Shown here: one piece after another, positions 1-51,031 of the stretch | Layout of the letters: each line of letters opens with the position of its first letter | Numbering within the stretch: position 1 is the stretch's first letter | Assembly: GCA_902787575.1 (NCBI GenBank) | Contig: CADAGX010000025.1 | Span: 1 to 51,031, forward strand | Direction of reading: 5' to 3' | DNA length: 51,031 bases | Origin: an uncultured Bacteroidales bacterium | GTDB taxonomy: Bacteria; Bacteroidota; Bacteroidia; Bacteroidales; Bacteroidaceae | Made by a program: the position numbers and the translations under genes | The notes under the pieces: model-generated | Seen by the model: only the letters and a program-made list of their open reading frames with translations | What the model was told of the DNA's origin: nothing | Databases searched by the model: none

Positions 1-36
1 CGTTCCCCGTTCCTGCTTGCTGTGGCGATCTGAGAT

Positions 37-114
37 GCCACGGCAGACGATGAGAAATGCGACGTGTAGTTTCTTCGGATGCTACACGTCGCTGTCTTTA
101 TTGCGACGTGTGAC
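37..114. repeat. 22-bp-period repeat array, locus 1
   Basis: Near-palindromic 12-bp cores begin at 37 (weak), 59, 81 and 103, exactly 22 bp apart. The 59 and 81 cores are inverted copies (GCGACGTGTAG at 59-69, CTACACGTCGC at 82-92) and could form a hairpin. The same core and period recur at 10676, 15543, 30847 and 42463. The gene to the left is outside the window. Confidence 0.75.
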
Positions 115-199
115 AATCTCGATGACAAATCGATGCAACAGCCAAAGACGGACTGCGATGTTTCGAGTACCACATCTACCCCACAATAATTTTTCTGCG

Positions 200-368
200 A
201 AAAAACCTACATCCTACACGTTTCACCCCTTATCGCGTTAAAAGACAGTGCGTTGCCACCGTGTAGGTTAGCGTGTAGGTTTCGAAAACCTACACGCTAA
301 CCTACACACAGATAACACGCTGCGTAACAGTGCATTAACCCTGTCGGAGTGTAGGATGTAGGTTTTTT
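200..368. repeat. Inverted-repeat element, copy 1 (MITE-like)
   Basis: The ends at 200-219 and 349-368 are perfect 20-bp inverted repeats (AAAAAACCTACATCCTACAC and its complement). Outside them the similarity continues imperfectly as T-rich/A-rich flanks. The centre (261-307) is a 47-nt palindrome: two 22-nt arms built from GTGTAGG units around CGA. There is no credible ORF inside. A second copy lies at 39360-39561. It could be a small non-autonomous mobile element or a structured RNA/DNA site; the sequence does not decide between them. The rest of 1-583 holds the 22-bp array, a promoter and AT-rich leader DNA, with no gene that I can support. Confidence 0.7.
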
Positions 369-482
369 CGGGGAAAAAAATATAGTGTAGTGTTGTTGTC
401 AACCGATTCTGTGCATTACGGCATTCAGTGTCCACCGCTTCGTTTCCTTCTGTCTCATTTTTGCCTTTTTCTCACTTTTTTC

Positions 483-513
483 TTTGCCTGCATTCGTTTT
501 TTTCGTATTTTTG
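483..513 (+). promoter_or_regulatory. Bacteroidetes-type promoter for the 584 gene
   Basis: TTTG at 483-486, a 19-bp spacer, then TATTTTTG at 506-513. This matches the known Bacteroides sigma-factor consensus TTTG-N19-21-TAnnTTTG. It implies a leader of about 60 nt before the ATG at 584. Confidence 0.65.
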
Positions 514-583
514 CCCAGTTAAACCCTAAATTGAGACAAATAAAACTAAATATTAACACAAATAATCATCATTTTAAGCTATT

Positions 584-3385
584 ATGAAAACAACTTTACT
601 ACGTGCTTTTGCCCTATTCTCAGCCGCATGGCTTTGCATGGGGGGGGCAAAAGCTGATGTCGATCCTGTGGCACCATCTGCAGTGGATGATGTCTATCAA
701 ATTGGCAGTGCAGCCAATTTGGTATGGTTCTCGAACTATGTGAATGCAAATACCGCTAATATTAAAGCGAAAGCAGTGTTGACGGCTGACATCGATATGT
801 CGGATGTGGAAAACTTTACTCCTATCGGCTTGACGTCTGGTAGCGGCACTCACAATGATAATAAATATGCGTATAAAGGTACGTTTGACGGTCAAGGTCA
901 CACTATTAGTAATTTAACTATTGCAGTTGATGATACAGAACCATGGCAGGTCGGACTTTTTGGACGAATTAATGCCGCAACTGTCAGCAATATAGGATTG
1001 CATACCGTAAATATCACCCAGACCTCAACCACGGCAGCTGCCGCTGGTGCTTTGGCTGGCCGTAACGGCTCCAGTACCGTGACAAATTGTTATGCTATCA
1101 ATGTCCATTTTACTCAGACAAGTTCTGCTGTTTCTGGAGGAAGTGCTACTTCTGGCCTTGTGGGCTACATGTCGGCTTCTGCAAATTCGAAGATTATCAA
1201 CTGTTACACAGATCATACGCGCCTTACCATACTTGGAACGGACAAAGATGGCAACGTTGGTTCGGCTACGAATTGTTATTCCGGTGGAACGACGGCCGAT
1301 GGTATTGAGGCAATCAATGGTCGGGCTGCCACTGGTGAACTTTGTTACCTGCTGAATGGAGACCAGAGTAATATTGTATGGAAGCAAAACCTCGGCACGG
1401 ATTCCTATCCGGTATTGAACTCTGACCATAAAACAGTATCCTTGGCGCTTGGATGCGATGGCGTCAAAGCATACAACAATACAGGATTGGGCCTGAATAA
1501 TCATTCCTTTGAAACAGGAAGTTGCACTATCTGTGGGACGGCTGAAGAAGGAGTATACGAAATCGATGGAGCTGGAAAACTGCTGTGGTTTGGTGCCCAT
1601 GTAAATGAAAAGGCTGAAAATGCTTCTGATAAGGCAAAACTGACGAATAATATCATCATGACGGGTGAACCATGGTTACCGATGTCAGGATTTGTAGGTA
1701 CGTTCGACGGTGACAATCATACCATTTCCAACCTTGGTGCACCGCTCTGCAAGACCACTAATGACGGCGTCACAATAAAGAATCTGACGCTTGAGGGCGC
1801 TATCAACTCCACGCAGTACCGCTTTGGTGCTTTCATTTGCGACCACCTTGATGGCGAGCTGACTATTACCAATTGCGTGAACAAGACAGCTATCACGAGT
1901 GTGAATGATCGTACAGGTGGCTTTATCGGCAATGTAAGTGCTGGTACGGTGAAGATGACCGACTGCGAGAACATGGCCAACCTAACCTCAACCATTTACA
2001 ACTTGGGTGGTTTCATTGGCGACACTTCTGCTCCTTCCATCACGCTGACTCGCTGCTATAACCGCGGCACTGTCACGGGCGTGGGAGAATCTTCGGTGCA
2101 GATTGCAGGAATTATCGGTACTTTCCGCGGTGGCGAGAATTCCACGCTTAGTCTAATATCCTGTGGCAACGAGGCTGCCATCGAGGGCAAGAAGAATAGC
2201 AATAGCAACTCCAATGTGGGCGGTCTGATTGCTTGGTCCACCTCTCAGACTGGCAAGGTTGCTTATATCAGCAACTGTTACAACATCGCTCCTGTCGTTG
2301 CTACGGGTAACTACGTGGGCGGTCTTGCCGGTCAGATCAGCAACGCCTCGTCGCTCGTCATCGAAGACAGCTATAACACGGGCGATGTAGAGTCCGACGG
2401 TAACAATGTGTACATGTTGTGCGGCAGAATGCAGACTGCAGTCAACGGCACAGTAACGAACTGCTGGAACGGCGGTGCTGCAAGGGGTAAAGCCTCGTCT
2501 CTGCTGATAGTCAGTGGCGCTAATGTGACAAATAGCTATAATTTGATTGGTTCGCAGACAGGTGTGACTCAGGTAACCGATGCACAGCTGGCGAGCGGCG
2601 AAGTGACATATAAGTTGAACGGAAACAGTAGCGACGGCATTTGGCGTCAGACATTGGGAACAGACATGACTCCCAAGCTTACTGCAGACGGCGATAAGGT
2701 TTATCCGTTTGCAACGAGCGGAACGACTCCATATTTCGTTAACAATGAGTCGAGTCCCGTGGTGCCTGCCATGACGCTGACTGACATGGCCGACTATGAC
2801 GCCGATGCGGACTTCACAGCCACGAGCCTGACTTACGACCGCACGTTGGAAGCAGGTGGCTACCACAGCCTGTGCCTGCCGTTTAAAGTAACCACAACGA
2901 TGCTGGGCGAAGGCAGCAAGCTGTTTACTTTGAAGGGAAAAGACGAGAACTATGTTACGCTTGAAGAGACGCCAAGTGTGGCAGCTGGCGTTCCTTGCTT
3001 CGCATCTGTGACGAGCGACTTCAACTTTAATACCTTGAAATTGGAGAACGTGGAAATGAAGAGTGGTGTGACGAATGGCACGAACCTAAAGGGTACGTTC
3101 ACCAACAATGCTGACCTCGGTGCAGGCTTCTACAAACTCGATCCCACTGGCACATACTTCGGCCTGACCACAGTCGGTGCTACAGCAACGGCCTTCCGCA
3201 GCTACATCCCAGCACCAGCCAGTGGCAGCGTGAAGACGCTGAACATCCTGCTCTCCGACGGCACGAGCCTCACCCCGACCCTCTCCGAGGAGAGGGAGGC
3301 CGTTATTTACGACCTCGCAGGTCGCCGTGTGACGAAAGCCACGAAGGGCTTGTATATTATTAATGGTAAGAAGGTGGTGAAATAA
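584..3385 (+). CDS. Secreted GLUG-motif-like surface protein with C-terminal sorting-type tail
   Basis: A 933-aa exported protein. Residues 1-24 form a signal peptide ending ...GGAKA. The body is a repetitive beta-rich sequence with GTFDGQGHTISNL near residue 97 and GTFDGDNHTISNL near 371, followed by many GGFIG/GGLIA and TNCYN-type turns. This is the pattern of GLUG-repeat adhesin-like beta-helix proteins. The two halves look like a tandem duplication: each starts with YxIxxxxxLxWF and ends with LNG...W+Q.LGTD..P.L. The last 25 residues (YDLAGRRV...KGLYIINGKKVVK) match the tail common on Prevotella exported proteins, probably a type IX secretion or surface-sorting domain. The short stretch LTPTLSEERE just before this tail is encoded by a GC-rich intergenic-type repeat. 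The role is probably surface adhesion or binding; the ligand is unknown. Confidence 0.75.
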   Translation: MKTTLLRAFALFSAAWLCMGGAKADVDPVAPSAVDDVYQIGSAANLVWFSNYVNANTANIKAKAVLTADIDMSDVENFTPIGLTSGSGTHNDNKYAYKGTFDGQGHTISNLTIAVDDTEPWQVGLFGRINAATVSNIGLHTVNITQTSTTAAAAGALAGRNGSSTVTNCYAINVHFTQTSSAVSGGSATSGLVGYMSASANSKIINCYTDHTRLTILGTDKDGNVGSATNCYSGGTTADGIEAINGRAATGELCYLLNGDQSNIVWKQNLGTDSYPVLNSDHKTVSLALGCDGVKAYNNTGLGLNNHSFETGSCTICGTAEEGVYEIDGAGKLLWFGAHVNEKAENASDKAKLTNNIIMTGEPWLPMSGFVGTFDGDNHTISNLGAPLCKTTNDGVTIKNLTLEGAINSTQYRFGAFICDHLDGELTITNCVNKTAITSVNDRTGGFIGNVSAGTVKMTDCENMANLTSTIYNLGGFIGDTSAPSITLTRCYNRGTVTGVGESSVQIAGIIGTFRGGENSTLSLISCGNEAAIEGKKNSNSNSNVGGLIAWSTSQTGKVAYISNCYNIAPVVATGNYVGGLAGQISNASSLVIEDSYNTGDVESDGNNVYMLCGRMQTAVNGTVTNCWNGGAARGKASSLLIVSGANVTNSYNLIGSQTGVTQVTDAQLASGEVTYKLNGNSSDGIWRQTLGTDMTPKLTADGDKVYPFATSGTTPYFVNNESSPVVPAMTLTDMADYDADADFTATSLTYDRTLEAGGYHSLCLPFKVTTTMLGEGSKLFTLKGKDENYVTLEETPSVAAGVPCFASVTSDFNFNTLKLENVEMKSGVTNGTNLKGTFTNNADLGAGFYKLDPTGTYFGLTTVGATATAFRSYIPAPASGSVKTLNILLSDGTSLTPTLSEEREAVIYDLAGRRVTKATKGLYIINGKKVVK
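3268..3300. repeat. GC-rich palindromic repeat inside the 933-aa gene
   Basis: The stretch CTCACCCCGACCCTCTCC, followed by GAGGAGAGGGAGG, is a diverged copy of the palindromic repeat at 3763-3794, here read in frame as LTPTLSEERE. It sits between the last beta-domain and the sorting-type tail, which suggests insertion of the repeat into coding sequence without loss of frame. Confidence 0.55.
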
Positions 3386-3390
3386 AGCCC

Positions 3391-3545
3391 CCTCCCCCAA
3401 GCCCCTCCCGAGGGAGGGGAGTAGTGACAAAAGAATAATTTGAAATTCTAAAAGATAATCCTAACGCCTAACATCTCACGCCCTCCCATGCGTTCAAGCG
3501 ATTGGTGAGGACAAAGTCCGAAGACGGGAGACAGGGGTGGGGGCT
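3391..3545. repeat. GC-rich intergenic repeats after the 933-aa gene
   Basis: CCCCTCCC-GA-GGGAGGGG at 3402-3419 is a perfect hairpin 16 bp after the stop codon. A second degenerate C-rich/G-rich block (about 3480-3545, ending GGGGTGGGGGCTTT) follows. They belong to the same CCCCTCC/GGAGGGG family as 3763-3794 and 31890-31965. The hairpin may attenuate transcription before the 57-aa gene, but it lacks a good T-tract. Confidence 0.5.
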
Positions 3546-3565
3546 TTGGTTTAAGTTTAAGTAAT

Positions 3566-3739
3566 ATGAAGAATCCATATATTAAGCCCGTGATGCTCCA
3601 GGTGGAGCTGGGCACAGAGCAGATGGTGGCAGAAAGCCAGGTTCGCATACAAAATTTAACAGGCGATGTAGAGAAACAGAACGACGTGAACACTTCGTAT
3701 CGCACGAAGCAGAGGAATGTGTGGGATCAGCAGTGGTAA
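3566..3739 (+). CDS. Bacteroidales-type short exported protein (57 aa)
   Basis: A 57-codon ORF starting MKNPYIKPVMLQVELGTEQM and ending ..NVWDQQW, with a TAA at 3737-3739. The pattern 'YIKP.. ..VEL...QMVAES' resembles a group of very short Bacteroidales proteins commonly encoded just downstream of secreted or surface proteins. The function is not known. It lies 180 nt after the GLUG-like protein gene in the same direction and is followed at once by a strong palindromic terminator, so it is probably the last gene of that transcript. There is no signal peptide by eye. Confidence rests on codon structure, position and the family-like N-terminus. Confidence 0.6.
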   Translation: MKNPYIKPVMLQVELGTEQMVAESQVRIQNLTGDVEKQNDVNTSYRTKQRNVWDQQW

Positions 3740-3762
3740 ACACATCCTTCCCCGATACAGCC

Positions 3763-3801
3763 TCACCCCAAACCCCTCTCCGCGGAGAGGGGTTGTTTTT
3801 T
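3763..3801 (+). terminator. Palindromic repeat acting as terminator
   Basis: AACCCCTCTCCG/CGGAGAGGGGTT (3771-3794) is a perfect 24-bp palindrome followed by GTTTTTTAT, 31 bp after the stop of the 57-aa gene. It is also a member of the GC-rich dispersed repeat family. Confidence 0.65.
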
Positions 3802-3879
3802 ATAAAGCCCCTTCCCCGTCCCTACAGCAAATCGTGTATTCATTCTGTTTCCTACAGCGAGCCATTGGTTTCCGCCACG

Positions 3880-3958
3880 TGTCATTCCGACGTTAGGAGG
3901 AATCTCACACTACATGTGTTTTGGGATTCTTCTTCCGCTTCGCTCCGTCAGAATGACA
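3880..3958. repeat. Inverted repeat of the GTCATTC type
   Basis: TGTCATTCCGACG at 3880-3892 pairs with CGTCAGAATGACA at 3946-3958 (one mismatch). Between them GGAATC and GATTCTTC also pair, giving a long imperfect hairpin. Repeats with this GTCATTC...GAATGAC signature occur between genes in many bacteria. The whole stretch 3740-4044 contains only repeats and terminators; I see no gene in it. Confidence 0.55.
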
Positions 3959-3970
3959 TAACTGAGACAT

Positions 3971-4013
3971 AAAAATTCCGCCTGCTCTTTCTTTTGGGAA
4001 GGGAGCAGGCGGA
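3971..4013 (-). terminator. Terminator of the AraC-family gene
   Basis: TCCGCCTGCTC (3977-3987) pairs with GAGCAGGCGGA (4003-4013). On the minus strand the stem is followed by AATTTTTATG, a usable T-tract, 31 bp beyond the stop codon of the regulator. Confidence 0.7.
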
Positions 4014-4044
4014 GGGGTGTGTATGAAGGGTTAAAAAAGAGTGC

Positions 4045-4911
4045 TTACTGTTTGTCTTCGAAAATTTTCTTGCGGAAGGCGTGGGGCGACGTGCCGGCGT
4101 ATTGCTTGAAGTACTTGCCGAAGAAGCTCTGCGTGGGGAAGTTGTATTCCATCGCTATCTCCTTGACGCTCTTGCCGGAGTAGAGCAGTGTCTGCTTGAT
4201 GCTGTTCATCGAAATGCTGATGATCCACTGTTGCGCGGTGCGGCCGGTGTGTTCTTTGATGACGCTGGAGAAGTAGCGCGGGTGGAGGCACTGCAGGCGG
4301 GCGTAGTAGGCCACTTCGCGTTCTTGCTTGAAGTGCTCCATGAGCGAGAGGATGAAGGCGTGCACGATGCGCTCCTTCTTGCTATGCTCGCCAAGTCCGC
4401 TGGTCTGTGTGGTGGCGTAGCAATAGCAGACCTCCTGTATGAGTGCCTCGCCCAGTGTGTTTATCTCTTTCTGGAGGAGTGGCAGTACCTCGCGCTTGTC
4501 GGTCGGCTCGTCGAGCAGTGCCTGACGGGTGTCGATGATGCTCATAAGCGTTTCCATGCGTCTCTGCTGCTCCTCGGTGACGTGGAAGTAAGGACGTTCG
4601 CTCAACATCAGTAGCAGTTTGATGTTGATGGATGCCTCGGGGAGCGAGAGGATGAAGTCGGTAGAGGTCTTGTAGGTGATGCCCTGCAGGTCGTCGCTGC
4701 GGCGGATGACGTAAACGTAAGCCGAAGGCACGTAAATGAAGATGTCGCCGCGTGAGATGTTCACAATCTGGTTGTTGACACTGATTTCTGCACTGCCATT
4801 CTGACAAAGGAAAAGGCCGCATGTATTTGCATACGATGCGAGGGAACCCGTGGCAAAACTGTCGAAAAGTTTTGCGATGGATATGTGTTCGAAGTTCTTG
4901 GGCTGTTTCAT
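4045..4911 (-). CDS. AraC-family transcriptional regulator
   Basis: A 288-aa regulator starting MKQPKNFEHISIAK. The open frame reaches 12 codons further upstream, but the TACCTTTG promoter box (4916-4923) lies within that extension, so the ATG at 4911 is the real start. The N-terminal 170 residues form a cupin-like sensor (SVNNQIVNISRGDIFIYVPS). Residues about 190-285 are a double helix-turn-helix domain with the conserved second helix region '..SVKEIAMEYNFPTQSFFGKYFKQYAGTSP..'. It is transcribed divergently from the RND efflux operon at 5071, with about 160 bp between start codons, and so probably controls that operon in response to a small molecule or toxic compound. The regulatory link is inferred from position. 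The effector is not visible. Confidence 0.88.
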   Translation of the reverse strand: MKQPKNFEHISIAKLFDSFATGSLASYANTCGLFLCQNGSAEISVNNQIVNISRGDIFIYVPSAYVYVIRRSDDLQGITYKTSTDFILSLPEASINIKLLLMLSERPYFHVTEEQQRRMETLMSIIDTRQALLDEPTDKREVLPLLQKEINTLGEALIQEVCYCYATTQTSGLGEHSKKERIVHAFILSLMEHFKQEREVAYYARLQCLHPRYFSSVIKEHTGRTAQQWIISISMNSIKQTLLYSGKSVKEIAMEYNFPTQSFFGKYFKQYAGTSPHAFRKKIFEDKQ

Positions 4912-4915
4912 GCTG

Positions 4916-4923
4916 CAAAGGTA
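4916..4923 (-). promoter_or_regulatory. -7 box of the AraC-family gene
   Basis: TACCTTTG on the minus strand, ending 4 bp before the chosen ATG. This implies a very short leader and excludes the upstream in-frame ATG. No clear TTTG -33 box was found at the usual spacing. Confidence 0.5.
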
Positions 4924-5019
4924 TGTCTTTTTTGTCAAATATGACACGAGGAAACGGCTTAAAATACTTTATGGAGGAAAAAAAGGCACAAAAGGGACAT
5001 AAATTCCAAACTCGGGTTC

Positions 5020-5050
5020 TTTGCTATATTAAGAAAAGAGAATAACTTTG
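5020..5050 (+). promoter_or_regulatory. Promoter of the RND efflux operon
   Basis: TTTG at 5020-5023, a 19-bp spacer, then TAACTTTG at 5043-5050. This fits the Bacteroidetes consensus exactly and lies 20 bp before the adaptor ATG. The AraC-family regulator encoded in the opposite direction probably acts in the interval 4924-5043. Confidence 0.75.
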
Positions 5051-5070
5051 CGCCGCAAAACAAAAATAGT

Positions 5071-6132
5071 ATGATGCGTTATAGGATATTTTTTGTGCTC
5101 ACGCTTGTCGTGTGCTTCGTGTCGTGTGGAAAAAAGCACGTGTCGCAACCGACGGAACTGCCCGTCGTAAGAATCGATACTGCGCGTAGTTTTGGAATTT
5201 CGTCGCAGCAACAGTTTCCGGGGCGTGTGGTGCCGGCTGCTGAGGTGAATGCCTCGTTCAAGGTGGCAGGCACGCTGAAGAGGGTGTATGTGCACGAAGG
5301 AAGTAGTGTTCGCGCCGGCCAGTTGCTGGCCGAACTGGACCCCACTGACTACGAAGTGCAGCTGCGAGCCACCGAAGCGGAGTATGCACAGGTGAAGGCT
5401 GAGGCTGGGCGAGTGATGGGCTTGTATGAGGAGAACGGCACGACGGCCAGCAACTACGACAAGGCGCGCTACGGGCTGCAGCAAATAGAGGCAAAGCTGC
5501 AGCATCACAAGAACCAATTGGCTTACACGCGTATCTATGCACCTTTCTCCGGCTCGGTGCAGAAGTGTTTCTTCGAGGGTGGCGAGACGGTGGCAGCCGG
5601 TATGCCCATTGTGTCGGTGCTGTCGGCCGGACGGCTGGAGGTGGAAGTGAGCCTTCCCGCCACATCGTATCTGCATCGCGACGAGTTCGCATCCTATTCC
5701 TGCACGCTGGATGTGCTGCCCGGCGAGTGTCTGAGGCTGGCTCCTGTGAGTTTCTTCCCCAAAGCCAACGCCAACCAGCTGTACACGATGCGCCTCAGTT
5801 TCGTGTCGGGTGCCGAGCGTGTGGCTCCCGGCATGTCGGCTTGGGTGACTATCGAGACGAAGAACAACGCCGACCAGCTGCGCATTCCTGCTACGGCACT
5901 CGTGGCAGACGGCGAGCAGAGCTTCGTGTTCTAGATCTCGCCTTCGGACAGCATCGTGCGCAAGATGGCAGTGACGGTGGAATCGCTTCACACAGACGGT
6001 ACGGCCGTGGTGACGGGCTCGCTGCAAGAGGGCGACCTCGTGGTATCGACGGGTGTGCACCATCTGTCGGACGCTACGAAGGTGAAGATTCTGGCTCCGC
6101 AGTCGAAAACTAACGTGGGAGGTATGCTATGA
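5071..6132 (+). pseudogene. RND efflux periplasmic adaptor (lipoprotein), interrupted by an in-frame TAG
   Basis: A membrane fusion protein that would bridge the RND pump at 6129 and the outer-membrane channel at 9267. It starts with a lipoprotein signal peptide (MMRYRIFFVLTLVVCFVSC, lipobox VSC). It continues with a lipoyl-like half (VRAGQLLAELDPTDYE), a short helical hairpin (about residues 105-165) and the second half (YAPFSGSVQKCFFEGGETV), then the beta-barrel domain. Codon 288 (5932-5934) is TAG. The same frame then stays open for 65 more codons with normal adaptor sequence (VRKMAVTVESL.. ..GDLVVSTGVHHLSD..) and ends in a TGA overlapping the pump start as ATGA. Full length would be about 353 aa. 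The TAG removes most of the membrane-proximal domain, which is needed for pump contact in this family. It is a nonsense mutation, a strain or assembly variant, or a read-through codon. Either way the domain evidence for the adaptor is strong. Confidence 0.85.
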
Positions 6133-9100
6133 TGGACTTCGGAAAGTGGGCGTTCGCCAATAAGCGTCTGGTTTACTTCCTCGTGGCAGTGCTCCTGGCG
6201 GGCGGTGCCTTCTCGTGCTATCGCATGAGCAAACTCGAGGACCCCGAGATAAAACTGAAGATCGCCATGGTGGTGACGGTCTATCCGGGCGCGTCGGCAC
6301 ACCAGGTGGAGATGGAAGTGACGGATGTGCTGGAGAAACAAATCCGCACGATGGGCGACCTGGATAATGTGGAGAGCTACTCGTACAACGACCTCTCCAT
6401 CATACAGGTGGAACTGCGTAGCACCATCAGCAACGACGAGGTGGAGCAGTGCTGGGACCGCCTGCGGCGGAAGGTCTATGATGCGCAGGCGAAGCTTCCG
6501 TCTGGTGCCCGCACTTCGGTGACGCGCGACGACTTCAGCGCCGTGTATGGCATGTTCTACGCTCTGACGGGCGACGGGCTGAACGAACGCGAGCTGAGTG
6601 CCTATGCCGAACTGATGAAACGCGAGGTCTCTGGGCTGGAAGGCGTGAACCGCGTGGAGATATACGGCGAACAGGACGAGTGCATTCATATACGACTCTT
6701 GCAGGACAAGATGTCGAGCCTCGGCGTGATGCCGGCCGAAGTGCTGTCGGTGCTGAACGGACAGAACAAGACGTCCTATGCCGGCTACTACGACAACGGC
6801 GACCAGCGCGTGCGCATCGCTGTGCGTGACAAGTTCCAGCAGGTGGACGACATACGTCGGATGCTCATACAGGGGCACGAGAAAGACCAGTTGCGCATTG
6901 AGGACATTGCAGAGGTGGAGAAGAGCACGGAAGCACCCGTACGAAATGCTCTCTCGTATGACGGCCAGCACGCCTTGGGCCTGCTGGTCTCGGCCTCGTC
7001 GGATGCCGATGTGGTGAAAGTGGGGCGGGCCGTGGACAAGAAGCTGGAGAATCTGCAGCACACACGTTTCCCCACAGGCGTAGAGTGCCACAAGGTGTTT
7101 TATCAGCCCGAACGCGTGCGGAATGCTTTGGGCACGTTCGTGGTAAACCTGCTGGAATCGGTGCTTATCGTCATTGTCGTGCTGATGTTCTTCATGGGCA
7201 TACGCAGTGGTGTGATAATTGGCGTTTGTCTGGTGGTCATCGTCTTTGGCTCGTTCCTCCTGCTTGGTCACATGGACGGAACGATGCAGCGCGTCTCGCT
7301 CGGCTCGTTTATCCTGGCCATGGGAATGCTGGTGGATAACGCCATTGTGATTATCGACGGCGTGCTGGTGGACCTGAAGGCAGGCAAGCCGCGAATAGAG
7401 GCACTTACCGACATCGGACGGCGCACGGCGTTGCCCCTGCTGGGTGCTACGCTGATAGCCATCCTCTCGTTCCTGCCGATTTTCATGTCGCCCGACACGG
7501 CAGGCATCTACGTGCGCGACCTCTTTATAGTATTGGCCGTTTCGCTGCTGCTCAGCTGGATTCTGGCACTCACACACGTGCCGCTGATGGCCAATCGCTT
7601 GCTGGTGAGTGACAAGACACCGGAGAAAGAAGACAATGGCGAAGTGGCGCTCTACGACGGCCGCACATACCGAATCCTCCGCCGGCTGTTGTATTTCTGC
7701 CTCGGCCACCGCTGGCTGGTGACACTCTGCATGATGGGCCTGCTGGCTTTGGCATTCGTAGGATATCCGCACATGCGTCAGGGTTTCTTCCCCGACATGG
7801 TGTACAATCAGTGCTACATGGAATATAAGCTTCCCGAAGGTACGAACAGCACACGCGTGAAGCGCGACTTGGACAGCATACAAGCCTACCTGCGTACGCT
7901 TCCCGAAGTGAAACACATCACCATGTCGCTCGGCGGCACTCCCGGCCGCTACAATCTGGTGCGTACCGTGCCTACGCCGTCGCTCTCTTATGGCGAGCTG
8001 ATTATTGATTTCGACTCGCCGAAGTCGCTCGACGCTCGGTTGGAGAGCATTCAGGAATATCTGACAGCCAACTATCCTGGTGCTTACGCCAAGATTAAGA
8101 AGTATAACCTGATGTTTAAGAAGTACCCGATAGAGGTGCAGTTCCAAGGACCTGACCCAGCCGTGCTGCATGCCTTGGCAGACAGCGCACGTGCTGTGAT
8201 GCAGGCGAGCGGCAAGGTGTGTCTGATCACTACCGACTGGGAGCCTAAGATTCCCGTGCTTTCGGTGGATTATGACCAAGCCTCTGCTCGCGCCATCGGA
8301 CTTAGCCGCAACGACCTGAGCCTCTCTTTGCTGGCTGCAGGCGGTGGCATTCCTATCGGCAACTTCTACGAGGGTATTTACTCCAACAACATTTACCTGA
8401 AGTGTGTGAACGAGAAAGGAGAGCCCGTGGAGAATCTGCAGGACTTGCAGGTGTTCTCTACCATGCCTTTCCTCATGGGGCTGGCGAGCGAGGAGAATCT
8501 GATTCGTCTGAAGAGTGGCACGCTGACACGCGAAGACTTGCTTTCCGAACTGATAGGCACCACACCGTTGCGTCACGTGAGTCGCGACATAAAAGTGGAG
8601 TGGGAGGACCCTGTGGTGCCACGCTATAATGGTCAGCGTATGCAGCGCGTGCAGTGTACACCCCTGGCCGGATTGGAGACGGAACGCACGCGGGCTGCCA
8701 TCGCACGAGAGATAGAAAAAATAAAACTGCCTGCCGGCTACACGCTGCGTTGGCAGGGCGAGAAGGCTGCCAGCGACCGCAGCATGAAATACTTGTTTGC
8801 CAATTTCCCGCTGGCCATTATCCTGATTATTGCCATCCTCATCATGCTGTTTAAAGATTACCGCAAACCGGCCATTATCTTCTGTTGTATCCCCATGGTC
8901 TTCGTGGGAGTGGTGGCAACGATGCTGATGACGGGCAAGACGTTTACCTTCGTAGCCATCGTGGGAGCGCTGGGACTGATAGGTATGATAGTGAAGAATG
9001 GAATTGTGTTGATGGACGAGATTTCGTTCCAACTGGAGCATGGCGTGGAGCCCGTGACGGCGCTCATCGAGAGCAGCCAAAGTCGTCTCCGCCCTGTGAT

Positions 9101-9266
9101 GATGGCTTCGATGACAACCGTGCTGGGCATGATTCCGCTGCTGAGCGATGCCATGTTCGGTAGCATGGCCGTAACTATCATGGGCGGATTGCTCTTTGGC
9201 ACGCTGATAACGCTGATTTTTATTCCCGTTCTCTACGCGTTGTTCTTTGGAATTAAAAAAGATTAA
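6129..9266 (+). CDS. RND-family efflux transporter (AcrB/HAE-1-like)
   Basis: The inner-membrane proton-driven pump of a tripartite exporter, 1045 aa, the usual length for AcrB-type proteins. Helix 1 follows MMDFGKWAFANKRLVYFLVAV. The porter domain shows KLEDPEIKLKIAMVVTVYPG and a D-rich segment typical of the family. A central helix cluster (about residues 335-500) includes GMLVDNAIVIIDGVL, with the paired acidic residues of the proton relay, and PLLGATLIAILSFLPIF. The second half repeats the fold and ends IVKNGIVLMDEISFQLEHG...MTTVLGMIPLL..., about residues 870-1040. Translation starts in an ATGA overlap with the adaptor frame (ATG 6129 or 6132). Substrates cannot be read from the sequence; drugs, bile salts or other toxic amphiphiles are possible. 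A long open frame on the opposite strand (5988-9080) is a codon-bias shadow. Confidence 0.95.
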   Translation: MMDFGKWAFANKRLVYFLVAVLLAGGAFSCYRMSKLEDPEIKLKIAMVVTVYPGASAHQVEMEVTDVLEKQIRTMGDLDNVESYSYNDLSIIQVELRSTISNDEVEQCWDRLRRKVYDAQAKLPSGARTSVTRDDFSAVYGMFYALTGDGLNERELSAYAELMKREVSGLEGVNRVEIYGEQDECIHIRLLQDKMSSLGVMPAEVLSVLNGQNKTSYAGYYDNGDQRVRIAVRDKFQQVDDIRRMLIQGHEKDQLRIEDIAEVEKSTEAPVRNALSYDGQHALGLLVSASSDADVVKVGRAVDKKLENLQHTRFPTGVECHKVFYQPERVRNALGTFVVNLLESVLIVIVVLMFFMGIRSGVIIGVCLVVIVFGSFLLLGHMDGTMQRVSLGSFILAMGMLVDNAIVIIDGVLVDLKAGKPRIEALTDIGRRTALPLLGATLIAILSFLPIFMSPDTAGIYVRDLFIVLAVSLLLSWILALTHVPLMANRLLVSDKTPEKEDNGEVALYDGRTYRILRRLLYFCLGHRWLVTLCMMGLLALAFVGYPHMRQGFFPDMVYNQCYMEYKLPEGTNSTRVKRDLDSIQAYLRTLPEVKHITMSLGGTPGRYNLVRTVPTPSLSYGELIIDFDSPKSLDARLESIQEYLTANYPGAYAKIKKYNLMFKKYPIEVQFQGPDPAVLHALADSARAVMQASGKVCLITTDWEPKIPVLSVDYDQASARAIGLSRNDLSLSLLAAGGGIPIGNFYEGIYSNNIYLKCVNEKGEPVENLQDLQVFSTMPFLMGLASEENLIRLKSGTLTREDLLSELIGTTPLRHVSRDIKVEWEDPVVPRYNGQRMQRVQCTPLAGLETERTRAAIAREIEKIKLPAGYTLRWQGEKAASDRSMKYLFANFPLAIILIIAILIMLFKDYRKPAIIFCCIPMVFVGVVATMLMTGKTFTFVAIVGALGLIGMIVKNGIVLMDEISFQLEHGVEPVTALIESSQSRLRPVMMASMTTVLGMIPLLSDAMFGSMAVTIMGGLLFGTLITLIFIPVLYALFFGIKKD

Positions 9267-10670
9267 ATGAAAGACTCAATGTATAAAGTACAAGGTATAA
9301 GCATAAGGGATGTGGCGCCGTTTGTCGTGTGCTTGCTGCTGGTCCTGCTGAAGGGGAGCGTGGCAGAAGTGTGGGCGCAGGAGACGCTTTCCATCGGTCA
9401 GTGCCGTGAGTTGGCGCTCCGGAACAACAAGGAGAAACAATCGGCTGCACTTTCTACGCAGGCGGCCAGATTTACGATGAAATCCACGCGTGCTATGTTC
9501 TTCCCCAATCTTTCGCTCGTGGGTCTGGGCGTCTATGACTCGGGCGATGGCAGCCAAAGCATTCAAGGTGGTATGCTGCCCGTGGGAAGTGTGGCAACGG
9601 GCAGCTTTGTGCCAGCTGCCGGCAACGTGGCATATTTCCCCGGCCTCGAGTTGGACTATAAGGTGGGTGGCATCTATTCGGGCGGACTGATGCTGAAGCA
9701 GCCGCTTTATATGGGCGGAAAGATACGTGCCGGCTATCAGATGTCTCGCCTTGCCGTGTCGCTCTACGAGCAGGGCGAGCGCATGACGGAGGCGCAGGTG
9801 CTTCAGCGTGCCGACGAGGCGTATGCCAAGGTGGTTCACGCGCAGGAACTTCTGCTCGTGGCTGACAAATATCACGCATTGCTCGAGGAACTGGATAAAA
9901 ACGTGGAGAGTGCTGTGCGCCACGGCCTCCGCATGGAGAACGACCGCCTGAAGGTGCAGGTAAAACTCAGCGAGGTGGAGTTGCAACAGCGTCGTGCGCA
10001 GAACGGAATACGGCTGGCCACGATGAATCTCTGCCACGTTATCGGGCTTCCCTTGAACACGGAGGTGAAAGTCTCGTCGGAGTATCCGTCGGTCGATGAG
10101 GCCCTGACGCTGCAGACGGGCGACGTGTCGGCACGCCCCGAGTTTGCAATGCTCGACTATCAGACGCAGATTGCAAACCAGCAGGTGAAGGCGGTGCGCA
10201 GCGAAATGCTGCCCCAGTTGGCCCTGCTTGCAAAATACGGCTATACGCATGGCATAGAGTTCAATAATCGCACGCTTTTGGACGGTTGGAACTTTGCCGG
10301 CGGAGTAACGTTGAGCATTCCGCTTTACCACTTCGGCGAATATACGAACAAACTGAAGGCGGCAAAGACGAAACTGCAGCAGTCGCAGACGGATATGGCG
10401 AACAAAAAGGAACTGATGTTGCTGGAGTTGGCCAAGGCGGCAAACGGCGTGGACGAATCGCGACTCGAGGTTTCACTCGCGGAGAAGACGCGGCAGCAAG
10501 CCGAAGAAAGCATGAAACTGAGCGGCAAGCAGTACGAGGCCGGCGTGGAGCCGCTGAGCGACTATCTGGAGGCGCAGGCGCTGTGGCAGAAAGCGTGCGA
10601 GGCTGAAGTCGGTGCACACTTCCAACTGTATCTTTCGTCCGTCGAGTATTTGCGGGCTGCAGGAAGATAA
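9267..10670 (+). CDS. TolC-family outer-membrane efflux protein
   Basis: The outer-membrane channel of the RND system, 467 aa, starting immediately after the pump stop codon (no gap). Residues 1-38 hold a signal sequence ending ...VWAQ, followed by ETLSIGQCRELALRNNKE, the characteristic first helix of outer membrane efflux proteins. Two long helical repeats follow, with the second beginning near residue 290 (QTGDVSARPEFAMLDYQ). The C-terminal repeat reads LSGKQYEAGVEPLSDYLEAQ, a hallmark of the family. Gene order regulator, adaptor, pump, channel is standard. The transcript probably ends in the hairpin at 10677-10708. Confidence 0.93.
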   Translation: MKDSMYKVQGISIRDVAPFVVCLLLVLLKGSVAEVWAQETLSIGQCRELALRNNKEKQSAALSTQAARFTMKSTRAMFFPNLSLVGLGVYDSGDGSQSIQGGMLPVGSVATGSFVPAAGNVAYFPGLELDYKVGGIYSGGLMLKQPLYMGGKIRAGYQMSRLAVSLYEQGERMTEAQVLQRADEAYAKVVHAQELLLVADKYHALLEELDKNVESAVRHGLRMENDRLKVQVKLSEVELQQRRAQNGIRLATMNLCHVIGLPLNTEVKVSSEYPSVDEALTLQTGDVSARPEFAMLDYQTQIANQQVKAVRSEMLPQLALLAKYGYTHGIEFNNRTLLDGWNFAGGVTLSIPLYHFGEYTNKLKAAKTKLQQSQTDMANKKELMLLELAKAANGVDESRLEVSLAEKTRQQAEESMKLSGKQYEAGVEPLSDYLEAQALWQKACEAEVGAHFQLYLSSVEYLRAAGR

Positions 10671-10675
10671 AAAAA

Positions 10676-10753
10676 GCTACGTGTCGCAAGACGAAATGCG
10701 ACACGTAGTTTTAGTTCGAGCGACGTGTAGATATTTAAAAACTACACGTCACT
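10676..10753. repeat. 22-bp-period repeat array, locus 2
   Basis: Cores begin at 10676, 10698, 10720 and 10742, each 22 bp apart and alternating in orientation. The first pair forms a perfect 12-bp stem (10677-10688 with 10697-10708), preceded by A-rich and followed by T-rich DNA, so it can end transcription from the channel gene. The last core overlaps the stop codon of the convergent RlpA-like gene (10749-10751). The array fills the whole gap between the two convergent genes. Confidence 0.8.
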
Positions 10754-11132
10754 TTTTTGTTTCCACGCTGTCGCTCTTCGCCTCCACCCGTGTCACCTCC
10801 ACCGGCGTGTGGCCAGCCCGTATGAAATCGAGCTGTGTGGCTGCTGCCCGGCTCAGGTCGATGATGAAACGCTTCGCGAATGGTCCGCGGTCTGTAACCT
10901 TCACAATCACTTCTTTGTCGTTTCGCAGGCTGCGAACCTTGAGCAGTGTGCCAAAAGGCAACCTGCGGTGTGCGCAAGTCATGCTGTCCTTGCGATAGAC
11001 GCCACCGCCAGCCATTCGTCTTCCCTCGAAACGATCTGAATAATACGATGCACGCCCGCGGATGGTGTCTTGTGCAAAAGCACCTGTTGCCACCAGCAGC
11101 ATCACGGCCGTCAGTATGAAAAATTTCTTCAT
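10749..11132 (-). CDS. RlpA-like double-psi beta-barrel protein
   Basis: A small exported protein of 127 aa. A signal peptide (MKKFFILTAVMLLVATGAFAQ) precedes a double-psi beta-barrel domain: GRASYYSDRFEGRRMAGG, then AHRRLPFGTLLKVRSLRN, VKVTDRGPF and IDLSRAAA. The conserved His of 'CAHRRLPFGT', the Asp of 'VTDRGPF' and the 'DLSRAAA' segment match RlpA, a lytic transglycosylase acting on denuded peptidoglycan glycans in some bacteria. It has no SPOR domain and is much shorter than E. coli RlpA, as is usual for single-domain Bacteroidetes members, so enzyme activity is inferred. It is monocistronic, convergent with the efflux operon and divergent from the polysaccharide export pair. Confidence 0.88.
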   Translation of the reverse strand: MKKFFILTAVMLLVATGAFAQDTIRGRASYYSDRFEGRRMAGGGVYRKDSMTCAHRRLPFGTLLKVRSLRNDKEVIVKVTDRGPFAKRFIIDLSRAAATQLDFIRAGHTPVEVTRVEAKSDSVETKK

Positions 11133-11348
11133 TAAAACGTGTTTCGGGAGGTGATACCAGCTGGTTTCGCTCCCTTTTTCGCCGCAAGTTTAGTGCTTTT
11201 GCCTCACATACGCAAGAAATCAAACGTTTTTTTGGACTTGTTAAGATTTTATAAATAAGAAAACATTCCTTCGATGATGGCTTACGGCATGGTAAATCTC
11301 TAAACCGACACCAATAACTCGACAATTCGAAAGAAAAGCATGTTTCCT

Positions 11349-11379
11349 TTTGCATTTCACGCGTTTTTTCGTACCTTTG
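11349..11379 (+). promoter_or_regulatory. Promoter of the polysaccharide export pair
   Basis: TTTG at 11349-11352, a 19-bp spacer, then TACCTTTG at 11372-11379. It lies 20 bp ahead of the ATG at 11400 and inside the longer open frame beginning at 11340, which rules out that longer start. Confidence 0.72.
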
Positions 11380-11399
11380 CCGCAAAATATCGCAAAAGT

Positions 11400-12221
11400 A
11401 TGATTCGTAAAGTCCGACATATTCTTTTATTCTTGTGTGCTGCAGGGCTAATGGCTTCCTGCGTTTCCAACAAGAAAATGATTTATCTGCAAGGTGCCAA
11501 AGACACGTACGCCGTGCCGCAGGAGATTCAGCAAGCCTTTGAAATGACCGTGCAACCAGACGATCAGTTGGCCATTTCTGTGTCCAGCAAACGCCCGGAA
11601 CTGATACAACCATTCAACAATAATACGCTGATTGGCAGTGGCGCTAATTCTATGTCGGGCACAAATACGGCCAACACCACGTCGGGCGTTTCATACTTCC
11701 AGGTGGACAAACAGGGCAACATCGAGTTCCCGATTTTTGGCACGCTGCATGTGGGAGGTCTTACCACGCGCCAGGTGTCAAACCTCGTGCAGAAAAGATT
11801 AATCGACGAGAACTACATCAAGGACGCCGTGGTGAATACCAAGGTGATGAGCTTCAAAGTGACGGTTCTAGGCGATGTGAGGAATCCTGGCATGCAGACT
11901 TATCAGGGCGAACGCCTGACACTTCTGGAGGCTTTGGGTAAGGCCGGCGACCTGACAAACACGGCATTGCGCGAAAATGTGCTTGTCATGCGCGAAGAGA
12001 ACGGCCAGCGTACGGCATACGAAGTGGACTTGCGCAGCCATGAATCTGTGTTTGGCTCACCTGCCTACTATCTCCAGCAAAATGACGTGGTTTATGTGCA
12101 GTCAAACAAGAGCCAGCGAGTGAAAGGAAGTACGGGTTACACGTGGATTTCCGTGGGTAGCACCTTGGTTGGCGTAGCCGTTTCGGTCATCTCGCTGATT
12201 ATCGCAATAAAAAGAAGTTAA
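11400..12221 (+). CDS. Wza-like polysaccharide export lipoprotein
   Basis: An outer-membrane export channel component for capsule or exopolysaccharide, 273 aa from the ATG at 11400. It begins with a lipoprotein signal (MIRKVRHILLFLCAAGLMASC, lipobox ASC). A polysaccharide export domain follows (FEMTVQPDDQLAISVSSK... YFQVDKQGNIEFPIFGTLHV), then an SLBB-type domain (KVTVLGDVRNPGMQTYQGE.. LTLLEALGKAGDL). A C-terminal hydrophobic helix (about 245-268, VGSTLVGVAVSVISLIIAIK) resembles the membrane segment by which Wza forms its outer-membrane pore. It is 9 nt upstream of the Wzc-like kinase, a standard pair. No glycosyltransferases or flippase follow, so the substrate must be made by genes elsewhere. 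Confidence 0.9.
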   Translation: MIRKVRHILLFLCAAGLMASCVSNKKMIYLQGAKDTYAVPQEIQQAFEMTVQPDDQLAISVSSKRPELIQPFNNNTLIGSGANSMSGTNTANTTSGVSYFQVDKQGNIEFPIFGTLHVGGLTTRQVSNLVQKRLIDENYIKDAVVNTKVMSFKVTVLGDVRNPGMQTYQGERLTLLEALGKAGDLTNTALRENVLVMREENGQRTAYEVDLRSHESVFGSPAYYLQQNDVVYVQSNKSQRVKGSTGYTWISVGSTLVGVAVSVISLIIAIKRS

Positions 12222-12230
12222 GTTACACGA

Positions 12231-14636
12231 ATGGAAACAAACCTCAATATGCCCGGCTCTCAGGCGTTGCAGAATGCGGAATCTCAGGAGGGAGAAGCAT
12301 TTTCGCTGCGTGACATCTTGGATATCTTTCTCAATCACTGGAAGTGGTTCCTCTTCTCGGCAATAGTTTGCCTTGCGCTGTCGCAATTGTATCTGGCCAC
12401 CAAGTCGCGAATCTACCAGCGGCAGGCTGTAATCCTCGTTAAGGAAGATGCAAGCACCGGCGGCCGGAAGCAGCCTATCAACACGGATGCTCTGATGCAA
12501 CTGAATGGCGTGATGGGAAACACGAGTGTGAAGAACGAACTCTACATCCTACGTTCTTACCAGCTGATGCAGGAAGTGGTGAAAGACCTGCAGCTCGACA
12601 TTCAATACACCTGCAAGCAGGGACTTCGCACCGTCTCGCTTTACAAGGAACGGCCTTTCACCGTAACGTTCCACGAGGAGATAAAATACGCCACGCAGTT
12701 CAAACTCACCATCAGTAACGCTCGCGAGGGCGTTATCTCGGATGTCCGCTATGGTAAGAAGTTTGAGGAAGTGGAATTCACCAAGACGATTCCTTTCGGA
12801 CAGACGGTGGCAACTCCGTTCGGTAACATCACAATCGAGACAAACGCCAAGACGCTGGAACTCTTCGAAGGCAAGACCATCACCGTGACGCGGCAGACAT
12901 TGGAGACGGCGGCCATCGTAACGTGCAATAAGATTGAAACTTCCGAGATGGACAAGATGAGCACGCTTGTCATCATCACGTGCCAGGACACAAACATACA
13001 GCGGGCAGACGATATTCTCAACTCCATCTTGGAAGCTTACAAGCGCAGTATTGTGAAAAGTAAGAACCAGATGGCGCAAACCACGGCTGAATTCATCGAC
13101 GAACGCATTAAGATAATCAGCGTGGAACTGGGCGAAGTGGAAGGTGAGTTGGCTGACTACAAACAAAAGCACGGGGTGGTGGATGCTAAATCGAGCGCCA
13201 GCGACTTCCTCAACCAAACGTCGATTGCACACCAGCGCACGATACAAGCAGAGAGCCAATACGCAATGCTGCAGTATTTGGTGGATTATATCATGCAAAA
13301 CAGCGAGGGAAATACCCTGATTCCAACTATGGGAGGCATTGCTGATCCAGGTATTATGAACCAGATCAACCTGTACAATCAGCTCATGCTCAAGCGGAAT
13401 GCGATAGCCGAGAACGCGGGAGACGACAGCCCGTCCATTGTGGATATGGAAAGTGACCTGCGGCAGATGCGCACCGCCATCGTGGCATCGCTGAAAGGAT
13501 ACTCGTCGAGCCTAAAACTGCAGGTCGACAAGGCACGGCAGGAGGAGCGCGGACTGACTGGCACACTTGCTTCCTTGCCTCAGAAGGAGAAGGACATGAT
13601 AGACATCAGCCGTCAGCAGGCAATCAAAGAGACGCTCTTCACATTCTTGCTTAACAAACGCGAGGAAACTGCACTTCAGTTGGCTATCACCGAAGCTAAC
13701 ATTAGCATTGTGGAGCATCCCTTTGGCAGCAGCGCGCCTGTGGCACCGAATAAAAAGATGTTCATGTTGGTGGGTTTAATGCTCGGACTTGGACTTCCCT
13801 TCGCGTTCTTCTACATAATGAATATGCTAAACATGGGCGTTCGCGGGCGAAAGGATGTGGAAACATACACCACAATTCCCGTTTTGGGTGAGATACCTCG
13901 CCGCAAGGACGGCTTCGACGATTCGGATATCGTGGTGGACGAAAACGGCGACGATGTGCTGGGCGAGGCGTTCCGCATGCTACGTTTCAGCATGGGCTTC
14001 ATAAATCGGGAAGCACGCGTCATCATGTTTACCAGCACCATGCCGGGCGAAGGAAAAACATTCATCAGCCGGAATTTCTCGGCCACACTTTCGCTGGCGG
14101 GAAAGAAAGTAATTCTCATTGACGCGGATATCCGTAAACGAACTCAAAGCAAACTTTATTCGTCGGGACGTCGGGACGGACTGACTTCCTACCTTAGTGG
14201 TGCAACTTCCGACCTGCAGAGTCTGATTGTTCGCGGGGACAAAGATTACGATTTGGACTTCCTGCCTGCTGGTATTATGCCTCCCAACCCGGCAGAGTTG
14301 CTGATGAGTAAAAAACTTGACGAGTTGATAGAGGAACTGAAGAAGGCTTACGATTATATTGTCATAGATAATGTCCCGGCTCAGGCCGTGGCAGATGCCG
14401 GCATCGTGAACCGCGTAGCCGACCTTACCATCTATGTTATCCGTGAAGGCAAGGTTGACCGTCGTTTCCTTCCCGAGTTGGAACGTCTGCATCAGGAGCA
14501 GCGATTCAAGAATCTGTGCATCATTATCAACGATGCGCACTTGGAGAAGAAGAAATATGGCTACGGCTATGGTTATGGCTACGGTGCCAAGGAGGAGAAG
14601 TCCGGCCGAGGCCTCTCGCGCTTCTTTCGCAAGTAA
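12231..14636 (+). CDS. Wzc-like chain-length determinant / tyrosine autokinase
   Basis: An inner-membrane regulator of polysaccharide assembly, 801 aa. Helix 1 (WKWFLFSAIVCLALSQLYLA, residues about 37-57) begins a Wzz domain; long coiled-coil segments fill about 270-480; helix 2 lies near 508-532. The cytoplasmic C-terminus is a BY-kinase. It has Walker A in STMPGEGKTFISRN (about 602-609), Walker A' VILIDADIRK (about 626-635) and Walker B YIVIDNVPA. A tyrosine cluster near the end (KKYGYGYGYGYGAK), followed by a basic tail, is the autophosphorylation site typical of these kinases. It probably works with the Wza-like protein upstream: phosphorylation cycling would control polymer length and export. 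The transcript ends at the terminator at 14709-14774. Confidence 0.92.
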   Translation: METNLNMPGSQALQNAESQEGEAFSLRDILDIFLNHWKWFLFSAIVCLALSQLYLATKSRIYQRQAVILVKEDASTGGRKQPINTDALMQLNGVMGNTSVKNELYILRSYQLMQEVVKDLQLDIQYTCKQGLRTVSLYKERPFTVTFHEEIKYATQFKLTISNAREGVISDVRYGKKFEEVEFTKTIPFGQTVATPFGNITIETNAKTLELFEGKTITVTRQTLETAAIVTCNKIETSEMDKMSTLVIITCQDTNIQRADDILNSILEAYKRSIVKSKNQMAQTTAEFIDERIKIISVELGEVEGELADYKQKHGVVDAKSSASDFLNQTSIAHQRTIQAESQYAMLQYLVDYIMQNSEGNTLIPTMGGIADPGIMNQINLYNQLMLKRNAIAENAGDDSPSIVDMESDLRQMRTAIVASLKGYSSSLKLQVDKARQEERGLTGTLASLPQKEKDMIDISRQQAIKETLFTFLLNKREETALQLAITEANISIVEHPFGSSAPVAPNKKMFMLVGLMLGLGLPFAFFYIMNMLNMGVRGRKDVETYTTIPVLGEIPRRKDGFDDSDIVVDENGDDVLGEAFRMLRFSMGFINREARVIMFTSTMPGEGKTFISRNFSATLSLAGKKVILIDADIRKRTQSKLYSSGRRDGLTSYLSGATSDLQSLIVRGDKDYDLDFLPAGIMPPNPAELLMSKKLDELIEELKKAYDYIVIDNVPAQAVADAGIVNRVADLTIYVIREGKVDRRFLPELERLHQEQRFKNLCIIINDAHLEKKKYGYGYGYGYGAKEEKSGRGLSRFFRK

Positions 14637-14708
14637 AATTCTGGCTCGTACGAAGTGACGGCTTACGTGTCGATTAGGCGACGCATCCATAACGAAATTT
14701 GACATCTG

Positions 14709-14774
14709 AAGCTGCATTTATCCTTCCTTCATCCCCAAATGTAGGAAAAAGAAGGGCAAATGTAGCTTTTTTTG
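14709..14774 (+). terminator. Terminator after the Wzc-like gene
   Basis: AAGCTGCATTT (14709-14719) pairs with AAATGTAGCTT (14758-14768), with an inner CCTTC/GAAGG pairing (14722-14726 with 14751-14755), followed by a run of T. It lies about 70 bp after the kinase stop codon. Confidence 0.7.
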
Positions 14775-14806
14775 TGCAATAACTTGTCTTGTACGCAAAA
14801 GTTTTG

Positions 14807-14814
14807 TATCTTTG
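14807..14814 (+). promoter_or_regulatory. -7 box ahead of the small outer-membrane barrel gene
   Basis: TATCTTTG at 14807-14814, with a CTTG -33-like box at 14783-14786 (20-bp spacer). It predicts an unusually long leader of about 170 nt before the ATG at 14991. Confidence 0.6.
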
Positions 14815-14821
14815 GCATACA

Positions 14822-14990
14822 GAAATGTGCCCACCATGCTTCGCGAAGCAGAAAGGGACGCCAATGCTGCGATTGCGTAGCGCCGGACTCCGGTGTTGCA
14901 CCCACGCATGAACGGTTGGCAACAAGAGAAAATCATCAACTTTACTGCAGGAGGGTGCCCGGCAGACCTTAAAAAAAACTTATACTACAA
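14822..14990 (+). ncRNA. Long structured 5' leader (candidate regulatory RNA)
   Basis: Predicted leader with several strong consecutive hairpins: the palindrome GCTTCGCGAAGC (about 14839-14850); GCTGCG-ATTG-CGTAGC (14866-14881); GCCGG-ACT-CCGGT (14882-14894); and GTTGC/GCAAC enclosing about 19 nt after that. The final stretch before the ATG is A-rich and unpaired. I do not recognise a known riboswitch class. It could be a regulatory leader, or a small RNA transcribed from the 14807 promoter. The remainder of 14637-14990 is the kinase terminator and the promoter. Confidence 0.4.
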
Positions 14991-15473
14991 ATGAAAAAAG
15001 TTTTCTTGGTTATCGTAGCCATGTTTATGGCCGTGGCTGCAAGCGCTCAGAAGGGTGAAATGTCCGTGGGCGGCAATCTGAATTTCGGAATTGACGACGA
15101 CTACAACAATTTTGGTATCGGTCCCAAATTCCAGTACAGCTTTGCAGAAAAGTGGCGTGGTGAGGCTTCTTTCAACTACTTCCTCAAGAAAGACTATGTC
15201 AGCCAGTGGGAACTGAATCTCAACGTTCACTACATCGTGCCCATTGCCAGCACGAAATTCAATTTCTACCCTCTGGCAGGTCTGACGGTGTGGAACAATC
15301 ATGTTAGCGTGGCTGGTTTCAGCGACAACGACACGAACATTGGTTTCAATCTGGGTGGCGGCTTTGAGTATTACATCACAGACAACTTCAAAGCAAACAT
15401 CGAAGGAAAATATCAGTGGACCGATCCGAACGCTCGTGGCGTCATTTCCATCGGTGCTGCATATGTTTTCTAA
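14991..15473 (+). CDS. Small outer-membrane beta-barrel protein
   Basis: A 160-aa exported barrel. The signal peptide is MKKVFLVIVAMFMAVAASAQ. Alternating hydrophobic/polar strands follow with aromatic girdles: MSVGGNLNFGID, GIGPKFQYSFAEKWRGEASF, WELNLNVHYIVPI, FNFYPLAGLTVWNN, NIGFNLGGGFEYYI and a terminal strand ending in Phe (GVISIGAAYVF), as expected for Bam-inserted barrels. About eight strands fit the OmpX/OmpW-sized class. It belongs to the generic 'porin family / outer membrane beta-barrel' group in Bacteroidetes; the specific function is unknown. It stands alone between its own promoter and a strong terminator. Confidence 0.85.
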   Translation: MKKVFLVIVAMFMAVAASAQKGEMSVGGNLNFGIDDDYNNFGIGPKFQYSFAEKWRGEASFNYFLKKDYVSQWELNLNVHYIVPIASTKFNFYPLAGLTVWNNHVSVAGFSDNDTNIGFNLGGGFEYYITDNFKANIEGKYQWTDPNARGVISIGAAYVF

Positions 15474-15499
15474 GCAAACCGACTGAGGTATAACAAATG

Positions 15500-15539
15500 G
15501 TGCGAGGTGCTTTCTCAGAAAGTACCTCGCACTCTTTTT
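15500..15539 (+). terminator. Terminator of the outer-membrane barrel gene
   Basis: GTGCGAGGT (15500-15508) pairs with ACCTCGCAC (15524-15532), extended inward by GCTTTCT/AGAAAGT, then TCTTTTT. It is a strong intrinsic terminator 26 bp after the stop. Confidence 0.85.
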
Positions 15540-15642
15540 CACGCCACGTGTAGTGTCGCTTCACGCCACACGTAGTTTTGCTTCACGCGACGTGTAGTTT
15601 TTCGTCATGCCACGCGTCGCATTTTTCCTGTCCCCGTGTCGC
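15540..15642. repeat. 22-bp-period repeat array, locus 3
   Basis: Cores start at 15543, 15565, 15587, 15609 and 15631, each 22 bp apart (GCCACGTGTAGT, GCCACACGTAGT, GCGACGTGTAGT, GCCACGCGTCGC, TCCCCGTGTCGC). Units often begin CACGC. The array begins directly after the T-run of the terminator and ends 4 bp before the stop codon of the convergent phosphodiesterase gene. Confidence 0.82.
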
Positions 15643-15646
15643 AGTT

Positions 15647-16138
15647 TCAGCGGGGAATTTCGATGACTTCCAAATCACGGAAGGCACCGTCATCGGCCGT
15701 GAATCGTACGAGCGTTCGCACCTGATGCCACCCTTGCAGCCCGGCGGCGCCTGGGTTGATGTGCAGCAGGCCGAGTTGCTTGTCGAACTCCACCTTCAGG
15801 ATATGACTGTGCCCGCTGATGAAAAGTTTGGGTGGGCGAGCGAAGAGCAACGGGCGGATGTGCGGCTCGTAGCGGCCCGGATAACCACCGATGTGTGTCA
15901 TCAGCACGTCGGCGCCCTCACACGTCCAGCGTAGCCGCTCCTTGTAGAGTCGACGGAGGTCGCCGCCGTCGCAGTTGCCACATACGGCACGGAAGGTGCG
16001 GAATGCACTCAGCCGCTCAGCAACCTCCGTGGAGCCGATGTCCCCGGCGTGCCAAATCTCGTCGCACTCCTCGAAATACGTCAGGTAGCGGTCGTCCCAG
16101 TAGGAATGCGTGTCACTCAGAAGTCCGATGCGTTTCAT
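15647..16138 (-). CDS. YfcE/MJ0936-type metallophosphoesterase
   Basis: A cytoplasmic two-metal phosphodiesterase, 163 aa, the normal length for the YfcE/MJ0936 family. All metal motifs are visible: SDTH (residues 8-11), HAGDIG (about 30-35), GNCD (about 54-57), a His in LMTHIGG (about 80), and GHSH (about 109-112). Physiological substrates of the family are uncertain. The start overlaps the MATE transporter stop by 4 bp (ATGA), so it is the second gene of that transcript and translationally coupled. Confidence 0.9.
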   Translation of the reverse strand: MKRIGLLSDTHSYWDDRYLTYFEECDEIWHAGDIGSTEVAERLSAFRTFRAVCGNCDGGDLRRLYKERLRWTCEGADVLMTHIGGYPGRYEPHIRPLLFARPPKLFISGHSHILKVEFDKQLGLLHINPGAAGLQGWHQVRTLVRFTADDGAFRDLEVIEIPR

Positions 16139-17487
16139 TTCTTTTTTACTTTATGTATCAGCCAGCAAAGCATCCCTATGGAGGTGAAGAAACTCATGGT
16201 GTCCGAGATGGGCATGGTGGCCCACACGCCGTCCAGCCCCCACATTGGCGGCAAAACCACGAGCAGCGGGATGAGAAACAGCAGTTGGCGCGTCAGACTC
16301 TGGAAAATGCTCTTCCCGGCGTGGCCTATGCTTTGGAAGAAATGTCCTATCACCATCTGTGCTCCTACGAGTGGCATGGCAGCCACGATGATGCGATATC
16401 CGCGAACTGCGATGTGGGTGAGTTCGGGGCCTGTGCCGAAAGCGTGGATGACGGCCTCAGGGAAAATTTCTCCGATGAGCGTGCATACCACAGTTACCAG
16501 CGTGGCAGCGCAGATGGTGAGTCGCAGGACGCGCCAGACGCGGTCGTCCTGCCGGGCTCCCCAGTTGTATCCCACGATGGGTTGCATGCCTTGGTTCAGT
16601 CCCATCACTATCATGATGAAAATAAACACCACGCGGTTGGCAATTCCAAACGCGCCAATAGCCATGTCGCCTCCGTATTCTTTCAGTCGATTGTTGATAA
16701 TGAGCACGACAAGGCACGCACACGTATTCATCAGGAATGGGCTGAGACCAATGACGAGTGCCTGCCGTACGATGTCGGCCCGCAGGCGGTAGATGCCACG
16801 CCGCAGGTGGAGCAACTCTGTCTTGCGGCTGAAAAGCCGCAGCTGTACGGCCAGCGACATCGCTTGCGACAGGATGGTGGCAAACGCGGCACCAGCCACA
16901 CCCCATCGGAAAACAAAGATGAAAAGCGGGTCAAGCAGCGTATTGACGGCGATGGTCAGAAAGGTGCAGTTCATGGCCGCCTGCGGATGGCCCGCGCTTC
17001 GCAGTACGGCGTTCAGTCCGAAATAACTGTGGCTTACGACGTTGCCAAGTAGGATTATGCGCATGTAATCTCGCGCGTAGGGCAGCGTGGCTTCGCTGGC
17101 GCCGAAGACGCGCAGAATGTCGTCGAGAAACGGCCAACACACCGCTGTCAGCAGCACGCCTATGATAAGATTCAGCGTGATGGTGTTACCCAGCGTCACT
17201 TGTGCCGTTTCATATTTCTTCTGGCCCAGACGAACACTGATGACCGTGCTGGCTCCCACTCCCACCATGGCGCCGAAGGCCGCCGACAGGTTCATAAACG
17301 GGCTGGCTACGGCCATGCCGCTGATTGCGACGTCGCCCACGCCTCGTCCCACGAAGATGCTGTCCACAATGTTGTAGGCCGAAGTAGCCACCATGGCTGT
17401 GATGGCCGGAGCTGCGTACTGCCAAAGGAGCCGTCCGATGCGCTCGGTGCCCAGTTCTGTAGGCACGTATTGTCTTGTGTTACCCAT
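16135..17487 (-). CDS. MATE-family efflux transporter
   Basis: A multidrug/toxin exporter of 450 aa with about 12 membrane segments. The start MGNTRQYVPTELG at 17487 is chosen over the open frame reaching 17802, because a TACCTTTG box lies 11 bp upstream of it and the extra residues are translated repeat DNA. The N-terminal half has GRLLWQYAAPAITAMVATSAYNIVDSIFVGRGVGD, broken here by the expected helices. It is followed by the MATE signature region GASTVISVRLGQKKYETA and repeats in the C-half (GLNQGMQPIVGYNWGAR). Ion coupling (Na+ or H+) cannot be stated. The downstream partner is the metallophosphoesterase. Confidence 0.93.
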   Translation of the reverse strand: MGNTRQYVPTELGTERIGRLLWQYAAPAITAMVATSAYNIVDSIFVGRGVGDVAISGMAVASPFMNLSAAFGAMVGVGASTVISVRLGQKKYETAQVTLGNTITLNLIIGVLLTAVCWPFLDDILRVFGASEATLPYARDYMRIILLGNVVSHSYFGLNAVLRSAGHPQAAMNCTFLTIAVNTLLDPLFIFVFRWGVAGAAFATILSQAMSLAVQLRLFSRKTELLHLRRGIYRLRADIVRQALVIGLSPFLMNTCACLVVLIINNRLKEYGGDMAIGAFGIANRVVFIFIMIVMGLNQGMQPIVGYNWGARQDDRVWRVLRLTICAATLVTVVCTLIGEIFPEAVIHAFGTGPELTHIAVRGYRIIVAAMPLVGAQMVIGHFFQSIGHAGKSIFQSLTRQLLFLIPLLVVLPPMWGLDGVWATMPISDTMSFFTSIGMLCWLIHKVKKK

Positions 17488-17497
17488 AATCCGGCTG

Positions 17498-17640
17498 CAA
17501 AGGTAGTGCAAACGAGTGGAAAGTGAAAGAAAAACACTTTTTTTCTTTGCTTTCCCGAGTGCAGCCCACTTTCGGCCGCAAGCCAAAGGTAGTGCAAACG
17601 AGCGGAAAGTGAAAGAAAAACCACTTTTTTCTTTGCTCGT
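17498..17640 (-). promoter_or_regulatory. Duplicated promoter region of the MATE gene
   Basis: On the minus strand TACCTTTG occurs twice, at 17498-17505 and 17584-17591, 86 bp apart. Each copy is followed (on the plus strand) by nearly the same block: AGTGCAAACGAG, then C/T, then GGAAAGTGAAAGAAAAA and a T-rich CTTTTTTCTTTGC end. The proximal copy sits 11 bp before the ATG. A related GCAAACGAGCGGAA block lies at 35146-35161 in another promoter region, so the block may be a mobile or selected promoter module. Confidence 0.6.
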
Positions 17641-17729
17641 GTTGTACGTAATTGACCGCTGCAGGAAAAACCATCGGCCGTCGCGACAAAAAATATGAGC
17701 CTGCGGGCTACGATTTCTGAATTTATCTG

Positions 17730-17737
17730 TATCTTTG
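17730..17737 (+). promoter_or_regulatory. -7 box for the 17765 operon
   Basis: TATCTTTG at 17730-17737, 27 bp before the start codon of the exported nuclease/phosphatase-like gene. No clear -33 box. Confidence 0.5.
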
Positions 17738-17764
17738 TGAGCAAGAAGCATATAAATTGCGATT

Positions 17765-18532
17765 ATGAGAAAGTCTTTTTTGTGGATTGCCGTGCTGGCC
17801 ATGTCGCTCGTTGCGTCACAGCCCTGTCAGGCCAAGCGCGTACGGACAGTGCGCCTCAGTACCTACAATATCCAGCACGGCGCAGGGATGGACGAGCAGA
17901 TAGACTACGTGCGGCAGGCCGAAATTATCCGGAAGGCGAAAGCCGAGGTGGCTGCCATACAGGAAGTGGACAGCATGACGCGTCGCAACGGCGGTCGCTA
18001 TGCGTTGGACGAGATGCGCCGAAAGGCTAAACTTCCGTATGCCACATTTGCGCCGGCCATTGACTTTCAGGGCGGTAAGTATGGCGTCGGCTTGCTGAGC
18101 CGGAAACGCCCGCTGTCTGTGAAGCGAATACCCTTGCCCGGTCGCGAAGAACCGCGCATGCTGCTGGTTGCCGAGTTTCGGAATTACGTGGTGGCTTGCA
18201 CCCATCTGAGTCTGACAGCCGAAGACCGCATGAACAGCGTGCCCATCATCGTTGCCGAAGCCTCGAAATGGCAGAAACCATTCTTCGTGATGGGCGACCT
18301 GAATGCAGAGCCCGACTCTCCTTTCGTGCGCGAGATGCAGAACCACTTCCTGTTCCTGAACCCTCCGCACGAAAAGACATTCCCGTCTCGTGAGCCACGT
18401 ATCTGCATAGATTACGTGGCACTCTTCCGCTCTGCGACGGCCACCGTTTCCTCCTGTCGTACGTGGGTTGGCGAGGAAGAGTTCTCGGACCACTGCCCAT
18501 TGCACGCTCGCGTGAGCCTGCGATACGAGTAG
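17765..18532 (+). CDS. Exported endonuclease/exonuclease/phosphatase-family protein
   Basis: 255 aa with a signal peptide (MRKSFLWIAVLAMSLVASQPCQA). The EEP fold motifs are in order: LSTYNIQHG (Asn, about residue 36), AIQEVDS (metal-binding Glu, about 62), ACTHLSL (about 145), GDLNAEPDS (Asp/Asn pair, about 178-186), CIDYV (about 218) and SDHCPLHARV (catalytic Asp/His, about 243). These enzymes hydrolyse phosphodiesters in nucleic acids, phospholipids or inositol phosphates; the substrate cannot be read from the sequence. The periplasmic or surface location, and the neighbouring phosphodiesterase and receptor genes, suggest breakdown of an imported or external phosphoester. Confidence 0.85.
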   Translation: MRKSFLWIAVLAMSLVASQPCQAKRVRTVRLSTYNIQHGAGMDEQIDYVRQAEIIRKAKAEVAAIQEVDSMTRRNGGRYALDEMRRKAKLPYATFAPAIDFQGGKYGVGLLSRKRPLSVKRIPLPGREEPRMLLVAEFRNYVVACTHLSLTAEDRMNSVPIIVAEASKWQKPFFVMGDLNAEPDSPFVREMQNHFLFLNPPHEKTFPSREPRICIDYVALFRSATATVSSCRTWVGEEEFSDHCPLHARVSLRYE

Positions 18533-18582
18533 TGGGGAAGCGCGAATCCCGAAAAGTTGCCAATAAGTTTAAACCTTAGCAT

Positions 18583-19806
18583 ATGATGAAACGGATTTTG
18601 TTGCTTTGTCTTTCGCTTGCCTGCGTGGGCCTGCAAGCCAAAACGCGCAAGGCAGTTTTTGTCATTATCGACGGCGTTCCGGCCGATCGCATCGAACAGT
18701 TGCGCCCGCCCACGCTGATGAGTATTGCCAAAGCCGGGCATTACAGCCGTGCCTATTGTGGCGGAGATGTGGGGTGCTACAACGAGACGCGAACGATTTC
18801 TGCCGTCGGTTACACTAATATCCTGACGGGAACTTGGTTCAACAAACACAATGTGAAGGGCAATAGCAACATTGAGGAGAATTATTCTTATCCCACCGTC
18901 TTTCGTATTGCGAAAGACCAGCCTCGTTCTGTCAGTACGGCGCTTTTCTCCAGTTGGACGGACAATCGCACCATTCTGCTGGGCGAGGGGCGCGAAGAGA
19001 CACGCTGTCTGAAGATAGATTATGTGTGCGACGGCTATGACAACGACACGTTGGCGTATCCTCACGTGCCGGGCGACTTGCATCTGCGCGACATAGATGG
19101 GCGCGTATGCGATGAGGCTGCCAAATGCATTGCCGCCAATGCGCCAGACCTCAGCTGGATTTATCTTTGGTACACGGACGACGCGTACCATCAGTACGGC
19201 TACGGAAAGTTTACCGACGAGGCAGTGCTGAACGCCGATCGCCAGTTGGCACCCGTATGGGACGCCATACAGAAGCGGCAGAAGGAGACAGACGAGGAGT
19301 GGCTTGTCATCGTCACCACCGACCACGGGCGAGACGTATGGGGACGCAGTCATGGACGGCAGAGCCAAAGCGAGAGAACCGTGTGGATGATATGCAACCA
19401 GAAGAAACTCAACCGCCAGTTCTTCCGTCCCACGCTGTCGCACGTAGACATCGCACCCACCATTTGCCGTTGGATGGGCTTCGAGCGAATGGAAGAGATA
19501 CAGACAGAAATGGACGGGATTCCCTTCGTAGGCAAGACGGATATCTATGGTTTGCGCGCAGAACCGTATGACCGCGAGGTAACCCTGCGGTGGCAACACG
19601 AGGGACCGAATGCAACCGCTCAGATTTTTGTTGCCACAACAAACGATTTTGCTCGTGGGAAGAGTGACAAGTGGACGAAGGCGGGCGAGACTGACGCCAA
19701 GAAAAAAGAATTCCGGTTGAACTTAGACGACTACGGACGCTCGGATTTCTATAAGTTTCTGGTCTGCACGCCCAGCACTACGCTCAATTGCTGGCTGAAG
19801 AAGTAG
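18583..19806 (+). CDS. Exported type I phosphodiesterase / alkaline-phosphatase-superfamily protein
   Basis: 407 aa with a short signal peptide (MMKRILLLCLSLACVGLQA). Alkaline-phosphatase-superfamily motifs: FVIIDGVPADRI (first metal Asp), a nucleophile region ISAVGYTNILTG resembling that of nucleotide pyrophosphatases, the metal-site segment YTDDAYHQYGYG, and VTTDHGRD (Asp-His pair). The C-terminal 80 residues form a separate beta-rich segment of the fibronectin-like kind. Likely activity is hydrolysis of phosphodiester or phosphonate-type bonds in the periplasm; phosphatase or sulfatase activity is possible. It follows the EEP gene by 50 nt and precedes the receptor by 46 nt in the same direction. 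Confidence 0.82.
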   Translation: MMKRILLLCLSLACVGLQAKTRKAVFVIIDGVPADRIEQLRPPTLMSIAKAGHYSRAYCGGDVGCYNETRTISAVGYTNILTGTWFNKHNVKGNSNIEENYSYPTVFRIAKDQPRSVSTALFSSWTDNRTILLGEGREETRCLKIDYVCDGYDNDTLAYPHVPGDLHLRDIDGRVCDEAAKCIAANAPDLSWIYLWYTDDAYHQYGYGKFTDEAVLNADRQLAPVWDAIQKRQKETDEEWLVIVTTDHGRDVWGRSHGRQSQSERTVWMICNQKKLNRQFFRPTLSHVDIAPTICRWMGFERMEEIQTEMDGIPFVGKTDIYGLRAEPYDREVTLRWQHEGPNATAQIFVATTNDFARGKSDKWTKAGETDAKKKEFRLNLDDYGRSDFYKFLVCTPSTTLNCWLKK

Positions 19807-19852
19807 CGAAAGTAACGTTCCCAAAAGCATCATTCCCAAGTTCCTCAAGCCG

Positions 19853-22003
19853 ATGAAAAGGATTCTTCTCTGCACATTGCTGGCCTTCGGCGCACAAATG
19901 GCAGTGGCTCAGCAGCCCGACACGCTGCGACAGGTTACCGTGGCCGGGCAGCGTCGTCAGGTCGTTTACCGCATGGACCGCAAGAAGATAGATGCCCAGC
20001 AGATTCTCAGCGCCAGCGGCGGAACGGCGGCCGATGTACTGGCCACAATACCGTCGGTGCAGGTGGATGCCGACGGGGAGATAGCTTTCCGTGGCAGCAA
20101 GGAGTTTCTGGTTTACATAGATGGCAAGCCGAGTCCGCTTACAGGAACGGCCGCACTGCGCCAGATTCCGGCTGCCGTCATCCAACACATCGAGTTGCTT
20201 ACTACGCCCGGTGCGCGGTATCGGGCAGAGGGCGATGTGGGAATCATCAATATCACTACGCAGAAAGGCAAAACAGAAGGGCTCAGCGGAATGCTCACAG
20301 CCAGCGGCACAACTTTGGGCGGATGGAGTGGCAACGGACGCATGGACTGGCAACACGGACGAAATCGTGTTTGGGCCAATATGCAGGCAAACCGCTATCG
20401 AGGCGTGAGCGATTTCCGACAGGAGAAGACAACACTGGTGGATAACTACCTTACGACGAGCCGCTCCGACGGGCAGCGTTTCCGCACGGAGCGGGCATAC
20501 ATCGGAACACTCGGCTGGCAGTATGCGGTCGAAGACCGTCACCTGCTGAGTGTCGACCTGCAAAGCGGACAGACGAAGAACCGTCGTGGCGGAGATATGG
20601 ACTACGACGAAGACCGGCTCCTCACGACAGACGGAACGCGCCAAATGAAATCCTTCGACAGCCATGACCGTTATATGCTCGAGAAAGAGCTCGTGCAACT
20701 CTCTGCCAGCTATCTGTGGCGTATCAACGAGCGTGGCGACCAGATTTCCGTGCAGAGTCGCAATCGATACGACTGGCACTCGCTCGAATACACTGAGAGC
20801 AATATGTTTCTGCCTGCGGGTGGCCGCGCGGAAGGTACGCGTGGTTATGAGGAAGAGCACCATTGGGACTGCGACGAACAACTCGACTACAAACTGCAGT
20901 ATCGGCCCATGGGTACACTGGAGGCAGGCTACCAGTACGTTACGTACAGCGAGATAGGTGGCTATAACATCAACTACTGGATACCGGCAGCGCAGGAATT
21001 TCAGTGGCAGGACGACCTGCACGCGCCTTTCGACTATCACCGCCAGACGCATTCACTTTACGCCGTGGTTACGGACCATTTCGGTAAACTTGATGCCGAT
21101 GCCGGCTTGCGTATGGACCGTGTTCGCGACGAGATGACAATTGCTGTGGCTGGTGCCGACCGCGACCGTCGTCGCGTGGAGCTTTATCCTTCGGCTCACG
21201 TCGCATACAATTCAGCACGCGGTACTTTCGGCCTTGGGTATGCACGTCGCACAAACCGTCCTGGAATCTGGAAGATGGAGCCGTACATCACGTATGAGGA
21301 TTATTACACAAAGAAGATTGGCAATCCCGACATCAACCCCGAGTACATCCACTCGCTGGAGGCCAATTATCACAAGGCTTTTGCGGGCGGCCACTCGCTT
21401 CATCTGACGGCTTATCAGCGCTGGCGTACAGGTGTAGTGGACGAGATACGTGTGGCATACGAGCCAGGCATCACGCTGGACTCCATTATCAACGCCGGAA
21501 ACCAGATAGACCGAGGCGCAGAGCTCAGCCTTGTGCTGAAGCCTCTGAAGAAGTGGACGACGACGCTGAATGGTGACGTTCACAACTATCGTTTCTCGAG
21601 TCGCTACGCAGGTTGCACCAGTGCGCACGGAGTGAGCTACGCTTTGAGCTGCATCAATCAGATATCGGCGTCGCCAACCACAAAATTGCAGTTCGACGGG
21701 CATGTGGTTGGCCCTCATCGGCTGACGCAGGGGCGCGAGAAAGCTTACTGCTATTTCGATTTTGCGGCGCGGCAGCAGCTAATGCGTGGACGCTTGGCGG
21801 TGGCTCTGGTGGCGCACGACGTGTTGGGCACAGCCCGTTACCACAACTGGCGCACCACACCCACTCTGCAGTCCGAGACGCACGTAAGGCCCAAATATCC
21901 AAACCTGACACTCACGCTGTCTTACTTCTTCAATACTTCGGGCAAGGAACAGCAGGCCGGTGCCGTGAGCAAGGGTGCAGTCTTTGAAGGCAAAGACTTC
22001 TGA
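19853..22003 (+). CDS. TonB-dependent-receptor-like outer membrane protein
   Basis: 716 aa. The signal peptide (MKRILLCTLLAFGAQMAVAQ) is followed directly by a TonB-box-like DTLRQVTVAG and a plug domain (ADVLATIPSVQVDADGEIAF.. ..VYIDGKPSP.. ..IQHIELLTTPGARYRAEG..GIINITT). The remainder is a large beta-barrel of the Bacteroidetes OMP_b-brl_3 type ending in aromatic strands. The usual N-terminal carboxypeptidase-regulatory-like domain is absent, so it is a short form. No SusD-like partner follows. The substrate is unknown; neighbouring phosphoesterases suggest a phosphorylated compound, but that is inference from position only. Confidence 0.87.
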   Translation: MKRILLCTLLAFGAQMAVAQQPDTLRQVTVAGQRRQVVYRMDRKKIDAQQILSASGGTAADVLATIPSVQVDADGEIAFRGSKEFLVYIDGKPSPLTGTAALRQIPAAVIQHIELLTTPGARYRAEGDVGIINITTQKGKTEGLSGMLTASGTTLGGWSGNGRMDWQHGRNRVWANMQANRYRGVSDFRQEKTTLVDNYLTTSRSDGQRFRTERAYIGTLGWQYAVEDRHLLSVDLQSGQTKNRRGGDMDYDEDRLLTTDGTRQMKSFDSHDRYMLEKELVQLSASYLWRINERGDQISVQSRNRYDWHSLEYTESNMFLPAGGRAEGTRGYEEEHHWDCDEQLDYKLQYRPMGTLEAGYQYVTYSEIGGYNINYWIPAAQEFQWQDDLHAPFDYHRQTHSLYAVVTDHFGKLDADAGLRMDRVRDEMTIAVAGADRDRRRVELYPSAHVAYNSARGTFGLGYARRTNRPGIWKMEPYITYEDYYTKKIGNPDINPEYIHSLEANYHKAFAGGHSLHLTAYQRWRTGVVDEIRVAYEPGITLDSIINAGNQIDRGAELSLVLKPLKKWTTTLNGDVHNYRFSSRYAGCTSAHGVSYALSCINQISASPTTKLQFDGHVVGPHRLTQGREKAYCYFDFAARQQLMRGRLAVALVAHDVLGTARYHNWRTTPTLQSETHVRPKYPNLTLTLSYFFNTSGKEQQAGAVSKGAVFEGKDF

Positions 22004-22026
22004 GAATTGAAAAGAAGAAAGATATT

Positions 22027-23502
22027 ATGAAGATGATGGATTTGTTACATTTCACCGAGCATTCCCGCCACGTATTTGCGCAGAAGTGGCATCTGTGCCT
22101 CTGCCTACTATTTTTCACGCTTGGCACTCCCTCTGCTATGGCTGAGACCGAGAAGCCCGACTATACAAAATGGAGCATCCACGATGGGAAATTCTATTTC
22201 GATGGCAAGTGGGTGTTCCTAAAGGTTGCCAAGCCGCTTATCAATTATGCCGACGCCAATAGCGTGAACGCCCTCATTGATAAACTTGACCTCCTGAAGG
22301 AAAAGCATTACAATGCCATAGAGATGAATTGCTACTGGCATCACTTCGACAAGAACGGCGACGGCATTATTGACGTATCGCTGACACCGCTGAAGAATAT
22401 TATCAATGCGGTTTACAACCGGGGCATGTATCCGTGTCTGAGCGTGGAAACCTATGCGGTGGGCGGCGGCAACATCCCCGACGGCTTTTGGTTGCGCAAC
22501 AAGGATGCGTACGCCATTGACTCGAACGGCAATCAAGTAAACGACACCGAGTACGGTTTCGGCACTCGCGTGGTGTCTATTTTTCACGCGGGTTATCGCA
22601 ATACGGTGCATCGCTATATTAGCAACTTGGCACGCGCTGTCGATACGAAGAAGATACTCTATTTCGAGACCACCGTAGAGCCCCAGTATATGGGTAATAC
22701 GGCCATTTGCTACAGTGAGAATGCACGCGCGGAATATAACAAGTGGCGCGAGGAAAATGGCATCACAGATGCAGCATCGGCTATGCCCGAAACGTTTCCC
22801 ATGCCACAGAGTTTTGTCAAGAACGAGATTTGGAACAAGTTTCGGGCGCAGTTCTTGGCCCGATGGGTGAACGAGGATGCCGAGGCTTTTCGTTCCGTAG
22901 CAGGAGAGAATGCCCGTGTGGCCGTAGACTATCTCGATGCCAGCGAGTCGGTTCAGTACTTGCGCGACGGAAACCCGATAGAATTCCTGCGTTCCCTCAC
23001 TTGCGCCAACATTATTCAGATTAACTGGACTTGGAACTTGGAAACAAAATCGCTCAACCACAAGGCCTACGACCGCGTATGGCAGGTCAAGAACGAGACG
23101 GGGCGTGACTGGGTGGTGGCCGAACATATGACATTCAACGGCAACGACTTCACCCGCTTGACCGACGAGCAGCGACGCCTCATTCTGGAGAATACCTTGC
23201 AGCGAGGTACGCGCTTCGGTTGGGAGTTCACCAATGTGAACAACAGCACGTCAGACGAATTCTCGCTCTATTACGATGACTTCTCTCCAAAACCCACCAT
23301 TGCCACGGTGGACAACGATTGGGAACACTGGGTGGAGCGCATTGCTTATTGGGAGAAACAGCTCTGTCCGGTGGAAACCATGAGAGTCGAGCAGATAGCC
23401 AGCCCGTCTGTGTACACCATCCACGGGACAACTGTTCCAAACAGTGCGTTGCCGCCAAGCCTCTACATCATTAATGGACGAAAAACGCTGGTCACCCGCT
23501 AA
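22027..23502 (+). CDS. Exported glycoside-hydrolase-like TIM-barrel protein
   Basis: 491 aa. A signal segment with an unusually long N-region ends near residue 40 (...LGTPSAMAE). The body reads like a clan GH-A hydrolase: HDGKFYFDGKWVFLKVAKPL, then a first-strand/helix unit (IDKLDLLKEKHYNAIEMNCYW), NAVYNRGMYPCLSVET, an acid residue in LYFETTVEPQY, and VVAEHMTFNG near the end. An EF-hand-like DKNGDGIID occurs near residue 100. The C-terminus (PPSLYIINGRKTLVTR) resembles the GLYIINGKKV sorting-type tail. I cannot assign a GH family or confirm catalytic residues. It is 24 nt after the receptor gene and is the last gene before the shared terminator. Confidence 0.6.
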   Translation: MKMMDLLHFTEHSRHVFAQKWHLCLCLLFFTLGTPSAMAETEKPDYTKWSIHDGKFYFDGKWVFLKVAKPLINYADANSVNALIDKLDLLKEKHYNAIEMNCYWHHFDKNGDGIIDVSLTPLKNIINAVYNRGMYPCLSVETYAVGGGNIPDGFWLRNKDAYAIDSNGNQVNDTEYGFGTRVVSIFHAGYRNTVHRYISNLARAVDTKKILYFETTVEPQYMGNTAICYSENARAEYNKWREENGITDAASAMPETFPMPQSFVKNEIWNKFRAQFLARWVNEDAEAFRSVAGENARVAVDYLDASESVQYLRDGNPIEFLRSLTCANIIQINWTWNLETKSLNHKAYDRVWQVKNETGRDWVVAEHMTFNGNDFTRLTDEQRRLILENTLQRGTRFGWEFTNVNNSTSDEFSLYYDDFSPKPTIATVDNDWEHWVERIAYWEKQLCPVETMRVEQIASPSVYTIHGTTVPNSALPPSLYIINGRKTLVTR

Positions 23503-23550
23503 TTGATGTGAGAGTCTTTATTCAGGGCATACAGCGAAGCGGAAATAAAA

Positions 23551-23594
23551 ATGAGAGAGAGCGGTTGCAGGAATTCCGCTCTCTCTCATTTTAC
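23551..23594. terminator. Bidirectional terminator between the glycosidase-like gene and alaS
   Basis: ATGAGAGAGAGCGG (23551-23564) pairs perfectly with CCGCTCTCTCTCAT (23576-23589). It has AATAAAA before and TTTTA after, so it works for both convergent genes. Confidence 0.85.
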
Positions 23595-23614
23595 ATCTAT
23601 TATATATAGGTATA

Positions 23615-26230
23615 TTAGAGCGCAAGCTCTATTACCTTATCTACAGCAGCGCGTAGCCCGTCGGGATTCTTGCCTCCGGCAGTGGCGAAGTGTGGCTGGC
23701 CACCTCCGCCGCCTTGAATCAGTTTGCCGGCTTCGCGTACCAACAGCCCTGCATTCTTACCTTCGGAAACAAGGTCGTCTGAGAAGGAGACGGTGAGGGA
23801 GGGCTTACCTTCGGCCGCGCCCCCAATAACCACCAGCAGTCGCTCCGTAAACTGGGCACGCAGTTGGAAGGCCATGTCCTTGGCCGACTGGGCATCGATG
23901 GGCAGTACACCGCTGATTACCTTAACTCCTCCAATGGTGCGGGCCTGTTCTACCAGCGCCTTTTTCAGACTCTGTGCCTGTTGAGCCTTAAACTCGTCTA
24001 CTTGATGCTTCAGCTCTGCATTTTCGTTGATGGCCTTCTGGATAGTGGACATCAGGTCAGGCGCATTGTTGAAGAGTCCTTTCAGGTTAAGCATGAGGTC
24101 TTGCATGTGGTCGAGCATATCTTCCACCTTGCGGCCGGTGATGGCTTCGATACGTCGCACTCCAGCGGCTATGCTGCTCTCGCTGACAATACGTACCATG
24201 CCCAGACGGCCGGTGGAACTGGCGTGGCATCCGCCGCAGAACTCTACGCTTTGACCAAACTGCACTACGCGGACACGGTCGCCGTACTTCTCGCCGAAGA
24301 GAGCAATGGCTCCCAGCTTGCGGGCCTCCTCGATGGGCAGGTCGCGATACTCTTGCAGGGGCAGGTTCTGGCGTATCTTTTCGTTTACCAAATGCTCTAC
24401 CTCGCGGATTTGCTCGGGCGTAACTTTCTCGAAATGTGAAAAGTCGAAGCGCAGACCCTCGGCCGACACAAGCGAGCCTTTCTGCTCCACATGACTACCC
24501 AGCACTTGGCGCAGGGCCTCGTCGAGCAAGTGCGTGCAGGTGTGATTGGCCTCGATGGCTCGCCGCCGCTCTACGTCTACGCAGGCCATAAACTCGGCTT
24601 CGGGTGCAGCTGGTATGCGGTCTACTATGTGTATGGCCACACCGTTTTCCTTCTTGGTGTCAAGGACGCGGATGGTCTCGGCCTCGTTGATGAGTTCGCC
24701 TTGGTCGCCAACCTCACCACCCATTTCGCCGTAGAAGGGCGTCTCGGACAGAATGACTTCGAAGACGACACCTTTCTTTTGCTTCACCTCGCGGTACTTA
24801 AGTATGTGGCAGGTGTATTCAGTGTAGTCGTAGCCCACGAAACGGCTCTCGCCATCGGCAAGCACGTGCCAGTCGCCCAACTCCACCTGTGCTGCTCCGC
24901 GGGCGCGAGCTTTCTGCTTCTCCATCTCGGTCTGGAATCCAGCTTCGTCCACCGAGAGGCCGTTTTCGCGACAGATGAGTTGCGTGAGGTCGAGTGGGAA
25001 TCCAAACGTGTCGAAGAGCGTGAAGGCATCTTCGCCCGAGATTTCGGACTTTCCGGCGGCTTTGGCCTCGTCCATCACTCCACCCAAGCGTCGGATGCCA
25101 GTCTCGAGGGTGCGCAAGAAGCTGTCTTCCTCCTCTTTCATCACCTTCATGATAAGCTCCTGCTGAGCGGCAATCTCGGGGAAGGCTGTCCCCATCTCGC
25201 GCACAAGTGTAGGCACGAGTTCGTAGATGAAGGCTTGCTTCTGGCCGAGGAACGTATAGCCGTAGCGTACGGCACGGCGCAGGATGCGACGAATGACATA
25301 ACCAGCCTTGGCGTTGCTGGGTAACTGGCCGTCTGCGATGCTGAAAGCAATGGCTCGCAGGTGGTCCACTACCACTCGCATGGCGGTGTCGGTCTGCTCG
25401 CTGTCTCCGTAACGCACACCTGCCTTCTGGCCAAGTGCTTGGATGAGGGGCTGGAAGACATCTGTGTCGTAGTTGCTAGTCTTGCCCTGCATGGTGCGCA
25501 CCAGACGCTCGAATCCCATGCCCGTGTCTATCACTTTAGCTGGCAGCGGCTCGAGCGAGTGGTCGGCCTTGCGGTTGTACTGCATAAAGACGAGGTTCCA
25601 TATCTCGATGACCTGCGGATGGTCTTTGTTCACGAGTTGAGCGCCTGGTATAGCGGCCTTCTCGGCCTCGGAGCGGCTGTCGATATGAATCTCGGAGCAG
25701 GGACCGCAGGGTCCTGTGTCGCCCATTTCCCAGAAGTTGTCGTGCTTGTTGCCATTGATGATGTGGTCCTTGGGTAGGAATTGTTCCCAGATAGCAGCGG
25801 CCTCGTCGTCTCGCTGTAGGCCTTCCTCGGGCGAGCCCTCGAAGACTGTGGCATAGAGATTCTTAGGATCGAGTTTCAGAACGTCCACCAGATACTCCCA
25901 AGCCCATGAGATAGCCTCGCGCTTGAAGTAGTCGCCAAACGACCAGTTGCCCAACATCTCAAACATGGTGTGGTGATACGTATCGTGGCCCACTTCCTCA
26001 AGGTCGTTGTGCTTGCCGCTCACTCGCAGACACTTTTGCGTGTCGGCTTGGCGGCGGCTTTTGGGTGTGGCGTTGCCCAGTATGATGTCCTTGAACTGGT
26101 TCATGCCAGCGTTTGTGAACATAAGCGTCGGGTCATCCTTCACCACCATTGGGGCTGAAGGCACAATAAGGTGTCCCTTGGACTCGAAGAACTGCTTGAA
26201 CGAGTCGCGGATTTCGTTTGCTGTCATCAT
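23615..26230 (-). CDS. alaS: Alanyl-tRNA synthetase
   Basis: Charges tRNA-Ala in the cytoplasm; 871 aa, full length. The class II catalytic core lies at the N-terminus ([13 protein letters not shown], then [15 protein letters not shown] and the motif 2 region [13 protein letters not shown]). The editing domain has the zinc ligands HTCTH (about 562-566) and CGGCH (about 663-667), needed to clear Ser- and Gly-tRNA-Ala. The C-terminal C-Ala domain has the usual glycine-rich end ([18 protein letters not shown]). The start [11 protein letters not shown] places the gene 40 bp below a TACCTTTG box. It is monocistronic, and convergent with the glycosidase-like gene. Confidence 0.98.
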
Positions 26231-26273
26231 ATATTCTGTGTTTTATTTAAGACTTTCTTGCCGAAAATTGTTG

Positions 26274-26301
26274 CAAAGGTAATTTGTTTTGCGTACTTTT
26301 G
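26274..26301. promoter_or_regulatory. Face-to-face divergent promoters for alaS and the MerR gene
   Basis: Minus-strand TACCTTTG at 26274-26281 (alaS) and plus-strand TACTTTTG at 26294-26301 (MerR-family gene) are separated by only 12 bp. Each polymerase footprint would cover the other -7 box, so the two promoters should compete. Confidence 0.6.
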
Positions 26302-26342
26302 CAAGCGAAAACCGCACAAAAGACGTTTCCGCGCTCAAAAAC

Positions 26343-26690
26343 ATGGCACTCAACACGAACAAAACGCTGAAGAAATACTACTCCATCTCAGAGGTGGCCG
26401 ACCAGTTTGGCGTGGCCGAATCCGTTTTGCGCTACTGGGAGAAGGAGTTCCCGCAGGTTATCGCTCCGCGAAAGAGTGGTCGAAACGTGCGACAGTATAC
26501 GGTAGAGGACATTGCGCAGATACGCATTGTCTATAATCTGCTCAAAGTACGGGGCATGAAGATTGCCGCTGCGCGGCAAGCTATTGCCGGAAACCGTCAG
26601 GGCGCAACCGACCTCTCGGAACTGCTCGACCGTCTGCAGGCTGTCCGCTCCGAGTTGGTGAGCATCCGCCAAGAGCTGGGAGAACTTTGA
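26343..26690 (+). CDS. MerR-family transcriptional regulator
   Basis: 115 aa from the ATG at 26343 (MALNTNKTLKKYYS); the longer open frame from 26289 would begin inside the promoter. A winged helix-turn-helix of the MerR type: YYSISEVADQFGVAESVLRYW, then EKEFPQV, RKSGRNVRQYTVEDIAQI, followed by a C-terminal helix (about 80-115) that would form the dimer coiled coil. No effector domain is present. Short MerR proteins of this kind are conserved in Bacteroidetes with no known target. The gene is divergent from alaS through overlapping promoters. Confidence 0.88.
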   Translation: MALNTNKTLKKYYSISEVADQFGVAESVLRYWEKEFPQVIAPRKSGRNVRQYTVEDIAQIRIVYNLLKVRGMKIAAARQAIAGNRQGATDLSELLDRLQAVRSELVSIRQELGEL

Positions 26691-26697
26691 AAAGCTG

Positions 26698-26750
26698 AAA
26701 AGCCGCAAGGCTTTTGGACTTTTGGGTTAGGGATTGGATGAGCCCTAACC
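26698..26750 (+). terminator. Hairpins between the MerR gene and the convergent lipoprotein gene
   Basis: AAAAGCC-GCAA-GGCTTTT (26698-26715) just after the MerR stop, and GGTTAGGG/CCCTAACC (26725-26732 with 26743-26750). The first has flanking A and T runs and fits a short intrinsic terminator. Confidence 0.5.
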
Positions 26751-26782
26751 TCACAGCCTAATAACCTTATAACCTCAAAACC

Positions 26783-27304
26783 TTACTTAGTGATTGTAAA
26801 GTCGAGCCCGTCGTGTGGCTCGTCGTTTAGGAAGTATGAAGTGCTGACTTCGGTGCGCTTCTCTTCCTCCAGATATCTGTATGCATACGAGAAGCGGAAT
26901 ACATCCTGTGAGCCGTCGGGCCACGAGAGGGTGAACGTCTCGTTCGTATAGGTTTTCTCTCCGTCCCATTCGCCCACCATAAGCAGATGCATGTTTGAGC
27001 GGCGGTCGAAGTAAAGGCCGAGTCCGTAGAAACGCTTCTCTCCTTCAGCGGTATGATACGTTGAGAGGTCGAGCACTGGATATGTGCGGCCGCGATATTG
27101 CATAGAGATTTCGCTTGCATTGAGCGGATTCAAGCCGTCGAGCAGACTCTTGCCTTCCTGATTGACCACGCTAATCGTGAAAGAGAAGGGCACCAGCGTC
27201 TCTCTGCCATCCTCGGGACTGGGTTGTCGCACTTGGTTGTCGTCATCGCTGCAAGCCAATATTGTTGCGGCCAGCAAGAGGGAGAGTAAAATGCGGAATT
27301 TCAT
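26783..27304 (-). CDS. Putative lipoprotein, Bacteroidales, function unknown
   Basis: 173 aa with a lipoprotein signal peptide (MKFRILLSLLLAATILAC, then SDDDNQ). The acidic residues after the lipobox Cys fit the Bacteroidetes lipoprotein export signal for surface display. The rest looks like an immunoglobulin-like beta-sandwich (LVPFSFTISVVNQEGKSL, YPVLDLSTYH, WDGEKTYTNETFTLSWPDGS). I do not recognise a family with a known role. It is the last gene of the minus-strand operon with rsmD (28-nt gap), probably carried along by position rather than function. Confidence 0.72.
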   Translation of the reverse strand: MKFRILLSLLLAATILACSDDDNQVRQPSPEDGRETLVPFSFTISVVNQEGKSLLDGLNPLNASEISMQYRGRTYPVLDLSTYHTAEGEKRFYGLGLYFDRRSNMHLLMVGEWDGEKTYTNETFTLSWPDGSQDVFRFSYAYRYLEEEKRTEVSTSYFLNDEPHDGLDFTITK

Positions 27305-27331
27305 TCGGATTAGGGATTAAGGGTGAAGGAA

Positions 27332-27880
27332 TTAGAGATTGGGGCTGCTTCTGAAAAACGAGAAGTTGACGCTTCCGTAAGCTCTGTGCTCTACAAAGGC
27401 GGGATGAGAAGAGAAGTCTTGCTGCTTGCCGTGCTCGAGCACGAAGAGACCTTCGGACTTCAGTATGTTGTGCGAGAGCACGAGGTCTGGCAACGCTTCC
27501 AGCTGAGGCAATGCGTATGGAGGGTCGGCAAAGACGAAGTCGAACTGCTCGCGGCACTTAGTCAGAAATCGGAAAACGTCGGCTCGTAGCGGGCATGCGG
27601 CCGTGTCCTGTAGCTTGGCAAGGAAGGCACGGATGAATCCGTAGTGGAGCGCATCCTGCTCAACACTCACCACGCGGCTGCAACCGCGACTCAGCAGTTC
27701 GAGCGTGATGCTGCCTGTACCGGCAAAGAGGTCGAGTGCCGAGGGCCCGGACGAGAAATCGATGTAGCCTTGCAGCACATTGAAGAGGTTTTCCTTGGCA
27801 AAGTCCGTGGTGGGACGAGCCTTAAAGCTGCGCGGCACCTCGAAGTGGCGGCCTTTGTATTTTCCGGTGACGACTCGCAT
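27332..27880 (-). CDS. rsmD: 16S rRNA (guanine-N2)-methyltransferase RsmD
   Basis: Methylates G966 (E. coli numbering) of 16S rRNA in assembled 30S particles. 182 aa from the start MRVVTGKYKGRHF at 27880; the open frame extends to 28009, but those residues lie over the upstream gene and lack family similarity. Motifs: RPTTDFAKENLFNVL, the SAM-binding ALDLFAGTGSITLELLSRG, and the catalytic DPPY (FVFADPPYALPQ). It sits 11 nt downstream of the DUF3822 gene, an arrangement seen widely in Bacteroidetes. Confidence 0.95.
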   Translation of the reverse strand: MRVVTGKYKGRHFEVPRSFKARPTTDFAKENLFNVLQGYIDFSSGPSALDLFAGTGSITLELLSRGCSRVVSVEQDALHYGFIRAFLAKLQDTAACPLRADVFRFLTKCREQFDFVFADPPYALPQLEALPDLVLSHNILKSEGLFVLEHGKQQDFSSHPAFVEHRAYGSVNFSFFRSSPNL

Positions 27881-27891
27881 GGCACACAGGC

Positions 27892-28617
27892 TTATTCTTT
27901 CGTTTCCGAAAGGTGGGAAATGTAGCGGCCAAGCATCTCGCCGAGACTCTCCGAAGCGCCGGAGAGGATGAGTTCGTCTCGCTGAACGTCCAGATTGAGG
28001 CTGCGCCATGCAGCCAGCAGGTAATAGACGCGGTCGGAATCGGTGGCTGCAGTGTAGCTGCCCGAGAATAGGAACTTGCCGCGAGCAAAGAGGCAGACGG
28101 TCATACGCTGCGGTCCGATGTAGGCGAAGAGCCGTTTTGCGTCACCTTTGCCCACCTGCTGAGCCGAGGCTTCGATGAGCGCCCCTTGCAGACTACGCAA
28201 CTGCACGTCTGGATACGACTGGCGTACCACCTGCTCCGTTCGGGTGCTCAGTCCGTAGAGCAAGACCACTTCCTGTGGAGCCAGGATTTCGTGGCGCAGT
28301 TCGGTGGCCGCGAAGTTGGCATTGGGGAAGTTGAGGCGGAATACGGCTGCAGCATCGCTTGTGCGGAATTCATCGAGCGGCAGCAGTGTCGTCTCGGTGT
28401 CGGCCAGCAGCCACACTTCCTCGAAGCGCAAATCCATGATGCGCGGCCGAGTCAGAGCGTGGCGCAAGAGTGCGTACAGGTCTGCTCCAGCTTCGAGTTC
28501 GGTGTCCTCTCTTTGCAGGATTTTGCCGTCTCGGTAGGTGGATAAAGAAAATCCATCCGCAGCAACGCGGATGGATAGTCTATACGTGTAGAGTTTTTTA
28601 CTCCCAGTTTCCAGCAT
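27892..28617 (-). CDS. DUF3822 family protein
   Basis: About 241 aa from the second ATG (MLETGSKKLYTYRLSIRV, 28617); an ATG 10 codons earlier (28647) is also open. It has the layout of an actin/Hsp70-like ATPase fold (VWLLADTETTLLPL; RLFAYIGPQRMTVCLFARGKFLFSGSY; ..ELILSGA), as expected of DUF3822 proteins, but without confirmed activity. The family is normally encoded beside rsmD in Bacteroidetes, as here. The start overlaps the 3' end of the upstream membrane-protein gene by 20 nt or more, which indicates translational coupling. Confidence 0.82.
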   Translation of the reverse strand: MLETGSKKLYTYRLSIRVAADGFSLSTYRDGKILQREDTELEAGADLYALLRHALTRPRIMDLRFEEVWLLADTETTLLPLDEFRTSDAAAVFRLNFPNANFAATELRHEILAPQEVVLLYGLSTRTEQVVRQSYPDVQLRSLQGALIEASAQQVGKGDAKRLFAYIGPQRMTVCLFARGKFLFSGSYTAATDSDRVYYLLAAWRSLNLDVQRDELILSGASESLGEMLGRYISHLSETKE

Positions 28618-29287
28618 TATTATTCCAGTTGTTGCCGGCGTCGCCAATCTTCAGTCCTGCATAAGCGCCCTTGGCGTCTGCATCCTCCTGACGATTGTAA
28701 ATCAGTCGCTTGCCAGCCTTGCCCATTCCCTTGAGGAAGCAGCTGTCGGGTGCGTTACACTCCATTACCTGAATGATGGAGCCCGAGCGGGTGGTGTTGG
28801 GTACGGCAATGACCTCGAACGTGTCGCCCTTCGAGAAGGGGATGTATCGCAGCGAGTCGAGTACGAAACCCTCGTAGCTGAACAGCGAGTCCATCACCGG
28901 ACGCCAGAGCGTGTCGCGGCGGAAGTTCTGCAGGCCGTTGGCAATGATGGCTGCTTGGTCGCCACTGTTCACAATGGCGGCTGCCGAACTCTCGGTCAGA
29001 CCTTTGTCCATCTGCTCGTCGCTCAGTACACCGGCTTTCTTCACAAACGGGAGGCTGTCATTCTTTATAAAGTCGGTCAGCACGTTCCAGTCGGCGCAGT
29101 ATTCGCCGTCGTGACGCGACTTGTAAGCCTCCTCGGCACTACGGATTTCCAGCAGTCGGGCCTTTACCACTGCTTCGCGGGCTGCCACTTCTGCATCGAA
29201 GTCTTGTGTGTCTTTGATACTACGCCAGCAGATGAACAACAGACCGATGGCGCAAATGCCCAAAACAACATTCTCTACCTTTTTCAT
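28598..29287 (-). CDS. Conserved membrane-anchored protein, function unknown
   Basis: 229 aa. One N-terminal membrane helix (VENVVLGICAIGLLFICW, residues about 4-22) anchors a periplasmic domain. A helix with heptad character (EVAAREAVVKARLLEIRSAEEAYKS, about residues 33-58) leads to 'HDGEYCADWNVLTDFIKND', reminiscent of pilin-like or type II pseudopilin folds, but without a prepilin cleavage motif. Asn/Gly-rich C-terminus. It is the first gene of the operon with DUF3822 and rsmD and has its own TACTTTTG box upstream. I do not know its function. Confidence 0.68.
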   Translation of the reverse strand: MKKVENVVLGICAIGLLFICWRSIKDTQDFDAEVAAREAVVKARLLEIRSAEEAYKSRHDGEYCADWNVLTDFIKNDSLPFVKKAGVLSDEQMDKGLTESSAAAIVNSGDQAAIIANGLQNFRRDTLWRPVMDSLFSYEGFVLDSLRYIPFSKGDTFEVIAVPNTTRSGSIIQVMECNAPDSCFLKGMGKAGKRLIYNRQEDADAKGAYAGLKIGDAGNNWNNNAGNWE

Positions 29288-29323
29288 GTCTTATTTCTAA
29301 ATTAATTTGTAACTTCGCAGCCA

Positions 29324-29331
29324 CAAAAGTA
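29324..29331 (-). promoter_or_regulatory. -7 box of the rsmD operon
   Basis: TACTTTTG on the minus strand, 36 bp before the ATG at 29287. It matches TAnnTTTG. Confidence 0.5.
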
Positions 29332-29382
29332 GAAAAAAGAATTCAATTACGCAGTATTTCGTCCCAACTTTTTGCAAAAAGA

Positions 29383-30828
29383 ATGTCGAATAGAGGTGAT
29401 TTGGCCACTTTGGTGGTGCAGAACTTGGGCTTCGAGCCCACTCCGGAGCAGGAATTAGCCATCCGCCAGTGTGCCGACTTCCTGCTGTCGCGGGCAGACG
29501 ACCAAGTGTTCTTGCTTACCGGATATGCCGGCACGGGCAAGACGTCGCTCGTCTCTGCAGTGGTGAAGACGTTGCGCGAGCTTAAGCAACCCGTCATGCT
29601 GCTGGCACCTACGGGCCGTGCCGCCAAGGTCTTCTCGCTCTACGCCCAGACACCGGCTTACACCATCCACAAGAAGATTTACCGCCAGAAGTCGCTCTCC
29701 GACCCCGATACGTTTCAGGCCAATGTGAACCTCCACAAGCATACACTATTCCTTGTGGACGAGGCGTCTATGATAGCAAACGACGGGCTTGGCAGTTCGA
29801 TGTTTGGCACGGGCCGCCTGCTGGACGACCTGATACACTACGTCTATTCGTGCGAAGGCTGCCGCCTGATGCTGATTGGCGACACGGCGCAGCTGCCTCC
29901 GGTGGGTAAGCAGCAGAGCCCGGCACTCAGTACACCCGTGTTGCGCGGCTACGGATTGCAGGTGCATGGCACCTGCCTGACGCAGGTTGTCCGGCAGCGA
30001 GGCGCCTCGGGCATCCTCTGGAATGCCACACAGTTGCGCCTCTGCCTCTCCGAGATGCAGGTCTTCGCCTTCCCGCGGCTGAGACTGAATGGCTTCCCGG
30101 ACATCAGGGTAATGCCAGGCGACGAACTTATCGAGGCGCTCGAGGACAGCTTCTACCATGTGGGACACGACGAGACAATCGTCATCACCCGCTCGAACAA
30201 GCGGGCCAACATCTTCAACTGCGGCATCCGGGCGCGCATCCTCGACTTCGAGGAAGAGCTTTGCGGTGGCGACCAGATAATGGTGGCCAAGAACAACTAT
30301 TTCTGGGCAGAGCAGAATCGCGACGCGAGCGAGCCACGTGGACACGAGGCGATGCCCTTCATTGCCAACGGTGACGTGGCAGTGGTCATTCGCGTACACA
30401 ACGAACGGAAGTTCTACGGCTTCCGCTTTGCCGACGTGCTGCTGCGCTTTCCCGATTACGATAACCGCGAGATGGAAGTCACCGTGTTGCTCGACACCCT
30501 GCAGAGCGAGGCACCGGCACTGACACACGAGGCGCAGGAGCAACTCTTCCAAGCCGTCTGGGAGGACTATCCCGAAATCAAGGATCGCCGCCTGCGGGCA
30601 CAGCGCATCAAGGAGGACATCTACTACAATGCACTGCAGATAAAGTATGCCTACGCCGTCACCTGCCACAAGGCACAGGGCGGACAGTGGAGCCACGTCT
30701 ATATAGACCAAGGCTACGTCACTCAGGAGATGCTCTCGGCCGACTACTTCCGCTGGCTCTACACGGCTCTCACACGCGCCACCGAACGCGTCTATCTGGT
30801 CAACTGGCCGGCGGCACAAGTGGAGTAA
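29383..30828 (+). CDS. RecD-like superfamily 1 DNA helicase
   Basis: 481 aa ATP-dependent DNA helicase lacking RecBCD-specific N-terminal domains. Helicase motifs in order: Q-like LGFEPTPEQELAI; Walker A TGYAGTGKTSL (about residues 47-57); Ia LLAPTGRAAKVF; Walker B/II LFLVDEASMI; III LMLIGDTAQLPPVG; IV region VVRQRGASG; V YAVTCHKAQGGQW (about 425); VI YTALTRATERVYLVNWP at the C-terminus. This corresponds to an AAA_30 plus UvrD_C_2 arrangement common in Bacteroidetes. The likely role is in DNA repair or recombination; the partner is unknown. It is divergent from the rsmD operon and its end faces nagB. Confidence 0.9.
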   Translation: MSNRGDLATLVVQNLGFEPTPEQELAIRQCADFLLSRADDQVFLLTGYAGTGKTSLVSAVVKTLRELKQPVMLLAPTGRAAKVFSLYAQTPAYTIHKKIYRQKSLSDPDTFQANVNLHKHTLFLVDEASMIANDGLGSSMFGTGRLLDDLIHYVYSCEGCRLMLIGDTAQLPPVGKQQSPALSTPVLRGYGLQVHGTCLTQVVRQRGASGILWNATQLRLCLSEMQVFAFPRLRLNGFPDIRVMPGDELIEALEDSFYHVGHDETIVITRSNKRANIFNCGIRARILDFEEELCGGDQIMVAKNNYFWAEQNRDASEPRGHEAMPFIANGDVAVVIRVHNERKFYGFRFADVLLRFPDYDNREMEVTVLLDTLQSEAPALTHEAQEQLFQAVWEDYPEIKDRRLRAQRIKEDIYYNALQIKYAYAVTCHKAQGGQWSHVYIDQGYVTQEMLSADYFRWLYTALTRATERVYLVNWPAAQVE

Positions 30829-30846
30829 TCCACCTCTTATATATAT

Positions 30847-30946
30847 GGCATGCGTCGCATGCGTTCACGCCACACGTCGCATGCGTTCACGCGACGCGTC
30901 GCAAGTCGTCACGCCACACGTCGCTGTGAAGCAAACTACGTGTGGC
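30847..30946. repeat. 22-bp-period repeat array, locus 4
   Basis: Five cores start at 30847, 30869, 30891, 30913 and 30935, each 22 bp apart (for example GCCACACGTCGC, GCGACGCGTCGC, GCCACACGTCGC, ACTACGTGTGGC). Whole 22-bp units are nearly identical at 30855-30876 and 30877-30898. It begins 18 bp after the helicase stop codon and lies between the convergent helicase and nagB genes. Confidence 0.85.
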
Positions 30947-30966
30947 TGTGCGCGAACATTCATGCG

Positions 30967-31001
30967 AAAAAAAAGCGTGCACGCCACGAGGGCGCGCACG
31001 C
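30967..31001 (-). terminator. Terminator of nagB
   Basis: GCGTGC (30975-30980) and CGCC (30982-30985) pair with GGCG (30991-30994) and GCACGC (30996-31001). On the minus strand the stem is followed by TTTTTTTT. Strong intrinsic terminator 32 bp beyond the nagB stop. Confidence 0.8.
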
Positions 31002-31032
31002 AGGGCTATTCTGTCACCAGAGGCTGGCGGAC

Positions 31033-31824
31033 TTACAGGTTGTCTCGCTCTATGTCGAGGAAATACTTGTACGTGCCGTGCTTCAGTTCGTCGGTGGCCG
31101 CTTCGTCGCAGACGATGATAGCGCGCGGATGGAGCTGCAGGGCGCTGATGGTCCACTCCTGGCTGACAGCGCCTTCGATGGCGTGCTTTAGGGCGCGAGC
31201 CTTGTTGTGGCCGTTGCAGACGATGAGCACCTCGCGGGCTGCCATCACTGTACCCACGCCTACGGTCATGGCCGTGTGGGGCACCTGGGACGTGTCGCCA
31301 CCGAAGAAGCGGCTGTTGGCAATGATGGTGTCGGTGGTGAGGCTCTTCACGCGTGTGCGGCTGCAGAGCGAGCTGAATGGCTCGTTGAAGGCGATGTGTC
31401 CGTCGGGACCAATGCCGCCCATGAAGAGGTCGATGCCGCCAGCGGCCTCGATGGCTTTCTCGTAGTCGGCACACTCCTTGGCCAAGTCGGGTGCATTGCC
31501 ATTGAGGATATGCACGTTCTCTTTCTTTATGTCTACGTGGCTGAAGAAGTTGGTCCACATGAAGCTGTGATAGCTCTCGGGATGCTCCTCGGGCAGACCG
31601 ACATACTCGTCCATGTTGAAGGTGACAACGTGCTGGAAACTTACCTTGCCGGCTTTGTAGAGTTCCACAAGGTGCTTGTAGAGACCAAGCGGAGAACTTC
31701 CGGTGGGGCAGCCCAGAATGAACGGCTTCTCGGCCGTGGGTTTTGCCGCATTGATGCGTGCGGCTACATACTCGGCAGCCCAGCGACTGAGCTCCGCGTA
31801 GTTAGGTTCAATAATTACTCTCAT
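31033..31824 (-). CDS. nagB: Glucosamine-6-phosphate deaminase
   Basis: Converts glucosamine 6-phosphate to fructose 6-phosphate and ammonia, linking amino sugars to glycolysis. 263 aa, against 266 in E. coli, with the catalytic residues at identical numbers: Asp72 (NMDEYVGL), Asp141 and His143 ([13 protein letters not shown]) and Glu148. The substrate-phosphate loop is [12 protein letters not shown]. It is encoded 43 nt after the TolB-like lipoprotein gene on the same strand. No nagA or regulator is nearby, so how it is controlled is not visible. Confidence 0.97.
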
Positions 31825-31867
31825 CTTTTTGGTTATTGGTTATGGGTTAGTGGTTAGATTTACTGAC

Positions 31868-33487
31868 TTACGATTTGCGTCCCGCCCTCGGGAGGGCTAA
31901 TGGGGAGGGGCCGGATATACCATTTACTTCCTCCCCTCGCGGAAGGGTCGGGGAGGGGGCTTTATATGTTGCTTTCTCGCCTTCGGTCTCGTAGATGCAC
32001 TTGCGGAGTTTCTCGGGGCTGATGTGCACTGCATCACGTGTCAGCTCGGGCACATTGTAGCTCTTCAGCAGCAGCGTGTTGTGCTCGGGGTCTTCTTGCG
32101 GCAGGAGGAAGGCTTTGTGGGCCTGTCCTTCGCGGTCGAAATAGGCAATGAAGGCGCGGCTGTAGTTCTTGTCGAGGCGGCGGCTGGCGAAGGCTATCCA
32201 ACGGCCATTGCTGCTCCACGAATGGTAGCTGTCCGGCGCACCGATGCTGTTGGCAGCCGAGAGGGCATAGCAGGTGTCGCGCTGCAGGTCTTTGACCCAG
32301 AGGTCGCTGCTCATGTGCCAGATGTGGAACTGTCCGTAGCGGCCAAGGGTGTAGAGCACGTAACGACCATCGGGACTGACACGGGGCACACTGAGGCTGT
32401 GGTGGGTGCGAGAGACGTTCACCTCGAGCTTCGGCTGTCCGAAAGTACGGGTCTCGGGGTCAAAGTCGAGGCTCCAAAGGTCGTAGTAGAGGCTATCGTT
32501 CTTGGCTATCACGTGCATGGGCAGTATGCTGTCGGGCACGCTCAAGTCCACAGTGTGCGTGAGGTCTGCATTGCAGTAGAAGAGTTTCCGTCCGTCGGGG
32601 CTCCAGCAGGGGAAGGTCTCGAGCTGGTCGCGCGAGCGCAAGATGTGCGTCACCTCGTTGCGGTCGGCATCGTAGAGCAGGAGGTCGCTGGCTTCGTCGA
32701 GCACTTCCACCTTCTCTTGGTGATAGATGTGGAAGGTCTGGCCCGTCTTGTTGGTGCTGAAGGCCACCAGCCGCTGTGTAGGGTGCCACGAAGGATAGAC
32801 ACCGGCCGTGATGATGGTGCTGTCCTTTATCTGCACCTTGCGTGCTTCGTCTCCGTGAATGATTATGGTTCCGCCGTGACTGGCTCGGACGTGGAAGAGC
32901 ATGTCTTCGGTGCGGTAGTTGCGATAGTTGTGGCAGTTGATGCAGTGGTTGTGACTGTCATCGTACTTGCGGTTGTTCTCGTAGATGGGGTGCTGCGAGA
33001 AGTTGGTGAGGTTGCGCTGGTATAGACCCAACTGGCGATACAGCTCGTAGCCCGGCTCAATGAGTCGATAGCTCAGGAAACTGTCTATCTCCTCTTCGGC
33101 TACGCTGAGGTGTTGGTCGGGATAGCGCACCCAACCGCTGTCTGCGAGGCAGGCATAGATGCTGACGGCTACGTCGTGGCCGCGAGCAGCTTGAAGGAGC
33201 GAGCGCCACTGGGTGGTGTCGATCCTGACCTTACCGTCTGCGCCGCCACCGACTGCTAATTCGGCGCCCTCGGTCTGATAATGCACCACCACTTGCTGCA
33301 GGGCGCTGTCCGTTACCATGAAATTCAGCGGAGCGATGTTGGGTGGTATCACCACATCTGCGTAGTCGGGGAAAGTGGCGGCTGGGCGGTCGAGTTGCTT
33401 ATAGTCGGCTGGCAGCTGGGCCGTCTTCTGCTGGCAGGCGGCCAAGAGCAGAAGGCCGACGAGTGAGAGATATGCTAATTTTTTCAT
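31868..33487 (-). CDS. TolB/PD40-like beta-propeller lipoprotein with one CXXCH haem motif
   Basis: 539 aa. Lipoprotein signal peptide (MKKLAYLSLVGLLLLAAC, Cys18). Residues 182-186 are CINCH, a haem-c attachment motif within 'HNHCINCHNYRN'. The C-terminal two thirds are PD40/WD40-like propeller blades: SWHPTQRLVAFSTNKTG, CWSPDGRKLFYCNAD, RVSPDGRYVLYTLGRYG, SWSSNGRWIAFASRR. Conserved with the DUF6057-like membrane protein upstream (19-nt gap). The last 30 or so residues (..APSPTLPRGEEV.. GPSPLALPRAGRKS) are translated from GC-rich repeats at 31890-31965, so the native C-terminus was probably near ..EKATYK. Whether haem is attached, and what the propeller binds, is unknown. Confidence 0.78.
   Translation of the reverse strand: MKKLAYLSLVGLLLLAACQQKTAQLPADYKQLDRPAATFPDYADVVIPPNIAPLNFMVTDSALQQVVVHYQTEGAELAVGGGADGKVRIDTTQWRSLLQAARGHDVAVSIYACLADSGWVRYPDQHLSVAEEEIDSFLSYRLIEPGYELYRQLGLYQRNLTNFSQHPIYENNRKYDDSHNHCINCHNYRNYRTEDMLFHVRASHGGTIIIHGDEARKVQIKDSTIITAGVYPSWHPTQRLVAFSTNKTGQTFHIYHQEKVEVLDEASDLLLYDADRNEVTHILRSRDQLETFPCWSPDGRKLFYCNADLTHTVDLSVPDSILPMHVIAKNDSLYYDLWSLDFDPETRTFGQPKLEVNVSRTHHSLSVPRVSPDGRYVLYTLGRYGQFHIWHMSSDLWVKDLQRDTCYALSAANSIGAPDSYHSWSSNGRWIAFASRRLDKNYSRAFIAYFDREGQAHKAFLLPQEDPEHNTLLLKSYNVPELTRDAVHISPEKLRKCIYETEGEKATYKAPSPTLPRGEEVNGISGPSPLALPRAGRKS
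31884..31967. repeat. GC-rich palindromic repeats in the 3' end of the propeller lipoprotein gene
   Basis: Two blocks, CCCGCCCTCGGGAGGGC (about 31880-31896) and CCTCCCCTCGCGGAAGGGTC with GGGGAGGGGGCTTT (about 31930-31967). Both belong to the family at 3391-3420 and 3763-3794. They encode the odd Pro/Arg-rich C-terminus of the lipoprotein. Confidence 0.6.
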
Positions 33488-33506
33488 TGCTTTCGTTCTT
33501 GATTTT

Positions 33507-35120
33507 TTAGTTTACGCCCGAATTGGAGGACATATTGCCTTTCTGCTTCGAACTGGTGGCCCGCAGGTTGCCGAAGAAATAATAATAAGGATAATAGCCC
33601 TTGTAGCGTGGGAAGAGTTCCTTGGCATGGCCGGCACGGTCCGACATATAGGGCTGTATGGCGTTCATAAAGGCTTGCAGGCGAGGCAGGCGCAGGTTCA
33701 GGTTCGCGAATCCCTGTTCGATGCCGGGGAAGTTGTTGCTTGCCAGCAGTATGCCGTCGGCCACATTCTCGGGAGTGGTGCTGCCCTGAAGTGGGTTAAT
33801 GCGAGCCGAGAAGTCGGGCATCAACTTGGTGTAGAGACAGACGGCAAGGCTGTTGTAGAGCGCATTCAAGCTGCGGCCTTCCACGAGCGAGAGGTTGTAG
33901 CCGAGGAAGGTGGGCTGCTGATACTGCGACTCGAAACTATCGCGCAAGGGCTCCGTCATGCGAATCTTGAACATCTCGGAGTCTGCATCCACCAGTTCGG
34001 GGTGCCGCACCATGGCTCCGTACTTCTGACAGAAGGACTTCTCGAACGGCACGTCTCGCAGCACGCGCAGGTACTTTTCGGCCAGTTCCCACTCGCCACG
34101 CATCAGCGCGCTTTTTACCATCAGGTGTAGCAAGCGGACTGTGGGGCCTGTCATCACCATCTGTTCCATACATTGGTGCAGACACGTCAGCATAAAGCCT
34201 CCGTGATAGCTGCCCTCTGGAATGTAGAGACTCACTGCTGTATTCTGCAGCCCGTCCATTCCGTGCACGTACATGGTGTCGAACTCGAGTCGGATGTCGT
34301 AGAGACGGTCGCAAATCTGGTCGGTGTGGACCAGTGCTATCGCATAGTAGGCCGCTATCGGACGGTTGCTCACCTCGGCATTCTTGCGAGCCACCCGCTG
34401 AATGGTGCCCCAATCCTGCCGGTACTCGGCCTCCATCAGTTGCGAAATGATGCGCACATAAGGCCGCCGACTCTCTCCGAAGCCTATGCTGCACACAAAG
34501 ATGAGCGCCACAGCCAGTAGCTGACCGCTCCACTGCTTCCATGTCTGCCCCTCGGGAGCAACAAAGAAAGCAGGCAGAGGCTTTCGGCTTACCAGTCTGA
34601 ACGCCACAGCCACCACCAGCAGGCATACAAACACTGCTGCCGGAATGCCCATGATGCGACCTGTCTCGGCCTCGAAGAAGAGGTCCATACCTAAATATGT
34701 AAACGCCAAGACACAGATGCCAGCCGGCACAAACTGCAGCCACTGCCACCGGCCGCGCAAACGCAGCAGGTATCCGCAGAACCACGAACCGACCGTCAGC
34801 AAGACTGCCAGCAGAAAGCCGCCCATCCAAGGGTGATAGAACGGTTGCAGCAACATACGGCCCACATACCATAGCGGACCGCCAGGCTGATTGAGTACAA
34901 AAAACATCTGGTCGGGATTCGCCACCCAGAAACTATACTCGCGGCAAATGCGAAACACCACTCCATAATAGACCGAAGCCCAAACCCAAGCGGCCAGAAA
35001 GAAAACCACTAGCATGTTCACCCGAAGCAAATGCCAGTACCGCTGGCCCTTGTCGGCTACGCTCTGTGGCTGCTCTGCAGCACGAGAGTCCTTAGATATC
35101 TTGTTCTTCTGCTTGCTCAT
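33507..35120 (-). CDS. DUF6057-like multi-spanning membrane protein
   Basis: 537 aa. After a polar N-terminus (MSKQKNKISKDS..) there are about six membrane helices within residues 30-225 (LLRVNMLVVFFLAAWVWASV; WMGGFLLAVLLTVGSWFCGY; FVPAGICVLAFTYLGMDLFF; IPAAVFVCLLVVAVAFRLVS; LLAVALIFVCSIGFGES). A large soluble C-terminal region of TPR-like helices follows (YRQDWGTIQRVARKNAEVSN; ALMRGEWELAEKYLRVL). It matches my recollection of the DUF6057 family, which has no known function. It is the first gene of the operon with the propeller lipoprotein, so the two may form one envelope complex. Confidence 0.75.
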   Translation of the reverse strand: MSKQKNKISKDSRAAEQPQSVADKGQRYWHLLRVNMLVVFFLAAWVWASVYYGVVFRICREYSFWVANPDQMFFVLNQPGGPLWYVGRMLLQPFYHPWMGGFLLAVLLTVGSWFCGYLLRLRGRWQWLQFVPAGICVLAFTYLGMDLFFEAETGRIMGIPAAVFVCLLVVAVAFRLVSRKPLPAFFVAPEGQTWKQWSGQLLAVALIFVCSIGFGESRRPYVRIISQLMEAEYRQDWGTIQRVARKNAEVSNRPIAAYYAIALVHTDQICDRLYDIRLEFDTMYVHGMDGLQNTAVSLYIPEGSYHGGFMLTCLHQCMEQMVMTGPTVRLLHLMVKSALMRGEWELAEKYLRVLRDVPFEKSFCQKYGAMVRHPELVDADSEMFKIRMTEPLRDSFESQYQQPTFLGYNLSLVEGRSLNALYNSLAVCLYTKLMPDFSARINPLQGSTTPENVADGILLASNNFPGIEQGFANLNLRLPRLQAFMNAIQPYMSDRAGHAKELFPRYKGYYPYYYFFGNLRATSSKQKGNMSSNSGVN

Positions 35121-35137
35121 ATCTCATATTTTGTGGG

Positions 35138-35145
35138 CAAAGATA
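35138..35145 (-). promoter_or_regulatory. -7 box of the DUF6057-lipoprotein-nagB transcript
   Basis: Minus-strand TATCTTTG, 17 bp before the ATG at 35120. Immediately upstream lies the block GCAAACGAGCGGAA (from 35148), also present twice in the MATE promoter region. Confidence 0.55.
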
Positions 35146-35306
35146 CGGCAAACGAGCGGAATACACAAGAAAAAACATAGTTTTTATCTTGAGGATTCCT
35201 GAGTGCCGCACATCTTCGACCAACGGTCAGAGCACGGCTGCATATTTAATAATATGGTAAATGTTTAAATCCGTAAATCTTTTTTGGCTGTAATGCCAAA
35301 AAACAC

Positions 35307-35314
35307 TATCTTTG
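35307..35314 (+). promoter_or_regulatory. -7 box for the 35324 gene
   Basis: TATCTTTG at 35307-35314. It overlaps the TTG that opens the longer frame, so the true start is the ATG at 35324 and the leader is only a few nucleotides long. Confidence 0.6.
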
Positions 35315-35323
35315 CCACCCGAT

Positions 35324-35860
35324 ATGAGAAAACTGAGCAATCCTTGGATATGGCTGAGGCGGCTGAGGCAGCGCAGGGGCTACGGCGTACACTCGCCCTT
35401 TGCGTTCCGTTTCCTCACGGAAGTTGTCTATGAGCAAGGAGCGTTCTACGACTTCGAAGTCCTCGACCGTCAGCTACGTCCCCTGCAGCGACTACGCATC
35501 CGCCGTCTGCTGCACATGCTCTTTCGGCTCTCCAACTTCGTGCAGCCGGAGCGCATTTATGTGCCAGCCGAGGCCAGTCTGGAAGCCAGCTACCTTCAGG
35601 CTGGCTGCAAGCATGCCACACTCAGCCCCGTAGAAACGCCAGACTGCAACGCAGCCACACTTTGCTTCGTGCGGCAGCCCAGCGAAGTGTCGGCAGAGAC
35701 ACTCGGGCCTCGGTCGGTGCTGGTGCTCGACAGGCTACAGAGTCACAAGGCTTGGTTCCGTTCGTTGCCTGCCACCGTGTTTTTCGACTTGCATGATATC
35801 GGCGTTGCTATCTTCGACAACGCGTACAACCGACAATACTACACAATAAACTTCGAATGA
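35324..35860 (+). CDS. Short relative of a Bacteroidetes SAM-methyltransferase-like family
   Basis: 178 aa starting MRKLSNPWIWLRRLRQ. The N-terminus 'RGYGVHSPFAFRFLTEVVYE' and the C-terminal 'FFDLHDIGVAIFDNAYNRQYYTINF' resemble both ends of a family of about 250-aa Bacteroidetes proteins annotated as SAM-dependent methyltransferases. The middle is shortened and has no recognisable glycine-rich SAM loop, so it is probably catalytically inactive or a specialised short form. The stop overlaps the start of the cobalamin adenosyltransferase gene (ATGA, 35857-35860), which implies coupled expression. Function unknown. Confidence 0.6.
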   Translation: MRKLSNPWIWLRRLRQRRGYGVHSPFAFRFLTEVVYEQGAFYDFEVLDRQLRPLQRLRIRRLLHMLFRLSNFVQPERIYVPAEASLEASYLQAGCKHATLSPVETPDCNAATLCFVRQPSEVSAETLGPRSVLVLDRLQSHKAWFRSLPATVFFDLHDIGVAIFDNAYNRQYYTINFE

Positions 35861-36411
35861 AAAAGAATAGCATTTATACCCGTCGTGGAGACGACGGAAC
35901 GACACAGTTAGCCAGCGGCCAGCGAGTACCGAAGACCTGCGCACGGCTCGAGGCTTACGGAACGGTGGACGAATTAAACAGCCAACTGGGGCTATTGCTG
36001 ACATATGTCACAGAATCCGAAGACCGTCAGCAACTGCTCAGTTGCCAGCGCCTCCTCTTCAGTATCGGAGCCTGGCTGTCCACAGAAAATGCATCGGAAG
36101 ATACGTGTCATGTAACAGCCGAAGATGTGCAGGCCCTTGAGCACGCCATTGACAAAGCCGGAGAGGGTCTTCCACGCTGGCGAGGCTTTGTACTGCCCGG
36201 CGGCACGCGCGCTGCCGCCGTCTGCCACGTGTGCCGCACCGTGTGTCGCAGAGCCGAGCGTCGCATCCTGACGCTCGGGCAGGAATGCCCTGTTGAACCT
36301 CGCTTGCTGGCGTACATCAACCGCCTTAGCGACTACCTCTTTGTGCTGGCCTCGCGACTCAACCTATTGGGGGGCGTAGAAGAAATTTTATGGGAAAATC
36401 GTACAACGTAA
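35857..36411 (+). CDS. PduO-type cob(I)alamin adenosyltransferase
   Basis: Transfers the adenosyl group of ATP to reduced corrinoids to make adenosylcobalamin. 184 aa, the usual PduO/CobA2 length. Motifs: YTRRGDDGTTQLASGQRVPK at the N-terminus (ATP-binding), RLEAYGTVDELNSQLGLL, and the late helix CRRAERRILTL...LAYINRLSDYLFVLAS carrying the conserved Arg/Glu and Asn/Asp residues. Translation is coupled to the upstream methyltransferase-like gene. No cobalamin riboswitch or biosynthesis genes are nearby, so it probably serves B12 salvage. Confidence 0.93.
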   Translation: MKKNSIYTRRGDDGTTQLASGQRVPKTCARLEAYGTVDELNSQLGLLLTYVTESEDRQQLLSCQRLLFSIGAWLSTENASEDTCHVTAEDVQALEHAIDKAGEGLPRWRGFVLPGGTRAAAVCHVCRTVCRRAERRILTLGQECPVEPRLLAYINRLSDYLFVLASRLNLLGGVEEILWENRTT

Positions 36412-36423
36412 CAAAATAATATG

Positions 36424-36431
36424 TATCTTTG
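36424..36431 (+). promoter_or_regulatory. -7 box of the DUF2795 gene
   Basis: TATCTTTG at 36424-36431, giving a leader of about 45 nt to the ATG at 36485. Confidence 0.55.
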
Positions 36432-36484
36432 CCCGCCCTTAAGGGAAAAATGACGAAATAAAGAACAAAATAACTAATAAAACT

Positions 36485-36706
36485 ATGTACTGGACACTTG
36501 AAATGGCCTCGAAACTGGAGGATGCTCCTTGGCCGGCCACAAAGGAAGAACTCATCGACTACGCAGTGCGCAGCGGCGCGCCGCTCGAAGTAATCGAAAA
36601 TCTGAATGAGATAGAAGACGAAGGCGACGTCTACGAAAACATTGAAGACCTCTGGCCTGACTATCCAACGAAAGAAGATTTCCTTTTCAACGAGGATGAG
36701 TATTAG
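36485..36706 (+). CDS. DUF2795 family small acidic protein
   Basis: 73 aa, starting MYWTLEMASKLEDAPWPATK. The pattern W(T/S)LE.A..L.DAPWPATK.ELIDYA.RSGAP..VIENL matches the DUF2795 family, common in Bacteroidetes. The second half is strongly acidic (EIEDEGDVYENIEDLWPDYP). Function unknown; cytoplasmic. It has its own promoter and a strong terminator, so it is a single-gene unit, which suggests high or constitutive expression. Confidence 0.85.
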   Translation: MYWTLEMASKLEDAPWPATKEELIDYAVRSGAPLEVIENLNEIEDEGDVYENIEDLWPDYPTKEDFLFNEDEY

Positions 36707-36710
36707 AGGA

Positions 36711-36750
36711 AACAGGCAATGCAACGTCAAGTAGCATTGCCTGTTTCTTA
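36711..36750 (+). terminator. Terminator of the DUF2795 gene
   Basis: AACAGGCAATGC (36711-36722) pairs perfectly with GCATTGCCTGTT (36734-36745), then TCTTATCTCTTC. Confidence 0.8.
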
Positions 36751-36787
36751 TCTCTTCTCAGCAGGCAACACATAATAAACAGAATAC

Positions 36788-37963
36788 ATGACTACATACC
36801 CATCAAGGCATTTGTCCTTCTTCGCATTATTGCAGAGAGGCTGGAGGTCGGTCCTCCCCATTGTTTTTGTAAGTCTACTCTCTTTGACAGCTACCTGTTC
36901 TGACGCAGGCTCTGCCGCCACACCGATGCTGAAAGGCAAGATTTCTTCCTACAACGAGTTCGGCGCTGCTATGTTAGATTTCACCCAAACAGACATGACC
37001 AAGGCTGGATTCACATTCGGCGATGTCATCAGCATCACCATTGACGGGAACATAGAAATTGTCATGCCTTACTATGACGGCTACTACGCCCGTAATGGCG
37101 AATACCTGTGCGTTGCCTATCCCACCTATCCCAGCATCTGTTTCACGGCCAATAACACCGGGCTGCCTGAAGAGTTCTTGGGGCTCGAGGGGCATGACAT
37201 TATCGTTAGGATGAAAGAAAAGGGTGGCAAAATCGATGTACAACAGGCTCTGAGCATGAAGTACAACAACGACCGCGCGAATTATTCCGACATCTCTGAC
37301 GAGGAGTTTGCCAATGCACGTACCGTGAGCGTTGGCGAAATCACAAGCCGTATTCTCTACCGTAGTTCATCGCCTTTCTGCAACGAAATCAATCGCGCAT
37401 ACTATGTGTCGGAGTATATGGAACGTGAAAAGGTAAAGACCGTGCTTAATCTCGCTGATACCGAAGATAAGATGCTCTCTTACGACATGCCATCCTACAG
37501 CCGTAAACTCTGGGAGGGAGGTCATGTGATACTATGTCCTCTGAAGGCAGACCCCACAGCAGACGACTATAACAAACGGCTGATAGATGCCTTGAAGGAA
37601 CTTCCGTCACATCCAGCCCCTTATCTCGTGCATTGCATGGAGGGAAAGGACCGCACTGGATATGTGTGTGCACTGCTTGAGGGTTTATGCGGAGCCTCGT
37701 ATGAAGAGATAGTGGCCGACTATCTGATCACCTACAATAACTATTACAAAGTCAATCCGGTAAAAGACTCCACTCTTTGCATCACTCTTGTGTCGTTGAG
37801 ACTCAACCCATGCCTCATGTATTATGCAGGTATTAACGACGAAGCACAACTGCCCGACGCTGACTATGCAAAAGCATTCTCCAGCTTTTTGCTTTCACAT
37901 GGTATGAGCCAGCAGCAACTGGATACCCTCATTCAGGCTTTGACTGTTTCAAAACCGCGATAA
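36788..37963 (+). CDS. Exported tyrosine-protein phosphatase
   Basis: 391 aa. The N-terminus has a hydrophobic export segment (SVLPIVFVSLLSLTATCSD), possibly a lipoprotein with Cys37. Residues about 48-155 form a small beta-barrel domain (AMLDFTQTDMTKAGFTFGDV..., ending in an EGHDIIVRMKEKGG turn) resembling the C-terminal domain of SAM hydroxide adenosyltransferases. Then comes the phosphatase: RILYRSSSPFCNEINRA, VKTVLNLADTEDKM, and the P-loop HCMEGKDRTG (His282-Gly291, nucleophile Cys283, Arg289). The two-domain layout with a lysine in the P-loop is that of bacterial Y_phosphatase3-type enzymes, which act on phosphotyrosine and sometimes phosphoinositides. It has no obvious partner gene nearby. 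Confidence 0.87.
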   Translation: MTTYPSRHLSFFALLQRGWRSVLPIVFVSLLSLTATCSDAGSAATPMLKGKISSYNEFGAAMLDFTQTDMTKAGFTFGDVISITIDGNIEIVMPYYDGYYARNGEYLCVAYPTYPSICFTANNTGLPEEFLGLEGHDIIVRMKEKGGKIDVQQALSMKYNNDRANYSDISDEEFANARTVSVGEITSRILYRSSSPFCNEINRAYYVSEYMEREKVKTVLNLADTEDKMLSYDMPSYSRKLWEGGHVILCPLKADPTADDYNKRLIDALKELPSHPAPYLVHCMEGKDRTGYVCALLEGLCGASYEEIVADYLITYNNYYKVNPVKDSTLCITLVSLRLNPCLMYYAGINDEAQLPDADYAKAFSSFLLSHGMSQQQLDTLIQALTVSKPR

Positions 37964-38015
37964 TCCTTTTTGCAGTCGCACAGATTGTGCAAGTATCTAT
38001 AAGGTATTAGGCTGC

Positions 38016-38060
38016 AGCGAGAGAAGGAGACAGACGCCGGCGCCGCCTCTTTCTCTCGCT
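38016..38060. terminator. Hairpin between the phosphatase and winged-helix genes
   Basis: AGCGAGAGAA (38016-38025) pairs with TTCTCTCGCT (38051-38060), with a GC-rich interior (CGCCGGCG). It lies between convergent gene ends; the T-tract is weak, so the terminator role is probable but not certain. Confidence 0.5.
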
Positions 38061-38103
38061 TAGCCGCTCCCAAAAAGGGAAGTGGAACGTTACACTGAAT
38101 CTG

Positions 38104-38397
38104 CTACTTGGTTTTCACCTTCAAGTAGCTCTTCAGCGCTTCGACGTATTCCTCGAAGGCTTTCACGCCCGCAGGCGTGATGCGGCAGAGGGTGCAAGGC
38201 TTACGGCCCTTGAAAGTCTTTTCCACTTCTATATAGCCCGCTGCCGAGAGTTTGTCTATCTGCACGCTCAGGTTGCCTGCCGTGGCTCCGGTCTGTTCTC
38301 GGATGTAAGGAAACTCGGCTTCCTCGGTACTGATGAGCAGCGAGACGACAGCCAGGCGGAGCTCCGAGTGAAGCAGTGGATCTAACGGTTTGAACAT
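38104..38397 (-). CDS. Winged-helix transcriptional regulator (HTH_34-like)
   Basis: 97 aa. A single winged-helix domain of the MarR-like type used by small regulators: LHSELRLAVVSLLISTEEAEF, the recognition region EQTGATAGNLSVQIDKLSAAG, and the wing YIEVEKTFKGRKPCTLCRIT, with a C-terminal helix for dimerisation (FEEYVEALKSYLK). No ligand domain. It is encoded 12 nt after the membrane protein gene at 38410-39036. This regulator-plus-membrane-protein pairing is common in Bacteroidetes and suggests that the regulator controls its own operon. Confidence 0.87.
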   Translation of the reverse strand: MFKPLDPLLHSELRLAVVSLLISTEEAEFPYIREQTGATAGNLSVQIDKLSAAGYIEVEKTFKGRKPCTLCRITPAGVKAFEEYVEALKSYLKVKTK

Positions 38398-38409
38398 GTC
38401 CGAACCTCC

Positions 38410-39036
38410 TTATTTCTGGTTTTGCATGAAAATCGTCACACCGGGTACAATCAGCCCAATCAAGGCCACCGCTGCCATTACATAGAGCTGCGCATGTCCG
38501 GTGAAATGTAGCGCGCCAAAGAATCCTCCGAGACCAGCTAAGAGTCCGCACACCTGAATGGTACGGTTCCGAATGACGAGACCTGTGATGGTTGTTCCCA
38601 TTCCGAAACAAAGCGAGATGATGCTGGTGATGCAGCCAAAAACACAGACCTTTGGCATAATCAGTTCCATTGGCAGCATTCCGCAGCCAATAAAACCGAG
38701 TATCATGCCCATGCCACAGCAGAATACTCCAAAGGTAGACCACACGTGACCGATGACCTTCCCGACAAAAGTAGTTGGAATGTTCTCTCTGTGTTTGTCA
38801 ATTATCCAGTTGCCTGCGTAGCCTACCAACCATAACACGGCCCAGAGCATATTCCATGCCGGTCCGCCATGATTTTTCCATAGGTAGGCGATGAACAACG
38901 AGAATAGGACTACACAAAGTCCCCACCAGATAAGCGGTATTGCCGAATTCTTGTTCATGGTGCGCTGGCTGCGCTCTATTGATTCTCTGATTATCTCCAG
39001 ACTGCGCTCGGCAGTCAGATTGTTGTTTTCTTCCAT
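38410..39036 (-). CDS. Multi-spanning membrane protein paired with the winged-helix regulator
   Basis: 208 aa from the ATG at 39036 (MEENNNLTAERSLEIIRES); the longer frame to 39147 begins beside the promoter and is not used. The N-terminal 30 residues are a cytoplasmic helix (SLEIIRESIERSQRTMNKNS). About six membrane segments follow: IPLIWWGLCVVLFSLFIAYL, PAWNMLWAVLWLVGYAG, TFGVFCCGMGMILGFIGCGM, VCVFGCITSIISLCFGMGTT, CGLLAGLGGFFGALHF and LYVMAAVALIGLIVPGVT. No transporter motif is visible; function unknown. It is probably co-transcribed with the regulator downstream. Confidence 0.75.
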   Translation of the reverse strand: MEENNNLTAERSLEIIRESIERSQRTMNKNSAIPLIWWGLCVVLFSLFIAYLWKNHGGPAWNMLWAVLWLVGYAGNWIIDKHRENIPTTFVGKVIGHVWSTFGVFCCGMGMILGFIGCGMLPMELIMPKVCVFGCITSIISLCFGMGTTITGLVIRNRTIQVCGLLAGLGGFFGALHFTGHAQLYVMAAVALIGLIVPGVTIFMQNQK

Positions 39037-39144
39037 TGTTGTTTCTCTTTTTAGAGGTTTAGTGTTTGTTTTTACTGTTCTCTGGTCTCGTCCGCGCTCC
39101 TGCAGAAAGCACGTCTTTGACCATTTGTGTCCGGTACACGGCGG

Positions 39145-39152
39145 CAAAGGTA
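39145..39152 (-). promoter_or_regulatory. -7 box of the membrane protein/regulator operon
   Basis: Minus-strand TACCTTTG, giving a leader of about 105 nt to the ATG at 39036. Upstream, 39153-39608 contains no gene: AT-rich DNA to about 39340 with nothing recognisable, then the inverted-repeat element. Confidence 0.55.
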
Positions 39153-39359
39153 GAGAAGTTTATAATATAAACCAAATTATTTTGCAAAATATTTGTTTCT
39201 CAGCCCGTAATTTAACATTTCGTAGGCGAAAACTGGAGAAAAAGATCTTGCGAAGGGGCGTAAAAGACATGATGAAAGCGACAAGTCTCGGGTGCTGCAT
39301 CGCTTTTCTGAGCATGATTCAAAAGAAAGAAAACATCTACCCACTAAAATTTTTTCGCG

Positions 39360-39561
39360 AAAAAACCTACATGCCTACACTTGAGACCCGTATTTCCTTG
39401 TGCCACAATTCGTTTCTGGCGTGTAGGTTTTGGTGTAGGCACGCGTTTTTAGTGTAGGTTTTGCCTACACGGCAGGGCTTGCCTACACTCGAACCTACAC
39501 TGCTGTAGTGTGCATGGTTACAACAACTTAACATTCCAAAGTGTAGGATTGTAGGTTTTTT
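39360..39561. repeat. Inverted-repeat element, copy 2 (MITE-like)
   Basis: The ends at 39360-39380 (AAAAAACCTACATGCCTACAC) and 39541-39561 are 21-bp inverted repeats with two mismatches, matching the ends of the copy at 200-368. Inside, paired GTGTAGG units at 39421 and 39433 oppose CCTACAC units ending at 39488 and 39500, and GTGTAGG-TTTTG-CCTACAC (39452-39470) forms a small hairpin. The outer left flank is a TTTTTTCGCGAAAAAA palindrome (39350-39365). The interior differs in sequence from copy 1 but keeps the same plan. Confidence 0.7.
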
Positions 39562-39608
39562 GGAGGAAAAACTTTTAGGAGGCAAACAGGCGGCACTCCG
39601 CTCGCCAG

Positions 39609-40139
39609 CTATTCGACGCGGCACATATGGTAGCCCATGCGGCGGAGCTGTACGGCAACGCCCATCAGATAAAGCTGGTGGAGGCTGCTGACGTAGGCAT
39701 CGAAGGCTTGTTTCGTGCCGGGCTCGATGGCTTGGCGTCGCAGAAGGTTGTGGGTCCGCGAGGCACACTCGCCGGCCAGTCGCTCGAGGGCTGCGGAGTC
39801 GTCGCCGTGGAGTTGCAGCACGTCCTCGCGAATGTATTCGTCGAGCTGGTCGTAGCCGCGCTTGTCGCGCATGTAGGCGTAGAGATCAGTGATGTGTGAA
39901 TAGACTTCCCAATCCTCTTCCCACCAACAGGCAACGGCCATGCCAATGTACATCATCCAGCCCAGCGAGGCTGTGGGGTAGGCGGCAAACTCGCGAATGC
40001 CGTCGGGCAGGTAGGCGCGAGCCAGTTCTTCCCATTTCTCTTCCACGTCAGGGCATTGCGGCAGTCGCTCGTCCACTTCGTGCATCCACTGCAGATACTG
40101 GTGCAGGTCGGTACGCAGGGTTTCTTCGTACGTTTTCAT
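39609..40139 (-). CDS. Conserved Bacteroidales protein of unknown function
   Basis: 176 aa, mostly alpha-helical and soluble, starting MKTYEETLRTDLHQYLQWMH. It has a central hydrophobic segment (AAYPTASLGWMMYIGMAVACWW) that is too aromatic and acidic-flanked to be a clear membrane helix. It then has YAYMRDKRGYDQLDEYIREDVL and a C-terminal helical pair (AFDAYVSSLHQLYLMGVAVQLRRMGY), both quoted only in part. No domain I can name. It has its own TAACTTTG box 5 bp upstream of the ATG and ends next to the inverted-repeat element. Confidence 0.68.
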   Translation of the reverse strand: MKTYEETLRTDLHQYLQWMHEVDERLPQCPDVEEKWEELARAYLPDGIREFAAYPTASLGWMMYIGMAVACWWEEDWEVYSHITDLYAYMRDKRGYDQLDEYIREDVLQLHGDDSAALERLAGECASRTHNLLRRQAIEPGTKQAFDAYVSSLHQLYLMGVAVQLRRMGYHMCRVE

Positions 40140-40143
40140 GCTG

Positions 40144-40151
40144 CAAAGTTA
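40144..40151 (-). promoter_or_regulatory. -7 box of the 39609-40139 gene
   Basis: Minus-strand TAACTTTG at 40144-40151, ending 4 bp before the ATG; predicts a near-leaderless message. Confidence 0.5.
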
Positions 40152-40237
40152 CGTTTTTTCTGGCTAAATGTATGCCATACTCTACAATTTTTCGTAACTT
40201 TAACCTGCGGTTTTAGTTACTCATGCTCGGAAAAGCT

Positions 40238-40343
40238 AAAATAAATTTTGCTTTTCACTCGCTTAATCGTAACTTTAACCTGCGGTTTTAAAAATAAATT
40301 TTGCTTTTCACTCGCTTAATCGTAACTTTGCAGCAGACAAACA
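40238..40343 (+). promoter_or_regulatory. Tandemly duplicated promoter of the 40363 gene
   Basis: A 53-bp unit occurs twice. Both copies keep TTTG-N19: 40247-40250 with TAACTTTA at 40270-40277, and 40300-40303 with TAACTTTG at 40323-40330. Only the downstream copy has the full TAnnTTTG consensus; the upstream one has lost the final G. A third partial copy (GTAACTTTAACCTGCGG) lies at about 40194-40210. Confidence 0.75.
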
Positions 40344-40362
40344 TCCTAATGCAGATACAGAC

Positions 40363-42429
40363 ATGGGAAGACGGAGACATCTGACGGCCACACTGCTGGC
40401 AGCGCTGACGGCTGTGACGCTGGTGTGTGCCTCGTGCTACAAGATTACTTTCATTCGTCAGGCGCACCGCGTAGTGAAGGGTGAGGCGTTCGAGGGCCGA
40501 CTGTCGATACACGACACGGGTAACACGAACGGTGGCACGTACCACGTATACGGACTCTTTGGCATTCGCGTGCCAAAGGGATGGAGCGTAGACGGGCAGG
40601 TGGTGATGACGCAGGTGGCAAAGCCTACCACCGACACGGGCGACCCGAACTACAACACTACGATAGAGCGTCGTCTCATTCCGAGTCAGGCCTACACACG
40701 GCTGCTCAACACCGACTATCCGCGAGAGGGCTATACGTGGCTTGGATTCGTCACGCAGACGGACTTCAAGACGCTGCTCAGCGGCGAAGACCCCGACAAA
40801 AGGGTGGACAGCATCTACGTCTCGTACCGCATTCAGACTTCGGCCGAGCACACGGGCACGTACTATCTCGACTATGTCTGCGGACAGATAGACCACGCCA
40901 AGTTGGGTCAGCTGGCTACGGCCGACCGCGACTGGACTACACGTGCCGCAACCTTTCAGGCCGACAACATTTCTAACGTCTATCACACCGACACCAGCAT
41001 ACGCCTGACCAATGCCGACGGCTCCACAGACGAGCCGGGCGATGCACTATGGGCCACGCCCGACGACTGGCAGTTGCAGCCCATGACGAGCGCCACCACC
41101 GATGGCACGGCACGCGCATACCGTGACCTGAAGTACAACGCACTCTTCACGCGGACACGTGGGTGGAACGGAGGAGACGGAGTGCTCACCGTGGGACTGC
41201 CCAACGGAGACGTCTTGTGGACTTTCAACGACAGTTTTTATGGCACCGTTGGAGCCAACCGCGCACGTGGCAACTGCAACTTCCCACGCAATAGCATCAT
41301 GGTGCAGAAGGCGCACGACGGAGCGTTGGGCGAGACGGAGCAGGACCTTGTGTGGCTGGCAGACTACGTCAATTGGCGGCAACCTTCGCGCGAACGATAC
41401 TTTCATGCACGCACGCACCTCAGGCACCCCGAGGGAGAAAAGACAGAAGCCGAGATAAAAGCCGGAGATATCGACCAGACGAAAGTTTACTGGTCGGGCG
41501 ACGGAACGGTCTACGACGGCAAACTGCAGATGATATGGATAGGAGTGGAGGCGGCCGAACTGCGCAACCTCGATATCGCACTGGCCACCTACAGCCTCGA
41601 GGGCAACGAGCCGCAAAACTATTATCTGCCACGGCTTGCCGACTATCTGCCGCAGTCGGGAGACTATCTCTACCGCGAAAGCCACACACCGGCCGTCTGG
41701 CAGGGCTCTTGCTCCTACGGCTCTACACTCTGCGAAGACCCCGACGGCCATACCTATCTCTATGCCACCGAAGGCACCCGTCCCGTGGTGGCACGCACAC
41801 AGACGCACAGCCTCTACAGTCCATGGCAGTTCTACGTCAAGGATGCTCAGGGGCGCTGGACGTGGCAAGACAGCTACCCCACAGACGATGAGCGACAGCG
41901 CTCTGGCATCATGGCATCAGACGACTATGCCGTTATGCAGCCTTGGGTGTTCCGTCGTGGAGAATGGTACTTCATGGTGGCACAGGCACCCATCTTCTCG
42001 CCCCTTGTCTATATCTATCGCGCCCGCACACCTTACGGCCCCTTCGACGAGCGACGCCTCCTTGTGCGCCTGCCCGACCATCTCGACAAACTCGGACCGC
42101 AGCAGTACCATTGGCTCTACATGGTGAACCTCCATCCGGCTCTCGCTCGGCAAGGCGAACTCGTGCTCTCCACCAACAGCGACCCCGACGACTTCTGGAG
42201 CAACTTCAACGACCCTGGCTCGGCCGACTACTACCGCCCTTACTTCTACCGCGTCTTCGACTGGCAGCGCCTTTATCCCGACCTTCCGGCCGACCCAGTC
42301 GAGACACCCGCTGCCGCGCGCAGTATCACGTCTGACCGCACGTCCACCTACAACCTGCTCGGGCAGCCGGTACGCCATCCGCGGCACGGGCTCTACATCC
42401 GAGGCGGACACAAGGTGCTGATAAAGTAG
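40363..42429 (+). CDS. Exported beta-propeller protein (DUF5005/GH43-like) with sorting-type tail
   Basis: 688 aa. The signal sequence MGRRRHLTATLLAALTAVTLVCASC ends in a possible lipobox (ASC, Cys25). Residues 30-190 are a beta-rich domain of unknown type. From about 245 a five-bladed-propeller-like domain begins: YNALFTRTRGWNGGDGVLTV, LPNGDVLWTFNDSFYG and NFPRNSIMVQ resemble DUF5005/glycosidase-like propellers. Later blades include GSCSYGSTLCEDPDGHTYLY and YMVNLHPALARQGELVLSTN. The C-terminus (YNLLGQPVRHPRHGLYIRGGHKVLIK, shown here in pieces: NLLGQPV, HGLYIRGGHKVLI) is a type IX-like sorting tail. Having both a lipobox and a sorting tail is unusual. A carbohydrate target is likely; catalysis is not proven. 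Confidence 0.68.
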   Translation: MGRRRHLTATLLAALTAVTLVCASCYKITFIRQAHRVVKGEAFEGRLSIHDTGNTNGGTYHVYGLFGIRVPKGWSVDGQVVMTQVAKPTTDTGDPNYNTTIERRLIPSQAYTRLLNTDYPREGYTWLGFVTQTDFKTLLSGEDPDKRVDSIYVSYRIQTSAEHTGTYYLDYVCGQIDHAKLGQLATADRDWTTRAATFQADNISNVYHTDTSIRLTNADGSTDEPGDALWATPDDWQLQPMTSATTDGTARAYRDLKYNALFTRTRGWNGGDGVLTVGLPNGDVLWTFNDSFYGTVGANRARGNCNFPRNSIMVQKAHDGALGETEQDLVWLADYVNWRQPSRERYFHARTHLRHPEGEKTEAEIKAGDIDQTKVYWSGDGTVYDGKLQMIWIGVEAAELRNLDIALATYSLEGNEPQNYYLPRLADYLPQSGDYLYRESHTPAVWQGSCSYGSTLCEDPDGHTYLYATEGTRPVVARTQTHSLYSPWQFYVKDAQGRWTWQDSYPTDDERQRSGIMASDDYAVMQPWVFRRGEWYFMVAQAPIFSPLVYIYRARTPYGPFDERRLLVRLPDHLDKLGPQQYHWLYMVNLHPALARQGELVLSTNSDPDDFWSNFNDPGSADYYRPYFYRVFDWQRLYPDLPADPVETPAAARSITSDRTSTYNLLGQPVRHPRHGLYIRGGHKVLIK

Positions 42430-42459
42430 GAATCCTTCCTGCGTGCTGCAAACTTCTTT

Positions 42460-42547
42460 CACGCCACACGTCGCATGAGCTCACGCGACGTGTGGCGGAG
42501 ACGAATGCGACGCGTCGCATGAACGCTTGCGACGTGTGGCATCAAAA
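42460..42547. repeat. 22-bp-period repeat array, locus 5
   Basis: Cores start at 42463, 42485, 42507 and 42529 (GCCACACGTCGC, GCGACGTGTGGC, GCGACGCGTCGC, GCGACGTGTGGC), exactly 22 bp apart. The third core is a perfect palindrome. The array lies 30 bp after the propeller-protein stop and before the 3' end of the convergent tRNA-Leu gene. Confidence 0.83.
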
Positions 42548-42600
42548 GGCGGCAGCGGACGCAGGCGTCCTGGCGAAGTAATTTACTGATAGAGAGACGG

Positions 42601-42634
42601 AAAGAAAGATGGGACAACGCTGTGCTGCCCCATC
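42601..42634 (-). terminator. Terminator of tRNA-Leu
   Basis: On the minus strand GATGGGGCAGC pairs with GTTGTCCCATC (42624-42634 with 42608-42618, two G-U pairs), followed by TTTCTTT. It lies about 22 bp downstream of the tRNA. Confidence 0.7.
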
Positions 42635-42655
42635 ACCAATGTAATGCATCCAAAG

Positions 42656-42737
42656 TACGCCTGATAAGACTCGAACTTACACGCCTCGCGGCACCAGATC
42701 CTAAGTCTGGCGTGTCTACCAATTCCACCACAAGCGC
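42656..42737 (-). tRNA. tRNA-Leu (anticodon TAG)
   Basis: 82 nt, read on the minus strand from GCGCTTGTGGTGG. The acceptor GCGCTTG pairs with CAGGCGT (G1-U72 and U5-G68 wobbles). The D-loop holds AATTGGTAGACAC, as in other class II leucine tRNAs. The anticodon arm is CCAGA-CTTAGGA-TCTGG, giving anticodon TAG for CUN codons. A variable arm (TGCCGCGAGGCG region) and the T-arm GTAAG-TTCGAGT-CTTAT follow. Discriminator A73 is present; CCA is not encoded, so the CCA-adding enzyme at 49165 would complete it. Confidence 0.95.
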
Positions 42738-42749
42738 AGGAAGACGCTG

Positions 42750-42757
42750 CAAAGATA
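42750..42757 (-). promoter_or_regulatory. -7 box of tRNA-Leu
   Basis: Minus-strand TATCTTTG, 12 bp upstream of the mature 5' end. Confidence 0.6.
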
Positions 42758-42833
42758 CGCTTTTTTATTTGGAACTCGCAAGCAGGAGAATCATAATTTT
42801 ACGCTTTTGGCCGCTTTTTTCCGAAAAAAGTAC

Positions 42834-42841
42834 TATCTTTG
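42834..42841 (+). promoter_or_regulatory. -7 box of the tsaB-cca operon
   Basis: TATCTTTG at 42834-42841, 50 bp before the tsaB ATG. No -33 TTTG at normal spacing (nearest is 24 bp away). It is the only good promoter seen ahead of the nine-gene run. Confidence 0.55.
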
Positions 42842-42891
42842 CGCCCTGAAGTAGGGTCTGCGGACTAAGACAAACAGAAAACTCTGACAGG

Positions 42892-43581
42892 ATGGCTTGC
42901 ATATTACATATCGAGACGAGTGGACGCATCTGCTCCGTGGCGCTGAGTCAGGACGGTGCGATGCTCTTCCACCGCGAGGACACAGAAGGACCTAACCACG
43001 CTACGGTGTGCGGCCCATATGTGGAGGAGGCACTCTCTTTTGCCGAGAGTCACGCCATACCGCTTGACGCCGTGGCCGTAAGCGAAGGCCCGGGCAGCTA
43101 CACAGGGCTGCGCATTGGCGTATCGACGGCCAAAGGTGTATGCTACGGCCGTGGCGTGCCCCTGCTGGCAGTCAGTACCCTGAAGGTGCTCTGCGTACCG
43201 GTGCTGCTCTACCGCGAGGACGTACCTGAGGATGCACTGTTGGTGCCGATGATTGACGCACGCCGAATGGAGGTCTACTCGGCGGTTTACGACCGTGCAC
43301 TGCATACGAAGCGGAGCATCGCGGCCGACATTGTGACGGAGGACACTTACCTCGAATACCTGCAACAGGGGCCCGTATGCTTCTTTGGCAGCGGAGCCGA
43401 CAAGTGCCGACAGGTAATCAGTCACCCGAACGCGCTGTTCCTGGACGGCATTGAGCCAATGGCCAAGTACATGCTGCCGCTGGCTGAGCAGGCTTTGGCA
43501 CGTGAAGAACTGGAGGACGTGGCTTACTTCGAGCCGTACTACCTGAAGGAGTGGGAGGGCAAGGCTCAAAGAAAAGATTAG
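42892..43581 (+). CDS. tsaB: tRNA threonylcarbamoyladenosine biosynthesis protein TsaB
   Basis: Inactive ASKHA-fold partner of TsaD in making t6A37 on ANN-decoding tRNAs. 229 aa, the normal length. It begins MACILHIETSGRICSVALSQ. Signature segments: DTEGPNHATV-like region (HREDTEGPNHATVCGPYV), AVSEGPGSYTGLRIGVSTAKG, LAVSTLKVL, and VPMIDARRMEVYSAVYD. First gene of a nine-gene run on this strand; the other Tsa genes are not in the window. Confidence 0.95.
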   Translation: MACILHIETSGRICSVALSQDGAMLFHREDTEGPNHATVCGPYVEEALSFAESHAIPLDAVAVSEGPGSYTGLRIGVSTAKGVCYGRGVPLLAVSTLKVLCVPVLLYREDVPEDALLVPMIDARRMEVYSAVYDRALHTKRSIAADIVTEDTYLEYLQQGPVCFFGSGADKCRQVISHPNALFLDGIEPMAKYMLPLAEQALAREELEDVAYFEPYYLKEWEGKAQRKD

Positions 43582-43605
43582 AGAATAGGGATTAGAGATT
43601 AGGAT

Positions 43606-44202
43606 ATGAAATACAATACACAAAGGGATACGCTGGTGATGCCCGAATACGGGCGCGGCGTACAAGACATGGTGGAGCTGGCCATCACCATTCCCGACAG
43701 GGAGAAACGACAGGCCTGTGCCAATGCCATTGTGGCGGTGATGGCTCGCCTGCAGCCCGAACCTGCGGGGCAGGAGGACTACAGGCAGAAGCTGTGGAAC
43801 CACCTTGCACGCATCGCGCATTACCGGCTCGACATCGACTACCCCGTGGAGATTCTGCCCGAGGAGGAAGCGGCCGAGCATCCTGCGCCGCTCCACTATC
43901 CCATGAAGCGGATAGCGCAGAAGCACTACGGTGCACTGGTGGAGAGTTCGCTGCGATACGCTGCAAGCCTGCCCGAAGGACCAGAGCGCGAGACGCTGGT
44001 GCAGATGGTGGCTAACCAGATGAAGCAGGACCTCTTCGTCTGGAACCGCGACGCAATGAACGAGACGCTGGTGGCCGAGGATATAGAACGCTACACAAGG
44101 GGCGAGGTGAAGCTCAACCTTGACGAATTCCGATTTGCGCCCGTGGGGATGCCTTCGGCAAGCCAGCTGGCAGGTGTAAAAAAGAAAAAGAGAAAAGCAT
44201 AG
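43606..44202 (+). CDS. DUF4290 family protein
   Basis: 198 aa starting MKYNTQRDTLVMPEYGRGVQ, a typical DUF4290 N-terminus. Helical and soluble, with a very basic C-terminal tail (KKKKRKA). The family is restricted to Bacteroidetes and is usually encoded directly before murA, as here (1-nt gap). Function unknown. The 24 nt before the start contain AG-rich direct repeats (GATTAGAG/GATTAGG) that recur before other genes of this window. Confidence 0.9.
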   Translation: MKYNTQRDTLVMPEYGRGVQDMVELAITIPDREKRQACANAIVAVMARLQPEPAGQEDYRQKLWNHLARIAHYRLDIDYPVEILPEEEAAEHPAPLHYPMKRIAQKHYGALVESSLRYAASLPEGPERETLVQMVANQMKQDLFVWNRDAMNETLVAEDIERYTRGEVKLNLDEFRFAPVGMPSASQLAGVKKKKRKA

Positions 44203-44203
44203 G

Positions 44204-45511
44204 ATGCCTGCATTTATCATCGAAGGCGGCCATCGCCTGAGCGGAGACATTACGCCGCAGGGTGCCAAGAACGAAGCGCTGCAAGTACTTTGTGCCACGC
44301 TGCTTACCGACGAACCGGTACGCATACAAAACTTGCCCGACATAGCAGACGTGAACAACCAGATACGTCTGCTGCAGGACATTGGCGTACGAGTGGAACA
44401 CCACGCCAAGGGCGACTGTACGTTCCAAGCCGACCACGTAGATACACGCTTCCTCGAGAGCGACACCTTCAGAAAGTGCTGCAGCAGTCTGCGAGGCAGC
44501 GTAATGATGGTGGGACCGCTGTTGGCACGCTTTGGTCGCGCCTCAGTCTCCAAGCCCGGAGGCGACCAGATAGGCCGCCGCCGACTGGACACGCACTTCC
44601 TCGGAATGCAGAAGCTGGGAGCACGCTTTGCATACGACGAGCGGCAAGGTGTCTTCTCCATCACAGCCGACAAACTCGAAGGCACGTACATGCTGCTCGA
44701 CGAAGCCTCCGTTACCGGCACGGCCAACATAGTGATGGCCGCTGTGTTGGCACACGGAAAGACCACCATATACAACGCTGCCTGCGAACCTTACGTGCAA
44801 CAACTCTGCCGCATGCTCTGCCGCATGGGAGCACGTATCGAAGGTATTGGCAGCAACCTGCTCACCATAGACGGAGTGGAGGCACTGCACGGCACACAAC
44901 ACACCATACTGCCCGACATGATAGAGGTGGGCTCCTTCATTGGCATGGCAGCAATGGTGGGCGACGGAGTGCGCATCCGACAGACAGGATACGAGCACCT
45001 GGGCATCATTCCGGCCACTTTCCGCCGACTGGGCATACAGGTATGCGAAGAGGGAGACGACATTGTGGTGCCGCGACACGAACACTACGAGATAGAATCC
45101 TTCATAGACGGCTCGTTCATGACCATTGCCGACGCACCGTGGCCCGGCTTGACACCCGACCTGCTCAGCGTCCTGCTGGTGGTAAGCACACAAGCCAAGG
45201 GCTCGGTGCTCATTCACCAGAAGATGTTCGAGAGCCGACTCTTCTTCGTAGACAAACTCATTGACATGGGTGCACAGATAATCCTCTGCGACCCGCACCG
45301 TGCCGTGGTGGTGGGGCATGACCACCAGCGTTCGCTTCACGGCGGACGTATGACGAGCCCCGACATACGAGCCGGCATTGCCATGCTCATCGCAGCCATG
45401 AGCGCACAAGGTACCAGCCGTATCGACAACATCGGACAGATAGACCGCGGCTACGAAAACATAGAACAACGACTCAACGCCCTTGGGGCGCACATCAGAC
45501 GCACGGAATGA
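44204..45511 (+). CDS. murA: UDP-N-acetylglucosamine 1-carboxyvinyltransferase (MurA), Asp in place of the active-site Cys
   Basis: First committed step of peptidoglycan synthesis: transfers enolpyruvate from PEP to UDP-GlcNAc. 435 aa. The PEP/UDP-GlcNAc motif GAKNEALQVL carries the essential Lys22-Asn23. The active-site loop reads SKPGGDQIGRRRLDTH, so the residue matching E. coli Cys115 (motif PGGC.IG.RP.DLH) is Asp121 (codon 44564-44566). Natural Cys-to-Asp enzymes stay active but are not alkylated by fosfomycin. The rest is regular (LDEASVTGTANIVMAA, TIYNAACEPYVQQL; EVGSFIGMAA). The stop overlaps rimM by 4 bp (ATGA). Confidence 0.97.
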   Translation: MPAFIIEGGHRLSGDITPQGAKNEALQVLCATLLTDEPVRIQNLPDIADVNNQIRLLQDIGVRVEHHAKGDCTFQADHVDTRFLESDTFRKCCSSLRGSVMMVGPLLARFGRASVSKPGGDQIGRRRLDTHFLGMQKLGARFAYDERQGVFSITADKLEGTYMLLDEASVTGTANIVMAAVLAHGKTTIYNAACEPYVQQLCRMLCRMGARIEGIGSNLLTIDGVEALHGTQHTILPDMIEVGSFIGMAAMVGDGVRIRQTGYEHLGIIPATFRRLGIQVCEEGDDIVVPRHEHYEIESFIDGSFMTIADAPWPGLTPDLLSVLLVVSTQAKGSVLIHQKMFESRLFFVDKLIDMGAQIILCDPHRAVVVGHDHQRSLHGGRMTSPDIRAGIAMLIAAMSAQGTSRIDNIGQIDRGYENIEQRLNALGAHIRRTE

Positions 45512-46014
45512 TTCGGGAGGACGAAGTTTACAAGATAGGCATTATCACACGCACGCATGGTGTGAAAGGCGAGGTCTCTCTCTCCTTCACAGACGATGTG
45601 TGGGACCGCGTGGAGGCAGACTACCTCGTGCTCCGCGTGGACGGCCTGCTGGTGCCTTTCTTCATGGAGGAATACCGCTTCCGCTCAGACACCGTGGCAC
45701 TGGTGAAATTCCAAGACTGCGACACAGCAGACGACGCGAAGGAACTGTGCGGACTCGAAGTATATTTCCCCTATGCGCTGACTCCTGAACGCGAGGAGGA
45801 AGACTACACATGGCGATACTTCACTGGTTTCCGCGTAATGGACAGCAAGGCCGGCGAGCTGGGAGAGGTGGAGCGAGTGGATGACAGTACGGCTAACGTG
45901 CTCTTCGAAGTAGGCGGACGGCTCATACCTGCAGCCGAAGACTTCATAGAACGCATAGACCATCAAGGGCGCACCATCTACATGCGGCTGCCCGAGGGCC
46001 TGCTGGACCTGTAA
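45508..46014 (+). CDS. rimM: Ribosome maturation factor RimM
   Basis: Helps assemble the head of the 30S subunit through ribosomal protein S19. 168 aa. The N-terminal barrel has VYKIGIITRTHGVKGEVSLS; the C-terminal PRC-barrel has FRVMDSKAGELGEVERVDD and RLIPAAEDFIERID, with a final MRLPEGLLDL. Translation is coupled to murA by ATGA overlap. Confidence 0.95.
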   Translation: MIREDEVYKIGIITRTHGVKGEVSLSFTDDVWDRVEADYLVLRVDGLLVPFFMEEYRFRSDTVALVKFQDCDTADDAKELCGLEVYFPYALTPEREEEDYTWRYFTGFRVMDSKAGELGEVERVDDSTANVLFEVGGRLIPAAEDFIERIDHQGRTIYMRLPEGLLDL

Positions 46015-46034
46015 GACAAAACAACAAGAGAGAA

Positions 46035-47198
46035 ATGAAGCAACACAATAAAGAGCCGAAGCGCATCTGCATATTGGGTTCCACCGGAAGCATTGGCACT
46101 CAGACGCTGCAAGTCGTCAGCCAGCATCCAGACCTCTTTGAGGCTTACGTGCTGACGGCCAACACACAGGCCGACCTCCTCATAGCGCAGGCTCGGCAGT
46201 ATCAGCCTGCCTGCGTGGTAATAGCCGACGAGAGTCGCTACGAGTATGTCCGCGAAGCACTCAGCGACCAGCCCATACAGGTCTATGCCGGCGCGGACGC
46301 GCTATGCCAAGTGGTGAAGATGGAACCGGTGGATATAGTGCTCACGGCCCTTGTAGGCTTTGCCGGACTCAGGCCCACCATCAGTGCCATCGAAGCCCGC
46401 AAGCCCATCGCTTTGGCCAACAAAGAGACGCTGGTGGTGGCTGGCGAACTCATTACACGCCTCTGCGTGGAGAACCACGTGCCCATCCTGCCCGTAGACA
46501 GCGAGCATAGCGCCATCTTCCAGTCGCTGATGGGCGAATGCAGCCCCATAGAGAAGATAATACTTACGGCCAGTGGAGGCCCGTTCCGCACATTCACATT
46601 GGAACAGTTGCGCGACGTCACGCCAGCCATGGCACTGAAGCATCCCAACTGGGATATGGGAGCCAAGATAACTATAGACAGCGCCACCATGATGAACAAG
46701 GGTTTCGAAGTGATAGAAGCCTGCTGGCTCTTCGACGTGAAGCCCGAGAAGATTCAGGTGGTGGTGCATCCTCAAAGCGTCGTACACAGCGCAGTGCAGT
46801 TCGAGGACGGAGCCGTCAAGGCCCAGCTTGGCGCACCCGACATGCGAGTGCCCATACAGTTGGCGCTCTCTTACCCCGAACGTCTGGCAAGCGACTTTCC
46901 GCGGCTCGATTGGTGGCAGATGAAAGACCTCACCTTCGAGCAGCCCGACACACAGAAGTTCCGCTGCCTGCAGATGGCATACGAAGCCATTCGGCTCGGT
47001 GGGAATGCTGCCTGCATTGTAAATGCCGCCAATGAAGTGGTAAACCTCGCCTTCCGGCGTGGCGAATGCCGATTCCTGCAGATGGCAGACATCATCGAAC
47101 AGACGCTACAGCGCATGCCCCATCAGGAGTCGCTCACACTCGAAAACTATCTCGAATGCGATGCCGAGGCTCGCATCATTGCTAAAGAACTGATTTAA
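46035..47198 (+). CDS. dxr: 1-deoxy-D-xylulose 5-phosphate reductoisomerase
   Basis: Second step of the MEP isoprenoid pathway (DXP to MEP, NADPH-dependent). 387 aa. NADPH loop ILGSTGSIGTQTLQVV; ALANKETLVVAG; metal/substrate residues in LPVDSEHSAIFQSL and LTASGGPFR; and HPNWDMGAKITIDSATMMNK, quoted in part here. The C-terminal helical domain ends ..YLECDAEARIIAKEL. It follows rimM by 20 nt and abuts rseP (1-nt gap), as in many bacteria where dxr and the site-2 protease are neighbours. Confidence 0.97.
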   Translation: MKQHNKEPKRICILGSTGSIGTQTLQVVSQHPDLFEAYVLTANTQADLLIAQARQYQPACVVIADESRYEYVREALSDQPIQVYAGADALCQVVKMEPVDIVLTALVGFAGLRPTISAIEARKPIALANKETLVVAGELITRLCVENHVPILPVDSEHSAIFQSLMGECSPIEKIILTASGGPFRTFTLEQLRDVTPAMALKHPNWDMGAKITIDSATMMNKGFEVIEACWLFDVKPEKIQVVVHPQSVVHSAVQFEDGAVKAQLGAPDMRVPIQLALSYPERLASDFPRLDWWQMKDLTFEQPDTQKFRCLQMAYEAIRLGGNAACIVNAANEVVNLAFRRGECRFLQMADIIEQTLQRMPHQESLTLENYLECDAEARIIAKELI

Positions 47199-47199
47199 T

Positions 47200-48615
47200 A
47201 TGGAAACGATACTCATAAAAGCCCTGCAGCTGCTTTGCTGCCTCAGCCTGCTGGTGGTCTTACACGAAGGCGGCCACTTCGGATTCGCCAAGCTCTTCCG
47301 CGTGCGAGTGGAGAAGTTCTACATGTTCTTCAATCCCTACTTCCATCTGTTCAGCACGCGCGACAAATGGTTCACACGCCTGTTTCCGCACTTTGCGAAG
47401 AACCAGACGGAGTATGGCATCGGCTGGGTGCCGCTGGGCGGCTACGTGAAGATAGCCGGCATGGTGGACGAGAGCATGGACACCGAGCAAATGAAACAGC
47501 CGGCCAAACCCGATGAATTCCGCTCGCAGAAAGTGTGGAAGCGATTCTTCATTATGGTAGGTGGCGTGCTTATGAACCTTGTCACGGCTCTGGTCATCTA
47601 CAGTGCAGTGATGCTCACATGGGGGCGCGATTACCTGCCAATGCGCAGCGTGGAGCAGGGATTCCAGTTCAACGAGCACGCTCAGCAACTGGGCTTTCGC
47701 GACAAAGACATCATACTGAAAGTCGACGACAAGGAAATCCCCGAATGGAGCACTGCCATCTATCGCAAACTCTCGAATGCACAGCGCGTCACAGTGCTGC
47801 GGCAAGGCGAGGAGGTGGTGATAGAGCTGACTGAGAAACTGAACATGCTGAAGATGCTGCAGGAGGAGCCGCCCTTCATCTCGTTCTACATGCCTGCCGT
47901 CATAGACTCCGTGCTACCAGGCTCGGCAATTGGCAAAGCCGGCGCCGTCAAAGGCTCGCGGCTTATGGCCGTAAACGGACGTGAGATAACCACTTGGGGC
48001 GACTTCGACCGCGCTATGCAGCCCCGCTCAGATGTACTGAGCATGCCCGACTGCACACATGAGGACAGCGTCGCCCTGCGCCAGTTGGACGTGGTGTTCG
48101 CCTCGCCCGACGGAGCCCGCGTGGACTCCGTCTGCCTCACACTCGACGAGCACTACATGCTGGGCATCCTCCGTACCATGCCATACTCGTTCTACGAAAC
48201 GCAGCATCAGGATTACAACCTGCTCACCTGCATCCCTGCCGGACTCGAGAAGGGATGGAGCACCCTGACGGGCTACGTCAGCGACCTCAAGTACGTGGCT
48301 AGCGCAGACGGCGCCAAGTCCGTAGGCTCCTTCATCACCATCGGAAACATCTTCCCCTCTGCGTGGGACTGGCAGCAGTTCTGGTCGCTCACCGCCTTCA
48401 TCAGCATCATTCTGGCCGTGATGAACATCCTGCCCATACCCGGATTAGACGGCGGCCACATCCTGCTGCTCTTTGTGGAGGCCGTTACAGGCCGACAGCC
48501 GAGCGACAAGGTGATGGAGTGGATAGAGCGCATAGGCATGTTCATACTCATTGCGCTGATGTTGCTGGCCTTCAGCAACGATATTCGCAACTTCATCCTG
48601 CCCCTCTTCTTCTAA
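47200..48615 (+). CDS. rseP: RseP-family site-2 membrane metalloprotease
   Basis: An intramembrane zinc protease that cleaves anti-sigma factors or leftover signal peptides in the family. 471 aa. The catalytic HEGGH lies at residues 22-26 in the first helix (LLVVLHEGGHFGFAK). The conserved GIGWVPLGGYVKIAGM loop and a central region with two PDZ-like parts (DKDIILKVDDKEIPEWS and VKGSRLMAVNGREITTWGDF) follow. The third zinc ligand motif is NILPIPGLDGGH near residues 408-419. Four membrane helices. No sigma/anti-sigma pair is in the window, so the substrate is unknown. Confidence 0.95.
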   Translation: METILIKALQLLCCLSLLVVLHEGGHFGFAKLFRVRVEKFYMFFNPYFHLFSTRDKWFTRLFPHFAKNQTEYGIGWVPLGGYVKIAGMVDESMDTEQMKQPAKPDEFRSQKVWKRFFIMVGGVLMNLVTALVIYSAVMLTWGRDYLPMRSVEQGFQFNEHAQQLGFRDKDIILKVDDKEIPEWSTAIYRKLSNAQRVTVLRQGEEVVIELTEKLNMLKMLQEEPPFISFYMPAVIDSVLPGSAIGKAGAVKGSRLMAVNGREITTWGDFDRAMQPRSDVLSMPDCTHEDSVALRQLDVVFASPDGARVDSVCLTLDEHYMLGILRTMPYSFYETQHQDYNLLTCIPAGLEKGWSTLTGYVSDLKYVASADGAKSVGSFITIGNIFPSAWDWQQFWSLTAFISIILAVMNILPIPGLDGGHILLLFVEAVTGRQPSDKVMEWIERIGMFILIALMLLAFSNDIRNFILPLFF

Positions 48616-48624
48616 CTATGGACT

Positions 48625-48807
48625 ATGAACTCATCCATCCCCTCTGACCCATTCATGCTGCTTAGCTTCATAAACATGAAGTTGCGCGACGAGTTCCCCT
48701 CGCTCGACGAACTCTGCAGTACGCTCGGCATCGAGCGCACCCGCTTGGAGCAGCGGCTTGGGGCGGCAGGCTTTGAATACAACAAAGAGAACAATAAATT
48801 CTGGTAA
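48625..48807 (+). CDS. DUF4250 family small protein
   Basis: 60 aa, starting MNSSIPSDPFMLLSFINMKL. The core DPFMLLSxxNMKLRDxxxSLDELC and the end GFEYNKENNKFW match DUF4250. It looks like a small helical DNA- or RNA-binding-sized fold, but the function is unknown. It sits 9 nt after rseP and 4 nt before the lipoprotein gene, clearly within the operon. Confidence 0.88.
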   Translation: MNSSIPSDPFMLLSFINMKLRDEFPSLDELCSTLGIERTRLEQRLGAAGFEYNKENNKFW

Positions 48808-48811
48808 GACC

Positions 48812-49153
48812 ATGCAGAAAAAACTCCTTTTCATCCTCTTCTGTCTGCCTTTGCTGCTCACAGCTTGCCAGAGGCAGACGAGCGCCGACCGAGCCGCTTC
48901 GCGCATGCTGGGTGATGCACGCTTCGCACTGCGACACGGACACTATGCAGCCGCACGTGACACCATCCTCTCCTTGCGTCGCCGCTACCCCACAGCCCTC
49001 GAGGCGCGCCGTCAGGGCATTCTTTTGCTCGACAGCATCGAACTGACAGCCGCACGCGACAGTCTGCAGCGTGCCGAGGGCGCCGAATGGGAACGCCTGC
49101 ACGTGAAAGCGCAGTTCTTCGAGCGCAAACTGATGGAGGACCAAAAGAAATAG
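48812..49153 (+). CDS. Small TPR-like lipoprotein
   Basis: 113 aa from the ATG at 48812 (an upstream in-frame ATG at 48758 lies within the DUF4250 gene). Lipoprotein signal MQKKLLFILFCLPLLLTAC (Cys19). The mature part is helical and charged with a TPR/BamD-like rhythm (ARFALRHGHYAAARDTILSL, YPTALEARRQGILLLDSIEL), ending ..ERKLMEDQKK. Possibly an envelope assembly helper; no named family. 11 nt before the nucleotidyltransferase gene. Confidence 0.75.
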   Translation: MQKKLLFILFCLPLLLTACQRQTSADRAASRMLGDARFALRHGHYAAARDTILSLRRRYPTALEARRQGILLLDSIELTAARDSLQRAEGAEWERLHVKAQFFERKLMEDQKK

Positions 49154-49164
49154 ACAGCAACCCC

Positions 49165-50607
49165 ATGCGGCACATCACACTCGAGCAGATGAAAGCATTG
49201 CTTGCCGACCCAATCTTTCATCAGATAGGTCAGGCGGCCGACCAACTGGGAGTGGACTGCTACGTGGTGGGCGGCTACGTGCGCGACCTCTTCCTCGAGC
49301 GCCCCTCGCAGGACATCGACTGCGTGGTGGTGGGCTCGGGCATCGAGTTGGCACAGACGCTGGGCCATAGCCTCGGACGCGGTGCACACGTGAGCGTGTT
49401 TCGCCATTTCGGCACGGCACAGTTGAAGTGGCACGGCGCAGAAGTGGAGTTCGTGGGCGCTCGGCGCGAGAGCTACAGTCACGACTCGCGAAAACCCATA
49501 GTGGAAGACGGCACGCTCGAGGACGACCTCCTGCGGCGCGACTTTACCATCAACGCTCTGGCCGTTTGCCTCAACCGAGACCGCTTCGGCCAGCTCATCG
49601 ACCGCTTCGATGGGCTGCTCGACCTCGAAGACGGCATCATTGCCACACCGCTCGACCCTGATACCACCTTTTCCGACGACCCACTCCGCATGATGCGCTG
49701 CATCCGCTTTGCCACTCAACTCAACTTCCAGATAGAGGACGAGACGCAGCAGGCGCTTGCCCGCAATGCTGAACGCATACGCATCATCTCGCAAGAGCGC
49801 ATCATAGACGAGTTGAACAAAATCATGCTCAGTCCCACACCGAGTATCGGATTCATCGAACTGAGCCGCTGCGGCCTGTTGCCCATCATCCTGCCCGAAA
49901 TCGCTGCCCTGGAAGGTGTGGAGGTACGCAATGGTCGTGCACACAAAGACAACTTTTACCACACACTCGAGGTACTCGACAACGTGGCAAAGGCAAGTTC
50001 TGAACTTTGGTTACGCTGGGCAGCCCTGCTTCACGACGTTGGCAAACCTCGCTCCAAACGTTGGGAAAACGGTGTGGGCTGGACGTTCCACAACCACAAC
50101 TACATCGGCCAAAAGATGGTCGCTCCACTCTTCCGCCGCATGAAGCTGCCGCTCGACGAACGACTGCAGTACGTAGAGAAACTTGTTGGACTGCACATGC
50201 GTCCCATTGTTATAGCCGACGAGGAAGTCACCGACTCGGCTGTACGCCGCCTGTTGTTCGAGGCCGGCGAGGATATTGACGACCTGATGGTGCTCTGCGA
50301 AGCAGACATTACCAGCAAGAACCAGCAGCGCAAGCAACGCTTCCTCGACAACTTCCAGCTCGTGCGCCAGAAACTCGCTGACCTGCAGGCGCGCGACAAC
50401 TACCGGACATGGACCAACCCCATCACGGGCGAAGAAATCATGCGCACTTTCGGACTTGCACCCTGCCGCCAGATTGGCATCCTCAAGCAAGCCATCAAAG
50501 ACGCCATCTGGGATAGCCAGATTCCGAACGACCACGAGGCCGCCCGCACCTTCATGCTTGAAAAGGCCAAGGAGATGGGGCTCACGCCTGTCATACTCCT
50601 CGAATAA
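49165..50607 (+). CDS. CCA tRNA nucleotidyltransferase / poly(A) polymerase family with HD domain
   Basis: Adds or repairs the 3' CCA of tRNAs; 480 aa from the ATG at 49165 (the frame is open to 49087, but that part lies in the lipoprotein gene). Class II nucleotidyltransferase head: VGGYVRDLFL (about 34-43) and catalytic DIDCVVVG (about residues 49-56). Next come RRDFTINALAV and DPLRMMRCIRFATQL. An HD domain follows: AHKDNFYHTLEVLDNVA and LLHDVGKPRSKRW (about residue 290). It could be CCA-adding, A-adding or poly(A) polymerase; CCA-adding is favoured because the tRNA-Leu here lacks encoded CCA. Last gene of the operon. Confidence 0.92.
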   Translation: MRHITLEQMKALLADPIFHQIGQAADQLGVDCYVVGGYVRDLFLERPSQDIDCVVVGSGIELAQTLGHSLGRGAHVSVFRHFGTAQLKWHGAEVEFVGARRESYSHDSRKPIVEDGTLEDDLLRRDFTINALAVCLNRDRFGQLIDRFDGLLDLEDGIIATPLDPDTTFSDDPLRMMRCIRFATQLNFQIEDETQQALARNAERIRIISQERIIDELNKIMLSPTPSIGFIELSRCGLLPIILPEIAALEGVEVRNGRAHKDNFYHTLEVLDNVAKASSELWLRWAALLHDVGKPRSKRWENGVGWTFHNHNYIGQKMVAPLFRRMKLPLDERLQYVEKLVGLHMRPIVIADEEVTDSAVRRLLFEAGEDIDDLMVLCEADITSKNQQRKQRFLDNFQLVRQKLADLQARDNYRTWTNPITGEEIMRTFGLAPCRQIGILKQAIKDAIWDSQIPNDHEAARTFMLEKAKEMGLTPVILLE

Positions 50608-50648
50608 ACCACGTCACCTTCGCGTGAGAACAACCTCCTTTTTACACA

Positions 50649-50770
50649 TGAGAAAGCTCTTACTTCTTCTGCTTTGTGTTGCCTGCATCCCCAGTCTTAT
50701 AGCTGCACGCGACAGCGACCTCCGCCAATGTAGCCGCTGCAAAAATGCAAAAATGCAAAAATGCAAAAAG
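50649..50770 (+). pseudogene. Signal-peptide-bearing gene remnant
   Basis: An ATG at 50649 starts a convincing signal peptide (MRKLLLLLLCVACIPSLIAA, then RDSDLRQCSRC). It then runs into a 4-copy TGCAAAAA repeat and the terminator hairpin. The frame stays open further (to 50986), but that part is antisense to the small membrane protein gene and not protein-like. The simplest reading is the start of an exported-protein gene cut off by deletion or insertion of the repeat/terminator. A very short secreted peptide is possible. Confidence 0.45.
50738..50769. repeat. 8-bp simple repeat (TGCAAAAA)x4
   Basis: Four perfect tandem copies of TGCAAAAA directly behind the signal-peptide coding stretch. 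Unit length is not a multiple of three, so copy-number changes would shift the frame. Confidence 0.85.
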
Positions 50771-50803
50771 AGAGGGCGGCCGCCGAAATTTCGCCCTCTC
50801 TTT
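50767..50803. terminator. Bidirectional terminator after the cca operon
   Basis: AAAGAGAGGGCG (50767-50778) pairs perfectly with CGCCCTCTCTTT (50792-50803) around a GC-rich loop. The A-run before and the T-run at the far side suit both directions. Confidence 0.75.
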
Positions 50804-50804
50804 C

Positions 50805-50996
50805 CTATTTATCCCGCTTGCGCAGTATGTCCTGAATATAGACTCGCACGCCAAAGACGCTGCCTGCATAGACAAGTATCTGTCCGAATAGCATCAGCAC
50901 CGACGAGTCCACCTCTCCCTGCGGCGGCAGGAAGAGCGACATGGCGCACATCGCGGCACCGAAAACGAGCAATCCTGTGGCGGTAAGTTTCTCCAT
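50805..50996 (-). CDS. Small two-helix membrane protein
   Basis: 63 aa starting MEKLTATGLLVFGAAMCAMS. Two hydrophobic helices (TGLLVFGAAMCAMSLFL and VLMLFGQILVYAGSVFGV) joined by a short polar turn (PPQGEVDSS), with a basic cytoplasmic tail (ILRKRDK). Small proteins of this pattern are conserved in Bacteroidales; function unknown. The stop is 2 bp from the shared terminator. Only 35 bp of upstream sequence are in the window, so its operon context is not visible. Confidence 0.65.
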   Translation of the reverse strand: MEKLTATGLLVFGAAMCAMSLFLPPQGEVDSSVLMLFGQILVYAGSVFGVRVYIQDILRKRDK

Positions 50997-51031
50997 CTCT
51001 AAATCATTGCTCCTCCGAGCAGGCCCGAAAG

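Follow-up and report, generated by a model that had tools for sequence, protein, structure and literature searches.

Why does a short, near-palindromic sequence recur at regular distances between the genes of this Bacteroidaceae genome, and which protein might read it? In the window, i.e. the whole stretch of 51,031 nucleotides analysed here, a repeated core had been described at five intergenic loci, and the core was indeed present at all five. The sequence RCNACRYGTNGY occurs 16 times in the window and forms 11 pairs exactly 22 bp apart, whereas 100 first-order Markov sequences contained a mean of 1.35 cores, with at most 5, and of 0.0 pairs at this spacing. The 22-bp arrays are real and are listed here with the genes and elements beside them, the degenerate cores (37, 15631 and 30847) being marked as such.

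59–114, no strand: 22-bp array, clear cores at 59, 81 and 103 and a degenerate one at 37, near the edge of window and contig
9267–10670, plus strand: outer-membrane efflux protein (PF02321), stopping 5 bp short of the 10676 array
10676–10752, no strand: 22-bp array, cores at 10676, 10698, 10720 and 10741, last step 21 bp
10749–11132, minus strand: DPBB_1 protein, presumably RlpA-like, converging on the 10676 array
14991–15473, plus strand: OMP beta-barrel protein (PF13505), left of the 15543 array
15495–15537, plus strand: separate hairpin followed by a T-run, with the look of an intrinsic terminator, adjoining the 15543 array and not part of it
15543–15642, no strand: 22-bp array, four clear cores followed by a degenerate one at 15631
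15647–16138, minus strand: calcineurin-like phosphoesterase (PF12850), right of the 15543 array
29383–30828, plus strand: AAA_30/UvrD_C_2 helicase-like protein, left of the 30847 array
30847–30946, no strand: 22-bp array whose first core (30847) is degenerate and whose cores at 30869, 30891, 30913 and 30935 are clear
31033–31824, minus strand: glucosamine-6-phosphate isomerase-like protein, whose gene we take to be nagB, right of the 30847 array
40363–42429, plus strand: DUF5005 protein, left of the 42463 array
42463–42540, no strand: 22-bp array, four cores
42655–42737, minus strand: tRNA-Leu, right of the 42463 array

In two relatives (L037 and L062) the gap 3′ of the isomerase-like gene was seen by eye to carry 22-bp repeats of another sequence.

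The step is less rigid than the exact 22 bp initially proposed for every locus, since the 10676 array ends with a step of 21 bp, and steps of 21 or 43 bp were also found in arrays elsewhere. The proposed number of four to five cores per locus held for 20 of the 27 arrays identified in 451 kb of this genome, with up to two mismatches tolerated per added core. The notion of freely varying linkers had to be restricted: TTT follows the AGT half-site in 13 of 17 cases and one linker word recurs, GTGAACGAAA or its complement occurring five times among 98 linkers of this genome. An alternating orientation of the cores was not borne out, as neighbouring cores are no more reverse-complementary than expected by chance. 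Among 65 neighbouring pairs, two were perfect reverse complements (expected 4.4) and nine were identical (expected 4.8), both counts lying inside the shuffled range (maximum 12).

Throughout the genome, 300 strict cores were counted compared to nine for the reversed pattern used as a control. The same core reached at most 15 copies per genome in 60 relatives of the genus, and its expansion is private to one species among these 61 genomes. If the density of 27 arrays in 451 kb is typical, about 150 loci would be present in the genome. A scan of 84,980 species with one 20-base spelling of the core, which left out the organism's own and very near records, returned five places, none of which among the matches listed repeats at 22 bp, and a search of IMG/VR phages returned three contigs with a single core match each. 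The arrays are intergenic and lie mostly away from start codons. The preliminary description had placed them between convergent genes and had named a spread over other gap types as the observation that would speak against this rule. Inside the window the siting stands for four arrays; elsewhere arrays occupy all gap types, and the rule therefore fails as a general one. The 27 arrays lie in six convergent (four of them in the window), eight divergent and nine tandem gaps, with two inside predicted ORFs and two at contig ends, and divergent gaps hold 5/27 and 4/21 arrays in two further sets.

A period scan, in which a lag-22 locus was defined by a score of at least 28/44, revealed 16 loci in 451 kb of this genome and 24 in 400 kb of ten genomes of the same genus, compared to none in 389 kb from 14 other families; nine other lags averaged 0.6–1.1 in the same scan. 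In a second sample, 20 additional genomes of the genus (397 kb) contained 23 lag-22 loci and 20 genomes from other genera of the family (348 kb) contained 11. Here, lags 19, 23, 25 and 26 yielded no locus and lag 21 yielded 10 and 7 loci, respectively. The 22-bp arrays were thus present in 25 of the 31 genus genomes read and in some other genera of the family, with a varying density that includes none in six of the 31 (17–20 kb read each).

The period is fixed, and the arrays of different genomes are mostly unrelated in sequence. This privacy is only partial: an array of G001 combines a similar ACRYGT-CG core with different linkers, ACACGT is frequent in the arrays of 8 of 32 genomes, and CGTG recurs in those of 13 of 32 (shuffled maximum 8) without being universal. 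Many cores are centred on 6-bp palindromes. A TTGGCAA-like linker motif that by eye appeared common to all arrays was rejected, its 5-letter words occurring in two to five of 32 genomes with shuffled maxima of three to eight. A comparison of the sister species G012 and G024, covering 10 aligned arrays with 35 cores, shows a conserved core beside a drifting linker. Counted by distance from the dyad, substitutions amount to 0/140 at positions 1–2, 4/140 at positions 3–4 and 30/280 at positions 8–11, compared to 9.2% of 2176 in the flanks.

An oligomeric DNA-binding protein had been suggested as one possible reader of the repeats, and association with promoters supports this idea and points to HU-HIG proteins as candidates. 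In Bacteroidetes, HU-type proteins have expanded greatly as HU-HIG (PF18291, near TIGR01201 HU_rel), a longer branch within the HU/IHF superfamily of nucleoid proteins, of which this genus has an expanded set. To our knowledge no DNA target has been described for these proteins, and a literature search aimed at them showed none among the matches listed. Among 72 non-redundant HU-HIG promoters, which were hand-picked among the matches listed and leave out six genes of G071 (another family, without a lag-22 array) and two array-bearing G012 genes (orthologues of G024 genes), 40 carry a lag-22 array at a threshold of at least 20/33. The same promoters gave 1–8 of 72 at 15 other lags, and control genes carry a lag-22 array in 21 of 256 cases (Fisher 6e-17 versus HU-HIG promoters). 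Genes with an upstream gap of at least 200 nt have an array in 20 of 83 cases (p=5e-5 versus HU-HIG), and this gap-matched control brings the odds ratio, otherwise 14, down to about 4. HU-HIG genes may merely be located in array-rich regions. None of five canonical HU genes has a lag-22 array. The 32 HU-HIG promoters without an array at this threshold include that of the only strong HU-HIG gene of G022, which leaves the dispersed core of that genome unexplained.

HU-HIG paralogues of one genome mostly possess unrelated arrays: array words were shared by 0 of 69 same-genome gene pairs with less than 70% identity, G012 and G024 being treated as one genome. Some pairs of 70–80% identity with similar promoter flanks also have unrelated arrays, which would require specificity to change rapidly. 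Of 89 dispersed arrays, 53 have words in common with HU-HIG promoters of the same genome, compared to 11.5 expected from other genomes (14 of 35 versus 3.05 without G000, G012 and G024). Seven of the 19 genomes having both data sets show no such match (G003, G008, G014, G022, G023, G028 and G105) and G032 shows one in four arrays, by two words only; for each of these eight genomes, 1–4 dispersed arrays were read, often with a partial HU-HIG set. Within 160 kb of G024, all three HU-HIG genes listed have an upstream array of their own core, and these three cores are matched by 14, 3 and 2 of 18 dispersed arrays. A prediction test was made with one core, taken from an HU-HIG promoter of G017: G017 has 12 copies, which lie in 22/44-bp steps at this promoter and three other loci, G014 has two (at an HU-HIG promoter), and two of the other 137 genomes have one each.

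In the genome under study (G000), the near-identical HU-HIG genes C8 and C14 have three cores of the ACRYGT type upstream, spaced by 22 bp between about −119 and −53. The C8 protein belongs to HU-HIG by its PF18291 score of 78.1 bits (cut-off 26.2), and scores 23.5 bits with PF00216 (cut-off 22.4) and 64.1 bits with TIGR01201, slightly below the cut-off of 68.6. With one protein queried, no solved structure related by sequence was found (best E 0.86). For genomes with a single core (G000 and G025), a core match is automatic once an array is present. G007, a genus genome without a strong HU-HIG gene, has no array (at least 27/44) in about 64 kb, compared to 69 in 1.25 Mb of genus sequence, which, for a small sample, is consistent with the HU-HIG link. 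Since the same spelling often precedes their genes, HU-HIG proteins are likely the readers of the arrays.

We thus favor, with a probability of roughly 60%, that the arrays are helically phased clusters of sites bound by HU-HIG proteins, each of which would regulate its own gene and coat intergenic DNA. Each core would be a near-palindromic site for a dimer, and a step of 22 bp, i.e. two helical turns, would align adjacent dimers along one face of the helix, allowing an array of four to five sites to fill cooperatively. Each HU-HIG paralogue would recognize its own core; the copy in front of its own gene would probably serve autoregulation, and the dispersed intergenic copies would probably form a nucleoprotein patch of architectural or insulating function.

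Several known systems share parts of this design. RIB/RIP elements, i.e. REP clusters with an IHF site, likewise provide a member of the HU/IHF superfamily with binding sites scattered between genes, as predicted for the arrays; IHF has one conserved site type, whereas the arrays show many cores, phased and apparently with one set per paralogue. In plasmid iterons, one protein binds a small number of phased repeats about 22 bp long, whereas the arrays are dispersed through the chromosome. DNA uptake sequences were rejected because one genus-wide, unphased word would be expected instead of a phased core at high copy number in one species, and CRISPR arrays, in which unique spacers of about 25–40 bp split the repeats, are ruled out by 10-bp linkers with recurrent sequence. 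A literature search showed nothing on these 22-bp arrays among the matches listed, the nearest being the BrickBuilt repeats of Porphyromonas gingivalis, a member of the same order as the array host. BrickBuilt is described as a single family of 23-nt tandem repeats in intergenic regions across the genome, with 1 to 22.8 copies at 19 loci; it is classed as a MITE and has a leader and tail with terminal inverted repeats at many loci (PMC4596501). Element 14 has PGN_0871 (−) on one side and PGN_0872 (+) on the other, and PGN_0872 is listed as a DNA-binding protein of PF00216 (PMC4596501). As far as that description goes, the likeness lies in the scattered intergenic tandem repeats and the difference in the 23-nt unit, the single family and the leader and tail.

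A more far-reaching and tentative proposal is a nucleoid system with a private code, in which each HU-HIG paralogue would have its own word, placed as 22-bp-phased arrays before its gene and across intergenic DNA, words and paralogues would be replaced fast, and the site sets of related species would be mutually unreadable under an unchanged geometry. In G071, a genome from another HU-HIG-rich family, the six HU-HIG genes have no lag-22 array and a similar layout appears with a 23-bp step, as noticed post hoc; BrickBuilt is possibly one more example. If true, HU-fold proteins can be quickly re-coded to a new specificity, and the chromosomes of this bacterial group bear landmarks private to each species. 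Many HU-HIG paralogues gain a concrete predicted site, and the repeat class is defined by period more than by sequence, so that similarity searches would miss such repeats.

The strongest competing explanation, which we nevertheless regard as unlikely, is that the arrays are sites of some other protein, such as a transcription factor, a methylation-dependent reader or a partition-type protein, with HU-HIG genes among its targets. The cores resemble ordinary dimer sites, arrays also precede other genes with long upstream gaps, and G022 has arrays but none in front of its only strong HU-HIG gene. However, a single outside regulator predicts one core for all HU-HIG genes of a genome, whereas the paralogues differ, and the families of dispersed arrays match the cores of HU-HIG paralogues.

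Improbable to a greater degree are selfish or mobile repeats without host function (MITE-like, REP/RAYT-like or minisatellites), for which the HU-HIG link would be chance or an insertion preference. The species-private expansion and the intergenic placement away from most start codons would fit, as would two G024 arrays bracketed by AACATCTACTGCC/GGCAGTAGATGTT inverted repeats. On the other hand, core positions evolve far more slowly than the flank in G012/G024, one mobile element does not account for one period with many sequences, and 0 of 285 array pairs of this genome exceeded the shuffled-linker null for copied linker blocks, the flanks of the 27 arrays also looking unrelated. Copy-paste of whole arrays is accordingly unsupported, and the arrays differ from MITEs and BrickBuilt in that copied blocks are absent among the 27 arrays and inverted repeats frame only some G024 arrays. 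The comparison to REP/BIME made in the preliminary description holds for layout, as both are species-private, dispersed intergenic palindromes with copies beside a candidate partner gene, but not beyond it: the arrays have a near-strict 22-bp phase, lack hairpin complementarity and matching RAYT presence, and their candidate partner is an HU-type nucleoid protein. RAYT (PF01797) is not supported as partner, being without a match in 10 of 17 array-bearing relatives searched (among them G001, G012, G016, G024 and G025), weak in two and strong in five; this genome has one Y1_Tnp match (37.0 bits, C1:149956-150246), which is not expanded.

Least credible are bidirectional transcription terminators or RNA 3′-end hairpins: palindromic cores could fold, 9 of 11 tandem-gap arrays of G024 are at most 52 bp away from the 3′ end of the gene upstream and array edges carry ATTT tails (T-run of at least 4 in 15/54 edges versus 13/172 linker readings). 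However, T-runs at array edges show no preference for the side on which transcription would stop (facing 5/21 versus not facing 8/25; 7/23 versus 4/19 in a second set with crudely located core centers and gene contexts entered by hand), arrays also occur in divergent gaps and before HU-HIG genes, and selection for hairpins is unsupported with neighbor complementarity at chance level. The 15543 array, moreover, has a separate terminator-like hairpin next to it.

The preliminary description had placed a 12-bp core at five loci of the window, with a step of exactly 22 bp throughout. We recovered the core at all five loci, as the pattern RCNACRYGTNGY matches 16 times in the window and forms 11 pairs exactly 22 bp apart, compared to a mean of 1.35 matches and 0.0 such pairs in 100 Markov sequences. 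The exact step does not extend to every locus, since it is 21 bp at 10720-10741, and more 21- and 43-bp steps are found elsewhere in the genome (G000). The strict core GCSACRYGTSGC has 300 copies in this 2.65-Mb genome versus 9 for the reversed control. The 451 kb read, consisting of the window and two contig parts, contain 27 arrays of two or more cores, 20 of which comprise 4-5 units if up to two mismatches are allowed per added core. The half-sites of the core are few discrete words (CGC, GGC and AGT in G000, each with its own tails; CCAT, CCTT and GCAT, by eye, in the congeneric species G024), and one such word appears to be switched as a block between G024 and its sister species G012.

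The arrays had also been described as sited between convergent genes. According to a purpose-made gene caller, whose calls are approximate, the 27 G000 arrays are located in tandem (9), divergent (8) and convergent gaps (6, including four window loci and one array in a 59-bp gap), inside predicted ORFs (2) and at contig ends (2); for comparison, gaps with a length of 60 bp or more in the same sequence comprise 105 tandem, 37 divergent and 29 convergent ones. In ten relatives, with a different detection (at least 27 of 44 positions matching at lag 22, i.e. upon a 22-bp shift of the sequence against itself), 27 arrays occupy tandem (17, of which three lie in one long unannotated gap of G032; 92 gaps), divergent (5; 29 gaps) and convergent (3; 18 gaps) positions, one coding region and one edge. 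In 160 kb of G024, 11/45 tandem, 6/11 convergent and 4/13 divergent gaps have arrays, three of which (positions 100001-140000) are also counted among the ten relatives; here, the rate is higher in convergent gaps, and arrays in tandem gaps prefer the 3' ends. The arrays are thus intergenic without being a feature of convergent genes. The two arrays within predicted long ORFs (G000:C2:39307-39384 and 140119-140152) are either gene-call errors or true coding copies. An EcoRI-type adenine methyltransferase gene (PF13651, L023:7137-8186) adjoins the divergent-gap array at G000:C1:146591, and a single convergent gap of another genome (G016:C12:121660-122096, L081) harbors a very long 22-bp array with two different units adjacent to each other.

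A shared terminator family, suggested initially, is not supported by the T-runs at the arrays, which are not positioned as terminators require. Copying of arrays found no support, as linkers were common beyond a shuffled-linker null in 0/285 G000 array pairs. The proposed pairing of neighboring cores as hairpins was likewise unsupported, since 2/65 neighboring G000 cores are perfect reverse complements with 4.4 expected by chance. Two two-core arrays on G024:C31 (around 45648, L162, and 184855, L167) are framed by AACATCTACTGCC and its complement, giving a longer inverted repeat, and the left half of this frame stands alone at 111840 (L074).

The G000 core is abundant in this species only; none of 60 genus relatives has more than 15 copies, a number comparable to the control. 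Downstream of nagB, one relative (L037) carries its own 22-bp array of different sequence, and such arrays are present in 10/10 relatives (40 kb of each), for example with the cores TTTCTGCWGCAGAAA (G022), ACACTTAAGTGT (G032) and GTCTCACCGGTGAGAC (G003). G024 and G012 share the core AGGTTAACCATT, and ATGGTTAACCAT occurs 28 times in G012 and 27 times in G024; none of the other 137 genus genomes has more than two copies. The cores are not all unrelated, since that of G001 resembles the G000 core (ACRYGT with CG) next to differing linkers, and the arrays of 8/32 genomes frequently contain ACACGT. At a threshold of at least 28/44, lag 22 yielded 16 loci in G000 and 24 in the ten relatives, and the 14 other families sampled within the order yielded 0; nine other lags averaged 0.6-1.1 loci. 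A second sample gave 23 lag-22 loci in 20 genus genomes and 11 in 20 genomes of the family's other genera, with 0 in both groups at lags 19, 23, 25 and 26, and 10 and 7 at lag 21. At least one lag-22 locus (at least 27/44) was found in 25/31 genus genomes (17-451 kb read per genome); 8/20 genomes of the other genera had one, G117 and G120 solely in A+T-rich sequence. Units were palindromic beyond shuffles (p<=0.05) in 46/82 arrays, and in 8/43, 8/20, 7/23, 3/12 and 5/14 cases at control lags.

G012 and G024 could be aligned over 102 kb with 6.3% substitutions. G024 has 16 arrays of the GGTTAACC type, chosen by their TTAA centers, which conditions G024 and leaves G012 unconditioned; 10 lie within aligned sequence and 10/10 are also present in G012. 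Substitutions by distance from the core dyad amount to 0/140 (positions 1-2), 4/140 (3-4), 12/140 (5-6), 1/70 (7) and 30/280 (8-11), and 9.2% of 2176 flank positions are substituted; the aligned arrays contain two gap columns. The core is thus conserved between the two species, while the linker drifts and the phase stays.

As reader of the arrays we propose HU-HIG proteins (PF18291), a branch of the HU/IHF superfamily. Among the matches listed, 25 genus genomes have 2-19 each, counts that take in canonical HU genes, with E-values down to 8e-28, and 15/16 genomes from outside the family have 1-4, all with E-values no lower than 3.5e-12. G071 stands apart from these, with 12 listed and a best E-value of 7.9e-26. 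Of 82 HU-HIG promoters picked among listed matches, 72 are non-redundant, and 40/72 reach at least 20/33 at lag 22, compared to 1-8 at 15 other lags. Control genes reach this score in 21/256 cases and, with upstream gaps of at least 200 nt, carry an array in 20/83 (p=5e-5 versus HU-HIG promoters); this control is conservative since it was not purged of HU-HIG genes. None of five canonical HU genes has a lag-22 promoter array. In the 160 kb of G024, three HU-HIG genes are listed; each is closely preceded by an array, and the three cores differ from one another. A repeat of 6-bp words (TAACCT/TAACGC type) lies just downstream of one HU-HIG gene (G024:C31:137423-137555, L075). In G000, the HU-HIG genes on C8 and C14 are preceded by three ACRYGT cores spaced 22 bp apart (between about -119 and -53), which directly follow a TAACTTTG box that we take to fit the Bacteroidetes -7 consensus. 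The three G000 HU-HIG genes read (C8, L168; C9, L169; C14, L170) all lie near contig ends, the one on C9 being:

C9:88924-89304 (L169), HU-HIG gene interrupted by an internal TAG, without upstream array

We compared paralogues using 45 HU-HIG genes with arrays, counting G012 and G024 as one genome. Array words are shared in 0/69 same-genome pairs below 70% protein identity and in 2/9 above. The genes G001:C33 and G017:C19_77585 (67.7% identity) have 37 array 9-mers in common and 3 in the flanks, so that here the array has been retained and the flank has not; in other pairs at 70-80% identity it is the flank that is retained, and the array differs. Of 89 dispersed arrays, 53 match a HU-HIG promoter of the genome they come from, versus 11.5 expected from other genomes (14/35 versus 3.05 without G000, G012 and G024). 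Among 18 dispersed arrays of G024, 14, 3 and 2 correspond to its three promoter arrays, and the single G017 promoter core tried recurs at three further G017 loci with 22/44-bp steps. In a one-core genome with an array at its HU-HIG promoter, such as G025, whose one strong HU-HIG gene has the genome's core in its promoter, this match follows automatically. The match is marginal in G032 and absent in G003, G008, G014, G022, G023, G028 and G105.

The association of arrays with HU-HIG genes is observed; beyond it, we infer how binding may proceed. HU-type dimers bend DNA. Dimers at 22-bp steps would share one DNA face, bend in phase and assemble cooperatively into a compact complex. The position of arrays ahead of HU-HIG genes fits autoregulation, and that of dispersed arrays fits the nucleation of nucleoprotein patches between genes. 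The parts of the system, site arrays and dispersed palindromes, are of known kinds, the closest layouts including REP elements with RAYT and IHF-binding RIB/RIP elements. Since we know of no system in which the period is fixed, the sequence is free and every paralogue of a nucleoid protein has its own word, we cautiously call this combination categorically new, its HU-HIG half being what we infer.

In G071, the genome from another family of this order, HU-HIG promoters on C50 and C59 carry repeats with a 23-bp step (33/44 and 31/44). At a threshold of at least 26/44, 45 kb of this genome gave 4 loci at lag 23, a pattern noticed post hoc; lags 20, 21 and 22 gave 2, 3 and 0 loci, respectively. 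Individual arrays with this step in G071 are:

L178 2367-2502, 23-bp-step array before a HU-HIG gene
L180 2974-3073, 23-bp-step array before a HU-HIG gene
L177 4015-4083, 23-bp-step array before a HU-HIG gene
L179 262-367, 23-bp-step array

BrickBuilt of P. gingivalis, also among the closest layouts to the 22-bp arrays, is a 23-nt repeat, and one copy lies upstream of a PF00216 gene as judged from the gene orientations in its published Table 1 (PMC4596501).
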